Assembly (NCBI GenBank): GCA_000497125.2
Contig: CM035322.1
Span: 752,001 to 816,000, forward strand
Reading direction: 5' to 3'
DNA: 64,000 nt
From: Spironucleus salmonicida
Taxonomy: Eukaryota > Fornicata > Diplomonadida > Hexamitidae
In this document: piece after piece, positions 1 to 64,000 of the stretch
Layout: every line of letters begins with the position of its first letter
Position numbering within the stretch: position 1 is the first letter of the stretch
The notes under the pieces: model-generated
Told to the model about the DNA's origin: nothing
Seen by the model: the letters and a program-made list of their open reading frames with translations, nothing else
Databases searched by the model: none
Made by a program: the position numbers and the translations under genes

Positions 1-528
1 AAATGTATATACAATTTGAAGTGACTAATAATATATACTATCAATACAAAAAATAAATGCTATTATAATCCTGTTATAATTATATGTTGATTTTTCTTGG
101 TATATATATATATATATATAAGACTTTGCCAATGTATAATATCTTCTTAACTAATATATAACAAGAGGTACATAAATTAAGAGTATGCATTAAAGCATAA
201 TTCGAAAATTATTCTTAAAAGTTATATAACACAGTTATATGTAAAACGCAAAAATCATTATTACTAAACTTCTGAATTTTCTAATAACGAAAATTTCTGA
301 GCAATTATATTCTTAAAGTTAGAATTCGTTCGAATAGCTGATATAAAACTAAAAATTCTTCAAAAAAACATCAAAATATTATTTTTCGCCTTCTAAATAA
401 ATAATTTGGTGCCTATTTCTTAGAATTTAGATCAAATTACAATATCATGTTATTCAGTTATTTAAAAAACTATTGTAAGCATATAATAGTATACTATTTA
501 AACACAGCCAATTTTACGAACCTAGATA
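1..528. other. AT-rich intergenic DNA
   Basis: Very AT-rich with a TA dinucleotide run near 103-120. No frame here gives a recognisable protein. The ceramide synthase frame stays free of TGA back to about 478 but its first plausible ATG is at 529. Confidence 0.6.
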
Positions 529-1365
529 ATGGTGTAATTACCAGTGTCACCAATTCACTTTGCACCGATAATCTATTTGACCCCTATTATCTTCTTAATC
601 CGGCTTAGCATTGTTAATATGACAAAATCACTGCTCCTAAATCGTTATTCATTAAAAAGATCATAAAAAGCCGCTGAATCTTTTTACTACCTTATCCAAT
701 ATACTGTTCTATTTCTTTTTTCGAAACATTTAATCAATAAAACTGGAATAGCTCCATTTTCATTAGAAAATTTCTTTTAGTTTTATCCATAACGTTTACA
801 CTTTGATTCTTTATACTCACTTTTCTTTTCTACTGAAATATCTGTGTATTTAGTTTCCTTACTTTTCCTTAAGCTGGAGACTAGAACTGAGAATACAGAC
901 TTTAAAGAAATGATATTACACCATTTTATAACATTTTCTCTTATTTTTACAGGATACTCTCGAAGGCATTTTGAGTATTCCCTTTTGGTTGCGAATCTTC
1001 ATGACGTAACAGACCTCTTCTTAGAATCTAGCAAAGTGTTGAATTACTTACTAGGCGAACCGGTTAGTGTTATCAGTTTCGTTATGTTCGCGGTAGCATT
1101 TTTTATTACTCGTATAATAATATTTCCATGCTATCTAATTCTCCCAATTGTCAACGGAGTTGGTAGCACATACATGCATAATGACGAAATATAATTTAGT
1201 TTCATGGAGAGATTGTGGTTTGTGGTAATTCTCAGTAGCTTATGGGCAATTGACTGCTACTGGATGTCATAAATTGTTCGGATGATACGTGGTATGGTAA
1301 GGTTAGAAATACACGGAGATATTAGAGATAGAGAAGAATGCAGCGGTGCCTTGAAGGATGACTGA
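529..1365 (+). CDS. ceramide synthase (TLC/LAG1 domain)
   Basis: A 278-aa multi-pass membrane protein, predicted to N-acylate sphingoid bases in the ER. The Lag1 signature is visible: HHFIT at residues 131-135, an Arg-rich segment, then NLHDVTDLFLESSK around 156-169, holding the paired His and the His-Asp the family uses in catalysis. Hydrophobic segments lie on both sides, and a Trp-rich last membrane segment is followed by a charged tail ending at TGA. In-frame TAA and TAG codons (535, 664, 778, 790, 1192, 1270) must be read as Gln; under the standard code the last conserved helix would be lost. The start at 529 is the most upstream ATG that gives a hydrophobic N-terminus; 619 is an alternative. 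It has no operon-like neighbours. The family assignment is confident, the acyl-chain specificity unknown. Confidence 0.75.
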
Positions 1366-1476
1366 GAGCAGTATATTTAAATTTAAGGGATCAAAGTGGG
1401 TGTTATTTCGACATTTCCTGTAGAAACATGAAACGTTAATAATATCGTATTATTTTTAATATATTTCTGTTTTTAA

Positions 1477-1695
1477 ATGGATAAAATAAAACGTAACTTG
1501 TCGCAAATACGTAATATGTCCCAGGAGAACTTTCAAGCTGAAATAATAGAAACTAATGCCCTTACAGCCCATTATATCTAGAAAACTGCGACGAACACGA
1601 AATGCAAGCGAGACAGAGTGTACACATCCAATGAAAATATCGTCATGGCCCCAACCCCTAAAAATGCAAAAATGATGAATTTTGTAATTGAATGA
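1477..1695 (+). CDS. 72-aa paralogous small protein, member 1
   Basis: No known family recognised. This 72-residue protein aligns end to end without gaps with the products at 35208 and 55564. Shared blocks are LSQI..., SQE(N/D)FQ, NALTAH, KCK and a C-terminal MM(N/S)F(V/A)(I/L)E. It has one in-frame TAG (residue 35). At residue 16 it uses CAG where its paralogs use TAG, which is direct evidence that TAG means Gln. It is hydrophilic with no membrane segment or signal. An AT-rich stretch lies just upstream and the start context is AAATG. Function unknown. Confidence 0.75.
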
Positions 1696-1760
1696 GGCTT
1701 AATATTTTCAGCTTAAATTGCAGCCACAGCTTTTTTTGAGGCGTTTTACGAACCACTAGA

Positions 1761-2039
1761 ATGGAATTAGAGGAATATGTAATGTGCCAAAAAGCTAATT
1801 TTCAGCTATAATTGCAGAAAAGAGTACTAGCAGTATGCATATTTTTTATCCTTTTAGTTACATCCTTGCAAACTATTTTTTACTCAGAAAGCTCGCTGCT
1901 CTGGTTGTGCGCGGCTATGTTTATCCCAAATATTGCTTTTTTGGGCATAGCAATTACAGCTATTATAAGGATTGTGTCTAGTAAATCGGTAATAAGGAGA
2001 CTTAATGAGTCGTAGGAACCGTTCCTTCAGGCAGACTGA
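1761..2039 (+). CDS. small protein with two membrane segments
   Basis: A 92-aa frame ending in TGA with in-frame TAA (1809) and TAG (2013) read as Gln. After a short polar N-terminus come two hydrophobic stretches, roughly residues 20-36 and 46-70, then a basic, polar tail. The next gene downstream (2249) has the same two-helix layout and similar length, so the two may be diverged duplicates, although sequence identity is low. An in-frame ATG at 1782 is an alternative start. No family recognised. Confidence 0.55.
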
Positions 2040-2248
2040 GGTTTATATGAAACAAATATATAATAATATTTTTAAAAATAACGTAAACCAAAAACTTCAG
2101 ATTTGATAGAAAAGATAAATCGTATACTTTTATTTTACCAACTAAACAATAAAACAAGTAAAATTTTATTTATTTTATTTATTTTGTGTTTACGAAATAT
2201 TACTTAAATATATTAATTTAATTATATAATAATATTATTAATTTAAAA

Positions 2249-2515
2249 ATGGACAAAATAACTAAAATCGCTTTGGGATTGTTCTTAGTGACCACAAGTA
2301 TTGCTGCATCTGTATCGATTTGGTATTATACTCAAAATAATTTTCTAGTTTTACTTGCTATTGCAGTCATTTTCGCGAGTGCAGACTTGCTGATTTGTTG
2401 CTCAATTTTAGCTAGGTCATTAAAAGGTAGAAAAATGGCGATACGGAATACTGTTATCACTGATTTAATGATCGAAAGACGGAGTTTGCTAAATAACTAA
2501 GTTATTATATAATGA
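2249..2515 (+). CDS. small protein with two membrane segments
   Basis: An 88-aa product. Hydrophobic segments sit around residues 8-24 and 31-54, followed by a basic loop (RSLKGRK) and a hydrophilic tail. The frame runs through TAA at 2498 and 2510 to TGA at 2513-2515. It lies about 210 bases after another small two-helix protein in the same direction. It starts at ATG in an AAAATGG context just after a long AT-only stretch typical of starts in this window. Function unknown. Confidence 0.55.
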
Positions 2516-2995
2516 TTTATGGGCTTTGTAGTTTACAATATTATCTGTGAACATAGCCAATTTTTGTATATGAGAAATATGCTCCGCAGAATATGATGAA
2601 TTTATCTTAAATTTTATTACGTAATGAGTATGTTAAACCATAATGATTTGAGCATATCGTAATTATAATTAAAGCCTATATTTTGTCATTAAAAATTAAA
2701 TTTTAACTTTTTAAAAGTATGTTAGTGTTTTATTAATAAAATTGTTATCAGATTACTTATTCATAGTAAAATTATTACATTTATCTAAGGAATATATTTC
2801 CAGAAACAAATCATAATCGTAGTTATATGAAAATCTAACGATTTAAATCTGTAAAAAAGATAACACTAAATATTCTAAAAAATAAATTAGTTATTCTATA
2901 TTAATTGAATACTGTTTTTACTTAATTTATTCTATGTACTTTGATAAAATTTAAACTACTAATTAACTAAAATATTGTTATTATTTCCGTCAAAA
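2516..2995. other. AT-rich intergenic DNA
   Basis: About 480 bases of low-complexity AT-rich sequence between two small genes. No supported coding frame, RNA gene or repeat seen. Confidence 0.55.
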
Positions 2996-3271
2996 ATGGG
3001 CATAACCTCAAGCTCCGTCAATGAGCTTCCAAATCTCTATGATAAATGTGAAACATCATCAACCAATTAAAAAATAGTTTTATAATAAATTAATCCAAGT
3101 AATACCCGTAGTTTACCAAAGCTAGGGCCATAACATAGTAAAATATCATTAACATTAAATTCACAAAGTTTTCTAATGGGATAACCTCCTAAAAGAGAAC
3201 TCTCAGTTGTTATGAGATTATGTCAGTTTCAGACGTTGGTTGATTGTTGTGATAGTGATGAGTTTGTATGA
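2996..3271 (+). CDS. Met-Gly small protein (putative N-myristoylated)
   Basis: A 91-aa product beginning MGITSSS, a Gly-2/Ser-6 pattern compatible with N-terminal myristoylation. The rest is hydrophilic with no membrane helix. It has four in-frame TAA codons read as Gln and ends in TGA. It shares only the Met-Gly start and general character with the other Met-Gly proteins here (21416, 22792, 25306, 46426), so membership of one family is uncertain. Length and overall composition look coding, not random. Confidence 0.5.
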
Positions 3272-3905
3272 TAATCGGAATGCTAAGTATAAAATTTATC
3301 ATTATCACAGCTAAGTGTTAATATAGATATGAATATTTTAACCTTTACAAGTTGATAAGATACAACATATATATTTAAGATTTGATTATAAAAGTAAGTC
3401 CGAAATATAATATTAAGTGAAATGTAACTTATTTTCCTGTTACCTACCAATTTATACATTTATATTTTATTTTTGTCTAGAGCTTAAAATGTCAATCGAT
3501 TTATAATAATTCTATTCATTATGATGTAATTACTATTATTGAATAAAATTATAAATTATAAAACCAGGAAACTACATTAAGTAATTGTGAACGATAAAAC
3601 GGATGTTTGACATCAATAAAATCGAATTTGTATCTACAAAGGTGATAATAATATAAAAATATAATATAGAGTCTTGAAATCACTTAATTGTGAACCGTAT
3701 TTGGTAGTAAAGATCATTATTGTTTGATATTACTTAATATTTGTAAAAACAATTCTAACTCTATTCTTAAGTTAATTAAATAAATCGTAATATTTTGAGA
3801 AACTTTGAGTAGTATAATATAGATAATGAATTACTTAATCCAAAATTTAATGCATTGATGGCTTTATATATTAATATTATTTATTTACGTTCCACAGATT
3901 TAGTA
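3272..3905. other. AT-rich intergenic DNA
   Basis: Upstream region of the cathepsin C-like gene. Strongly AT-rich with many short TATA-like strings; no coding frame supported on either strand. Confidence 0.5.
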
Positions 3906-5387
3906 ATGTTGCTTTTGTTGATTGCAGATACACCAGCAATGTGTTACAATGACTAAGTCTTAGGAACGTGGAATATCAGTATTTCTAAATATGATTATTA
4001 TCCTAAGAATGATAAAGTAGTATGTTCCCCTAATTTTTAGGTTGACGAGTATAAAGAAATAACCTTAATTGCACCAAATGTTGCCATAGATAAAAAAGGT
4101 ATTACAGGTACCTGGACTATGATTTATACTCAAGCTGTTGAGATTAATATTGGGAACAATAAATATTATTTCTAACTTGACTATAAGAGAGCGTCGTCTG
4201 AAAGTGACCCGGTTCAATGGATTGATTCTTACTGTAATTAGTCTGACCCTAACGCCGCCTGGGCAGTTGAATAAGGTGTAACAAGAGGTGTTTATGCTTG
4301 TTTCACCGCGGTTAACATTAATCCTACCACACACCCCGTTCACAACCACCACATAGAAGGTGAATTAGGCCCAGTGAACTCCCACCCCCTGAGAACCCAC
4401 AAGCTCAACGGAAAATTCCCAATAGGCAAGACCTACCACAAGCTTAAAAATCTTAAGGCCCTCTAAAAGTAAAAGTTGGCCTCACCATACAAAGGGACCA
4501 CCCTCCCAGAGCAGTTCGACTGGAGGAATGTGAACGGTTCATCTTACGTTCCGGAACCTTTTGACCAAAGATCCTGTGGGTCTTGCTACGCATGCGCCTC
4601 AATCTATATGTACATGTCAAGAATTCGCGTGTCTAGCAAGAATTAGTAGAAACCGAATCTTTCAATCCAGCACGCTGTGGATTGCAATTTTTACTCGCAG
4701 GGCTGTGCCGGCGGATTCGACCAGCAGGTCTCGAAGTTTGCTGAGGAGTTCGGTATCAAGCACGAAAGCGACTACAAACCATATTCTGCAGAAGACGAGA
4801 AGTGCGAAGCCGGCGAATTTTTGTCCGGGAATCGTGAGTTTTTCCAGGCCTACCAGCCGCTTGGTGGCTATTACGGCGCAGTTTATGACCCCACGGAAAT
4901 GCAGTGGGAGCTGCACCGCAATGGCCCCTTTGTGGTTTCCGTTATGGTGGAGGGGAACTTCCCCGACGACCCCTACGGCGACTAAGAACCAAGCAAATAC
5001 GCTGAGGAGGAAGACGGTGAACGCCATTACTACATTAGCGAAGCAAACCACGCTGTTTTGTTGATTGGCTGGACCACGCTGCATGACGGCAATCCTGCGT
5101 GGATTATTCAGAACTCCTGGGGGAAAAGCTGGAACGGCGATGGAACTTTCTTGCTAGCGAGAGGGTCTAACGCATATGGTGTTGAAAGCTACCCTGGCAT
5201 CGCATTCTGGAGGCCCGATGGTGCTGTCCATTACCCTGAGGTTGTTACTGAGACTGCGCTTACCTTTGTAACTGTTGTTTTGGGAGCACTTCTTTCTGTG
5301 GTCACTGCTGTTATGCTCGTTTTGGCAATTATGCTCTGCAAAAAGAACAACGCCAGCGGGTATAAGAAGATTGAGGACGCTGAATGA
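3906..5387 (+). CDS. cathepsin C-like papain-family protease with C-terminal membrane anchor
   Basis: A 493-aa C1 cysteine protease. A short hydrophobic leader (MLLLLIA) is followed by a roughly 190-residue N-terminal region resembling the cathepsin C exclusion domain (LGTWNI near its start), then the protease domain. The catalytic Cys is residue 227 in RSCGSCYAC, the catalytic His is 382 in NHAVLLIGW, and the Asn is 403 in QNSWGKSW. A strongly hydrophobic helix near residues 445-475 and a Lys-rich cytoplasmic tail suggest type I anchoring in lysosome-like vesicles. The first half is AT-rich and carries many TAA/TAG Gln codons; the second half is GC-rich with almost none, a sharp composition change within one gene. 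It probably acts as a dipeptidyl peptidase, inferred from the family. Confidence 0.88.
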
Positions 5388-5754
5388 TTCTTAAATTTGT
5401 TCATTAAACGTGTATCAGACTTGAAATATATTGTGATTTATAAAATAATCTATAATATCGTTTCTTGTGCTAAATTATTCAAACCTTGTTTTAGAAATAA
5501 TTCTACCTTAGAAATACATTTATATAATTAAGAAGTAATCCGGCTCTACTCGATTTCAATCCTTCTCGAATTCAATAAAAATGAAGCTAAATGCGAGTTA
5601 GTGACATTCTCCTGGTTTCCCGAAATATCGTAGATCGTAATTGTGTCAGGCGCGGCGTATCAATATACAGTACAAATAGGAGTAATTACAGGGGCTTGCT
5701 GATGATCCTAATTTTAAATTTGCTAACTACAAAAATACAAAACGTTTAAAAAGC
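5388..5754. other. convergent intergenic region
   Basis: Lies between the 3' ends of the cathepsin C-like gene and the flavodiiron gene. AT-rich start, more balanced second half; no coding frame supported. Confidence 0.5.
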
Positions 5755-6975
5755 TCACTTGCCGCATCTGACTAATGCTTTCTTACCCAATTAGAAGCCA
5801 GCTTCTTTGCATTTGTTTAAAACGTCAACATCAACGTTGTATTTCCAAGTAACGGCGGGAATAGAATTGACGGCTCCTACTTTTTCAACATCAGCCTTCA
5901 TGTCTTTAGTAGCCTTTTCTGCCCATCCATATGCCCCAAAGAGGAAAGTTTCTCTGGTATTTAGCAGCTTGAGCCCGCCGCAATAGTTAATAACAGCGGC
6001 CTACGCAGGCATATAAGTGCTATTTAGAGTTGGGCTGCCTAAAGCAACGCACGGAGAGTCGTAAAAGTTGAGAGCTGCTTTTGTTATATCAGCAGCAGAT
6101 AACGGCAACATGTGAGGCACGGCCCCCGCGCTCTTAACGCCCTCTGCGATCGCTAGCGCGGCCCTAGCTGTAGTGCCGTACATGGTATCATAAACTATAG
6201 AGACTTTAGGCTTAAAATGCGTTTAAGCGCCAAAATCGAAATACTTCTTAACGGCCCATCCGACCGCATCGCCGCGGTAAGAGGCACCGTGCGCGACCAA
6301 AATGTTCTTAATCGAAAGCGTAGAGGCCGCCTCGACGGCCTTCTTAATTAAGTGCGGAACGTGCCCCAAAATGTTGGCCGTGTACTCGTCCATGAGCCGC
6401 TCGATTTGGCCCTAAGGAAGCTCGTCGGACCAGCGCTCAGCGGACGCCAAATGCTGCCCAAAGCCGTCGTTCGAGAACAAAGTTTAGTCGAATTCGGAGT
6501 AGGTGAACATGGAATCGGGCCAGTGCAGGAGCGGAACTGGGACGAATTTGAGGGTCCTTTTGCCGATATTTAGCGTCGATTTCGCGTCCACAATCTGCCA
6601 TCTGTCGAAATTCTTGAGGGAGGGGTAAAGGATTTGCAGGTGGTTCATGCAGATCTTGTTGGTCACAATCGTAGCGTTAACGCACTGATTTATGAACAGG
6701 GGAAGCGACGACGTGTGGTCGCCTTCTGCGTGGTTCATGATGATGAATTTGATCTTGTCCAGCGCGCAAACGGCTTAAATGCGCTCTAAATGCTCCTAAA
6801 CAAAGGGGTATTTGACTGAATCGATCAGGGTGGGCTGCTCGTCCATTATCAAGTACGAGTTGTAGGACGAGCCCTCGTCGGTGTGATAGCCGTGGAAGAT
6901 TCTGACCGCCCAGTCGACGATACCGACCCAGTGGATGTCGTCAAGCATAGGCTGAGGATTGGGTAGAAACGCCAT
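5755..6975 (-). CDS. flavodiiron protein (A-type flavoprotein, oxygen reductase)
   Basis: A 406-aa enzyme, the usual size for single-unit flavodiiron proteins. The N-terminal metallo-beta-lactamase-like half carries the diiron ligand motif NHAEGDH at about residues 81-87. The C-terminal half is flavodoxin-like, with an FMN-binding loop MYGTTA near residue 265. The family reduces O2 (or NO) in the cytosol of anaerobes, protecting oxygen-sensitive metabolism; Giardia and Trichomonas have homologs. The frame contains several TTA/CTA-complement codons, that is TAA and TAG read as Gln, and ends in TGA. The start at 6975 (MAFLPNP) was chosen over an in-frame ATG 15 codons upstream because family N-termini begin close to this point. 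Confidence 0.9.
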
Positions 6976-7299
6976 TTTATTTAATGGAGTGGTGCGGAAT
7001 CGGAAACGATGAAAATGCACTTATTTACACCTAATATTAAACTAAATTTAACTTTTTTGTATACTATCTTTATTCTTATATAATATTAACTTTATACTTT
7101 CCTAAATCTGTATACTATTAGATAGTTTTTTTTTCACATTTGACAAGTATATTTAATTATTATTATATTGTAATATTGGCATTTTTTTCTAAAAACTACT
7201 AATCAATTGTATGCCCAAAATTCGTTCATTCGCCCATATTCGTCAAAAACGCTATTCACGCTAACACATATACAACGAATCAAAACCGCCCAAATCCAC
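6976..7299. other. AT-rich intergenic DNA between flavodiiron and DRC11 genes
   Basis: Promoter-side DNA of the flavodiiron gene. TATA-like runs at 7056-7100 and a poly-T run at 7126; no gene supported. Confidence 0.5.
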
Positions 7300-10200
7300 T
7301 CACTTCTTCGGCACCTCCGGCTCCGGCAGCACCGGAAGCTCCTTCTGGGCCGCCATTTGCATCAGCGCCACGTGCGCGATTTTGCTGTCCAGATGCCCCA
7401 ATTCGGCCCCCAGCGCCTCCACGAACTCGCCGACGCCCAGCGGCTTCACGCCGAGCTGCGAGACGCGCACGCCGCTCAGCACCTGCGCCAGAACGCGCTG
7501 CATTTGGCCCGCTGAGTAGCCGTTGCAGAGCCGCGCGAGGCTCGAAAGGTCGAAAACGGTGTCGTTCGCACGGCTCGAAACGTAGCCGCTCTCGAGCCCT
7601 ATGAGCCCCAGCGCGCTGCATTTCGTCTCGATTTCGACCTCTACTTTGTCCGAATTCGTGTAGCGGACCTGCGTGGCGAGCCCCGAAATGCCGAATTCGG
7701 GCAGCCCGAAGCGCTTGAAAAAGTGGCTCAGGAGCTTCATTCGCATGTTGTAGTCCGGAAGCTGCAGGTAAATTACGTACGGCGCGAAGAGGTCTACGAG
7801 CGGTTTTTCGCGCTGGAACGTTCGCGTGGCCGTAGCGATGAAAATCGCGCCGTCTGCGTTGTTTATGCCCTTTATGAGGCTCAGAACCTCTTTTTTCATT
7901 CTAGAGGGGTTAAACGCCTGATCTGCGCTCTTCGGATAGCCCTCGCAGAGCATGCTCGCGCCTGGCGTCATTCCGTCGTCTTCCTTCATTTTCTTTCCTT
8001 TTTTGGCCTTCGATTTCGCGGCGCCGCTCAGAACTAGCTCGATTTCGTCGCAATAAATGACGACTTGGGGGTTATTGGCGATAATGACTTTTATCAATTT
8101 GAATAAATATTGGATTTCCACTCCCGCGAATTTGCCGATCAAGTTTGCGGGCGAAATGTCGATGAAAATTGCGCTCAATTCCGTCGCAATCGCGCGGGCC
8201 AAAAGCGTTTTCCCGGAGCCTGGAGGCCCCAAAAGCAAAATTTTGGTCGGCCGCGAAACGTAAAATCTGGAAAGGGGCGATTGGAGCGGAAGCAGTATAT
8301 CTAATATAATCTGGTCCTTAATAGCCGCATAGGAAGGGAATTCCGGGTCTTTTGCGGGCAAATTTTCGATTTCTAGCAGTTGGTTGCTGATTCCGAGCTG
8401 TTTCAGGGCCTCTACGGACTGATTTTGGAGGAATTGGGACTGCTGCGATCCGGATGAGAAAAACGTGTCAGAAGCGATGAATTGGTCGAGTTTCGCCGGT
8501 TTTATGTGTTTTATGACGTTTTCGGCTATCAATTCGGCGTACGCGGCCTCTGCCTCTGGAGGGCCTACGGGGCCCAGTTACGCGATTTCTGGGAAAACGA
8601 GAATTTTGCGTTTTGTCGGTTTTGGGGCTTTAAAAGGCTTTTTCTTCTTCTTTGAGTCCATATCTGAGGTATAATGGTACGCCTCAGCGATGTCCCTGAG
8701 GAATTTCTCGATTTCGTCGTAAATGTCGTCAAAAACCTTTCTGAAAACGCCTGGGCGGATGAGCTCTTTCACAAATTCGGACTCGTAGACGTTCTCTTCG
8801 GTGTCTAGACGCTGCCAGCGGTTGAAATAGTCAATCGACGAATCGACCAAATCGTTCACGTACGCTGACAAATGCTGAACGGCGGCAAGGTCAGGGTCAA
8901 CTACCTCGTCTTTGCCTTTTTTGGCAGGCTCGATTTTGCCTTTCTTGCCCTTTTTGCCTTTTTTCTTTTTCAGTGCAGCGAATCGCTCGGCTTCGTCTTT
9001 GATAACTTGGTCATAAAGCGCTTATTCGTCCGCTGTCTAAATGACTGGTGGCTTGACTGGATATAAGCCAGATTCGTTTTCTGGATCATCTCTAAATTGC
9101 TCTAAAGCCAGCTCATAGCGTCTTCGCAGCTCAGTTTTAAGCGCAAATGCCTCTTCTTTCAGCACATCCTACTCGACATATCCTTTCTCTGACTCAAATT
9201 AGGCCTCTACAGAAAGTGCAAGAGCTAGTGTGTTTCTGTCGTTCATGATGTGCTTATATTCGTCGGATTGCATAAACAAAGCTGCTTGTTTGATGATTTT
9301 TTGACGAATTGCTTCTGGTGCAACGCAAAGTCCCGAGTCGCACACGTTATCGTATGAGCTAAAAACTTCAGGCTGTATTTTTGCGTTATTCTTGTCAATT
9401 ATTCTAGATAAGTTCCAATTTGTTTCTAACGGATCATTTGTGGCCGGATCTGTGTGATTCGATAGCGGGCATAGCGAAACCTGCATTTATAACGGCAAAG
9501 CAGCAGTGATCTCAATTTGCTCTTATTTTCCGATCTAGAAAAGCGTTTTTTCCAATTTTTGTTGGATTTGCACCCGCTCGTGCTCTTTAGCCTGCAGGTA
9601 CTGTCTCTCGCTTTTTACAGTGTCGATGCTGACGAGATCCTGAACCATGCTTATTATGCTGCTAGTATCGTCCCGGCTGATGCCTAAAAACACCAGTTCC
9701 GCGCGCTTTTTCTCCTCGGCACGTCTCTTTCTCAGGTAGCCACGCCAGAAACGCTAGATGCACTCAGCGGCCTGCGAGCGGTTCACGATCACGTCCTTCT
9801 TAACTGTGTTGTTGACGCTCGTTTTTACGATGTCGCGGACGAGTTTCGCGCGCAGACGGGCCGTTCGGCCACGCTCGCCGCGCTGGAGGATTAAAATCGC
9901 ATTTTCGACAGACATCTACTGCTTCTCCTCGTTCTCTTCCAGAATTCCGATAGCTCCGACGCCGGGGACATAGTTTTGGAGGAAGTGCTGCGCATCGAAG
10001 GCCGATCCATTAAATTTTGGCTGGTAGCGCTCGTACAAGATCCTGAAAAGTTGGTTGCGCTTGATGGGAATCGAGTCGTACTGCCTCTGGAGCTCTAAAT
10101 GCACGTCCTACGAATTGGTAATTTGGAAAAAATCGACCGTGTATGTCCTGTTAAAGAGGGAGACCACTTGTTTGGTCTCCAGGAGGCGTGATACTACCGC

Positions 10201-10416
10201 ATCTAACGCTTTTTTTATTGATATGCGCTTTTATGGATGTGTCTGGATTTGTAGCGCTCTATTGAGGATTTTGTATATTTCCACATACTGTTAGTAATAT
10301 TACACGTTCAGGGCAGCTAGCTGGTCAGATTTTAGTTTTTATGTGGGGGTGAACTGTTCCTTTTGAATTTAAGCTGTAATAAGTGTCATGGCATGCTACC
10401 AGAGCCTGTCCGCCAT
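7300..10416 (-). CDS. DRC11: IQ motif and AAA ATPase protein, DRC11/IQCA-type (nexin-dynein regulatory complex)
   Basis: A 1038-aa protein. The order is an N-terminal helical region typical of IQCA/DRC11, an IQ calmodulin-binding motif around residue 215 (AAECIQRFWRGYLRKR), long coiled and charged stretches including a Lys-rich block near 500, then one AAA domain with Walker A GPPGSGKT near residue 730 and Walker B VIYCDE near 790. In flagellates this protein sits in the nexin-dynein regulatory complex that links outer doublets and controls beating. The reading frame is continuous only with TAR as Gln; the standard code breaks it into at least six pieces. The terminal TGA is at 7300-7302. Strong call on domain order and length. 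Confidence 0.88.
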
Positions 10417-10515
10417 ATTTTGAAGAGTGTGGAGTGAAATTTAATTATTTATTATATATTAAAATGTGATATATGCAGATCAATACATAATATATAGCAT
10501 ATAATACTTAAGTTT

Positions 10516-10812
10516 ATGGGTTTGACTCAGATAATGATAAATGATCATAATTTTAAAAATATGGTATTGAAGATGGATAAATATAATATAGATAAAGTTT
10601 TAAATATAATTTTGAAAAGACTCTCTATATATGATCTAACTTAGTAGTAATTAGTAAATATGCAAACTATTTTATTATCAATACTTAATTCACGTGATAA
10701 CTTATATTAAAAAAATGATTAAAATATAGACTATGTTTAAATTATATTATAAAAAGAATAACTGGTAAATCTTAGTACAAACTTTTTATTTACAAGAAGA
10801 TAAGTTAAATGA
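10516..10812 (+). CDS. hypothetical Met-Gly small protein
   Basis: A 98-aa frame starting MGLTQI and ending in TGA, with several TAA/TAG Gln codons. Hydrophilic, Asn/Leu/Lys-rich and probably helical. The length is not significant by itself in DNA this AT-rich, so the call rests on composition and the Met-Gly start shared with other small proteins of the window. No homolog recognised. Confidence 0.35.
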
Positions 10813-11485
10813 TATTCGAATATCATTAATTATAGGCTTAAATGACTAATTTCACTGGTTGTATGGTACATGTACGTTTTATTTAACATTTTATAGACTA
10901 AAAAATAACTAACGTTGAATTAATGTGTCTAGTAAATTATTTCTTTATCAACCATACTCATATAATTTACTAATTATTAAATTACATCTTCTATTATGGA
11001 ATCTCATTAGCATATGCAAATTTGAATATTTTTATTGTTGAATGAGTAATTTAATATTAAATATATGTGGTATCGTAAAATTTCTAAAATGACCTATATC
11101 TAAACAATGATTCAAAAAAATGTATGATGTGTAAAAATAAAATTATCATAAAATTATCGATTATAGTAATATTATACTGTCACAACTTGTGCTTAATAAT
11201 ATATTCGTAAAAATTATCATATTACTTCAAATATTAATGTCTAGTAAATATCAAATAAATATCAAAATTAGATCGTAATAAAATATTTTTACTGTTAACA
11301 GTCTGTTAAAAAGATTATTGATTTTCAATAATCTATTAATTTAACATCGATATTTTAAGTCAGCAAATTGGATGAAACTTTGCAAATATGATACATGAAT
11401 TCATTTAGATGATATATATTAATATTCTACAACTCTTGTAAAAGGTTGCATTGTTATTATCACATTAGATTATATGTAAGTTGAA
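10813..11485. other. AT-rich intergenic DNA
   Basis: No coding frame, RNA or repeat could be supported in this low-complexity stretch. Confidence 0.5.
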
Positions 11486-12287
11486 ATGGGAGGTCATGTA
11501 GTACATGTTCAAATAGGTATAGATAATGATGAGAAAATCTATTACCATGAAAGATTAGTAAAACCATAAAGAGTATTGCTTTCAATATCAAAGTATTATG
11601 TTACTGTGACCAGGGTAGATAGCACTCTATTAAGAAAATAGGTTATATTCCAATACGTACCATTCAAAAACAGTACTATAAGTGGTTAAAGCCTTTCGTG
11701 ATGCAGTTATAACACATAAAGTTACTGGTTATGATAGGCACAAATTCACGGAGTTAATAATTATCTGATTTATCAGTCTACTTAAATAGTATATAACATT
11801 AAACCTAATGATTCTAAGTCATATGATATTAAATTTTTAACCCTAGTGTTCGAAAGCGTAGAAAAATCATGTATGGTAACTGGAATCAAAATTTACACTT
11901 ATGATAATATTAATAACTGGGAATTCAAGCCCATATTACCGGTAAATATTATTTTGTTGATAGACTTCAATTTTGTGGATGTCTCCAGGTGAAGTCAAAG
12001 TAAAAAGCATAAATATTCTACGCTAAGACCAAACTTAGACAAGTTTCTATGTAGAAAAAGTAGAACTGTTGAAAAATGGTCATATTGATTCTCAGTGCAT
12101 CATTACAACTGGTTGCTTCGATAACAAGCCATATGCAGAAGAAGTATTTGCGGTAGGTTGTAAAATTGTAGGATTTTCCGGAAAATTTATTAAAAACCCA
12201 ACGATCTTGATTACAGGTAACAGGAGATATGCAAAATATAATTTTTACCTTAAAGGTAAGTTTTCATATTGCACTTTTACTGATTGA
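11486..12287 (+). pseudogene. decayed gene of unknown family
   Basis: Protein-like text is readable in successive, different frames. First comes a 71-codon Met-Gly-Gly frame from 11486 to a TGA at 11701. A second frame takes over near 11690, a third runs about 11760-11993 (containing CMVTGIKIYTYDN), and a last frame runs to TGA at 12285-12287 (IVGFSGKFIKNPTILITG). Each piece is beta-strand-like in composition and the whole would give a protein of about 260 residues. At least three frameshifts are needed, so it is probably a dead copy. The fold may be lectin-like, but I cannot name a family. Sequencing errors are an alternative explanation. Confidence 0.45.
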
Positions 12288-13019
12288 AGTATATGGAGTC
12301 CCCATTTAATATATGTTATAGTCCAACGTTAAACATAGTTTTAGGATACTTCGGTTCCAAAAGGAAGTAATGTATTATAATGCAGTATTTATTATTACTT
12401 GTAATATTTGTTCAAAAATATTTTGTGGTGAGAAGTACAATTAAAATAAAAATTATATACTGACTATAATTATTTACAACAGTTATTCTATTTTAATATT
12501 CATTACAAAATATATTTTATAGAAATTAACCGGAATTAACAGAAGAATTCAATGCTTAGCATTTTTTAGTTGCATTTTTCTTTTAATTTTCGTATATTAT
12601 TATACATAATAATTATATTTAAAAGTTTTGACAATTACTAGAATGCTAATGTTCGTGTGCACTTGCCAATATTAGAGAATTTAAGTAAAAGATTGAATTT
12701 TAAACATTAAATAATAAAATTATGTGTACGGATGCAAAAACTTTCACGGTAGTAGTGCCTTAGTTTTTTATGTTATACACTTACTGGAGTGATATAGGTT
12801 TTGAATGAAATAAGTATTAGTGGGATTTATTACTAAGAAAAGAATCGTTATTTTAGCAACCTCTAAAATATTGTCCTAACAGAAAAACTATAATGAAAAC
12901 AAAGACAATACAATTCATAAGTATATTTATTAATGATTAAACTTCACTTTCATTGCCAAAAATTAAAATAAATACATCCATAAAAGTTTAAATAATTTCA
13001 TCAACTACAAATGGACGAA
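12288..13019. other. AT-rich intergenic DNA
   Basis: Lies between the decayed gene and the 3' end of UPF1. No supported gene; chance long TGA-free frames occur because TGA is rare in AT-rich DNA. Confidence 0.5.
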
Positions 13020-15719
13020 TCATTCTTAAATAGTCTAAGTTGATGCAAGTGTCAACATGGTGATTTAAGTTCCAACAAACAAAGCAGATTTATCCTGATA
13101 AAATTAAATGACATCTCTCCAGATTCCTTTAGGTTTGGATAAATGAGTTGCATTACCAATAATAATAAACATATTTCGAGCTCTAGTAAATGCCACGTTT
13201 ACACGATTTTTCTAGTGTAAGAACCCAATTAAGTCTTTGTCATTGGAACGAACAGCAGAGAAAATGATAACATCTTTTTCTCGACCTTAAAACCCATCTA
13301 CAGAATTTACTTCTATCTATGGATAATTAACTAACTGATTTTTAAGCAGCGATTGTTATGCTGCATATGGTGTAATAATACCAATATTCTGTTAATTTAT
13401 CTTATATTCGATTAATAACTACTATATCATAGAAAGAACAGAATCTGCCTCAACGTTATTATAATATGACATTGATGAATCTTAACTTTCTTCTGATTAA
13501 AGACTCCAGAATAAAGATGGGAAATTAGGTGGGAATTTTTTAGTAATAATTGGCTAACAAGAATTTGTCTTAAAAGTTCTTTAATTTATATCAACCACAG
13601 ACTTAATCTAACCATAGTAGAACTACTCATTGGGGAATTCAAGTAGTCCGGGATGCATACGATATTGTTACAAAAGACGAATTGGCTTAATCCCTAAATT
13701 AATAAAACGCTAATACAACGATCTGCCAAATTAGGATGCTTTAGCATTTGTGCCCTCTACTACAGGTCCTAATTAGTTTTAGTCTCCTACCAAAATAAAA
13801 TGTTTTGGAACTATGGAAATAGGCATTATTGATTCAACTTCTAGAACTTGCGAAGACTCATCTAATATTAACGCTGCAAATTTAACTAAACGTATCTTAT
13901 CGCTATTAACAGCACCACAAGTAGAAATAATGACATCTGCTTTACTAATTTCATATTCTTCTAGGTCCTTGTATGCATCATATACATATTTTCCAGTATT
14001 CTCTTCAGACATAAAAATATTTAGAATAAAATATTAATTTATACTATCGTTTAAATCTTAAGATATCACATTATTATTAACATATGAATTAGACCTGACA
14101 TTAGATCGAATAATGTTATGCAATGAAATGCTTTTTAACTCCGGTGACACGCTTTAATCATTAAATTCTTCCCTAGATTTGGCATAGATACGAAGAACAT
14201 TCGCTTTAACTTTGTGGCAAAATAAAGCTATATTATCTGCTGCAATATTAGAACCAGTACAACAAAGTATTTATTGATCATTATATTATTTTAACAAGCA
14301 CAAAACCAATATAGCCGATGTATAAGTTTTACCTCCTCCTGGGCAACCTTAAATTAGGCTTATACTATTTGTTAATGCTGTTTTGATAGCTAATGTCTAA
14401 TATTCATTTGGATACTAGCAATGAACCTAATCAAGATCGGCTTTTACAGAAGTAATAATATTTTAAACATTATCTAACTAGGGAATATAACACTTTGCTT
14501 CTTTGAGGAGACTCTAAATGTCTCCTTCACCCTTTAATATTTTTAAGTTTATTTCACTTGAAAAATTAATATACTTTATTGTCGAAATCATTAAATGCAT
14601 CATAAAATTTGTTTATGAATATTTAAGAGAATATATTACATCATCGTCCGCACGAAATACATCATGGTCATTAAATAAGATGTTATGTATAGATGTAGCA
14701 TTTTCTGACAACTTAATACTATTTAGTTCTATCTTATTAGCTTCATGTATGACAACCTGTAAACACACTTTTGGAGGAGCAGAATACAATTTAACTATTA
14801 TTGTATCATCAACCGACCTGATTAGGCCTGTCAGTATATGAACTTATCCTTATGCCATTTATACTTCCAAACAAATTTCGTCACCAGGTCTAATAATTTA
14901 ATTGCATAATCTTTAATACCTAGGCCAAGAGAAAAATGCTTCAAATAATTAGCCGTCTTTAGTTCTGAATTAAACTGCAGTTGTTGAAAGTAATTACTTA
15001 CCTTACTCAATTTAAATATCTTTAGTTAAAAATTCTACTTTCAGTGCTTTTATCATAAAATCCGAATAAGTAAATATTTTAGTAGCCAACGAATTAATCT
15101 TTTATTATAGTGTTGGATTGTTTACAGCTACTAGAAGTTCATCTTCTATAATGATTGCTCCATCCTAAATTTCTTACTAAAACTAAAATTACAAATAAGG
15201 CATATTTGATACCATTTTAACATCTTATCCACATTAAGGGAATCTTTACGGAATAATGAATAATTAACTATTAAGCAAATCTAACTCTCTCTATCTGTCC
15301 GAAACATCGCAAACTAATTACTATTCAATTTTTTTAATATGTGCCTTGGCAACTGCCGTTTCGTTTAGATTTTCGAGATTTTTATACTCCTCTATAAGCT
15401 CTTTACTTGGGGTGCCGAGCAAAAATAGAACTTTGTTCTTAGAAATAACTGAGAAACTATCTTCAGTTTTATGATTCCTACATAAATAACTTTCGTCAAT
15501 ATCCTTATATAGTGACACAATATTCTCTCTACCACAATCTTTACAGCAAGGAATGCCTTTATATGGGAATTCAAATGAGGTATGACTTGTTTCTTTGATA
15601 TGACGTAAAATATGAGAAATTGATTTCTCATTTAGTTAGCTGTTACAAAAATGAAGATTACATTTAGTGCATCTTGCCAGCAAAAACTTAGACGTTAAAT
15701 CACAATATTCGCATTTCAT
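13020..15719 (-). CDS. UPF1: UPF1 RNA helicase (nonsense-mediated decay)
   Basis: An 899-aa SF1 helicase. The N-terminal CH zinc domain is evident: CEYCDLTSKFLLARCTKC at residues 3-20, further Cys and His pairs to about residue 80. A 1B-type beta domain follows. Walker A is GCPGGGKT near residue 455, motif II ILDESSQ near 620, motif III GDYQNQLGPVV near 645, QYRMHP near 675, and motifs V/VI VDGFQGREKD and NRVNVAFTRAR near 815-845. UPF1 monitors premature stops, so its presence in a genome that has lost two stop codons is notable. The gene has many TAA and TAG Gln codons, including one in the conserved GFQGRE motif, where UPF1 proteins have Gln. Moderately AT-rich. Confidence 0.93.
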
Positions 15720-15802
15720 TTGTACGAGGAGTGAAAATTAAAAATATAAATCTCCTTGTATATTGTATAATAATATATATGTATTCCAAATTGAAGGTAT
15801 TA

Positions 15803-15812
15803 AATATTATAC
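15803..15812 (+). promoter_or_regulatory. TATA-like element upstream of the 131-aa gene
   Basis: AATATTATAC lies 17 bases before the ATG at 15830, at the junction from AT-rich to GC-rich DNA. Similar elements at similar spacing precede other GC-rich genes here (29661, 50607). Confidence 0.4.
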
Positions 15813-15829
15813 GCTCCGCTGCCCCCATA

Positions 15830-16225
15830 ATGGAGAACTAAATATTTGCGTCATGGACCAAATCCCTTACAAAGGATATGCCCGCGAGCCAGTACAATGC
15901 GAAAAACGTCCAGAATCGACTGTATTCCAATAAATATGTGCTGTTTGAGGACCTATACGCGACAAACCCGCAGGCCGTCCAGTTGCCGTCCATCCAGCAA
16001 AAGTTTCAGCGGAAGGCGACGAATTCGAAGCCACAGAACGCCAAGGCGCTCACACGCCGTTTAGATGCGTCGCCGCCTCTCGCCAGGGCGTTATCAGAAG
16101 TCCAATCGCTACAGGACCGTTTTCAGCAGTTACGGAAAGCGGCAAGGTCAGGGCCCCTGGACCGCTCGAACCTGCGCTTTAGCACGCTGCTGCTCAGCTC
16201 GTAGACGTTTCAGAACATCAAGTGA
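15830..16225 (+). CDS. hypothetical 131-aa protein
   Basis: A GC-rich, basic, Gln- and Ser-rich protein without membrane segments; family not recognised. One TAA (codon 4) and one TAG (16202) are in frame; the TGA stop is at 16223-16225. It diverges from UPF1 with only about 110 bases between the two starts, so they may share a promoter region. Probably largely disordered. A flagellar or cytoskeletal role is possible but nothing in the sequence shows it. Confidence 0.65.
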
Positions 16226-17101
16226 AGCGTTTTGTGTGTTTGCAGGCTTCGAATTTGGGTATAATGCATTATTATATGTTAATATCGACTAAATTATTCT
16301 ACGGGTGTTTACGTATAGTATCTCGAAGAGCTGGGATGTAAACTGAGATTTTGATAGGGTGGAGCTAGGCAGTACAGAGATGGAGGTTTGTGGATCGGAA
16401 TCTTCGATATTACGCTTTGTAAATTACACTAACTTAATCTAATTCCAGTTTATATATGAATATAATATAATAATATATAAAATATTTTGTTTCTGGATAT
16501 TTCGAGCATCTTGTTTTCAAAGTTATGGTAGAAATATTGTGGCTAGTATTTTCAAAAATTGGTCTGTACAACTGATTGATAGTGGTAGGTGGAAAATAGT
16601 AGCTGTGCTAAAGCTTTATAGCAAAGGTGTGCTAACGAAATACGATTAAAGCGTACTAGCATAGAAATCACATTCAAGATAAAGTTACCGTACACTGAGG
16701 TTAGTTGGGTGATACAATAGAGCCGACTGAAACGAACTTAGGGTCGTAACAAAAAGAAATAGCACTTGATTGGATAAATAATTCTTAGGTTTTAACAGTT
16801 CATCATAGCTCCAGTTTACGGGAGAGAGACCTGTAGCTTACTGTATAAAAATCTGAGTGAGACCAATTAAATATACTGTAAATGCCTATAATAAATATCT
16901 ATTTATTATGAATTTTAAGCCAATAGCTGTATGGTTAAAATAGTTTTCTTAGATATAATTTTAAGTGTTTTGACACAAGTAGCAGTTGCAATTTTATATG
17001 TTGATTTGCCAAAAAATAGATCTTGTGGAGATTTTAAGGATACAAAATTGTGCTGCCTGAGGATTATTAGTTTCGATGCTCAGAACCAAAAATAGTTATG
17101 C
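16226..17101. other. intergenic region
   Basis: Mixed-composition DNA without a supported gene. A TGA-free frame from an ATG at 16931 has a hydrophobic start but soon runs antisense into the WD40 gene, so it is not called. Confidence 0.45.
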
Positions 17102-18073
17102 TCACTCCTATTTATATTGAACACTCCAAATACAAACCCTTCCATCTTTACCAAAGCTGCAAACATCGCCACTATTCATGACAAAAATTCCCATAATTTC
17201 ATTTCCATGTGCTTAAAATGTACCTATGCTTCGCTTAACTCCAGGATTCCAACCTGTGATAAAACCGGTTTCGCTAGCCTAAAACAATACACGTTTTTCA
17301 GGTACCCATACAACACTCCTAATTTTCTTATTATCATACTTCAATTCACCCAGAGCCTTAGAAATTTTTTCCTAACCTGAAGTACCGGCATGCCAAACGA
17401 GTATTTTCCCACTATGATCACAGGAAAAAATATATCTAGAACGATAATCCATAAAAACTGCACGAACTGGATCAATATGGGATAGATTAACTGTATCGGG
17501 ATCACCTAAAACAAAAACTAAAGTAGGAATATCGACTCTAGGATCTTTACAATCATAAACTGGAATACCTTTTCCATGCGTTCCCAGGTATAATTTACCA
17601 CCAACATCATCATATGTAATAGTACGAATTGGTTTATCAGATAACTAGTACGAGTTAATCAGTTTTTGAGCTATGGTATCATAAACAAAAAGTTTTCCAT
17701 CAAAACCAGCACAAAATATCAGATCCGATTCAAATTTAAAAATAATGGAAGACAGCTCTCTTTTAGACCATGTAAATGAAGTTAACAAAGCCAACTATCC
17801 ATTTTAAATAGCTAAGATTTCGACTTTTCCACCAGCACAAGCTGCATAAACATGATGATTCTTCGTATCAAATGCCAGGCAATGAGGAATTTTTTCTAAC
17901 TTATATGCCGATACTTTATTATATGCGCCGGAGGAACGTTAGAAGTAAGTCAGAAATTGATCATCTGAACCAGTAATAATATCGCTATTAGGTAACTCGA
18001 TAACAGAATTTATTGCTTTCGATGACGCAATTAACTATATTGATAGAACCGCTGCAATGTCTGTACAAGTCAT
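17102..18073 (-). CDS. WD40-repeat beta-propeller protein
   Basis: A 323-aa protein with degenerate WD repeats. Examples are IITGSDDQFLTYF, IFCAGFDGKLFVYD, IFSCDHSGKILVWH, and a last blade ending CSFGKDGRVCIW. The spacing of about 40 residues and the GH/D...W/Y.D pattern suggest six or seven blades, so this is probably a complete propeller used as a binding scaffold. Several in-frame TAA/TAG Gln codons; stop TGA at 17102-17104. The partner or pathway cannot be told from the sequence. Confidence 0.75.
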
Positions 18074-18239
18074 TGATTTGAAAAGAAAATGAAATTGATT
18101 TTCAATTATTATATACTAATTAATATTTATAAAATTGATTTATACCGAATATATACTAAAAATATAATATCTTAGTATCATATTTGTAGAAAAGCACTAT
18201 TATACAATATACAATACTACCTTCGCATTACCGTCGGAA

Positions 18240-18479
18240 ATGCAGGAAAGGCCGAAACTGATCTATTTACCCCGTGAGGTACAGCAGTATGTCATCGACC
18301 TGGAAAACAAGCTGGAGAACTTACAGACCTTCTGTGCACGCCGCCCAGACTACAAAAACACCTTCCAACTTGACCCTACCAGGATCAAGTTTGTAGAGGA
18401 TTTCACAGAAATGTCGGTCGCAGAGAAGGCCATTTTCAACCTGGAGTATCACAACGAGGACGAGGAGGTCAGTTTTTGA
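18240..18479 (+). CDS. hypothetical 79-aa protein
   Basis: A GC-rich small protein beginning MQERPKLIYLPREVQQYV, with an acidic C-terminus (HNEDEEVSF) and a TGA stop. It has a short predicted coiled coil near residues 18-30 and no membrane segment. It contains no TAA/TAG codons. It lies divergent from the WD40 gene with AT-rich DNA between. Family not recognised. Confidence 0.65.
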   Translation: MQERPKLIYLPREVQQYVIDLENKLENLQTFCARRPDYKNTFQLDPTRIKFVEDFTEMSVAEKAIFNLEYHNEDEEVSF

Positions 18480-18504
18480 GCGAATTCTAGTGAGCAAATC
18501 CCCC

Positions 18505-18663
18505 TCACCTCAGCAGCCGCCCCGCAAGGGCTCCAGCCCCCGCTAGCGCTGCCACGAGGACGCTGATTTCAACTGCACGCAACTGTCCAACTCCGGAAAC
18601 AACCGCAAGGTATACAAGCCAAGCGGGCTCCGCGAACGCGAATGCATTCGGTTCGAACTCCAT
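18505..18663 (-). CDS. hypothetical 52-aa protein with one or two membrane helices
   Basis: A very small GC-rich frame ending in TGA. After an acidic, Phe-rich start (MEFEPNAFAF) come hydrophobic segments at about residues 15-28 and 31-48 and a basic end. It starts about 50 bases after the stop of the large coiled-coil gene on the same strand. The arrangement resembles small ER membrane accessory subunits, but I cannot assign one. Codon use matches neighbouring GC-rich genes. Confidence 0.45.
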   Translation of the reverse strand: MEFEPNAFAFAEPAWLVYLAVVSGVGQLRAVEISVLVAALAGAGALAGRLLR

Positions 18664-18711
18664 TTTCTGCGTTCGCAGAATCGGAAATAAAGTCACTCCG
18701 AGGCGGCGGTC

Positions 18712-20232
18712 TCAATCGAAGTCCTCTATGTCATCAAACTCAGCGGCATAGCGTACGCTTAGCTTGGGGTGCTCCGTATTATTGTCGATGACGCTAGTTT
18801 AGATCCCGCTCATTTAGATCACGGGCCCAGTATCGAACAGGGTCAGCGAGCCAGAATCTTTGAGACCCAGGGATTCGACTTATTTACAATCATTTACTTC
18901 GTTTCCTTCTATTGAGTTGTCGCACTTTACGTTTGTCCCTTCGTGCGATTATGTGTTTTTGGTGGTGTTTCCTTCCAGTGAACTAGTGCTTTTTATATCT
19001 TTTACATCGTTTCCCTCCAGTTCCTCTCTCCCACTGCCACTGCCGCTCCCCAATAAATCCTCAAACTTGCGCGCGATCGATGCTTTTGGCTAAATTGGCG
19101 CAATTTCGGGTTCTGCGCCTTCTACCGCATCCTAAAGGCCCATCGGCATATCGTCAGGCTGCATTTTACCTTAAATTTCTCCCACATCACTATCAGGGTT
19201 TTTTAAACAGCCCATATCCTCTTAAAGGTCCAGCGACATATCGTCCAGGGGGTCAACCTCCGTTTTGCCTTTTACTAACGCGCTGTCGATCTCGATGTTG
19301 TCCCCAGAACACGTCAAAGCGTCAACATGTCCATTTTAAACAGCTTTTCTCCCCATTTGGACGCGCTTTTCAACCCGAAATTCGTCACCGCCGATGACGC
19401 GCTGCTTTTCCTGCTCAACAGCACCACACGGCGCCGCCTCGGGCTCGCTGGAGTCCAGCAGCAGCTTTTCGAGCTCGGAATCAGAGGAAATCGGCTTTGC
19501 GCGCCTCCGGACAGGCTTCTTGCGGCCCTCCTTGAGCTCCTGCTGCAGGTGGTTCTTGAGCGGGAGCTCCAGGCTGGCCACGGAGCGGCTACCCTTCGCC
19601 CGCACCTTCTTCGCGCTCCCAGGGCGCGGTTTCGCCTCCGCTTCGGCCTGAATCATTATATCAGGTTCGATTAGCATATCTACACTCTGCGCCATTTTCG
19701 CCTCTATTTTCACCTCGGTAATGAAAACTTGATCCGTTATATCATCTGTTTAAACTGCAAATTCAATTCCATTTTCAATTTCCACTCCACCTGCCCGAAC
19801 GATTTTCAGCTTTTTTTCAAATTCGACGTGAAAAATTCCTTCCTGAATTTTGATTTTCCGCTTCAAATTCGTCATTTCCGCTTCTTTTTGCGCCAAAACT
19901 TCGGCCTGGCCGTCCAAATCGGCGTGCAATTGCGCGTTTTTGACGCTCAAAACGCGCGCGGCGGCGGCCAGTTTCTCGTTCTGAACCTGCAGCGTTTCGG
20001 CGTCTTTCTGCCGCTGGAAGGCCTGGTCCTTGTAGGTCTCCGCCAGGGCCGCCAGCTGGCCCGCGCGCTGCTGGAACTGCGAGAGCAGCTGCTGCGTCTC
20101 CTCCAGCGTGATTTCTAAGACTTTTTTGCTCAGCGTCAGATCTTCGGATTCGGTCGCTATCTGCGTCAGAATGGCCTTCACTTGGTCCGGGAGGTGCTGC
20201 GAGAGCTGAATCAGGTTTTAATGCAGAGTCAT
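18712..20232 (-). CDS. coiled-coil protein of unknown function
   Basis: A 506-aa protein. Residues about 10-160 are a long heptad-like coiled coil rich in Gln, Leu, Ala and Glu. A basic linker (KPVRRRAK, near 250) and an acidic, Ser/Asp/Glu-rich disordered C-terminal half follow. The frame is free of TGA for its whole length and ends EDFD then TGA at 18712-18714, with a few TAA/TAG codons. It resembles cytoskeletal or basal-body coiled-coil proteins in general character only. No catalytic motif seen. Confidence 0.65.
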
Positions 20233-21415
20233 AATTTGTGGAATGTTAAGGTATATAAATGTATAATAATCATATTAAAATAAATAGTGGAGGGGAGAAA
20301 ATATGATAGTTAAATTATATAATAATAATAGAATTTTGAGAGAAATGAAAAAAACAGATTAGAGTGATTAATGTTATGAATTAAAAATGTTATTGTCGTT
20401 GCAGGCTAGGAGCGTGAGAAGTAAGTAATTAGTACAAATAGTGATATTTAAAAATATATAATGGCATAAATATAGTGTAAAGTTGATTGTGAAAATTGGA
20501 TGGCACAAGTCGAGCCCAGCATGGAATTCGGTTAATTGAAACTAGAAACTAGTAATTTCAACTAATTCTGAAAATATCAGCTATAACGTAATTTTATCTG
20601 CTGGAGATGGAAATTTTTACAATAAATACAAGCTAATTGATACATAATGTATATAAATTGTTAGTAGAGCTATTTTCATCTATAATTTTTTTATTAAAAT
20701 GCTGATCTGAAACAAATTCAGTTTTTGAAAGCTTGAACTAAAAGTTTATGACTAAATAGCTATGCTTTGATGTAATAAATGGGGAAGTTTGCTGATTCTG
20801 AATAGTTTTTTCTATTTAAACTGAAATTAAATTTATATTGGTTTTAATAATCACAGAGTTGAAGGTATTGTTACTACTGTTACACGTTAAGGTTTACTAC
20901 CATAAAAATGTATTCTATTAAAATAACGTAAACATGAGCAGATTCAATTATTCTTAACTACTTATACTTAATTATCTATTATCAATGTAATTTATGCATT
21001 TGAAAATAAATATTATATTTCATATAAATTTAAATAAGCTATTTTGTTGCTTGTTTCCTTATTTATCACATTCCATAATTTTTACTTAATCAAAAAAACT
21101 AGAAATTAGTTTTCTTTTACTATAACATTTATTTTAATAAAAAGTTGACACTATTTTTATAACTCAATAAATATAATTTTTAATGAAGTAAAATATTATT
21201 AAAACTTAACATGTTAGAAAAATAACTTAATAATATTAATAAAATAAATACTGTTAGAATAAATCCCTGATTAACTATCACTAAAATTATACATATATAA
21301 TCTTAATTTAATTTTGGATGATAGATTCTTTAATCGATAACATTACGCATCGAAACTAAATTTAGTTACTTATTCTTTATATAATAACTGAATAAACTAC
21401 TGATAAATTTGTAAA
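20233..21415. other. AT-rich intergenic DNA
   Basis: About 1.2 kb of AT-rich sequence with no supported coding frame or RNA gene. A short GC-richer patch near 20495-20530 has no readable protein. Confidence 0.45.
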
Positions 21416-21733
21416 ATGGGAGTTGTAAAATCTATCTTAAGTGATGACACTAAAGATCTAGTTGATCACTTTTAACACCCTATGAAGAAGAACTAGTCTG
21501 AAATATTAACTATTATGACATAGAAGACGGACTTTTCTACAGCATCTTTAAAGGAGCTACGCTCATTATTTTCTCCTTTAGAAACCCCAGAAAAAATAGT
21601 AGAAACAGACGAAATAGAAGATTTAATTGACAGAATTAGTTTTATAAAATTAGATGCACATAACAATGATAGTGGAGTTATTTCCTAAAGAATTATCTCA
21701 ATGGATTTTGGTAATTGCAGTGTTGATGTTTGA
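21416..21733 (+). CDS. Met-Gly small protein (putative N-myristoylated), family member
   Basis: A 105-aa product starting MGVVKSILSDDTK. Gly-2 and Ser-6 fit the N-myristoylation consensus. The opening closely matches the proteins at 25306 (MGVLASIISSDEK) and 22792 (MGALTTVLKDDEY): Met-Gly, small and hydrophobic residues, then a Ser/Asp/Glu cluster. The remainder is acidic and polar. It uses TAA and TAG as Gln and stops at TGA. It is probably membrane-associated through the lipid, which is inference. Confidence 0.65.
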
Positions 21734-22791
21734 GTAGATACTAGAAATATATATAAATAGTTAGTTTTATTTTAATCACTCTAGCATTATCTAGGCGATA
21801 TTCTCAGCTATGTACTAGTGACGAACTTACTTACATAATTTATTTACATTACTTATATTCTATCCAATATTTTAAGAAAATTTTATTATATAATTATTGT
21901 TCTTACCTTAATACTAAAAATAATTGTTTTCAACGTATATCATAAAGTATTTAGTAAATCTATAAATAATATAATATGGGTTTCATATTATTATATTAAA
22001 AATTATTAATATATGGAAATATAGATGATTAATCTAACAGAAAAAGTATTTTATAAATATTATTATTTGTTTGATTGGTATTAATCGATTGCGGACACTA
22101 ATGAGACTACATAAATAAAATGTAGATAATAATTTTATTATTAAGTTTATTATTTCTTTAGTTTAATTGATAGATGCTATATATTATCCTAATTAAAGAT
22201 TAATAAGGAGTAGCTTGAAACATTACTACTAATCAAGTAAATTTATTGCAAATTGTCGAAATATCATCCCTAATTTTAAATTTAATAGTAGATAAAATTA
22301 TATTATTATTTTTGATCAATCTCAAATTTAATAATAGTATATACATTTTCTTGTATTGATTTATTTATCAGATTAAACTAATTGAAATAAGTTTAGAAAA
22401 TAGCTAAGCAAATGATAAAAATAATATACAAAATATTTCAGTTTAAGAAAATACTGTAAATTAAAAATTATCTAATTATATTAGAGAATTAATTAATTTT
22501 TAAGTTTATGATAAACGTAGTAATAAGTTGTTATGTCCTGTTACTGTAGATAGTCGTGCATTATTAATTGACTAAATAATTATATTTACAGCGAAATCTT
22601 CCAAAAACAAAAAAGTATTATTAATTATATTTAATAAGGAAATCTATTTATCTATATATAATTTTTAATGTTTTCCCCATAATCTATGTATTTTTGATCA
22701 TTATATATATTTACACAATACATTTTGACATAAACATTTATTGTTATATCTTAATAGAATATATAATAATATTTTATCATTTCTATCAGAA
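21734..22791. other. AT-rich intergenic DNA
   Basis: Low-complexity spacer between two Met-Gly family genes. No supported gene. Confidence 0.45.
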
Positions 22792-23124
22792 ATGGGAGCT
22801 TTGACAACAGTTTTAAAAGATGATGAGTATCATCAGTAGAATGTTAAAGAAGTAGCAGGATCGCTATATCATTCTATAAAAACCTAAGAAGGATCAAAAT
22901 CTAAATTTTAGCCGCTTATTGTTTAATCAGAGTAATTATTCTCTGAAGTAAAGAGTAGTCTAGAAATGATTCAGGAAATAAAATTTATAAATGATTAGGT
23001 AAAAGTTTCAACAACTAAACTAGTGTAATCCAAGCCTAATAACATATAAGAACACATTAAATCAGGAATCTTTTAAATGGACTTAAATGAGGAAAGCTCT
23101 GAAGCTATAGCTCGAAAATAATGA
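22792..23124 (+). CDS. Met-Gly small protein (putative N-myristoylated), family member
   Basis: A 110-aa product starting MGALTTVLKDDEYHQQ. It resembles the neighbouring 21416 product at the N-terminus and in a C-terminal motif (IFQMDLNEESS versus IISMDFGNCS). More than ten TAA/TAG Gln codons occur, so it is invisible to standard-code gene finders. Hydrophilic, no membrane helix. It lies about 370 bases before a member of the EF[AS]GRI small family; the same two families are neighbours again at 46.4-47.7 kb. Confidence 0.65.
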
Positions 23125-23494
23125 TAAGCTAAAATTGTAACACATGTGTATTTAGTATTAGATTAGTGCTTACCTTACCATTTTTAATAAATTGTTATTA
23201 ACCTTTAATGTGTGACTAGTATATAAATAAAATTCCGCACTTTATTATATATTATTACCTTTTCAACAATAATAAAGCCTAACTATTTAATTCTATAAAT
23301 AAGTGTAGAAACTAAATATATTTATATTATATAGTATTAAACGTATAGTAGAATATAGGAGTGAATACTTTGATTAATGTTTAATTATAATACAAATTTT
23401 ATGCATAAATAAATAAGATGGAAACACTTATTACCTTAATATTAAAGATAAAACTGATGTATATAAAAATTTACAATGTGATTTATGAACCACA
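23125..23494. other. AT-rich intergenic DNA
   Basis: Spacer of about 370 bases between two small genes. Nothing supported. Confidence 0.45.
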
Positions 23495-23755
23495 ATGAAA
23501 ATAAAAATGATGCCCGCAACTTACCAGTCAGAGTTTTCCTTTAAGCAGTTAATGAAGGATTTATTCACTAAGAAAAATAAGCAGACTAAGCCCTTATCAA
23601 TGACTTTTTCCTCCTCTGCATAAGAATTTGCTGGACGTATTTCTACAAATGATGATGAATTACGAGCTCAACGGTATTATGACTATGATGAATCCACTGA
23701 CAATTTTGAATAGTATGAAGCACCAATTCAAGAAGATTTGCTAATAAGAAAGTGA
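23495..23755 (+). CDS. EF[AS]GRI small protein, member 1
   Basis: An 86-aa hydrophilic protein (82 aa if the in-frame ATG at 23507 is used). The core KPLSMTFSSSAQEFAGRIS matches KPLSMQFTPSSIEFSGRI at 47430 and VLSLQFSPSSIEFAGRIS at 46976. It is followed by an acidic Tyr/Asp-rich stretch (YYDYDE) also present at 47430. TAA and TAG serve as Gln; stop at TGA. No known family, membrane helix or signal. Conservation of the motif across three loci supports real coding. Confidence 0.65.
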
Positions 23756-23827
23756 ATTGTATTTTTACTATGCATTTTAACTCATGTTAAATATTTCAAC
23801 TTTTAAATTATCCGAATACCTACCCTC

Positions 23828-24661
23828 TCACTCAGGTACGATGAGGAAGCACACGTCCTCCACGTTGCACTCGTTCACGCCGCGGATCATCTTGAAGTAG
23901 CCGCCCTCGCCCCAGGTGCTGCCCCAGCTGTTCTTGAGGAGCCAGTACGGGGTGTCGTTCTCCACGCCCCATCCCACGAGCATGACGGCGTGCGAGCCCT
24001 CCACCCCGCCGCTGACGTGCTCGTAGACGCCCGAGTGGTAGTAGTCGAAGTCGCCGTACACGGTGAAGGCGGTCTGCACGGTGCCGCGGAGCAGCGCCTC
24101 CATGATGCTGCGCTCGCTCTGGCATACGTACTCGAACGCCGCGCCCCGGTGGAAGTGCAGGGGGGAGCGGTCCTCGCAGCGCCTCGGGCACTTCCCGGTG
24201 GCCCCGGAGCGCCCGGAGGTGTAGGGAGCGCAGGCGTCCGCGACAGTGCCCGTGCGGACCAGGAACTGCTGGGCCAGGAGCAGCCAGCCGCCGTTGCAGC
24301 CCTCCTGCCCCTGGGTGTTGCAGGACACCACGTACTGCTCCGAGAGCGCCGTGCGGGCCGCGCCGGCGATGCAGCGGTTGTCCGCGAGCTGGTCCACCGC
24401 GGAGAAGGCCCAGCAGGAGCCGCAGCTGCCCTGGTCCCTGACGGTGTCCGGCCCGGAGCACTCGGGGCGCAGCGCGGGCCAGAGGTGCTCAAGCGGGAGG
24501 GCGCCGTCCGAGGGCACGAAGGCGGCGTAGCGTTCCGGGGCGGGGCCCGCGTGCGGTCTGGGCAGGAGGGGCCGCCTGGCAGTGGGGGCGCCCGGGACCC
24601 AGCGGAGGCCGGAGTGGGCCTGGAGCTCGCGCAGCATGGCGTCGGCGAGGGTGAGCAGCAT
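23828..24661 (-). CDS. cathepsin B-like cysteine protease, copy 1
   Basis: A 277-aa C1A protease. Catalytic Cys-83 lies in [11 protein letters not shown], His-224 in [10 protein letters not shown], Asn-244 in [12 protein letters not shown]. The CNGGW motif at 122-126 is typical. It has a short prosegment and no clear occluding-loop His pair, as in Giardia cathepsin B-like enzymes. The N-terminus is only weakly hydrophobic, so secretion is uncertain. Very GC-rich, with no TAA/TAG codons. It differs from copy 2 (29688) at three residues seen here: Ala/Val-27, His/Arg-169 and Glu/Gln-214. It acts in digestion or secretion by family analogy. Confidence 0.93.
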   Translation of the reverse strand: MLLTLADAMLRELQAHSGLRWVPGAPTARRPLLPRPHAGPAPERYAAFVPSDGALPLEHLWPALRPECSGPDTVRDQGSCGSCWAFSAVDQLADNRCIAGAARTALSEQYVVSCNTQGQEGCNGGWLLLAQQFLVRTGTVADACAPYTSGRSGATGKCPRRCEDRSPLHFHRGAAFEYVCQSERSIMEALLRGTVQTAFTVYGDFDYYHSGVYEHVSGGVEGSHAVMLVGWGVENDTPYWLLKNSWGSTWGEGGYFKMIRGVNECNVEDVCFLIVPE

Positions 24662-24678
24662 TTGCGGAAGGTGCCGAG

Positions 24679-24688
24679 ATTATACAAT
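24679..24688 (-). promoter_or_regulatory. TATA-like element of cathepsin B copy 1
   Basis: On the minus strand ATTGTATAAT, 17 bases before the ATG at 24661; identical to the element of copy 2. Confidence 0.45.
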
Positions 24689-25045
24689 TGGGAAGGGGGA
24701 CCAACACGAGGGCCCTTCTTACCCAATGGGAGTGCCAGCCTAAATGCCGCTCTACGCCATCTCTAGTTTTCCACGGCGGCGCCCTGCTCCTTGTCAGGGA
24801 TCTGGGCGGCGCGCTCGTTCGTGGGCGAGGTCCAAGGAGCGTACCAGCAACAAGAACCTAGATAGGATGTGATCATGGGGAGAACAGAAGATCAGAGGAT
24901 GGATATTAGAAGGAGAAGATGATATGATTATGTGATAGATTGTTTTGGAATATTCGATTTATATTAGTATATATAGATTTACAGACGAAATAAATTGGTT
25001 TATATAATTAGATGCTAGAAATATTTGATTAAATGATAATATTAA

Positions 25046-25306
25046 TCACATATCATCATTCTTCAACTTAACTAATTACTCTAACGGTATTACATATGGT
25101 GTTGTATCTTGTTGTGGTACAAAAAATAAAGTGCTTTCATGCCGTATGATACCTATAGTAGGTATTTTTGGTAGCAAATTCACTGAATTTCTGGCACTTA
25201 CTTACTAAGATACTATGAGTGGTTATTCATATTCACTAGGTTATTACGTGTGTTCTACTTCCATCTATTTTTCGTCACTGCTAATAATAGAAGCGAGTAC
25301 ACCCAT
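25046..25306 (-). CDS. Met-Gly small protein (putative N-myristoylated), family member
   Basis: An 86-aa product starting MGVLASIISSDEKQ, an excellent N-myristoylation consensus with Ser-6. It nearly matches the opening of the protein at 21416. The middle is Gln/Glu-rich and includes TAA-TAA and TAG-TAA tandem Gln codons; the stop is TGA. No membrane helix. It lies just inside inverted repeat 1, in the unique spacer. Function unknown; a peripheral membrane role is inferred. Confidence 0.65.
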
Positions 25307-26098
25307 TTTTTAACAAATATAAAACTTATAATATATAACTTTATTTATTATATTATAATTTCTTCTACGAAATAAATAATTAGAATTTTATTTAATCTTT
25401 ATATATTTTTATATTGTAATATTACACTACAAATCATATCTAATAACCAATCGTAAATATTTATTATTTATTAGAAAGGAGTGTAAATTATAGCATATTT
25501 CTAAAAGAAACAGAAAGTGTTTCTGATTTTTTCATTGAATTAGTATTATTCATAAGTTGATAAAGTTTATAGAACAAATTTTTATAAAGAAAATAAAGTT
25601 TATTTTATTATTAATAGACTCATTCACTATTTATAGAAAGTATAGAAAGAGAAATATATAAGTAACTTAGTATAATAATTTAAGCAAAAATTAAAAATAT
25701 TTGGTATTTATTAGCGCTTCTGAATTTTTAAATTATCATTTCAAACATAAACTTTTATATTCATTTATTCGATTTTCGTCAACTGCATGAATAATTACTT
25801 GACATAAATTTTTAGTAATACTTTTATTGTATTTTTTACTTTATGAATTTAAAAATAATTTCGTATATAGGATTTATACTTTGGTAAATATAAGGTTTTG
25901 TTTATATAAAAATAATTTACATTGAATACAATAAATTAACTTACATATAATTATTTATAATAACTATAGTATAATCTCAAATTCACAAATACAGTATATT
26001 ATTAATTTATTATTATTTCATAACTAATATATATAAATAGGCTATATTATTTATAATAGAAATTAATAGAAGATCGTTATAATTTCCGCTTCACACTA
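25307..26098. other. AT-rich intergenic DNA
   Basis: Spacer upstream of the transporter gene, very AT-rich; no gene supported. Confidence 0.5.
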
Positions 26099-27829
26099 AT
26101 GAAAAAATCGCCGTTCAAGGCAAAAAAATAGTCTCCCATGCAAATAAATAAAGTCTAGTTACTTGGTACTATTCTGACACTTTCAAATACCATGATGGGG
26201 GCTGCATTGCTTTCTCTTCCCTATACATTTTCTAGAGTTGGATGGCCTCTAGCAATAGCAATTGCTGTTTTTGCATTTGTATTTTCGATTTTTGGATTCA
26301 TGGCTATCATTGACGCAGCTCATTATACGCAGTCCCCAACAATGCGTGGAATGATCAAGAGTATTTTTGGCAACATTGTAGCAACCATTATCGATAGTTG
26401 CATTGCCTTCATGTATTGCGGATATCTAGTTAGCTACATTTCAATCTGCTCTGACTACCTAGTTGTCTTTATTCAGGCAGTGTCTAGCTACCATTTTAAT
26501 CCAATTTACATGAAAATTTGTCTTTTCGCACCACTAGCGCCACTGACGATGCTAAGCAGCCCCAGTGCGCTCAGTAATGTGAGCGCCTTTGCAATCATCT
26601 TCATTGTCGTCACGGTTTTCGCCACTTTTAGCTACTTTATCAAGGGCCTTCAGGACACGACAACCGATATCGTCATCAATCAAGTGGTCAGCAATATCAA
26701 GCTTCCGAACCCACTTAATCTTGTAGCACCGGCTCATAAAAACCCGGGATATGCCTTCCTAGAGTTCATTCAGCGGATTCCGCTTTTCATGCCGCTTTTC
26801 GGCTGCCACGCCTCTATCCCGGTGCTCCTACACGACCTAGCAGGGCAGCCCAACTACCGCCGCTAGCTAATGAAGAAATCCTGCGTATTTGCGTGCATTC
26901 TAGTCTGTGTCCTCTATCTGCTGAATGCATTCAGCGCCTATTTCCTCTTCGGGCGCTAAATCGCCGGAAACGTGTTGCTCAGCTTCTCGCCCAAAAACTA
27001 CGTCATGACGACCGTTCGCCTCCTCTACGCCTTCGTCATCATGCTCTCCTACGTCGTTATAGTGTACCCGATCCGTGCTATTTTCATGGAATGGTTCAGG
27101 CTCGACCGCACGTCCAAAAAAGGCACTTTCGTCTTCTTTTCGATCGGCATTTTGCTGACGATTTTCGCGATCGGCGTCAGCATTCTGGTCCCTTCCATTG
27201 TGACCGTTTTTAACTCCGTGGCGGCGCTCTTCGGGATCGCCGTTTACTGGGTGATTCCGCTTATTGCGCGCTGGAAAAACCCCGAATTGTAGCGGAAATC
27301 GGGCGTCCCGAAAACTGACGACGCCGAGCAGCAGCAGCGCGCGAGCATTGCGATCCGCAGGCTGTCTTTAATCGGAGTTTTTGTGGCCCAGAACCGCAAA
27401 ATCGACTCCGCGTACCTCGCCGTAGATCGGGTGCGCTCCCGGAGCGAAATTCAGCACGAGATTGTCGAAAACGAGAGCCGCGAGCGCAGTAACACTGCAG
27501 GCGTCTTCGGGCCGTTTCAGGTCGGAAATGTCATCGCGTGCACCGTGAAATCTCGCTCGCGCTCGATCGCAGAGGCGCTGCCTACGTGCATTAACGACCA
27601 GATGGTCGATTTGCAGCACGAGGGGGAAACGACGATTTCGCAGGCAATGGCAGCGATTCACGAGGTCGAAATTGAGGTCTAGGCGGTCGAAATTGAAATT
27701 AGGGCGATTATGACCAAATCGCGGCTTATGGGGCTCTGCTGCGCGTGTTCGGTCATCGTGTGCATCAATTTGACGGCTTTTGTGCTCAGTACGTTTTTTG
27801 ACATGTCGAGTAGTAGATTCCCGACTTGA
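26099..27829 (+). CDS. amino-acid transporter, AAAP/SLC38 family
   Basis: A 576-aa multi-pass protein. The first helix carries the family hallmark TMMGAALLSLPYTFSRVGW, near residues 31-49. About ten further hydrophobic segments follow, then a long Arg/Glu/Gln-rich cytoplasmic insert of roughly 140 residues before one last helix (MGLCCACSVIVCINLTAF), an unusual arrangement for the family. It imports amino acids across the plasma or vacuole membrane by family analogy. TAG and TAA Gln codons occur at about 26129, 26156, 26867 and 26957. It stands alone within the spacer of inverted repeat 1. Substrate not predictable. Confidence 0.85.
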
Positions 27830-28032
27830 TTAAAAAAACATATACAATTTTACGGTTTCAACATGTAGTGTGAAGGAGTGGAAATATATACTATAACTAT
27901 ATAATAATTATTTGAGTATACGAAAAATTGTATACTTAACTTTTACGGTTATAGTACGAAAGTATAAAATAGATTTCCTGCAGTGAAAAATTATAATAAA
28001 GTATTGTAGTCGATATTTTTGTTTTTATTAAA

Positions 28033-29310
28033 ATGATGATTTTACTCGGGGTGTGTTTCTATGACACGTTCGACGAGACCAATATGTCAAAAGTTATACC
28101 TGCTGGCTATGCATTTATAACTGAGTCCGGCCTGGAGAATTACATGTCAAAAAATTAGCTGGGCGTCTTGTCAAGTTTAGCTGGCGAAGTCTTGATTGAT
28201 TCACTTGAAATACCTATATTAGCCTTCAAGATCAATCTTGATAATTTGATAATTAAGGATATTAACCCTCCCTCTGTTAAAATAGTCCTTAACCCAATGA
28301 AGCAACAAGGATCTTTGTAATTCTCAAATTTATCATTTTATCTTTCTCTTGAGTTTTCAATAAACCAACAAACATGGCCATTTTTGACTGATGCGGGTAT
28401 TGGTCAAATTAGTCTCATTAATGTTGAGCTTTCTACAACTTTAAAGTTTGTGGCTTCTGAGTGCAAAGATATGTATAATTTTCTGAGAGTTGGTCAATAA
28501 TTTAAAATTAAAGAACTTACAATGACACTATCTGGGTCTCTAAGTTACATTTATAATTCTATCTTATCTTTGCTTTAAGATGTACTTATTAACTAACTTA
28601 ATGGTCCACTTGGAAATTCAATAGTTGATATTCTTATTACATCTCTTAACTCTCAAATGGATGTTTGGTATAATAGAGCCGGTGTTAGTGGATCTATGAC
28701 TATTAGTGATGGAAGATGGCTTCATGCACCATATATTGTTGATCGTGGAATTTATTTGGATATATCATTCTAAAGATGTTAATTGGTATCGAATACAACT
28801 ACTGGAGATCGCTGCATCGGGAATTATTCAGAATAAATGTTAGAAAAACCTAATTTTTTGACAAATTCTGAACTTTAAACCTATGCATCTAGAACTGCTT
28901 TTAACGCAGGATTTAGTCTATTCAAAGAATAGTAGAAAATTTTAACTATTTAGTCAGATATTTATTAAATTAATATTATTAATTTAACCTAATTTACTAA
29001 TATAGGAGCAAAAATATTAATTGAGCTCTAAAAGGGTGAAAATATTTTTACTGCGATATTTTTTAGTAACATTACTGCTAAAGAAGTAAATAAAAAAGAT
29101 TATATGTTTTAATTACATTTTGATCGGTATATCATGACATCAGAAAACTTCTCTCCATTAATTTAGTCTTCAGTAACTGAAATTTTAACTAAATAGTTTT
29201 ATAACTATCAACTTACCTATACAAATATGGAGAACTATGATTGGAAAACTTTCTTCATTATATATATTAACCATGACTGGATATCGTCTAATGTAGATTT
29301 ATTAAAATGA
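28033..29310 (+). CDS. BPI/LBP/CETP-superfamily lipid-binding protein
   Basis: A 425-aa protein. It has a short hydrophobic start, then the TESGLENYMSK and LGVLSS openings typical of the N-terminal BPI barrel, a conserved Cys pair (around residues 140 and 255), the central SLLQDVLINQLNGPLG helix region, and a second barrel-like half. BPI-like proteins bind lipids such as lipopolysaccharide; Giardia has several secreted ones. The gene is AT-rich with more than twenty TAA/TAG Gln codons and stops at TGA. It follows the transporter gene in the same direction. A signal peptide is weak, so secretion is inferred from the family. Confidence 0.7.
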
Positions 29311-29660
29311 GTTATTTATTTTTACTTTAACCTTAATTACCACAATGTAATTATATTAGCTAACTGATGAAATCCACATTATAACATATTGATATTCTTA
29401 TTCAGCAATAGATACAAGCATTAAGAGTAATATTTACCTCAATGAAATTCATACTATATCATGTACAATCTTATCAAAAGTTAGTATCTAGGTTCTTGTT
29501 GCTGGTACGCTCCTTGGACCTCGCCCACGAACGAGCGCGCCGCCCAGATCCCTGACAAGGAGCAGGGCGCCGCCGTGGAAAACTAGAGATGGCGTAGAGC
29601 GGCATTTAGGCTGGCACTCCCATTGGGTAAGAAGGGCCCTCGTGTTGGTCCCCCTTCCCA

Positions 29661-29670
29661 ATTGTATAAT
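29661..29670 (+). promoter_or_regulatory. TATA-like element of cathepsin B copy 2
   Basis: ATTGTATAAT, 17 bases before the ATG at 29688, the only AT-rich string in a GC-rich leader. Its spacing to the start matches that at 15803 and 50607. Confidence 0.45.
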
Positions 29671-29687
29671 CTCGGCACCTTCCGCAA

Positions 29688-30521
29688 ATGCTGCTCACCC
29701 TCGCCGACGCCATGCTGCGCGAGCTCCAGGCCCACTCCGGCCTCCGCTGGGTCCCGGGCGCCCCCACCGTCAGGCGTCCCCTCCTGCCCAGACCGCACGC
29801 GGGCCCCGCCCCGGAACGCTACGCCGCCTTCGTGCCCTCGGACGGCGCCCTCCCGCTTGAGCACCTCTGGCCCGCGCTGCGCCCCGAGTGCTCCGGGCCG
29901 GACACCGTCAGGGACCAGGGCAGCTGCGGCTCCTGCTGGGCCTTCTCCGCGGTGGACCAGCTCGCGGACAACCGCTGCATCGCCGGCGCGGCCCGCACGG
30001 CGCTCTCGGAGCAGTACGTGGTGTCCTGCAACACCCAGGGGCAGGAGGGCTGCAACGGCGGCTGGCTGCTCCTGGCCCAGCAGTTCCTGGTCCGCACGGG
30101 CACTGTCGCGGACGCCTGCGCTCCCTACACCTCCGGGCGCTCCGGGGCCACCGGGAAGTGCCCGAGGCGCTGCGAGGACCGCTCCCCCCTGCGCTTCCAC
30201 CGGGGCGCGGCGTTCGAGTACGTATGCCAGAGCGAGCGCAGCATCATGGAGGCGCTGCTCCGCGGCACCGTGCAGACCGCCTTCACCGTGTACGGCGACT
30301 TCGACTACTACCACTCGGGCGTCTACTAGCACGTCAGCGGCGGGGTGGAGGGCTCGCACGCCGTCATGCTCGTGGGATGGGGCGTGGAGAACGACACCCC
30401 GTACTGGCTCCTCAAGAACAGCTGGGGCAGCACCTGGGGCGAGGGCGGCTACTTCAAGATGATCCGCGGCGTGAACGAGTGCAACGTGGAGGACGTGTGC
30501 TTCCTCATCGTACCTGAGTGA
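29688..30521 (+). CDS. cathepsin B-like cysteine protease, copy 2
   Basis: Near-identical to copy 1, with the same catalytic Cys-83, His-224 and Asn-244 and the same length. Codon 214 is TAG (30327-30329) where copy 1 has GAG. In this genome that is Gln for Glu, not a truncation: the frame goes on through the catalytic His and Asn to the same TGA. Residue 214 lies ten residues before the catalytic His, so specificity could change slightly. Because the copies diverge only by a few substitutions, the duplication is recent or homogenised. Confidence 0.9.
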
Positions 30522-30544
30522 GAGGGTAGGTATTCGGATAATTT

Positions 30545-31542
30545 TATTGTTTCTTTTATGTTAAATCTATTTATAAAATGATGTTAGAATAATTTTATTA
30601 GACATATTGTTTTAAAGGAAACTTATGAAAAATTTCGGATTACTATTTACTCTTAATATTATTCCTTTATATAGAAAAAGTAATTTTTGAATAATTATTT
30701 AGAGTAACTTTTGACATTTCACTTATTTTTTATTGCTATATTAGGTTTATATTTAATTTATACTGTTATAATCATATAAATTTAAGTAAGAAATGAATGT
30801 TTGAGTAATTAGGAATTAGTATACTATTAAATCTTATAATTATTATATTACTATTAGTCAATTCATATTTCCACAGTTTCTAAATACATTCAAAAGAGAT
30901 GTCATCCTATATTAATTCCAAAAAATAATAAGTTTTCTAATCTCATAGATATCTTATGAAAATTATTAATCCATCTAATTATAACTGGTTTTATCTTCCA
31001 GTGATATCTTCTTTAATTAATTTTCATTTTGGATTTAGATAAATTATTTTTACTCATTTAATGAAAATATGGGTATAAAGGCATACAAAATTATCTTTTT
31101 TATGATATATAATAAGTTAATGTAACAATACGACCTTATAAACTATCATTAGTGGTATAATACCAAACAAATTAAGATTTGACTCAAGTTATAACGTTTC
31201 AAATAGATTTTTCGCTCATTAAGTCATTATAATGATTTATACACTTATTTTAATCAGATTTCTTATATATTCATTAAGAGTGCAATCAAAACTTGCTAAA
31301 GATCACAATTTTTATTAAATATCAAAGTATAATGATTTAAAAATATTAACAGTAATCATATTGTTAATAAATAATGTTAATCTATTTGTATAATAGTATT
31401 GCATCTAATATAATGATAGCAGAGAATTAAAAAATATTAATATACTAGGAAAATAATACTATAATAATATATATGGTAGGAAAGAAATATAATTTAGTAT
31501 ATTATTATTTTATCTATATATTATAGTCTTTTTAAACATTAA
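30545..31542. other. AT-rich intergenic DNA
   Basis: About 1 kb without a supported gene. A 68-codon frame from 30899 to a TGA at 31103 exists but has no feature that separates it from chance. Confidence 0.45.
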
Positions 31543-31932
31543 ATGTTGCTACTATTGTCAGAGTTATCAATTCGTGGCTATAAAAACACCTCCTATGAAG
31601 TTGATTCAGATCATATTTCTATGATAAATTCATTCCAAAAATCTCGTATTTTAATTTTTCATGGGCCATGGTGCTCAGACTGTTAGAAACGTCTCCCAGA
31701 ACTGATTAGTTTCGTTGATTCCATGACAGACTAACACCATGTCCAATCTGTAAGACTAGATCATAGTAAAAAAGATAAAAATGGCCTCTCGGACAAATAC
31801 AAAATCTCAAAAATTCCAACAGTTTTGGTAATTGGTAACGGGAAGCGTTGCAGAATAACAGAACAATATAACCTATCTTGGGAAGCTGACATTAACAAAT
31901 GCTTAAAGTCAGTATGGACAGATGAACTTTGA
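31543..31932 (+). CDS. thioredoxin-like protein
   Basis: A 129-aa thioredoxin fold. The redox motif is WCSDC (Cys-44 and Cys-47) in HGPWCSDCQKR, and the cis-Pro loop is KIPTVLVI. The frame uses TAG (31684) directly after the second active-site Cys, and TAA, as Gln. The length and single domain fit a cytosolic thiol-disulfide reductase. The Ser-Asp inside CxxC differs from classical Gly-Pro, so it may be a thioredoxin-related rather than a canonical thioredoxin. Confidence 0.8.
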
Positions 31933-32055
31933 GTATTTATTCATTTTTATAATTTTATATTATTATTACTATTAGCCTATTATTATCCGAATAATTTATT
32001 TTCAACCCCTCCCAAATCTGTATATTATTAAATATCATATTGTTTCCCTTCTAAA

Positions 32056-34953
32056 ATGGATTTTGATTTAGACGATCTCGATAACGAATACGAGGAAATG
32101 TACGAGATTTACAAGGAAGAAGAAGACTGCAGAACCGACATAGATCTATTGTAGGAAAGCTACGAGATTTCTTTGGCTGCATTTGAGGAATTTGATAACG
32201 ACCCAATCAGCAAGTTTGCAGAGCAGTACTACTCGGATTTCTTTCTTTTCAGGATCGTGGCACTTCGAAGAGTGCCTGGCATCATCGCCGCCTCCGATCT
32301 GTCAATTTTCCGAAACAAAATCTACTCAATTCTGATACAGACAGCGACTACTTTTACGGACGAATTCGAGTTCTCGGACCGCATTCCGAGCTTCCAGGAG
32401 CTGATTTCGCGGGAAAGCGCGCCTGCGCAGCTCGCCAGCGACCCGGTGGATGCCCAGTTCCTGAATGCGCCGCTACACATCGAGAATCAGCTGCACATCG
32501 AAAAGTGCCTAATCCTGGAGCTGATACCGCAATTTTTTCACTCCATTTTCTACAAATCCCAGGAATTCCAGATTCAGCTCAAAAACGTCCTAGAATTCGT
32601 TTTTCCACTCCTTCTCGCTCTCGTCAAGTCAACCGCCTCCATAAAGTTCATCAGTCGCTGTTACGACATTCTCTTCGATGTGATGGTCGAAATTCGGTCA
32701 AAAACTGAAGGGAACCGCTCCCGATTCGACAAATTCCAGCAAAATCGCTCCCTGCTGCCCAGGAACGTCCAGGAGCTCCTGGGCGAGTTCTACGAGATTT
32801 CGATGCAATATTTCGTTCTTTTTCCGTTCCTTTTCAGCCAAATTGTCAATTTTCGCGTCCAGGGAAGCGCCTGCGCGGCGATAATCAGCGCCCGCGCGCT
32901 CGTGGGGCTGCACGTTTTCGGTGCGGACAGCTACCGCTACCTGCGGGAATCCACGTTCCCTCACGAGGAAAACGCGGACGAGTTTCTGGCCGCTGAGCCC
33001 GAAATCAGTACTGAAAAATACAATATAATACTGCAGATAATCCGAAAATTTCCGCTCCAATTTAACGATTTTTACCTGAAAATTATCGTCAAATTCGCGA
33101 AGTTTCTGCCCTCGAAAACGACGATTCCACTCCTCACGGTGCTCGTGAAGCAGCTCTCGGGGCGGCCCGTGTACACCGAGTTCCTGGTACAAGTCACGCG
33201 CCCGCTCTACACGTTCCAGGGCTCGTTTACGCAGCACTACTACACGCTCATCCAGCACAACAACGAGCAGAGCTGCGAGTTCTCGCTACAGGCGCCGCAT
33301 GTGAACTACAGCAACCAGCAGCTGAACTTGACTGCGCTCTCAGCGATTCTGGAGCGTCAGAATCTCGACTGCAAGTTCCGCAGCATCCAGGACGAGATTG
33401 TGAGCGTTCTCATGAAAAACGACGGCGATTTGAAGCTAAAAATTCCGTTTTTCCTGGCCTCTCTGCTGCGGAACGCGAGCTTCAGCACGAAAATGAACGT
33501 GGGCGAATTCTACTACAAAAAGGTATTTTCGGCTGACAAAAAGCTCGTGCAGCAGTACATCAAGAATCTGGGCATCTTCCTGCAGGTTTTTTCAAATCTG
33601 AACACAGATGATATAATAATCGACAATTTTTAGATCCAGCTCCAGACAGTGTATAAGTTGGTGCAGCTATTTCTCGACCTCTCGGGGCGCGTTTTCGCGT
33701 TCTCCGAGCTCAAAATCCACATAAACGACCACGAGAAGTTCTACGACTTCTTCATCGGGCACAACATCCAGAACCTGCCAAAAATTTGCGGCATTTTCCT
33801 GCAGCTGAAGGCGCTCGAGTTCCGCGTCCTGGGCGCGAGCCAGCTGCTGGGCGCGCAGCAGCTCAGGGAGTACCAGGACGCGCTGGGGAGCTTCCTGCTG
33901 AAGCGCTTCCAGCCCACGTGCCCGCTCAGCCTGCGCTACGCGCTCGCCAAGGAGCTGCTGCGGAGCCCCCAGAACTTCCGAGACGTCCTGGGCGAGGCCA
34001 AGCTCGGAACCCTCTTCGTTAGCGTCCTTTTAGAGCTTGTAAACATAGATTAAATGCCGGCCCTTTTGGCTTAGGAGTAGGAGGCGTCGCTTTGGTCAGC
34101 GATCCAGCCCCGATTTCGCGAGTTCGCCCAGGTTCTACTCCGGACTCAACCGAATTTGACCCGACGCGAATTCGGCTCCGTAGCGATTTCGTGCGGGCAG
34201 TACCGCTCGCGCGTGCTCTACGCGGACGCGTTCCCGCAGCTGCTGTTCAAGTTTGCGGGTTTCGGGGCGTTTCCGGCCGTTTTCGCGTCCGTGGAGCAGA
34301 TCGTTTTGGACCTCCTGCGGGACCCCGTCCGGAAGGTGCGCACCGCCGTCAGCCGCCAGCTGGGGGTCCTCCTGGGCGAAATCGTGGCCCGCGCGTTCGA
34401 TTCCGCGTGCCTCCTGCAGTTCCTGGACCGCCTGCTGAGCGCCTCGCGCTGCACGATCGAAACGCGCTGCCTGGTCGTAAATGTGCTCTATAACGCCGTC
34501 CGCGTCGCTGGCTGCTGCGATTTCGCGTTTCCGCTGCTCTAGCGCCTCTGCAGGTCGCATTTCATCGTCAAAGCGACCGTGGTCAAGTCGCTAGCGTACC
34601 TGGCCCGAAACCGCGTTTTTTGCGTGTTTTCGGGCGAAATTCAGGGGCTGAGGGGGGATTTGGTGGGGAAGAATGTGGAGGATGTGGAGGGGAGGGGGGA
34701 TGTGGAGGTTGGGAAGAATGATGGGAAGAGTGATGGGAACGATGGGAACGATTTGTTGGGGAAAAATGATGGGAAGAGTGATGGGAACGATGGGAAGAAT
34801 GATGGCGTGGGGGAGACCGACCAGGCAATCCTCATGTTCGACGGGTACTATATGCAGGAGCTGGAGCGGTGGTTGGCGGAGGGGGGAGAATAAGGGGAGG
34901 AATAAGAATAAGGAGAATAAGGAGAAGGAGAAGGAGATTTGGTGGTGGAGTGA
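32056..34953 (+). CDS. HEAT-repeat protein, PP4R1/PP2A-A-like
   Basis: A 965-aa alpha-helical repeat protein with an acidic start (MDFDLDDLDNEYEEM). Helix-pair repeats run to about residue 870; LRDPVRKVRTAVSRQLGVLLGEI is a good HEAT unit. The pattern resembles regulatory subunits of PP2A/PP4-type phosphatases, a tentative call. The C-terminus carries a tandem repeat around GKNDGKSDGND and then a Glu/Gln run coded by GAA, GAG, TAA and GGA. The frame is broken by in-frame TAG or TAA at 32152, 33631, 34051, 34072, 34540 and 34891 onwards, all Gln. Its last 120 or so codons are duplicated at 54955-55309. Confidence 0.65.
34706..34805 (+). repeat. in-frame minisatellite in HEAT protein tail
   Basis: About 40-base units of the type gggaagaatgatgggaagag followed by tgatgggaacgatgggaacg give GKNDGKSDGND repeats. 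In the duplicated fragment at 55100-55145 the array is contracted and partly replaced. Confidence 0.75.
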
Positions 34954-35207
34954 GGGGAGTGAGTGGGGATGAATGGATGGATGGAGGCAGGTAGGTAGGA
35001 GTTGCGGTTTCTTGGGTTAATTCGGCGTGGATTGTAGTAAATGTGTGTTAGAACGTTTTTAGAAGCATGAGAAACGTGGGATTTGGTATTTTTGAAGCGC
35101 GCGGAGGTAGGTCTGCAGCGGAGGTGAATAAACGCAGAAATCGAAAAACTGAATTTATGAAGTATGCTAATAATACGGTAATAAATGCATTGCCTGGATA
35201 CTCGTAA

Positions 35208-35426
35208 ATGAACACAATCCAGCGCAGCCTATCGCAAATAGCGAATAAGTCTTAGGAAGACTTTCAGACCGAATTGCTGGAGAACAACGCCCTGACTGCG
35301 CACGACATCAACGCCGCAGTAGATCCGGTTAAATGTAAGCACGACGGGGTCTACGTTTCGCACGATAGCCTGGTCATGAACACCACGCACAGGAACACGC
35401 TGATGATGAGCTTCGCGCTGGAGTGA
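35208..35426 (+). CDS. 72-aa paralogous small protein, member 2
   Basis: Same length as the protein at 1477 and aligned without gaps. Residue 16 is coded TAG (35253-35255) where the 1477 gene has CAG. Hydrophilic, GC-rich, ends FALE then TGA. Identical in protein sequence to the copy at 55564. It sits about 250 bases after the HEAT gene in the same direction and tail-to-tail with the Myb pair. Family unknown. Confidence 0.75.
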
Positions 35427-35950
35427 GGTTCGGTATCTCCGCTTGGCACAGCCACATACTGCCCTAAACTCGCAGTGAGCTAAAGTCCCGGCGCAGGAGA
35501 CTGGTGCTAGGCCATGCTCGGCTGCCGCTTTAGGAGTCTTAGTAAGTAGAATGATCGCGAATGGGAAACCTGGGTCTGCTAAATGGTGCAGTGGGCGCAG
35601 CCAAATGGCGGGTAGAGCGCAAGTGAGCATATCGGTATTAAATGGAATGGGCGAGTTAACTCGAGTCCGGCGCGGCCTTCGCCAGCTCATGTTCGGCAGC
35701 CCGTGCCAGTGTTGCCTCTCCCGCTGTGTCTAGGGGGCTGGCTGTGCACACCTAGCGGTCGGAGGCGCCGCGAGTCCAGGCAGCCTGTCTTCCGGCTCAC
35801 TGGTGTGCCTGCCGTAGCGGTGCTATCGGCCGTGAATTTATCAGCTCTCCCTAGTTCTCTGCAGTAAGCCGCAACGGCCCGCCCGCCTGCCTGGGCGACT
35901 CGGGCCTTCCATTCCGCGCGATGTTACCCAAATATTATACAATTCTAGTC

Positions 35951-36358
35951 TCACTCCGAAAGGCCCATCTCGACGGCCCGCAGCCGCACCGCCAGCTCCG
36001 TGGTAGCCAGGGCCGCGGCGATCTCGCTGTCCGCCAGCCCATCTGCGCGCAGCAGCCTGAGCTTGTGGTCCTCCTCCGCGGAGAAGGCGTCGTCTCCGAG
36101 GCGGAAGCTCAGCACGCGGCGCCAGTGCTGGGACACCTGGGAGCCGGCGCGCAGGGGGCACCGCGCCTGCGTGGAGACAGCGGCGGCGATGTCGGCCCAG
36201 GGCGTGCAGGGCCTGGCCCGCATGACGCTCGAGAGGGTGGCGTCCTCAGCGGCGGTCCAGGTGGAGGCGCGCATGGGCTTGCTGGCCCTGGGGGCGACCG
36301 CGGTCTTCGCGCAGTAGATAATCCCCGAGATCTGCTCGAGTACCTCGCTAAAATCCAT
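35951..36358 (-). CDS. Myb-like two-repeat DNA-binding protein, copy A
   Basis: A 135-aa protein with two SANT/Myb-like units. The first is STWTAAEDATLSSVMRAR... ending SQVSQHWRRVL (about residues 33-85). The second starts FSAEEDHKLRLLRADGL and ends AVRLRAVEMGL (93-132). Trp and acidic positions of helix 1 and the basic recognition helix are visible. A small nuclear transcription factor is likely; stand-alone Myb proteins are the main transcription factors in diplomonads. The start at 36358 (MDFSEV) was chosen because the frame upstream lies in the leader. GC-rich, no TAR codons. Confidence 0.8.
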   Translation of the reverse strand: MDFSEVLEQISGIIYCAKTAVAPRASKPMRASTWTAAEDATLSSVMRARPCTPWADIAAAVSTQARCPLRAGSQVSQHWRRVLSFRLGDDAFSAEEDHKLRLLRADGLADSEIAAALATTELAVRLRAVEMGLSE

Positions 36359-36627
36359 TTGGTGGAGGGGTGTTTCTAAGTATCTCGGGGCGGGACCCAA
36401 AGAGGAGGTGGGCCCACACTACCGGAGCGGGGTGTTATTCTCTGGGTATTACTGCGAGAAAGGAACAATGCGACGCGGTTTGATTTTAAAAATACTACAA
36501 ATCGTATTGTGGGGGATTCTGGGTAAAAACCGATCGGCCAGTTTCGTAGAAAAAGTGCGGATCTTTAACGTCGTACCCCCTTGTACGCACCATACCGCGG
36601 GTTGCAGCCAGATTGAGTACTAAGGTA

Positions 36628-36643
36628 ATTCTAAATTTAGAAT
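36628..36643. promoter_or_regulatory. 16-bp perfect palindrome between the two Myb genes
   Basis: ATTCTAAATTTAGAAT, identical in all three Myb-locus copies (53281-53296 and 56984-56999). About 30 bases on there is a GC hairpin, stem 36673-36680 with 36688-36695 (GCTCCGCT / AGCGGAGC). It lies in the upstream region of the first Myb gene. It may be a binding site or an RNA-level structure; function is inference. Confidence 0.45.
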
Positions 36644-36813
36644 CGCGCAAGTTTACCAGATTCTGCCTACAAGCTCCGCTGAGTAGAAGCGGAGCGTTGG
36701 ATAAAAAACTGCGGCCACACTTATATATCCCGAGGCAAATACTTTCGGAAATGGGAAGAGGCGGCCCAGCGCATGTGAAGCGTACGCATTAAGTCACTCA
36801 CCGCTGACGGGCC

Positions 36814-37119
36814 TCACTGCAGGAGGTCCAGCTGCTGGAAATTGTAGCCGCCCAGCACCGCCTGGTCGAAGGCGATGAGGCGCATCTGCTTGGCGCTGGG
36901 CTCCTGGGGATGCTGCAGCAGGTAGTAGTACTTGTTCTTCACCTGGTTCTGGGTCAGGTGTGGGAAGTGGGTGGACACGTACTACCACCGCTTGTGGTGC
37001 GTTTCAGCTAGCATCAGCAGGCTGGATATCTCGGCATCGCTCCAGGTGTGGCGATCGAACGCGCGACGCTGTCTGGGCTGGCCCTTCTGGGTAGTAGCGG
37101 CTGAGTAATTTCCCAGCAT
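36814..37119 (-). CDS. Myb/SANT-like single-repeat protein, copy A
   Basis: A 101-aa protein with one Myb-like domain: HTWSDAEISSLLMLAETH, then RW(Gln)YVSTHFP, then the recognition helix TQNQVKNKYYYLL. The Gln after the second Trp is a TAG codon, so the standard code truncates it in the middle of the DNA-binding domain. The rest is Gln-rich. It lies upstream of the two-repeat Myb gene on the same strand. It differs from copies B and C at several N-terminal residues (AFDRHTWSDAE versus AYHRHNWSEAE). Confidence 0.75.
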
Positions 37120-37136
37120 TTTGAGTAAGGCAGGAA

Positions 37137-37992
37137 ACTTAAAATCTATTTAATTTTTAATATAACTACTATGTAAAAAGTTTAGAAATCTACGAATGCT
37201 TATATTCTTTTTACAATATAGTATTACCTCCAAAGCAAAGACGAATAACTATACACTAAATTTGTAATATGATATCATATTATTACTAAGAATATATTAA
37301 AAATTAAATTTCGTTAAGATGAATAAATGTTCTAATTGTTAATAATTACTAAGATTCATATTCACTACATTACTTTTTATTTACAGATTTTAAGAAAATG
37401 ATATTATATTAATAATTATAACACTTAAGAGATTATATAATACATTATAGTATCCATTTTTACAATACCTATATCTAAGATCACCTTTTTGATTATTTAT
37501 TCTTATTTTAATTAACTGAGTTATATTAATTAAAATTGAAAACTAACTACCATAATAAATATATAGTATTTATTTCATTTATTAACAATAACTGTAAAAT
37601 GTTAAGAACTGATAAGTTTTTATATTTTATAGTATTGTATATATTATATAAATATTGTACTCATGATAAAAAATACCATTACTAGAATACGTTGGACAAG
37701 AATAAATTAATGCTCTTTAGATTAAAAACCATCGCTGATCCTTTACTATATATTATATAAGATCGTTGATGATTTACTTCTAGAGGTCGAAACGTATTTA
37801 ATGAGTACAATTTATAATATGTAGCAAATTTAAATAAATATTTAATTTATTCTTGATTTCTTTCTAATTCTATAAATAAAAAAATATATGATAGGAATAT
37901 AATCATCGTTTTAAAGAACTGCTTAAGTAGTATCTGAACGAGAAGTAAATAAAAATAATAATAAAAAGTTTATCAATATATAAATTCTTGAG
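37137..37992. other. AT-rich intergenic DNA
   Basis: Starts exactly where the similarity to copies B and C ends. Very AT-rich; no gene supported. Confidence 0.5.
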
Positions 37993-38133
37993 ATGAAAGT
38001 TTTTACTGATTAGGTAATATTAGAATCATTACTTAAACGTGTATAAATAATTCATAATTGGATTAAAGAAATCATAATTTAAATTTCTAATAATATAGCA
38101 AAGTGTCTTGCTAAAATATAACAATTAGAATGA
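37993..38133 (+). CDS. DQVILES small protein, member 1
   Basis: A 46-aa product whose first half, FTDQVILESLLKRVQ, matches FKDQVILESMLTRVQ at 61291. Codon 7 is TAG here and CAA there, and several neighbouring codons differ only at synonymous third positions, which supports real translation of this frame. Helical and amphipathic, it may be a small coiled-coil subunit. Too short for family assignment. Confidence 0.6.
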
Positions 38134-38573
38134 TTTTTAGCTTAAGTTTTTGATATTATAATGTTTTAATCTTTATAGGCTATATAAGATATCTTCAAAA
38201 CGTATTTGACTTTGTTATTAGGTTTAAGTTATCAAAAAACTAACTATAAAATAATCTAGAGATAATAAATAGCTAGTAATTATATGATAATTTTTCGAAT
38301 ATCCTAAAAATTTAATAGCAATTATAATACTGAGCTGAAAATTTAAATTATATCTTGTGCTAACATTATACTAAATAATTCTAGCCATATATATTATCCA
38401 TAATATTTCCTCGAAATCATCGAAAATTAATAAATAAAAATGTATCAATGAATTTTCAAATTTTGATAAACTATAAAGATTCTAGAAATTAAGCCGTTAT
38501 CAAAAAATGTAAATTTGTAATACGAGAATCTAAAAAGATAGTAAAAACTCACAAAATAAAATTTTAAATTTTA
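38134..38573. other. AT-rich intergenic DNA
   Basis: Between the 46-aa gene and the 3' end of the FCP1-like gene. Nothing supported. Confidence 0.45.
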
Positions 38574-39869
38574 TCATCCACTGGTAGTGTTGAAAAGTGT
38601 TTCATCGGAGGATTTTTTCTACACTGGATTAAAGCTAAGAAATTAACTATAACTGAATGCCTCATCTTATTTAGCAAATAGATAGCAGCTTTTAAAAATA
38701 TAATCAATATCTACTGCACAAAAATTATAAGAGTTAACAGTGTCTATACCATTAAATAATAAACTTTTATCTTAGAAATACACCTACTATTATTACTTAA
38801 TGCCATATTTTTCTCTAAGAAACTCAATTAAATTTTATGTATAAACTAAATGTGTTATTTCTTTATTGCTAAGTGTAGCAGTAACTCTTCCTCCATGCAA
38901 TATTATACTATGAATTAAAAGATCTGGTCGATCGTTATAACTAGCAGATAATATATACTCACCATTGTATTGTATAAAATATTTATCTTTATTAATGGGA
39001 ACATAAAACGTGCAGTTTTTAAAAATAGATTATCTATACTATTTAAAAAATAATTCTGTGGAATGTAGCTACTAAATATTTTATCTAATAAAAGTAATAA
39101 TATTAACTAAACTAAACAGTTGGTCTTAAAAAATCTATTCCTAAAAAGATGAAAGTTATATGCAAGAAAATTCAATATGAGATTATAAAGGTATAAAACA
39201 CTATGAATTAAATGATCTATACGGTATAGACTTAAGAAAAGCCGCAGAAAATAGTTTGTTGCACCAAGGAAGTGATTAATCATCAAATATTATACTTCTT
39301 TTACGTAATATTTTACTGCCTCTAGCACCGTTCTCTACCATTTTTTTCATACCATGATGTTCTCTTGCAATTATATCAATAATAATCTCTCTATTAGGGT
39401 CAATTATGTCAGCAATTTAAACTGCATAGTTATAAACTGAAAGAGTAGAAATAATAATCTTAACTTATTACTTTACCATATATAAAAATTTAAATAGACC
39501 TGGTCGTATTGCTATATTTAATTCTTAACCATCTATTTAAAGATAAAACTCTTTTTAGGCTGATAAACTTTTATAGTAATCGTTAATAGAGTTTGAGGTT
39601 TTGAATAACTATTTTGCATTTTCGTATGTAAATTAACTAGAATCAGGTTATTTTGCAACTAATATAGTATTATCTAGATCTAAGAATAATAAAATTAGAT
39701 TTTTATTGATAAATTATTATTCTAATAATTATGTTTTTATTTAGTAGTTAGTGTATTTGATATAGATATTTTATGTTAATCTATAAGCGTATTTCAAGGA
39801 ATTATTATCTATAACTGAATTGCAATGCTAGCATATACTTTATCTTGACACCCGAAGGTGTTCGCACAT
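38574..39869 (-). CDS. FCP1-like RNA polymerase II CTD phosphatase with BRCT domain
   Basis: A 431-aa protein hidden by AT-richness and dozens of TAA/TAG Gln codons. The N-terminus CEHLRVSRQSICQHC matches the zinc-ribbon-like opening of FCP1. The catalytic acid motif is DLDNT at residues 64-68 (FCP1/SCP family DxDxT). The IRPGLFKFLYMV block and an IIFDD acid motif follow. The C-terminal third is BRCT-like: SIFKNCTFYVP ... IILHGGRVTATLSNKEITHLV, then AVDIDYIFKSC. FCP1 dephosphorylates Ser residues of the polymerase II tail in the nucleus. The start at 39869 is set by the Cys-containing N-terminus. The domain order argues strongly for FCP1 rather than an SCP-type phosphatase. Confidence 0.82.
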
Positions 39870-40038
39870 TTAATTAAAAAGGAAAAATGATTTAATAAAA
39901 ATATATTATTTTATAATATGTGAGTAATAAAAATAAAATTTTATATATATATGATTTAATAGACGAAAAGTTGAAATTATTCTATTAACTAGAATAACAT
40001 TCATTTCTCTTTATAATTATGAATAAACCAAACTATAT

Positions 40039-40260
40039 ATTGCCCTCACGCAAGCGGAGCTGGACCTGAAGCTGGAGTGCGTCAGGAACCACAGATCCCA
40101 GATGGGTCAGGCCCTTTACCTGGGTGATGACTTCCGCGCGTTCGACGTCAGAGCAAAGGAGCGGAACGAGGCAACTGCCAGCGCCCTTAGACTGCTCGGC
40201 GTCTTGGAAGACGGGCAGGTCGGCGCTGAATGCTATGTGGGATGCATTGAAATGCCCTGA
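40039..40260 (+). pseudogene. 3' fragment of the NagB-LmbE gene
   Basis: Exact copy of the last about 74 codons and TGA of the gene at 44138-45880, cut at the outer end of inverted repeat 2. It has no start; the upstream DNA is unrelated AT-rich sequence. It overlaps no other gene but is tail-to-tail with the uridine kinase gene at 40330. Confidence 0.85.
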
Positions 40261-42024
40261 GTGAAGGAATTTTTGCATGCCGACGGTCTGCCATTGCGAG
40301 CCCAGGTCTAGACAAATGGAACATATCACTCAGAAGAAGAAGTCCTCATACTGACTACCCCCTGGGAGGAACTCACATAGGAGTGAGTTCTCAGGAACGT
40401 ACTGCACAGGGATTGGGAGCATTGGCTCTAACATGCGGAGTAAGCGCTTGGCCTGTGGATAGTTGGGAGATATGTGCGGAACCTATCTAAGAAGAGGAAC
40501 GGCAAACACGCGAAGGACAAACTGCTCGTACATAATAGATGAGTTAAAATACACGTCAGCTTTGGTCTGATTGGGGAGAATCCAGATGTCCTCGCCTTCG
40601 CGAACTGCGGGCCAGGAGTCCAGCGTGCTATCGGCAGAGCGCCCGCGGAAGAGGAAATCGCGGCACATTCTACGAAGGAGGCGCGAATCCTGGTGCTCGA
40701 TGGTGCGAAGTTCGTCCCAGGCGAGGGTGCCAATAGGCTAAATAAAAACCCTGAGGCGCATGCTCTGGGGGACCACCTTGGTAATCTCGTCATTGAGAGC
40801 GTGGATACCCTCAACTACCAAAACCCCAGTTGGGGACAACTTCAGCTTCTTTCCATCTCCCGGTTATCCCCTTTTGAAATCGTAGGAGGCCATGATGATC
40901 TCCTCGCCATTAATCAAACCAGCCAAAGTCCTCTAAATACGTGCGATATCCAGGGCATGAAGGTGTTCGAAATCTGGTTTGTCGGTTCCCTTTAGTCTAG
41001 GGGCATTCTCTGGTAGACCGTAAAAATCATCCAGCGATACTCTTACTGGCTCGAAAGAACGACCCCTGAGCATGCATGTCAGCCTATTGGCAAACGTGGT
41101 TTTGCTAGAAGATGACGGTCCAGCAACGAAAATAACTCGCGTTTAAGGCGTAGCTCTCATAGCAACTTCAGAAATCTATCTCTCGTGGTTAAATTCAGCG
41201 AATGCAATAATTTCCTACAAAACCTTAGGCGATGCCGAAAGCTGATTCAGCGATGCCGCTGAGTTGAACCCTATAGTATTTGCTTAGTGAAGATGCAAGT
41301 CCATTATCGCCGCAATTTCTTCCTAAAGTTTAGAGGAATCCCGCAGAGGACATACTTCGGGTTCTTCAAATTACCCATAGTACACTAAGAAACCTTGATG
41401 GAAAGGGACTAGCTTGTAAGTTCCAGCGATTGCATCTGTGTTCGCTAAGAAAGGCTAAAGCCACATTGCAATATAATCATGGTCTCCATATTTAACAGAA
41501 GCGACATCAATGACAGACTTGTTCAAAGTTTATAGTAATTCAACTGTTTAGTTTTGGCTAAACTTTTTAAATTGGATAATGGCATCTTTAAACGAAACAA
41601 CTTCACGGTGAATAGGAATTTTAGCGTCTACAATATCATTCATAAGTTTCTAAATATTTTTAATGTCCTATTTAGAACATGCCATTTCATTATATTAGAA
41701 GTAAAGCGCTTTTCCAATATTATAACGATGTTTCAGCGTTAAACCTGGGTACGCAAGCGTAGATGCCATATGAGTTATGAGACAGATTGTATCCTATAGC
41801 ATAGGCAAAGCGTGTAAATCATCACAATACATAGGTTTTATCGATGAAGAGATATCTAGTTTCTCATTCAGTGATAAAATTTCGTTGTTACTATAGAATG
41901 CAACAATTCTAGGATCTCTAGGTAACACATTATAAGCATGAGTGTTTTAATCTACTTATATGGTTTTTTGCTCGTCTATCAAGTATAGGTCGATTTTTTC
42001 CTTATCATAGATGTCAAAAATTGA
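40039..42024. repeat. inverted repeat 2, left arm (1986 bp)
   Basis: Reverse complement of 42374-44359 (positions sum to 84398), equal in length and with no difference noticed in any segment compared. The spacer is 349 bases. The inner end lies inside the uridine kinase gene, the outer end inside the NagB-LmbE gene. Confidence 0.95.
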
Positions 42025-42243
42025 GTTAAATTATGAATTTTATGAATTTTAGCTAGTAGTAGTACGTCCTATAGTTGTTGCACTCAATATATTTTTCTAT
42101 GAGTATTCATTTATTAACACTTTATTTTAAGTATTTTAATGATCAATCCAAAATGGTTGAATCTCATATTATTTATACATAGCATTAAGTTAACATTTAA
42201 TATCTTGGATTTCATTAAATATTCGTTATTGTGGATTATTCAT
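40330..42243 (-). CDS. uridine kinase-like P-loop kinase fused to ThrRS-like N-terminal region, long copy
   Basis: A 637-aa protein. Residues 1-70 are unique to this copy and are Gln/Asn/Ser/Thr-rich (TTTSQNSQNSQ). A threonyl-tRNA-synthetase-like region follows (ITHMASTLAYPGLTLKH..., HREVVSFKDAI). The uridine kinase domain has Walker A AGPSSSSKTTFANRL near residue 373, SLDDFYG, and VVEGIHALND. Such fusions are known as uridine kinase-family proteins in bacteria and some anaerobic protists. It would phosphorylate uridine or a related nucleoside. In-frame TAA/TAG codons are read as Gln; the stop is TGA. From 42024 on it is identical to the copy at 42365. Its start lies 121 bases from that copy's start, head to head. 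Confidence 0.78.
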
Positions 42244-42364
42244 TTTTATTTAATACTATTTTGATATAAATATTAAATATTAAATAAACAATATTCATCA
42301 AAATAAATTATTATATAATATTATATATGTATCAGTTTTATAAAACTAAATCTCGGATTTAAAA
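42244..42364. promoter_or_regulatory. shared divergent promoter region of the two uridine kinase copies
   Basis: A 121-base AT-only stretch between two starts pointing away from each other (42243 minus, 42365 plus). Includes TATATAATATTATATATG-like strings. Both genes must be expressed from here if both are active. Confidence 0.5.
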
Positions 42365-44068
42365 ATGTACTCTTCAATTTTTGACATCTATGATAAGGAA
42401 AAAATCGACCTATACTTGATAGACGAGCAAAAAACCATATAAGTAGATTAAAACACTCATGCTTATAATGTGTTACCTAGAGATCCTAGAATTGTTGCAT
42501 TCTATAGTAACAACGAAATTTTATCACTGAATGAGAAACTAGATATCTCTTCATCGATAAAACCTATGTATTGTGATGATTTACACGCTTTGCCTATGCT
42601 ATAGGATACAATCTGTCTCATAACTCATATGGCATCTACGCTTGCGTACCCAGGTTTAACGCTGAAACATCGTTATAATATTGGAAAAGCGCTTTACTTC
42701 TAATATAATGAAATGGCATGTTCTAAATAGGACATTAAAAATATTTAGAAACTTATGAATGATATTGTAGACGCTAAAATTCCTATTCACCGTGAAGTTG
42801 TTTCGTTTAAAGATGCCATTATCCAATTTAAAAAGTTTAGCCAAAACTAAACAGTTGAATTACTATAAACTTTGAACAAGTCTGTCATTGATGTCGCTTC
42901 TGTTAAATATGGAGACCATGATTATATTGCAATGTGGCTTTAGCCTTTCTTAGCGAACACAGATGCAATCGCTGGAACTTACAAGCTAGTCCCTTTCCAT
43001 CAAGGTTTCTTAGTGTACTATGGGTAATTTGAAGAACCCGAAGTATGTCCTCTGCGGGATTCCTCTAAACTTTAGGAAGAAATTGCGGCGATAATGGACT
43101 TGCATCTTCACTAAGCAAATACTATAGGGTTCAACTCAGCGGCATCGCTGAATCAGCTTTCGGCATCGCCTAAGGTTTTGTAGGAAATTATTGCATTCGC
43201 TGAATTTAACCACGAGAGATAGATTTCTGAAGTTGCTATGAGAGCTACGCCTTAAACGCGAGTTATTTTCGTTGCTGGACCGTCATCTTCTAGCAAAACC
43301 ACGTTTGCCAATAGGCTGACATGCATGCTCAGGGGTCGTTCTTTCGAGCCAGTAAGAGTATCGCTGGATGATTTTTACGGTCTACCAGAGAATGCCCCTA
43401 GACTAAAGGGAACCGACAAACCAGATTTCGAACACCTTCATGCCCTGGATATCGCACGTATTTAGAGGACTTTGGCTGGTTTGATTAATGGCGAGGAGAT
43501 CATCATGGCCTCCTACGATTTCAAAAGGGGATAACCGGGAGATGGAAAGAAGCTGAAGTTGTCCCCAACTGGGGTTTTGGTAGTTGAGGGTATCCACGCT
43601 CTCAATGACGAGATTACCAAGGTGGTCCCCCAGAGCATGCGCCTCAGGGTTTTTATTTAGCCTATTGGCACCCTCGCCTGGGACGAACTTCGCACCATCG
43701 AGCACCAGGATTCGCGCCTCCTTCGTAGAATGTGCCGCGATTTCCTCTTCCGCGGGCGCTCTGCCGATAGCACGCTGGACTCCTGGCCCGCAGTTCGCGA
43801 AGGCGAGGACATCTGGATTCTCCCCAATCAGACCAAAGCTGACGTGTATTTTAACTCATCTATTATGTACGAGCAGTTTGTCCTTCGCGTGTTTGCCGTT
43901 CCTCTTCTTAGATAGGTTCCGCACATATCTCCCAACTATCCACAGGCCAAGCGCTTACTCCGCATGTTAGAGCCAATGCTCCCAATCCCTGTGCAGTACG
44001 TTCCTGAGAACTCACTCCTATGTGAGTTCCTCCCAGGGGGTAGTCAGTATGAGGACTTCTTCTTCTGA
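42365..44068 (+). CDS. uridine kinase-like P-loop kinase fused to ThrRS-like N-terminal region, short copy
   Basis: A 567-aa copy that starts MYSSIFDIYDKEK. The repeat arm begins at its fourth codon, so the first three codons come from the spacer and replace the 70-residue N-terminus of the long copy. Everything from Ser-4 to the TGA is the same, including Walker A near residues 303-312 and the LDDFYG motif. Either it is a viable shorter isoform or a 5'-truncated duplicate that happened to acquire an ATG. Its 3' end lies 69 bases from the stop of the convergent NagB-LmbE gene. Confidence 0.78.
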
Positions 44069-44359
44069 GTGATATGTTCCATTTGTCTAGACCTGGGCTC
44101 GCAATGGCAGACCGTCGGCATGCAAAAATTCCTTCACTCAGGGCATTTCAATGCATCCCACATAGCATTCAGCGCCGACCTGCCCGTCTTCCAAGACGCC
44201 GAGCAGTCTAAGGGCGCTGGCAGTTGCCTCGTTCCGCTCCTTTGCTCTGACGTCGAACGCGCGGAAGTCATCACCCAGGTAAAGGGCCTGACCCATCTGG
44301 GATCTGTGGTTCCTGACGCACTCCAGCTTCAGGTCCAGCTCCGCTTGCGTGAGGGCAAT
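42374..44359. repeat. inverted repeat 2, right arm (1986 bp)
   Basis: Mirror of 40039-42024. The outer end at 44359 lies inside the complete NagB-LmbE gene, which shows that this side keeps the original downstream neighbour. Confidence 0.95.
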
Positions 44360-45880
44360 GTAGAACGTTGCATCTTCAATATTAAACTCAGCCCAAGCCC
44401 CTCTATATAAATACTTAACTATACCACCATTATTTTAAAATGACTTAATTGTCGCATTATCTTTAACTTTAGGATTGTAAACTGAATAATAACTATCAAG
44501 ATCCTTAATCTCAATCTAGCCTTCATAACTAATGAGAGCAAGTTTAATTACGTCATAACAATGACCATGAGTACCATGTGGGTCAGAAAGATCTCCTGCA
44601 AGAAATATAACATCAGGCTTAATAGACTAAATTAAATTTAGGCAAACCTGAATATCTTTTTCGCCTGGCACTGTACGCTTGCCGAAACCAGTACCATAAA
44701 ATGGAAGCCTCATGAAATGGGTCTTGTTAAGAGGATTTTTGAAAAAACCTGCTTTTTCGACACCTGACATAGCCTCAATTTCTCTGCAAATTGCTTTGGT
44801 TTCTGGGTTGACACCGCTGCTAAACAGCTTCTGAGCTTCGTCTTTAGTTAATTTTTCGTGTGAAAGATAATCTTTCCCATTGAAACTGCTCTAAAGATCC
44901 TCATATTTGACTTTTTCATTATTGATTTTCACGCTAAATTGGTCAATTTTGTCCTACACAAACAGATCTGGGCACGCTACTGACCCAGTAACACAGTACG
45001 CGACGTGGAACTCTTTTGCATGGTTGCAGAGGTTCAGAACGACACCCCCGGCCGAAATAACATCGTCGTCAGGATGTGGTGAGAAAAACAAAACCTTCTT
45101 TCCTTCAAACAGCTGCTGCTGAGGTGTGTAAACACGTGATTTCAAATCCGTCAATACGTCTCCCTATGCGATCCGTTCACCGCTCTACTGCGCGTTTTGG
45201 ACGCAGTTGCGCTTCAGCGTGCGCCGGGACTCGTCGTCAGGGTGCATGATCTACGTCAAATTTTGAATCGACAAAATGTCACAAAATGCCTCCCCCTTGA
45301 CGCGCAGAATCTCGCCTACGACGCCGACTTTCGCCTCGATGCAGGCGGCAGCGGAGTCTTTTGAGAGGTCACCCTTGAAAACAGCGATAATTCGCGTGCT
45401 AGTGGAAACCAGCTCCTCCTGCGTGACGATCTCGAATAGGTCCCCCTGGACAGTTTCAGACTGGTACTACGTGGTTTCCTGCTGCTCGGAACCCATGATT
45501 CCGAGGTCCTCCATAATCTACTGCTGCGACTATTTGACCTGGCGTGCGCTGGGCGAGATGAGACCAGCGTCCAGCGTCGCGGGGCGAGCCGTTAGCACCG
45601 CCAGATCGATTTTCGGAGGTTTCGAAACAAGTTGGAAGGGAGAAGGAAGGGCGAGATAGGCGTTCAAGTTTATGGAGCGGACCTGGCCCAGCGTGTAGAT
45701 TTTGAGGGGCGTGGTGGAGGTGGCGGCGAGCTGCTTCAGGATCTGGCGGCCGACGTTTCCGGGCCAGATGGCGATAGTGGAGTTCGCCGGCAGTGCTGCT
45801 ATTTCGGCGGCAGTCTGTGCAACTAAGGCGATTTCGTTATCGAAAATGGTTACTGGCGTTGAATCTACGATGATTTGCAT
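44138..45880 (-). CDS. NagB-like sugar isomerase fused to PIG-L/LmbE deacetylase
   Basis: A 580-aa fusion. The N-terminal roughly 230 residues resemble the glucosamine-6-phosphate deaminase/6-phosphogluconolactonase fold (IAIWPGNVGRQILKQL, GLISPS region). From about residue 250 comes an LmbE/PIG-L domain, with the zinc-binding SPHPDDDVISAGG near 267-279 and a later DPHGTHGHCYDV. The same architecture is found in bacteria, notably Bacteroidetes; the likely chemistry is amino-sugar phosphate processing and N-deacetylation. TAA and TAG Gln codons are in frame and the stop is TGA at 44138-44140. Its last about 74 codons are duplicated at 40039. Horizontal transfer from bacteria is plausible but not shown here. 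Confidence 0.78.
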
Positions 45881-46425
45881 TATGAGGAAGGGAAATCAAA
45901 ATATATAATAATATATATTAAATATACGTAAATAAACATAAAATTCTACGGTAAACAATAATATAATATATGGTTTATATATGATTTTAGTTGGAATTGT
46001 AGAGGTATGAGTTGGTTGCAGATTTTGAAGTGACATGGTAAATTTATATTTCTAGAGTAGTGTAAAAGATATATTTGGTAGTTCATTGGGTATATTTTTG
46101 TTAAGAAAACAGGCAAATTAACCTTTAAATAATGTTAGATTGAAAACTTGTGGTACAAAACCAGAAACAACCTTACAGCGTTCTTACTAGTCCGTTTATA
46201 TTAGAAATGATAAAGCTAATCCCGTCAATAAACTTTATTTAAGTCATTTTGCCAATTAAGAAAATTAAATATTCAATTTTATTAAATAGCTTAGTGCTAG
46301 GTTTTTAAAAATTCTATTGAGTGCAGGTTCAACTCTTATAAGCAAAATTTTAGTAAGCAAAATTATACTTTTAACAATCATAAAGTAAGTTAATAAGTAT
46401 AGTAAAGCATATGTTATTTTTTAAA
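45881..46425. other. AT-rich intergenic DNA
   Basis: Divergent spacer between the NagB-LmbE gene and a Met-Gly gene. No gene supported. Confidence 0.5.
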
Positions 46426-46968
46426 ATGGGAGCCCTAGCAGAAGTGATGTCGGCTCAAAAAACCTCAGAACCCGCATCCAGGGAGCCCGTACACGTATCA
46501 TCCCATAAAAAGTAGTAGAATGAGGTATTACAGAGCCTGTCTTCTCTACCATCTACAGAAGTTCAGCAACAGTTGTTGGTGCTTTAGACATAAAATGAAC
46601 CCAAATTCAAGCCTACAGAGCTGATTGGTACCAAAAATAAAGCTAATGCTGAAACTACCAAAAATTCTATTATCGTGAAGCCTGTAATCTAAGAAATATC
46701 ACTGACAGACCATTACAACTCGGTTTCTAAGCAGAAGAAGGATACACCGCTGCTGAACTTGGATCAACTCATTCAGTAGCAGCGTGAATTCCGGAGTAGA
46801 TAACCCGTCCATCGGTTACTTTCGTTGACGAATTCGAGCAAGCTTCGGGGCGTCTATATAGACTAGGATATTTCAGACTAGAGTTCCCTGCCGGAGGGGC
46901 TGGTAGAAAAGGATATGTCACCGTATACGATGGAATACAAACAGTAAGCGCAATAATTCTTTAAATGA
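46426..46968 (+). CDS. Met-Gly small protein, longest family member
   Basis: A 180-aa hydrophilic protein starting MGALAEVMSAQKTS, close to MGALTTVLKDDEY at 22792. Gly-2 is present but residue 6 is Glu, so myristoylation is less certain here. It is Gln/Ser/Lys-rich and probably disordered, with more than twelve TAA/TAG Gln codons including tandem TAG-TAG. The stop at TGA lies only 7 bases before the 3' end of the convergent EF[AS]GRI gene. Confidence 0.65.
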
Positions 46969-46975
46969 CGAAAAC

Positions 46976-47236
46976 TCATTCTACATCGTGTATTGTCTAT
47001 CGGGTGGTAGATTCTTCAACCTGGTCAGTGATGGTGCTTATATATTCTTTTATTGACTATGTCTTGTTGATAACCTCGAATTCGTCTGTGTTTTCCTCGT
47101 CTGCAAAATATTTATTATTATCCTGAACAGTGTTGACTTCATCCGAAATGACAGATATCCGCCCTGCAAATTCGATGGAGGATGGGGAGAACTGCAACGA
47201 TAGCACTCTTTTGGGTTTGCAGCATTTTGCAAACAT
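46976..47236 (-). CDS. EF[AS]GRI small protein, member 2
   Basis: An 86-aa product with the core LSLQFSPSSIEFAGRIS near residues 12-28, an acidic Asn/Asp/Glu-rich centre and a Thr-rich end. It opens with Cys-Cys (MFAKCCKPKR), which could be palmitoylated. Two in-frame TAG codons. It overlaps nothing, converges with the Met-Gly gene at 46426 and diverges from another family member at 47430. Function unknown. Confidence 0.65.
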
Positions 47237-47429
47237 CTATTTTTTAGAAGTGGTAAAAACTACTATTTTCTAATAGTAAATATTACAATTGCAAATTAAT
47301 ATTAAACTATTATAATAGTAATTTTATATAATTTATAATTAGACTTTCGGTAGAAAACATAAATAGGTTTATTTTCAACCATAGTTAAATTTATATAATA
47401 ATGTGTATGCGAAGGACTGCTTATTAGAA

Positions 47430-47651
47430 ATGAAATCTTAATCACTCAAAAGCTTCTAATACGTAATGCAAAGAATACTCTAGAAAAAATAAGGCAAGCC
47501 ATTGTCCATGTAATTTACCCCTTCTTCTATAGAGTTTTCTGGTAGAATTTATATTATCAACAATGCCGAAAACGATATTCATATTTATGATTATGACGAA
47601 AAAATATACTATTTTTAGTAAATTTCTGTCCCCTAGCGACGTTTTAGTTGA
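47430..47651 (+). CDS. EF[AS]GRI small protein, member 3
   Basis: A 73-aa product. MKSQSLKSF... leads into KPLSMQFTPSSIEFSGRI, then YDYDE, both shared with the 23495 protein. Six or more TAA/TAG codons. The N-terminal helix (YVMQRILQKKQG) matches LMKDLFTKKNKQ of member 1 in position and character, so members 1 and 3 are closest. Confidence 0.6.
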
Positions 47652-47778
47652 CTTAAAATTTGAACGCTATTCATAAATAATAAACTTTCAAATCTCTACT
47701 TTTTAAAATAAAATAAAGCTATAAATTGAATATTTGTAACTAAATAACAGTAAATATAAATTCTTTATCGGTTGTATA

Positions 47779-48714
47779 TCACTTAAATTAACGTCTATTA
47801 ACTTATGGTTAATCATTAGATTATGGTGCTTAGTTAGCATAGTCAGCTGGTTATTGCTATTATTAATCTTATTCATATCTTCTTTCTTGCTATGGTCTCT
47901 ATACATTATCAAATTCACGTCTTTAATAAGGTTGTTAAGTATTATAATCTCTAGGCTATCTTGGTCTATAATCATTTTACTATGGAGGAAATTGCGAGTT
48001 ACTTTAATAATTTGGATTATATGGTCTTTAATTTTATTAATATCTAGGCTGATAAGGTTGTTATATTTCTCTTGATGCGTTGTAATCTCTATTTTATGGT
48101 TGATATGGTCTTTATTATTAATTATAATCTCTAGAATATTAGTTATCATAGTTTCTTTACGGTTGGACAAAATCTTTAGGAGGATAGGCACCTTCTCTTG
48201 GTTATTAAAAATCACGTGATTATCCATAATTAGATTAATATTATTATCTAGGTTAATAAGATCCTCTTTGTTAGTAGTCATCTCTTTGGTTATTACCATA
48301 TTGCTGTTATTAATATTATTACATTTTTCTTTCTCTATTTTTACTACTAATATCCTCCCATAGCTTAGTTTCTTCTTCTGGGGTAAGATTGGAAACAGTA
48401 GCAGTCTGACCTCCTAAAATAATAGGTTCATCAACAGAACCTTTGACTGCATTCTAAACTGCTTCTGGATTTGATTCAGAATTAAAGCGGATAATAGCAG
48501 AATCAGTTCCTACTCTATAATCTATATACTTTACTTCTCCAAACTTAGAAAATATCTCTTTTAAATAATCTCTTGTAACTCTATTTTCCGCTGGATTCTA
48601 AGATTCTGGAATATACTCTTTATCAACTCTACCGTCAGTAACTCCTACCAACCCTATGTTTGCTACTCTAATCATAACATTTGTTGGATATTTTTATTCA
48701 GGGAGAGGATCCAT
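47779..48714 (-). CDS. La-type xRRM protein with Gln/Tyr/Arg-rich prion-like tail
   Basis: A 311-aa protein. Residues about 14-125 form an RRM close to the La/LARP7 xRRM: TRDYLKEIFSKFGEVKYIDY, then a SAIIRFNSES strand and an AVQNAVKG helix. From residue 130 to the end the chain is almost only Gln, Asn, Tyr, Arg, Pro and Asp, with RDYN and RGSYQPR motifs: a disordered, phase-separation-prone tail. Most of its Gln are TAA or TAG, so under the standard code the tail vanishes and a misleading Asn-rich frame appears in its place. No N-terminal La module is seen, so this is La-related rather than true La. Nuclear RNA chaperone role inferred. Confidence 0.75.
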
Positions 48715-48846
48715 AATACTAAAGTGAAAAATAGAGTGAAAAACTTATTTATTATCATTATTATATACTTTATTAATTTAATACTAGTATATAATTAATT
48801 CATAACATAAGTATTATATTATTATTAACATTTATTATTTTTTAAT

Positions 48847-50004
48847 ATGTGTGAGCCGACTGAGACCTAAAAACTCCGTTACTACTCTCTTTAACAAATG
48901 TCATCATAACGCTACGAAACATAGATACAGAACTTGGGCAATGTAGTTTTATCAAACACGCATAAAGATCCCTCAATCTAGCTCGACGAAATGCAACTTA
49001 CAGCGAAGGGCTCGTAAGGTTATCGAACCGTACTCGGGACCCATGGAGTCACGACAGGCACCTATATGTACCAATTTCGGTTCAACTTCCAAACACAGAC
49101 TTCTGCGTTTCGTTGCGGCTTCTAGCCGATTTCTGCAGAATTGGGCGCCCCAGTCGGCTTTGACACGTCCTCCTATGGCATCAGATCCATCGATTTGTCG
49201 ACTGTGAATGGTAGAAAGCGCGAAAATCCACATCCAGACGTTCAGCTTGCGCCAAACGACGTCATAACCTGCCTGATCCATCTACCACTGATCCAGCCCC
49301 CCTTCGACCTACCAGAGGAGACCGAAATGTGTTTCACGAAGGGAAGCTACGCGAGCACTGTAGGACGCAAGGCGGTCGAAAACGACGACTCAGAGGAGCA
49401 AAACTTCCTGGAGTCGGATTCCACGCCGCTAGTCATCCACGAGGGCGCATTCGTGCGCTTTTACGTCAACGAGCGCCAGGTACAGTAGCTGGACACCGTG
49501 TACTACAACCGCTACTACCCAGCGGTTTCGCTCTACCAGTTCTGCGCTGTAACGTGCAATTTCGGCGTCCAGAACGTGCGGCTCCCGAACTATCCTCCAG
49601 AGTGGTACCAGCTACCGTTCTGCCTCGCGAACAGCTCGCAGACGTACGCGCTACTGGGCCAGAACGCGCTCGCGGTGGGCCCCGAGGAGGTCCCAATGGC
49701 GAGCAAGGAGAAGCCCTGCATCGCCTTCGCGGAGTTCCTGAAGAGCCAGCAAAACAGCGAGAAAACGTGCGGCTCCGTTGACATCGAAATCGATCCGGAC
49801 AGCTTCGCGTTCCTGGAGGCGATCCAGGCGGGCGCGCCGGGGCCGGTGCAGGGCTTCAGCGCGCTGTACCTTGCGAGGGCGCGGCGTGACCAGCAGGTGC
49901 TCGCGCAGGAGGTCGCAGCGGGGCAGTACACGGTGGATCTGCACTACGAGATCGCGCGCTTCTACGGAGACGGGAGGTTGCGGATGAAGAAGATGAAGAA
50001 GTGA
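48847..50004 (+). CDS. ASH2: ASH2-like SPRY protein (COMPASS/Set1 histone methyltransferase subunit)
   Basis: A 385-aa protein. The SPRY domain follows the ASH2 pattern: GYRTVLGTHGVTTGTYMYQF, then FRCGF, GAPVGFDTSSYGIRS, NDVITCLIHLP, an acidic insert, VRFYVNERQVQQL and YYPAVSLYQFCAVTCNFG. ASH2 stimulates H3K4 methylation together with RbBP5 and the SET enzyme. No N-terminal winged helix or PHD finger is present, as in short protist forms. TAA/TAG Gln codons are concentrated in the first third, which is also less GC-rich. It ends 14 bases before the stop of the convergent 102-aa gene. Its 3' part is copied at 60276-60495. Confidence 0.82.
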
Positions 50005-50018
50005 GCGGTTGGGTCGGG

Positions 50019-50327
50019 TCACTCGTCGATTGCGAAGATGATCATCTGGTCCTTCAGGTTCGCTATCTTGGGCATGGGCCGCGGCGGCTGGAAGATGCTG
50101 CCGGCCTGGGTGACGATGCAGTCCGACAGGCCCGTGTTCTCCCGCAGCAGCAGGCGGTACGACGAGTTTGAGGCCTCGGGAGGCTTGGCCAGCGGGTGGG
50201 GCGGCGGTACTGGTTTGGCCGGCCGGACCGCCCGCGGTGGGCAGGTGTCGCGGTCGTGCCGGGGCTGGTGGGACAGACACTTCGCGATCTCGTCCTCGTA
50301 GGACTTCCTGGAGCGTTCCATGCCCAT
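50019..50327 (-). CDS. hypothetical 102-aa Pro-rich protein, left copy
   Basis: A GC-rich protein, MGMERSRKSYEDEIAKC at the start, a Pro-rich centre (KPVPPPHPLAKPP), and a C-terminal NLKDQMIIFAIDE, stop TGA. A TATA-like string lies at 50350-50363, 22 bases before the start. The second ATG (50321) is equally possible. No TAR codons. No family recognised. A fully identical copy is at 59953. Confidence 0.65.
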   Translation of the reverse strand: MGMERSRKSYEDEIAKCLSHQPRHDRDTCPPRAVRPAKPVPPPHPLAKPPEASNSSYRLLLRENTGLSDCIVTQAGSIFQPPRPMPKIANLKDQMIIFAIDE

Positions 50328-50606
50328 CGGATGGCGGGGGACCTGCTGTATTTTATATATAAGCCATATGTTTGGGGAGTGGGTCTGGTTCGCGCGGCAG
50401 CGGTGCGGCTCCCAGGCGGCTAGCACGCTGCGCTGCTCCTACACCGGGGAGTGGGCTGCGCGGTCCGCCTTTGCGGCAGGCCTGGCACGAGACCGGCTGG
50501 GCGAAACGTCGAAACTGCAGGTCGCGCCGTTGCTCGGTATATGCGCTAATATGCGGCGGGCGTCAGTTGCTGAGTCCCCTCCTAATTGGTCAAAGGGCAG
50601 TAACCC

Positions 50607-50616
50607 GATAATATAC
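50607..50616 (+). promoter_or_regulatory. TATA-like element of the 73-aa gene
   Basis: GATAATATAC, 18 bases before the ATG at 50635, within GC-rich surroundings. The mirrored copy is at 59664-59673. Confidence 0.4.
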
Positions 50617-50634
50617 CAGACCCGCTTCCCACGA

Positions 50635-50856
50635 ATGAGCCAATTCACTGGGCCACTGGCCGCCATCGGGCAGACGAACCCCGAGAATGACATTAAGCAG
50701 CAGGTGTACGGGAACCGCCAGCTGAACGTTGGATGCCAGCAGGAGGCCCCCAAGCTCAGGCGAATGCCGTCCGGCATCGCCACCTCGAACGAGAGCATCG
50801 TCATCACCGACCAGGGCAAGGGTCAGGCGCTGCTGGACAACTTGCAGTGGAAGTGA
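50635..50856 (+). CDS. hypothetical 73-aa protein, left copy
   Basis: A hydrophilic small protein starting MSQFTGPLAAIGQTNPEND and ending LLDNLQWK, TGA stop. It uses only CAG/CAA for Gln. The start was chosen by position behind a TATA-like element; upstream in-frame sequence is leader. No family recognised. Duplicated at 59424. Confidence 0.55.
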   Translation: MSQFTGPLAAIGQTNPENDIKQQVYGNRQLNVGCQQEAPKLRRMPSGIATSNESIVITDQGKGQALLDNLQWK

Positions 50857-52804
50857 GGTAGGGTTTTCGTTTTGCAGGCTCGGTGCTGGCGGTTTCTGCG
50901 GCACGCCTTCCCTGGGAGAAGCCACAGCACCATGTGAGGTGTTTTTACTCGCAATATATGTCAGCCAGGTAGCTGCAGCGCGTGGAACGAAGGTCCGGGC
51001 CAGGTGCGTCAGAGGGGTTCTGGCCCGCTCATACGTGTCATTATGGAACGGCGCCAGCTGCCCAGTACCATATTATACCCAGAGATTCGACTCGCTGAAT
51101 CCCGACCCATTCCGGCGCGAACCCCTTCTCGGTGCAGGCCTGGGCACCAGTTCCCAGATGGAGTTTCGTGACGATGCAAGCAGCGCCTAAGATCGACCAC
51201 TTGGAGGAGCGCAGCAGCATGGGTGGTTACTCTCTGAGCGGGCCATGAAGCGCAGGCAGGGGAGCAATGGGCCACTGCATCGCGGGACCCTGAACGGCGG
51301 TAATAGGACCATGCACTCTGGGAGGTTAGGGCGCTTAGGTGGGACTGGTCTTAGCACAGAAGGGGCGGTGTGCGTCGCCCGAGTGAGCAGTCTAGTGGGG
51401 AGCAATAACACCCCGAATACGGGGCGGGAGGCATGGAGCAGTGGTAGTCATTGTCATCCGAGAGAAAGGTGGGCCGCCGTATCCACTCCCCTATTAGGGG
51501 TCGAGCTACAGGGCAAGTAGTAGGTCCACACTCATCTACCGGATACTCTGCAGAGTGGTCATCAACGCGCCTCGTGGTCAATATCTAGTTGCGCCCCTCA
51601 TGTTGGGATGCCTTACTGGCGGCGCCAAATACTCAAGTTGCACTCTGTTGATCAGATGCTGTCGTCGATACCTGCTGACGCTGTCCCTTACTGCGTTCCT
51701 AGCGACAAAATATCCTAACCGCTCTCATGCTTTTACGCCAAACTGCCTAGGGTCCAGGATTCGAGGCGCAAATCCAATTAGCCTGGGCGAGGCCCTCAGT
51801 GATTTGGCAATGCAATCTTGACATTCTCCTCTGCGCCGGTATGGAACGACGCATTTGAGGTAGATGTCGCTTGTTATAAATTTTCATATACCAGGTGTTG
51901 TCGTTCCCTCTGCGACACCGGCGGAGGCTGTTGACTATGGAAGCAGAAAGTCCACTGCGGATGTAGGTATTGTTCTGGGATATCTATTTCACTCTAGACA
52001 CATTGCGAGCCGAAAGGAACTGACAGGGCCCTCCAGCCTTCCAGGAAATGGTGACCCTATTTATGAAATGCGCTGGCTTAAGGAAGACGATTCCACCGAG
52101 CCGCTAGACTGGACTCAGCACAGACTCAGGCGAGCGCGCATATCCCCAGGGGTATGATCCACAAGGTACCAAACTCTGCCAACCTGACCTATTCAGAGCC
52201 GCTAAATCCCGGATGATAGGTCTGGCAGCCGGATGCCGAAGCTCTGACCCGCACAGCAGCACGAGATCTAGCCGTAACGACTTCTACACCAAATCGGGAA
52301 ATGCATGCGGGATATTCCAGGAGCACATTCTCATAGTTTGGTGCGAGCCGAACACTGGGCAGGTACCACGCACAAGTTCCGACCGCGTATCAGAGGGCTA
52401 ATGGGCATAACTACATATATACTGTGTGCATGAGCAGCCCATTTATGACCCAATACCGATGGTAGGACGCCGGGTATCGGCTTATAGGGCAGGAGTCCTG
52501 AGACTGTAGAATCTTTTAGAAGAATCTGACCTTTCTTAAGTTTCTTGAATTGTATACCCCATTTAATTTAGACATACTAGTAAAGTTGCTGAAGTGAAAC
52601 TGAAAAAAAACACTTCATACCGTGTAATCTTCATATATAGTAGAGGGTCCTATTCTTAGAAGAGCGTGTAGAAAGTTTCCTTCATCGAAATAGTAAATAT
52701 GATATAATACCTAGGTATTACCAGCTTTCGTAGATTTCTTGAAGTTTTACGCACCCTATATAACGTATATAATATCACTCTTTAGGTTCCTGCCTTACTC
52801 AAAA
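50857..52804. other. gene-poor DNA of balanced composition (left arm)
   Basis: Nearly 2 kb at roughly 50 percent GC, unlike either the GC-rich genes or the AT-rich spacers. Frames of 70-97 codons exist on both strands (for example 51864-52157, ending in TGA), but none shows a domain or family. From about 52510 it turns AT-rich towards the Myb gene, with a TATA-like run at 52765-52776. Could be relics, non-coding RNA or a repeat; undecided. Confidence 0.4.
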
Positions 52805-53110
52805 ATGCTGGGAAATTACTCAGCCGCTACTACCCAGAAGGGCCAGCCCAGACAGCGTCGCGCGTACCATCGCCACAATTGGAGCGAGGCCGAGATATCC
52901 AGCCTGCTGATGCTAGCTGAAACGCACCACAAGCGGTGGTAGTACGTGTCCACCCACTTCCCACGCCTGACCCAGAACCAGGTGAAGAACAAGTACTACT
53001 ACCTGCTGCAGCATCCCCAGGAGCCCAGCGCCAAGCAGATGCGCCTCATCGCCTTCGACCAGGCGGTGCTGGGCGGCTACAATTTCCAGCAGCTGGACCT
53101 CCTGCAGTGA
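52805..53110 (+). CDS. Myb/SANT-like single-repeat protein, copy B
   Basis: A 101-aa product, same as copy C. The domain is HNWSEAEISSLLMLAETH with a TAG-coded Gln after RW, and TQNQVKNKYYYLL as recognition helix. TATA-like run at 52765-52776, 28 bases upstream. It precedes the two-repeat Myb gene in the same direction, with 455 bases between. Confidence 0.75.
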
Positions 53111-53565
53111 GGCCCGTCAGCGGTGAGTGACTTAATGCGTACGCTTCACATGCGCTGGGCCGCCTCTTCCCATTTCCGAAAGTATTTGCCTCGGGATATA
53201 TAAGTGTGGCCGCAGTTTTTTATCCAACGCTCCGCTTCTACTCAGCGGAGCTTGTAGGCAGAATCTGGTAAACTTGCGCGATTCTAAATTTAGAATTACC
53301 TTAGTACTCAATCTGGCTGCAACCCGCGGTATGGTGCGTACAAGGGGGTACGACGTTAAAGATCCGCACTTTTTCTACGAAACTGGCCGATCGGTTTTTA
53401 CCCAGAATCCCCCACAATACGATTTGTAGTATTTTTAAAATCAAACCGCGTCGCATTGTTCCTTTCTCGCAGTAATACCCAGAGAATAACACCCCGCTCC
53501 GGTAGTGTGGGCCCACCTCCTCTTTGGGTCCCGCCCCGAGATACTTAGAAACACCCCTCCACCAA

Positions 53566-53973
53566 ATGGATTTTAGCGAGGTACTCGAGCAGATCTCGGG
53601 GATTATCTACTGCGCGAAGACCGCGGTCGCCCCCAGGGCCAGCAAGCCCATGCGCGCCTCCACCTGGACCGCCGCTGAGGACGCCGCCCTCTCGAGCGTC
53701 ATGCGGGCCAGGCCCTGCACGCCCTGGGCCGACATCGCCGCCGCTGTCTCCACGCAGGCGCGGTGCCCCCTGCGCGCCGGCTCCCAGGTGTCCCAGCACT
53801 GGCGCCGCGTGCTGAGCTTCCGCCTCGGAGACGACGCCTTCTCCGCGGAGGAGGACCACAAGCTCAGGCTGCTGCGCGCAGATGGGCTGGCGGACAGCGA
53901 GATCGCCGCGGCCCTGGCTACCACGGAGCTGGCGGTGCGGCTGCGGGCCGTCGAGATGGGCCTTTCGGAGTGA
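53566..53973 (+). CDS. Myb-like two-repeat DNA-binding protein, copy B
   Basis: A 135-aa product identical to copy C and one substitution from copy A (Ala instead of Thr in AAEDAALSS). The leader contains the 16-bp palindrome (53281-53296) and hairpin seen in copy A. Intact TGA stop. The following 53974-54497 has no supported gene beyond a 23-codon frame. Confidence 0.8.
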   Translation: MDFSEVLEQISGIIYCAKTAVAPRASKPMRASTWTAAEDAALSSVMRARPCTPWADIAAAVSTQARCPLRAGSQVSQHWRRVLSFRLGDDAFSAEEDHKLRLLRADGLADSEIAAALATTELAVRLRAVEMGLSE

Positions 53974-54514
53974 GACTAGAATTGTATAATATTTGGGTAA
54001 CATCGCGCGGAATGGAAGGCCCGAGTCGCCCAGGCAGGCGGGCGGGCCGTTGCGGCTTACTGCAGAGAACTAGGGAGAGCTGATAAATTCACGGCCGATA
54101 GCACCGCTACGGCAGGCACACCAGTGAGCCGGAAGACAGGCTGCCTGGACTCGCGGCGCCTCCGACCGCTAGGTGTGCACAGCCAGCCCCCTAGACACAG
54201 CGGGAGAGGCAACACTGGCACGGGCTGCCGAACATGAGCTGGCGAAGGCCGCGCCGGACTCGAGTTAACTCGCCCATTCCATTTAATACCGATATGCTCA
54301 CTTGCGCTCTACCCGCCATTTGGCTGCGCCCACTGCACCATTTCGCAGAGCAAGGTTTCCCATTCCATATAATTCTACTTACTAAGACTCCTAAAGCGGC
54401 AGCCGAGCATGGCCTAGCACCAGTCTCCTGCGCCGGGACTTTAGCTCACTGCGAGTTTAGGGCAGTATGTGGCTGTGCCAAGCGGAGATACCGAACCTCA
54501 CTCCAGCGCGAAGC

Positions 54515-54954
54515 GCATTGTGTATAAGTTTTAATATTTTTATAACAATGCTATATTTTGTAATTATAAATGAAAAATTTGATAAGTTTAATTAGCTAAG
54601 GACAGTTAGTTCAAGATAATTCTGAATATTGTTATAAACGTAATCATTTAATCTATGGTTTTAATAGGATAAATGATTATTGTTTAAATAATAATCCATA
54701 TAGTAAGATTACTAGAATTTTAAGTAACTTATGGAATCAATTTTAATATATATATATTCTGGCTAAATCTGATGTCCTACAGAAATAAAATCAATACAAT
54801 ATAAAAATTTAGTCAAGTTAAATTAACAGTAATATATTAGCTTAATAATTCTATAAATTGACGAATATAATAATATACCATTTATAATTCAATTAAATAT
54901 CATTTTACTAATTATAAACATCGCACTAACGTCTTGATCCGTTATATGCTATAT
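54515..54954. other. AT-rich part of the inverted repeat 3 spacer
   Basis: 440 bases of AT-rich DNA between the inner end of the left arm and the start of the copy C duplication. Nothing coding supported. Confidence 0.6.
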
Positions 54955-55309
54955 TTTCATCGTCAAAGCGACCGTGATCAAGTCGTTAGTGTACCTGGCC
55001 CGAAACCGCGTTTTTTGCGTGTTTTCGGGCGAAATTCAGGGGCTGAGGGGGGATTTGTTGGGAAAAAATGTGGAGGATGTGGAGGGGAACGATGGGAACG
55101 ATTTGGAGGTTGGGAAGAGTGATGTGGATGTGGATGGGGTGGGGGAGACCGACCAGGCGATCCTCATGTTCGACGGGTACTATATGCAGGAGCTGGAGCT
55201 GTGGTTGGCGGAGGGGGAATAAGGGGAGGAATAAGAATAAGGAGAATAAGAATAATAAGAATAAGAATAAGAATAATAAGAAGGAGAAGGAGATTTGGTG
55301 GTGGAGTGA
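54955..55309 (+). pseudogene. 3' fragment of the HEAT-repeat gene
   Basis: Matches the last part of 32056-34953 from 34560 on, in the same frame down to the same TGA, but has no upstream gene. Compared with the source it has lost part of the GKNDGKSDGND array and gained extra GAA-TAA units, giving an (E-Q)-rich tail. A short product could only start at an internal ATG, so it is called broken. Confidence 0.8.
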
Positions 55310-55563
55310 GGGGAGTGAGTGGGGATGAATGGATGGATGGAGGCAGGTAGGTAGGAGTTGCGGTTTCTTGGGTTAATTCGGCGTGGATTGTAGTAAATGT
55401 GTGTTAGAACGTTTTTAGAAGCATGAGAAACGTGGGATTTGGTATTTTTGAAGCGCGCGGAGGTAGGTCTGCAGCGGAGGTGAATAAACGCAGAAATCGA
55501 AAAACTGAATTTATGAAGTATGCTAATAATACGGTAATAAATGCATTGCCTGGATACTCGTAA

Positions 55564-55782
55564 ATGAACACAATCCAGCGCAGCCTATCGCAAATAGCGA
55601 ATAAGTCTTAGGAAGACTTTCAGACCGAATTGCTGGAGAACAACGCCCTGACTGCGCACGACATCAACGCCGCAGTAGATCCGGTTAAATGTAAGCACGA
55701 CGGGGTCTACGTTTCGCACGATAGCCTGGTCATGAACACCACGCACAGGAACACGCTGATGATGAGCTTCGCGCTGGAGTGA
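55564..55782 (+). CDS. 72-aa paralogous small protein, member 3
   Basis: Identical in protein to the gene at 35208, including the TAG at codon 16. It spans the inner boundary of inverted repeat 3, so the left arm has only its last 17 bases. Upstream DNA with the AT-rich string is also copied, so it may be expressed. Confidence 0.7.
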
Positions 55783-56306
55783 GGTTCGGTATCTCCGCTT
55801 GGCACAGCCACATACTGCCCTAAACTCGCAGTGAGCTAAAGTCCCGGCGCAGGAGACTGGTGCTAGGCCATGCTCGGCTGCCGCTTTAGGAGTCTTAGTA
55901 AGTAGAATTATATGGAATGGGAAACCTTGCTCTGCGAAATGGTGCAGTGGGCGCAGCCAAATGGCGGGTAGAGCGCAAGTGAGCATATCGGTATTAAATG
56001 GAATGGGCGAGTTAACTCGAGTCCGGCGCGGCCTTCGCCAGCTCATGTTCGGCAGCCCGTGCCAGTGTTGCCTCTCCCGCTGTGTCTAGGGGGCTGGCTG
56101 TGCACACCTAGCGGTCGGAGGCGCCGCGAGTCCAGGCAGCCTGTCTTCCGGCTCACTGGTGTGCCTGCCGTAGCGGTGCTATCGGCCGTGAATTTATCAG
56201 CTCTCCCTAGTTCTCTGCAGTAAGCCGCAACGGCCCGCCCGCCTGCCTGGGCGACTCGGGCCTTCCATTCCGCGCGATGTTACCCAAATATTATACAATT
56301 CTAGTC

Positions 56307-56714
56307 TCACTCCGAAAGGCCCATCTCGACGGCCCGCAGCCGCACCGCCAGCTCCGTGGTAGCCAGGGCCGCGGCGATCTCGCTGTCCGCCAGCCCATCT
56401 GCGCGCAGCAGCCTGAGCTTGTGGTCCTCCTCCGCGGAGAAGGCGTCGTCTCCGAGGCGGAAGCTCAGCACGCGGCGCCAGTGCTGGGACACCTGGGAGC
56501 CGGCGCGCAGGGGGCACCGCGCCTGCGTGGAGACAGCGGCGGCGATGTCGGCCCAGGGCGTGCAGGGCCTGGCCCGCATGACGCTCGAGAGGGCGGCGTC
56601 CTCAGCGGCGGTCCAGGTGGAGGCGCGCATGGGCTTGCTGGCCCTGGGGGCGACCGCGGTCTTCGCGCAGTAGATAATCCCCGAGATCTGCTCGAGTACC
56701 TCGCTAAAATCCAT
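56307..56714 (-). CDS. Myb-like two-repeat DNA-binding protein, copy C
   Basis: A 135-aa product identical to copy B; see copy A for domains. Intact start, stop and leader, including the palindrome at 56984-56999. Confidence 0.8.
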   Translation of the reverse strand: MDFSEVLEQISGIIYCAKTAVAPRASKPMRASTWTAAEDAALSSVMRARPCTPWADIAAAVSTQARCPLRAGSQVSQHWRRVLSFRLGDDAFSAEEDHKLRLLRADGLADSEIAAALATTELAVRLRAVEMGLSE

Positions 56715-57169
56715 TTGGTGGAGGGGTGTTTCTAAGTATCTCGGGGCGGGACCCAAAGAGGAGGTGGGCCCACACTACCGGAGCGGGGTGTTATTCTCTG
56801 GGTATTACTGCGAGAAAGGAACAATGCGACGCGGTTTGATTTTAAAAATACTACAAATCGTATTGTGGGGGATTCTGGGTAAAAACCGATCGGCCAGTTT
56901 CGTAGAAAAAGTGCGGATCTTTAACGTCGTACCCCCTTGTACGCACCATACCGCGGGTTGCAGCCAGATTGAGTACTAAGGTAATTCTAAATTTAGAATC
57001 GCGCAAGTTTACCAGATTCTGCCTACAAGCTCCGCTGAGTAGAAGCGGAGCGTTGGATAAAAAACTGCGGCCACACTTATATATCCCGAGGCAAATACTT
57101 TCGGAAATGGGAAGAGGCGGCCCAGCGCATGTGAAGCGTACGCATTAAGTCACTCACCGCTGACGGGCC

Positions 57170-57475
57170 TCACTGCAGGAGGTCCAGCTGCTGGAAATTG
57201 TAGCCGCCCAGCACCGCCTGGTCGAAGGCGATGAGGCGCATCTGCTTGGCGCTGGGCTCCTGGGGATGCTGCAGCAGGTAGTAGTACTTGTTCTTCACCT
57301 GGTTCTGGGTCAGGTGTGGGAAGTGGGTGGACACGTACTACCACCGCTTGTGGTGCGTTTCAGCTAGCATCAGCAGGCTGGATATCTCGGCCTCGCTCCA
57401 ATTGTGGCGATGGTACGCGCGACGCTGTCTGGGCTGGCCCTTCTGGGTAGTAGCGGCTGAGTAATTTCCCAGCAT
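57170..57475 (-). CDS. Myb/SANT-like single-repeat protein, copy C
   Basis: A 101-aa product identical to copy B, with the TAG-coded Gln inside the Myb domain. Same strand as and upstream of the two-repeat Myb gene. Confidence 0.75.
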
Positions 57476-57493
57476 TTTTGAGTAAGGCAGGAA

Positions 57494-59423
57494 CCTAAAG
57501 AGTGATATTATATACGTTATATAGGGTGCGTAAAACTTCAAGAAATCTACGAAAGCTGGTAATACCTAGGTATTATATCATATTTACTATTTCGATGAAG
57601 GAAACTTTCTACACGCTCTTCTAAGAATAGGACCCTCTACTATATATGAAGATTACACGGTATGAAGTGTTTTTTTTCAGTTTCACTTCAGCAACTTTAC
57701 TAGTATGTCTAAATTAAATGGGGTATACAATTCAAGAAACTTAAGAAAGGTCAGATTCTTCTAAAAGATTCTACAGTCTCAGGACTCCTGCCCTATAAGC
57801 CGATACCCGGCGTCCTACCATCGGTATTGGGTCATAAATGGGCTGCTCATGCACACAGTATATATGTAGTTATGCCCATTAGCCCTCTGATACGCGGTCG
57901 GAACTTGTGCGTGGTACCTGCCCAGTGTTCGGCTCGCACCAAACTATGAGAATGTGCTCCTGGAATATCCCGCATGCATTTCCCGATTTGGTGTAGAAGT
58001 CGTTACGGCTAGATCTCGTGCTGCTGTGCGGGTCAGAGCTTCGGCATCCGGCTGCCAGACCTATCATCCGGGATTTAGCGGCTCTGAATAGGTCAGGTTG
58101 GCAGAGTTTGGTACCTTGTGGATCATACCCCTGGGGATATGCGCGCTCGCCTGAGTCTGTGCTGAGTCCAGTCTAGCGGCTCGGTGGAATCGTCTTCCTT
58201 AAGCCAGCGCATTTCATAAATAGGGTCACCATTTCCTGGAAGGCTGGAGGGCCCTGTCAGTTCCTTTCGGCTCGCAATGTGTCTAGAGTGAAATAGATAT
58301 CCCAGAACAATACCTACATCCGCAGTGGACTTTCTGCTTCCATAGTCAACAGCCTCCGCCGGTGTCGCAGAGGGAACGACAACACCTGGTATATGAAAAT
58401 TTATAACAAGCGACATCTACCTCAAATGCGTCGTTCCATACCGGCGCAGAGGAGAATGTCAAGATTGCATTGCCAAATCACTGAGGGCCTCGCCCAGGCT
58501 AATTGGATTTGCGCCTCGAATCCTGGACCCTAGGCAGTTTGGCGTAAAAGCATGAGAGCGGTTAGGATATTTTGTCGCTAGGAACGCAGTAAGGGACAGC
58601 GTCAGCAGGTATCGACGACAGCATCTGATCAACAGAGTGCAACTTGAGTATTTGGCGCCGCCAGTAAGGCATCCCAACATGAGGGGCGCAACTAGATATT
58701 GACCACGAGGCGCGTTGATGACCACTCTGCAGAGTATCCGGTAGATGAGTGTGGACCTACTACTTGCCCTGTAGCTCGACCCCTAATAGGGGAGTGGATA
58801 CGGCGGCCCACCTTTCTCTCGGATGACAATGACTACCACTGCTCCATGCCTCCCGCCCCGTATTCGGGGTGTTATTGCTCCCCACTAGACTGCTCACTCG
58901 GGCGACGCACACCGCCCCTTCTGTGCTAAGACCAGTCCCACCTAAGCGCCCTAACCTCCCAGAGTGCATGGTCCTATTACCGCCGTTCAGGGTCCCGCGA
59001 TGCAGTGGCCCATTGCTCCCCTGCCTGCGCTTCATGGCCCGCTCAGAGAGTAACCACCCATGCTGCTGCGCTCCTCCAAGTGGTGGATCTTAGGCGCTGC
59101 TTGCATCGTCACGAAACTCCATCTGGGAACTGGTGCCCAGGCCTGCACCGAGAAGGGGTTCGCGCCGGAATGGGTCGGGATTCAGCGAGTCGAATCTCTG
59201 GGTATAATATGGTACTGGGCAGCTGGCGCCGTTCCATAATGACACGTATGAGCGGGCCAGAACCCCTCTGACGCACCTGGCCCGGACCTTCGTTCCACGC
59301 GCTGCAGCTACCTGGCTGACATATATTGCGAGTAAAAACACCTCACATGGTGCTGTGGCTTCTCCCAGGGAAGGCGTGCCGCAGAAACCGCCAGCACCGA
59401 GCCTGCAAAACGAAAACCCTACC
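57494..59423. other. gene-poor DNA of balanced composition (right arm)
   Basis: Mirror image of 50857-52786; same comments apply. No supported gene. Confidence 0.4.
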
Positions 59424-59645
59424 TCACTTCCACTGCAAGTTGTCCAGCAGCGCCTGACCCTTGCCCTGGTCGGTGATGACGATGCTCTCGTTCGAGGTGG
59501 CGATGCCGGACGGCATTCGCCTGAGCTTGGGGGCCTCCTGCTGGCATCCAACGTTCAGCTGGCGGTTCCCGTACACCTGCTGCTTAATGTCATTCTCGGG
59601 GTTCGTCTGCCCGATGGCGGCCAGTGGCCCAGTGAATTGGCTCAT
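59424..59645 (-). CDS. hypothetical 73-aa protein, right copy
   Basis: Mirror copy of the gene at 50635, identical in protein, with its TATA-like element at 59664-59673. Confidence 0.55.
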   Translation of the reverse strand: MSQFTGPLAAIGQTNPENDIKQQVYGNRQLNVGCQQEAPKLRRMPSGIATSNESIVITDQGKGQALLDNLQWK

Positions 59646-59952
59646 TCGTGGGAAGCGGGTCTGGTATATTATCGGGTTACTGCCCTTTGACCAATTAGGA
59701 GGGGACTCAGCAACTGACGCCCGCCGCATATTAGCGCATATACCGAGCAACGGCGCGACCTGCAGTTTCGACGTTTCGCCCAGCCGGTCTCGTGCCAGGC
59801 CTGCCGCAAAGGCGGACCGCGCAGCCCACTCCCCGGTGTAGGAGCAGCGCAGCGTGCTAGCCGCCTGGGAGCCGCACCGCTGCCGCGCGAACCAGACCCA
59901 CTCCCCAAACATATGGCTTATATATAAAATACAGCAGGTCCCCCGCCATCCG

Positions 59953-60261
59953 ATGGGCATGGAACGCTCCAGGAAGTCCTACGAGGACGAGATCGCGAAG
60001 TGTCTGTCCCACCAGCCCCGGCACGACCGCGACACCTGCCCACCGCGGGCGGTCCGGCCGGCCAAACCAGTACCGCCGCCCCACCCGCTGGCCAAGCCTC
60101 CCGAGGCCTCAAACTCGTCGTACCGCCTGCTGCTGCGGGAGAACACGGGCCTGTCGGACTGCATCGTCACCCAGGCCGGCAGCATCTTCCAGCCGCCGCG
60201 GCCCATGCCCAAGATAGCGAACCTGAAGGACCAGATGATCATCTTCGCAATCGACGAGTGA
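59953..60261 (+). CDS. hypothetical 102-aa Pro-rich protein, right copy
   Basis: Mirror copy of the gene at 50019-50327, identical in protein and leader. Here its 3' neighbour is the truncated ASH2 fragment rather than the whole gene. Confidence 0.65.
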   Translation: MGMERSRKSYEDEIAKCLSHQPRHDRDTCPPRAVRPAKPVPPPHPLAKPPEASNSSYRLLLRENTGLSDCIVTQAGSIFQPPRPMPKIANLKDQMIIFAIDE

Positions 60262-60275
60262 CCCGACCCAACCGC

Positions 60276-60495
60276 TCACTTCTTCATCTTCTTCATCCGC
60301 AACCTCCCGTCTCCGTAGAAGCGCGCGATCTCGTAGTGCAGATCCACCGTGTACTGCCCCGCTGCGACCTCCTGCGCGAGCACCTGCTGGTCACGCCGCG
60401 CCCTCGCAAGGTACAGCGCGCTGAAGCCCTGCACCGGCCCCGGCGCGCCCGCCTGGATCGCCTCCAGGAACGCGAAGCTGTCCGGGTCGATTTCG
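60276..60495 (-). pseudogene. 3' fragment of ASH2
   Basis: Copies the last about 73 codons of the gene at 48847-50004, up to the same TGA. The SPRY domain is lost at the repeat boundary (60495), and the upstream AT-rich DNA offers no fitting start. One substitution is seen near the edge (GAC for GAT). Confidence 0.85.
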
Positions 60496-61290
60496 TCATA
60501 AACAACCCCGTAAATTACTTATCTTAAATTTCAAGAATATATATTAATAGCTATAATTATGTATTTGGCATGTTCTAAAATCTTACGCATGATAAGAAAT
60601 AGATTAACCAAACATATATCAAATATGTATTATAAAATTATAGAATGAATTATCTTACATTATGTAAATTGTTAATATATTCTATGTGAAAATTAATAAA
60701 GTATTAATAAAAAGTAAATAACGTTTCAATTTTAGTATCAACAATTACTAAATAATAGTATTTCAACCGAATACTTAACTCTTATCCATAGTTTAACTTT
60801 TAAGTTAAAACTACTAACCTCACAGTCAAACTAAGGGTTTTTGATGGTTAAATCTTTTTTACTTATATTCAATATTTAAAATTATATACGCAATAATAAT
60901 TCGCGTTTGTATTAAGATTATTAAATTCGTTATATTAATTTAATGATTTTAAAAATAATTTGATTTTAACCAGAAAAAACATAAAATTTGCAGTTACTAA
61001 TTATTAGATCACGATAGCATATAAGTATAATTAAATTTCAGATTTTATTTTGAAACATATCTATATTGTAAAAAAAAATATTGTGAATATTTACAGTAAA
61101 ATCAAATAAGAGTACAAATAAAGTTGTGATATATATTATATTTATTATTATTAATACAACTTAAAGTTTTTCTTCACAGTAAATGAAGATAAATTTATAG
61201 GCTTCAAATATTAAAACTACATTAGCTTTAACAGCCAGAGGAACTACAAGAGGGGTGAAAAGGGGTGAAAATAATATATAAATACTTGAA
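60496..61290. other. AT-rich intergenic DNA
   Basis: Begins exactly at the outer end of inverted repeat 3. No gene supported. A minus-strand frame at 61161-61475 overlaps the conserved plus-strand small gene and is treated as a shadow. Confidence 0.5.
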
Positions 61291-61422
61291 ATGTTAATTT
61301 TTAAAGACCAAGTAATATTAGAATCAATGCTAACACGAGTGTAAGTGCTAGATATGAGAGTAAAAGAAATAGAATATATACTTATGGAACGAAAATCAGC
61401 TTTTCTGATAGGAAGTAAATGA
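61291..61422 (+). CDS. DQVILES small protein, member 2
   Basis: A 43-aa product, MLIFKDQVILESMLTRVQ at the start, matching the protein at 37993. Here codon 7 is CAA where the other has TAG. Downstream halves diverge. Differences in the shared part are mostly synonymous (GAC/GAT, CTA/CTT, CGA/CGT, GTG/GTA), indicating selection on this frame. Function unknown. Confidence 0.55.
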
Positions 61423-61502
61423 TAGTAGTATTTACATCTATATAATAAATTAGCGTCTTCTAATGTTTTACTCATTTAAATTTATTCTTTTAATTCTGTA
61501 AA

Positions 61503-62345
61503 ATGAAACCTTAGGTCTAAAGTTATATATTACTAATTATATTTCTATAAAACTACGAAGGCAGCAATATTTGCTCAAAACATTATATATTAAAGACAAT
61601 AATAATATTGTAAATGAAATATTACAATTTGATTAGATTTTAAAAATTAATCAAATAGAATTATAGTATTTCAATATTGCGTAGATATTACTATTAAGAA
61701 TAGTTTTTATATCAATATTTACTACTATACCGCTAATAAATCTACTATTTATAGTTTTTGGCTATATTTACTGCATAAATTCTATATTTTAACAAACTTA
61801 TAAATATACAAGGATAAAACAATCTCTCATTGTATTTACGGTGGATATCATCATATATAAGATTAATATTAATTTTCTGCAGTTTGTTATCTTACCATAA
61901 AAATAATGGTTTTATAGTAAAATTACGAATTTAGTTAAATCTGGCGTGTGATTAAATAATTTTTCTTTTTGCTTAATGGATTACAGAAATTTATCATATT
62001 ATTTAAACTTTTAGTTATAATCCAGGAGGCTAAAAACTATAATAAGTTTGTTTTATTCTATATACCATACTTATATCATAAGAAATACTATAGAAAAACA
62101 AGTTTCGGTAATTTGTTCAATTACACATATGTGAACATAAATTTCAATATAGAAAAACTAAAAACGTGTTATTTATATTTTATTATGAAAAACTGTAAAT
62201 TTATAATTATCTCTAGCTCAAAATGATAGATTTAATGTAATATCAGAATACGATGAGACTGCTATCATCTAACCATATAGAAGATGAAGCAGACACACTA
62301 GTCTTTGCAGAATTTATATAAGAAGTAATAAGTGATGATGAATGA
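61503..62345 (+). CDS. possible multi-pass membrane protein (weak)
   Basis: A frame of 280 codons without TGA, Ile/Leu/Tyr/Gln-rich with several hydrophobic stretches and a clearly acidic end (HIEDEADTLVFAEF, then QEVISDDE). Long TGA-free frames arise by chance in DNA this AT-rich, so only the acidic C-terminal part looks convincing. Starts AAAATGAAA. No family recognised. If the start is wrong, a 40-aa product from 62223 remains. Confidence 0.3.
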
Positions 62346-62562
62346 GTGTGTCAATATAATATAAATTTTCTTAATACTAATTTTAGATAATTTTTAATAA
62401 TATAGATCCTATTGATTCTATTTACTTTTATATTAAGAGTATTGCAATATTTTCTCTTAAACATTGCTAAATTTTATTGTAATAAAGTAAACCTAACATA
62501 TTCGATACCGACAAGATAAATAGTTTAACAGCAAAAATTATATATATATATATAAACTAAAA

Positions 62563-62754
62563 TCACTTAACAGCATACTCTTCACTATCAGTTGTTATAA
62601 CTAAAGTACTAATATCATCTAAGAAAAATTATGTATAAACAATAGGAGTTTTCTCAATGTATGTAGATTTTGATAGCAAATTAAGTTTAATACGGGAGGA
62701 TGATGATGCAACTCTCAGCAATTTTCCACTACAAAAATGAGACTTACCCTTCAT
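62563..62754 (-). CDS. hypothetical 63-aa protein
   Basis: A hydrophilic, Ser/Thr-rich small protein (MKGKSHFCSGKLLRVASSSS start, DSEEYAVK end) with one TAA Gln codon and a TGA stop. Less AT-rich than its surroundings. Loosely similar in size and style to the other small proteins here, but no shared motif seen. Confidence 0.4.
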
Positions 62755-63407
62755 TTAATAAGGTGACAGGATAATCTAAACTAATATGATATAATATAAT
62801 ACAAGAGTTTAGTTTCTGGTTTTATGACTTATATGGTATGTTTTATTAACATATTAAATTTTATACACTAATAATTTTAGTTTTTAATATTAATAATTAT
62901 GAATATTTATAATAATATTAACTTATTATAAAACTTTGTAAAAATATTTTGCTGTATTTATATAATATATAATTAAGCAAACTTAGATTATTATATTTAT
63001 AGAGTTAATATTGATATCAAATTCACTATCTCCAATTTCTGGAGGATTTCGTTACAGGAATATGTGTCGAGTTCATATTTTCATATTATTCTTACTATTT
63101 ATAATATTTATATAGCTAAAATTTATGTTTTAAATATTTATCTTATTATGAATGCAGTTTGAATGTAAGTTCTAAAGCTGATATTAATTATTAAGGTTTA
63201 CTAAGTGTTTGCTTCTGATTTTAATCAATGGTAGGTGGTTTTGTGTTCGTATCGGTAATAAAAGAATTATAATTAGTTTTGTTAAATTTATTCATTATTT
63301 AATATAAATTTAATCGAGCGACATATAATATATTTGTAACAACACAAAATATTTTGTATACAATGTATAATAAATATAGGGAAATAACTATTTATACTAT
63401 TTATAAA
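62755..63407. other. AT-rich intergenic DNA
   Basis: Upstream region of the last gene; no supported feature. Confidence 0.45.
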
Positions 63408-64000
63408 ATGAAATAATTTACAATTTAATCACTAGTTATAGATGAATTTTTAGTGTAAGATCGCACAAAGCTTAAATCAAGATCCTAGGTTAGAAGGATA
63501 AAAAATTAAGGCAATTATTATAATGACTTATTAGCTAGTAAAACTAAAATGTATGGATAGAGTTTATACTGTCTTCCTCCAAAAACTCCATAAGTATTGA
63601 TTAAGAAAAAATTATATACAGAATAAGAGCATCAAATTAGTTTATTTAAAGAACTATAGTACAAAAATTTATATGAAAGTGAGTTTAAAATAGTCTCTGA
63701 GAAACCTCGATAGTAGTAAGTTGCTAAAATTATCCAACTGTTTCATTATTATCAGCCAATGTCTACTTTAAGGCGTGTTCTAGCGGAAGATATTATATTT
63801 TTTAAAAAATAATTTAGCGAAAACTCTGTTTAACCACGTGATTAAATGTAAAGAAATCTAAGTATCGTACGTTAACATGATGAGATGATAAAGATTATGT
63901 CGCAAAAAGCTATCTAATTTAAAATAAAAAATAGTATTTTAGGAGATAAGGATGATCTTTATCACTTAATGTATCTTAAATGGATAAAAAACATAACTAC
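63408..64000 (+). CDS. 5' part of a hydrophilic protein running off the window
   Basis: 197 codons without TGA from an ATG (MKQFTIQSLVIDEF) to the window edge. Composition is coding-like: many Lys, Glu, Gln and Arg, motifs such as LPPKTPQVLIKKK and SLFKELQYKNLYESEF, alternating charged helices. Some twenty TAA/TAG Gln codons. No family recognised in the visible part; a helical nuclear or cytoskeletal protein is possible. Confidence 0.6.

What the first reader, a model, noticed from the sequence alone, without database searches (positions are those of the whole stretch)
1477..61422. TAA and TAG are glutamine here, provable from paralogs inside the window
Three independent comparisons. (1) The 72-aa paralogs at 1477 and 35208: codon 16 is CAG (1522-1524) in one and TAG (35253-35255) in the other, in a conserved SQE context. 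(2) The DQVILES proteins: codon 7 is TAG at 38011-38013 and CAA at 61309-61311, amid synonymous changes. (3) Cathepsin B copies: GAG in one, TAG (30327) in the other, with the frame continuing to the catalytic His and Asn. Nearly every confident gene also ends in TGA and carries internal TAR codons. This is the known hexamitid-type code.
Basis: partly seen in the sequence, partly recalled or inferred. Interest (0 to 1): 0.8.

Follow-up and report, generated by a model that had tools for sequence, protein, structure and literature searches.

The report
Known stop-to-glutamine code in Spironucleus

Summary
The window is G000:C7:752001-816000 of a genome whose eRF1 is 100% identical to the entry named Spironucleus salmonicida, on a contig of the same length. 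All three paralog comparisons are at the stated coordinates. Comparison 3 (GAG against TAG) does not alone show glutamine, but solved cathepsin B has Gln at that place.

A blind test, with TAR masked as X and profiles built from homologues without known hexamitids, gave Gln for TAA (78 positions) and TAG (42 positions) in six genes. It gave the table-6 meaning for 60 of 63 codons, and 0 of 5000 random column draws reached either score.

The genome has two tRNAs with anticodon UUA and one with CUA, nearest to its tRNA-Gln among the 25 anticodon kinds compared. Its eRF1 departs from the standard residues at several stop-recognition positions, mostly shared with Hexamita inflata. TAR is not depleted near the ends of 22 genes.

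Papers state this code for S. salmonicida (PMC1805757, PMC3916229, PMC6879139). What remains open is which eRF1 changes cause UGA-only termination.

The parts
1477..1695 (+). 72-aa ORF, paralog A; codon 16 CAG (1522-1524), codon 35 TAG
35208..35426 (+). 72-aa ORF, paralog B; codon 16 TAG (35253-35255)
37993..38133 (+). 46-aa ORF with DQVILES; codon 7 TAG (38011-38013), three TAA codons
61291..61422 (+). 43-aa ORF with DQVILES; codon 7 CAA (61309-61311), one TAA at codon 18
29589..30521 (+). cathepsin B-like cysteine protease (PF00112); TAG at 30327-30329 opposite Gln of solved cathepsin B
23828..24760 (-). cathepsin B-like copy with GAG at the same codon; no TAR inside its Pfam envelope
13020..15854 (-). 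UPF1-like helicase ORF of 944 aa (the matching database protein P0001 has 899 aa): 43 TAA and 19 TAG, 56 of them between residues 47 and 902; used in the decoding test
5755..7182 (-). flavodiiron (A-type flavo-) protein; homology to PDB 2q9u runs from residue 76 to the last residue before TGA; 7 of its 12 TARs lie inside that stretch
7300..10416 (-). DRC11-like AAA protein, 17 TARs in the ORF
38574..40004 (-). NIF-type phosphatase (PF03031): 39 of 41 Gln codons are TAR
40330..42243 (-). PRK/uridine kinase family protein (PF00485), 28 TARs in the ORF
47779..48831 (-). RRM_3 protein: 47 of 60 Gln codons are TAR

Best explanation
The window is DNA of the diplomonad Spironucleus salmonicida, which uses the hexamitin form of NCBI table 6. 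TAA and TAG are ordinary glutamine codons and TGA is the stop. Shown here: both codons decode as Gln; the genome has tRNAs with UUA and CUA anticodons that resemble its own tRNA-Gln; and eRF1 departs from the standard residues in the TASNIKS, YxCxxxF and neighbouring positions, most of these changes being shared with Hexamita. Inferred: GlnRS charges the two suppressor-type tRNAs; the changed eRF1 no longer competes for UAR, so these codons are read without ambiguity; and it still releases at UGA.
For: Paralog pairs TAG/CAG and TAG/CAA. Blind decoding of six genes: TAA n=78, Gln 48.3 nats, next Lys 20.8; TAG n=42, Gln 34.3, next Lys 14.1. Gln ranks first in 12 of 12 gene-codon pairs (narrowly in two: UPF1 TAG 2.7 against Glu 2.6, eRF1 TAG 3.2 against Lys 3.0), 60 of 63 codons get their table-6 meaning, and 0 of 5000 random column draws reach either score. 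tRNAs: UUA at C6:1035570 and C6:1478314, CUA at C6:674693; ordinary Gln UUG at C1:184552 and CUG at C13:2059. The UUA and CUA tRNAs score nearest to each other and to the Gln tRNAs, with tRNA-Arg(ACG) a distant next. eRF1: seven positions (57, 58, 60, 61, 70, 72, 126) that hold one residue in at least 112 of 116 other eRF1s are changed in both hexamitids. Identity of the organism. Published statements (passages).
Against: No result here favours another amino acid.
Confidence: 0.98

Rival explanations
1. TAA and TAG encode glutamate, as in some ciliates, rather than glutamine.
For: GAG opposite TAG in the cathepsin B pair. In UPF1 alone the TAG scores for Gln and Glu are nearly equal (2.7 and 2.6). 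No tRNA-Glu was in the tRNA comparison.
Against: Pooled scores: TAG Gln 34.3 against Glu 10.0; TAA Gln 48.3 with Glu not among the best four. The tRNAs resemble tRNA-Gln. CAG and CAA stand opposite TAG in two paralog pairs. Solved cathepsin B has Gln at the GAG/TAG codon.
Confidence: 0.005
2. Context-dependent code: TAR is Gln inside genes but can also stop translation near mRNA ends, as described for the ciliate C. magnum (PMC4967479).
For: Not tested gene by gene against transcripts. The base after TAR is C less often (49 of 394) than after CAR (92 of 316), but TAR-rich genes are AT-rich, which could give the same.
Against: TAR share of Gln codons is 30 of 49 in the last 30 codons and 364 of 661 in the gene body, Fisher p=0.46 (22 genes). 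eRF1 and FDP end at TGA where, or within five residues of where, their homologues end. PMC3916229 calls TGA the only stop codon used (passage).
Confidence: 0.015
3. Standard code: the TAR-bearing frames are pseudogenes, sequencing errors or chance open frames.
For: With one stop codon long chance frames are common: 111 ATG frames of at least 150 aa in 64 kb, many overlapping.
Against: TAR lies inside the Pfam-matched span of 13 of 15 genes and inside RPB2 and eRF1 domains, with Gln-specific columns and tRNAs that match TAR.
Confidence: 0.001

Closest known systems
Hexamitin diplomonad nuclear code (NCBI table 6; Keeling and Doolittle 1996 and 1997, seen here only as references in PMC1805757 and PMC11787283)
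   Same: UAA and UAG are Gln, UGA is the stop; the organism is itself a hexamitin.
   Different: No difference found.
Ciliate and dasycladalean UAR=Gln codes (table 6)
   Same: Same codon meanings.
   Different: Separate lineages; PMC5304391 speaks of at least 13 independent UAR changes (abstract). S. salmonicida shows no excess of tandem stops, unlike UAR-reassigned ciliates (PMC6879139, passages).
Iotanema spirale code (Fornicata; UAG=Gln only)
   Same: A fornicate with UAG as Gln.
   Different: There UAA stays a stop and eRF1 has T32G (PMC5304391, PMC9161772, passages). Here UAA is also Gln, Thr32 is kept and other positions are changed.

Membership tests
Hexamitin UAR=Gln code (NCBI table 6) | TAA decodes as Gln at conserved positions | tested here: met
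   78 positions in six genes, Gln 48.3 nats against Lys 20.8
Hexamitin UAR=Gln code (NCBI table 6) | TAG decodes as Gln at conserved positions | tested here: met
   42 positions in six genes, Gln 34.3 nats against Lys 14.1; paralog pairs
Hexamitin UAR=Gln code (NCBI table 6) | TGA is the stop codon | tested here: met
   Checked in two genes whose C-terminus is set by homology: eRF1 and FDP. For the other genes the TGA end follows from the ORF calling, so that it is the only stop was not tested here; PMC3916229 says so (passage).
Hexamitin UAR=Gln code (NCBI table 6) | Gln-type tRNAs with anticodons UUA and CUA | tested here: met
   Two UUA and one CUA gene, nearest to tRNA-Gln among 34 distinct tRNA sequences of 25 anticodon kinds; tRNA-Glu not in the set
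Hexamitin UAR=Gln code (NCBI table 6) | eRF1 altered at stop-recognition motifs | tested here: met
   Against 116 eRF1s: G57T, T58Q, N61C, S70A, L72Q, L126S shared with Hexamita; S60D (Hexamita S60A); G31S, N129G, K130V in Spironucleus only (Hexamita has S at 129)
Hexamitin UAR=Gln code (NCBI table 6) | organism belongs to Hexamitinae | tested here: met
   eRF1 100% identical to the Spironucleus salmonicida entry on a contig of 1877751 bases, the length of contig C2; RPB2 likewise on 1696856 bases, the length of C4. PMC5304391 lists Spironucleus in Hexamitinae (passage).
Hexamitin UAR=Gln code (NCBI table 6) | Gln found at TAR by peptide sequencing; tRNAs charged with Gln | not testable with these tools
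   needs mass spectrometry and aminoacylation assays

The most novel reading that the evidence does not exclude
The changes that Spironucleus and Hexamita eRF1 share and that are absent or rare in 116 other eRF1s (G57T, T58Q, N61C, S70A, L72Q, L126S, with S60 also changed) are together sufficient for UGA-only release. This would be a hexamitin solution different from the T32G change of Iotanema, and one ancestral event would have freed UAA and UAG together.
Probability: 0.35. Interest if true: 0.4.

Novelty: already known. Interest (0 to 1): 0.12.

Why it matters
It matters in practice: reading this genome with the standard code breaks genes such as UPF1, RPB2 and eRF1. The code change itself has been in print since the 1990s (references in PMC1805757). 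The part with remaining value is the set of tRNAs and the eRF1 changes, which make a release assay straightforward to design.

Tried and rejected
A first decoding pass with UPF1 and eRF1 only gave Gln for both codons, but TAG by only 3.0 nats (7.1 against Lys 4.1), and 52 of 61 codons agreed with table 6. Four genes were therefore added: RPB2, two RPB2 paralogs and an Ile-tRNA synthetase-like gene. The names IleRS and ValRS are from recall; the calls show only PF00133. ValRS (L072) was read but given no profile, so it is not in the decoding test; it is in the position test. The three polymerase ORFs lack their N-terminal part because the loci end there.

Homologues dropped before building profiles. 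UPF1: of 120 listed (455 found) 22 were used (P0004-P0016, P0019-P0023, P0025, P0027, P0030, P0031); the rest are the protein itself, Hexamita proteins or weaker hits. eRF1: P0121-P0124 dropped, 116 of 120 listed (6489 found) kept (P0121 self, P0123 Hexamita, P0122 and P0124 records whose scores did not fit their names). RPB2: P0241-P0243 and P0245-P0247 dropped, 114 of 120 listed kept. IleRS: all 26 bacterial loci kept. Aligned residues with posterior probability below 8 were left out. The 116 eRF1s are the top of a capped list, so they are not an even sample of eukaryotes.

Position test: 22 genes, 16 from the window (three of them without a Pfam match) and 6 from elsewhere. One cathepsin B copy, one PRK copy and the short ORFs were left out to avoid counting duplicates.

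tRNA census is incomplete: one search scored 63 of 903 candidates, so gene numbers are lower bounds. Some of the 34 'distinct' tRNA sequences differ only in the ends that ARAGORN set. The pattern for tRNA-Glu found nothing.

Rfam on the window: no match at the gathering score. Pfam on eight ORFs, seven in or near the GC-rich repeats and one at 61419: no match.

Papers: only passages found by search terms were read of PMC9509377, PMC3916229, PMC1805757, PMC9161772, PMC6879139, PMC5304391, PMC11787283 and PMC4967479. Keeling and Doolittle 1996 and 1997, and Inagaki et al. 2002, were not read. No supplements were read, so whether the Spironucleus eRF1 is in the alignment of PMC5304391 is not known here.
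Full report
What the window is. The window is G000:C7:752001-816000 of a 14.47-Mb genome in 37 contigs. RPB2 matches in the same way on a contig of 1696856 bases, the length of C4. [quoted passage not shown]

The observation. In the 72-aa pair codon 16 is CAG against TAG, within SQE. In the DQVILES pair codon 7 is TAG against CAA. In the cathepsin B pair 5 of 311 codons differ and one is GAG against TAG. The first two are direct evidence for Gln. The third shows only that the frame continues, but the best PDB match, procathepsin B 1pbh (human, from recall), has Gln at that codon (SGVYQHV). Of 15 genes with Pfam support (14 scanned with a match out of 19 scanned, plus a near-identical copy of one of them), 13 carry TAR inside the matched span. 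The remark that genes end in TGA is partly circular when ORFs are called with table 6. It was checked independently in eRF1, which ends level with Hexamita eRF1, and in FDP, whose last residue before TGA aligns with residue 409 of 414 of PDB 2q9u (the Giardia protein, from recall).

Blind decoding. TAR codons were masked as X, and profiles were built from homologues without S. salmonicida or Hexamita. The score of each amino acid was summed over the profile columns opposite each codon. In six genes (UPF1 from the window; eRF1, RPB2, two RPB2 paralogs and an IleRS-like gene from elsewhere in the genome) TAA gave Gln 48.3 nats against Lys 20.8 (n=78) and TAG gave Gln 34.3 against Lys 14.1 (n=42). 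Gln came first in all 12 gene-codon pairs, narrowly for TAG in UPF1 (2.7 against Glu 2.6) and in eRF1 (3.2 against Lys 3.0). The same procedure recovered the table-6 meaning of 60 of 63 codons; the three misses were AGT (Thr over Ser), CTA and TTA (Met over Leu). Random draws of as many columns reached the observed Gln score in 0 of 5000 trials for either codon. An earlier pass with two genes gave the same answer with less margin and 52 of 61 codons right.

tRNAs. ARAGORN finds two tRNA genes with anticodon UUA (C6:1035570+, C6:1478314+) and one with CUA (C6:674693-), besides ordinary tRNA-Gln UUG (C1:184552-) and CUG (C13:2059-). Among 34 distinct tRNA sequences from this genome, the two UUA sequences score 73 with each other, UUA and CUA score 40-42 with each other, and all three score 28-44 with the Gln tRNAs; the best score with any other tRNA is 17. 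The set lacks tRNA-Glu. The 2007 survey had not found UAR-decoding tRNAs (passage of PMC1805757); the 2014 and 2022 genome papers give totals of 145 and 162 tRNAs without naming these in the passages read. So the anticodons are a detail added here, not a claim of first description.

eRF1. The S. salmonicida eRF1 reads QADCIKS for TASNIKS and YSCDGVF for YLCDNKF; Hexamita inflata reads QAACIKS and YSCDSKF. In human numbering both share G57T, T58Q, N61C, S70A, L72Q and L126S, and both have lost Ser60. Among 116 other eRF1s the residue found in the hexamitids occurs at these six positions in 0, 0, 1, 4, 1 and 0 sequences. Other shared changes lie at 35, 56, 69, 73 and 122-124, some conservative or seen elsewhere (69Q in 12 of 116). 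The single N61C outside hexamitids is P0225. Thr32, Glu55, Tyr125 and Cys127 are kept. PMC5304391 names GTS, TASNIKS, YxCxxxF, E55 and S70 as recognition elements (passage), while PMC4967479 finds no obvious association of single eRF1 substitutions with variant codes (passage). That these changes cause UGA-only release is an inference.

Use of TAR. In 22 genes TAR supplies 364 of 661 Gln codons in the gene body and 30 of 49 in the last 30 codons (Fisher p=0.46). Its share of Gln codons falls with GC3 (Spearman -0.90), as expected if TAR and CAR are exchanged mainly by mutation bias. In highly expressed genes CAG is preferred (RSCU 2.11 against 0.83 for UAA and 0.63 for UAG; Table 2 of PMC1805757). 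There is thus no sign of a position-dependent code, though the test is small. The genome also has a tRNA-Sec with anticodon UCA at C1:1707653-, already reported.

Verdict. This is the published hexamitin code, stated for Spironucleus in PMC1805757, for S. salmonicida in PMC3916229 and PMC6879139, and for hexamitins in PMC5304391 (passages read). Interest is low because nothing here would surprise a specialist. The testable remainder is the causal role of the shared eRF1 changes.

Noticed in passing
window 49785-54518 and 55762-60495; 40014-42024 and 42374-44384; 23798-24864 and 29485-30551; 35406-37122 and 52802-54518: Four near-perfect inverted repeats (99-100% complementary, 1.1 to 4.7 kb) in 64 kb, two with spacers of only 1243 and 349 bases. 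They could be real recent duplications or fold-back assembly artefacts; read data would be needed.
   Followed up: no
window 49390-60700, with related copies at 34641-37122: GC-rich repeated stretches (about 50-56% GC in 4-kb windows) with long frames open on both strands and no Pfam match in the seven ORFs tried there.
   Followed up: partly
L009-L012 (G000:C3:1376914 to 1395884): Four tRNA-Ile genes with anticodon GAU. From recall, nuclear tRNA-Ile of eukaryotes usually has AAU; whether an AAU gene also exists here was not tested.
   Followed up: no
L101 (G000:C1:1707653-1707736, -): tRNA-Sec with anticodon UCA, so the stop codon TGA may also be read as selenocysteine; known from PMC1805757 and PMC3916229.
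   Followed up: partly
window 1477-1695, codon 35 (1579-1581): A second TAG in the first 72-aa paralog stands opposite AAC, so that pair is not purely TAG against CAG.
   Followed up: yes
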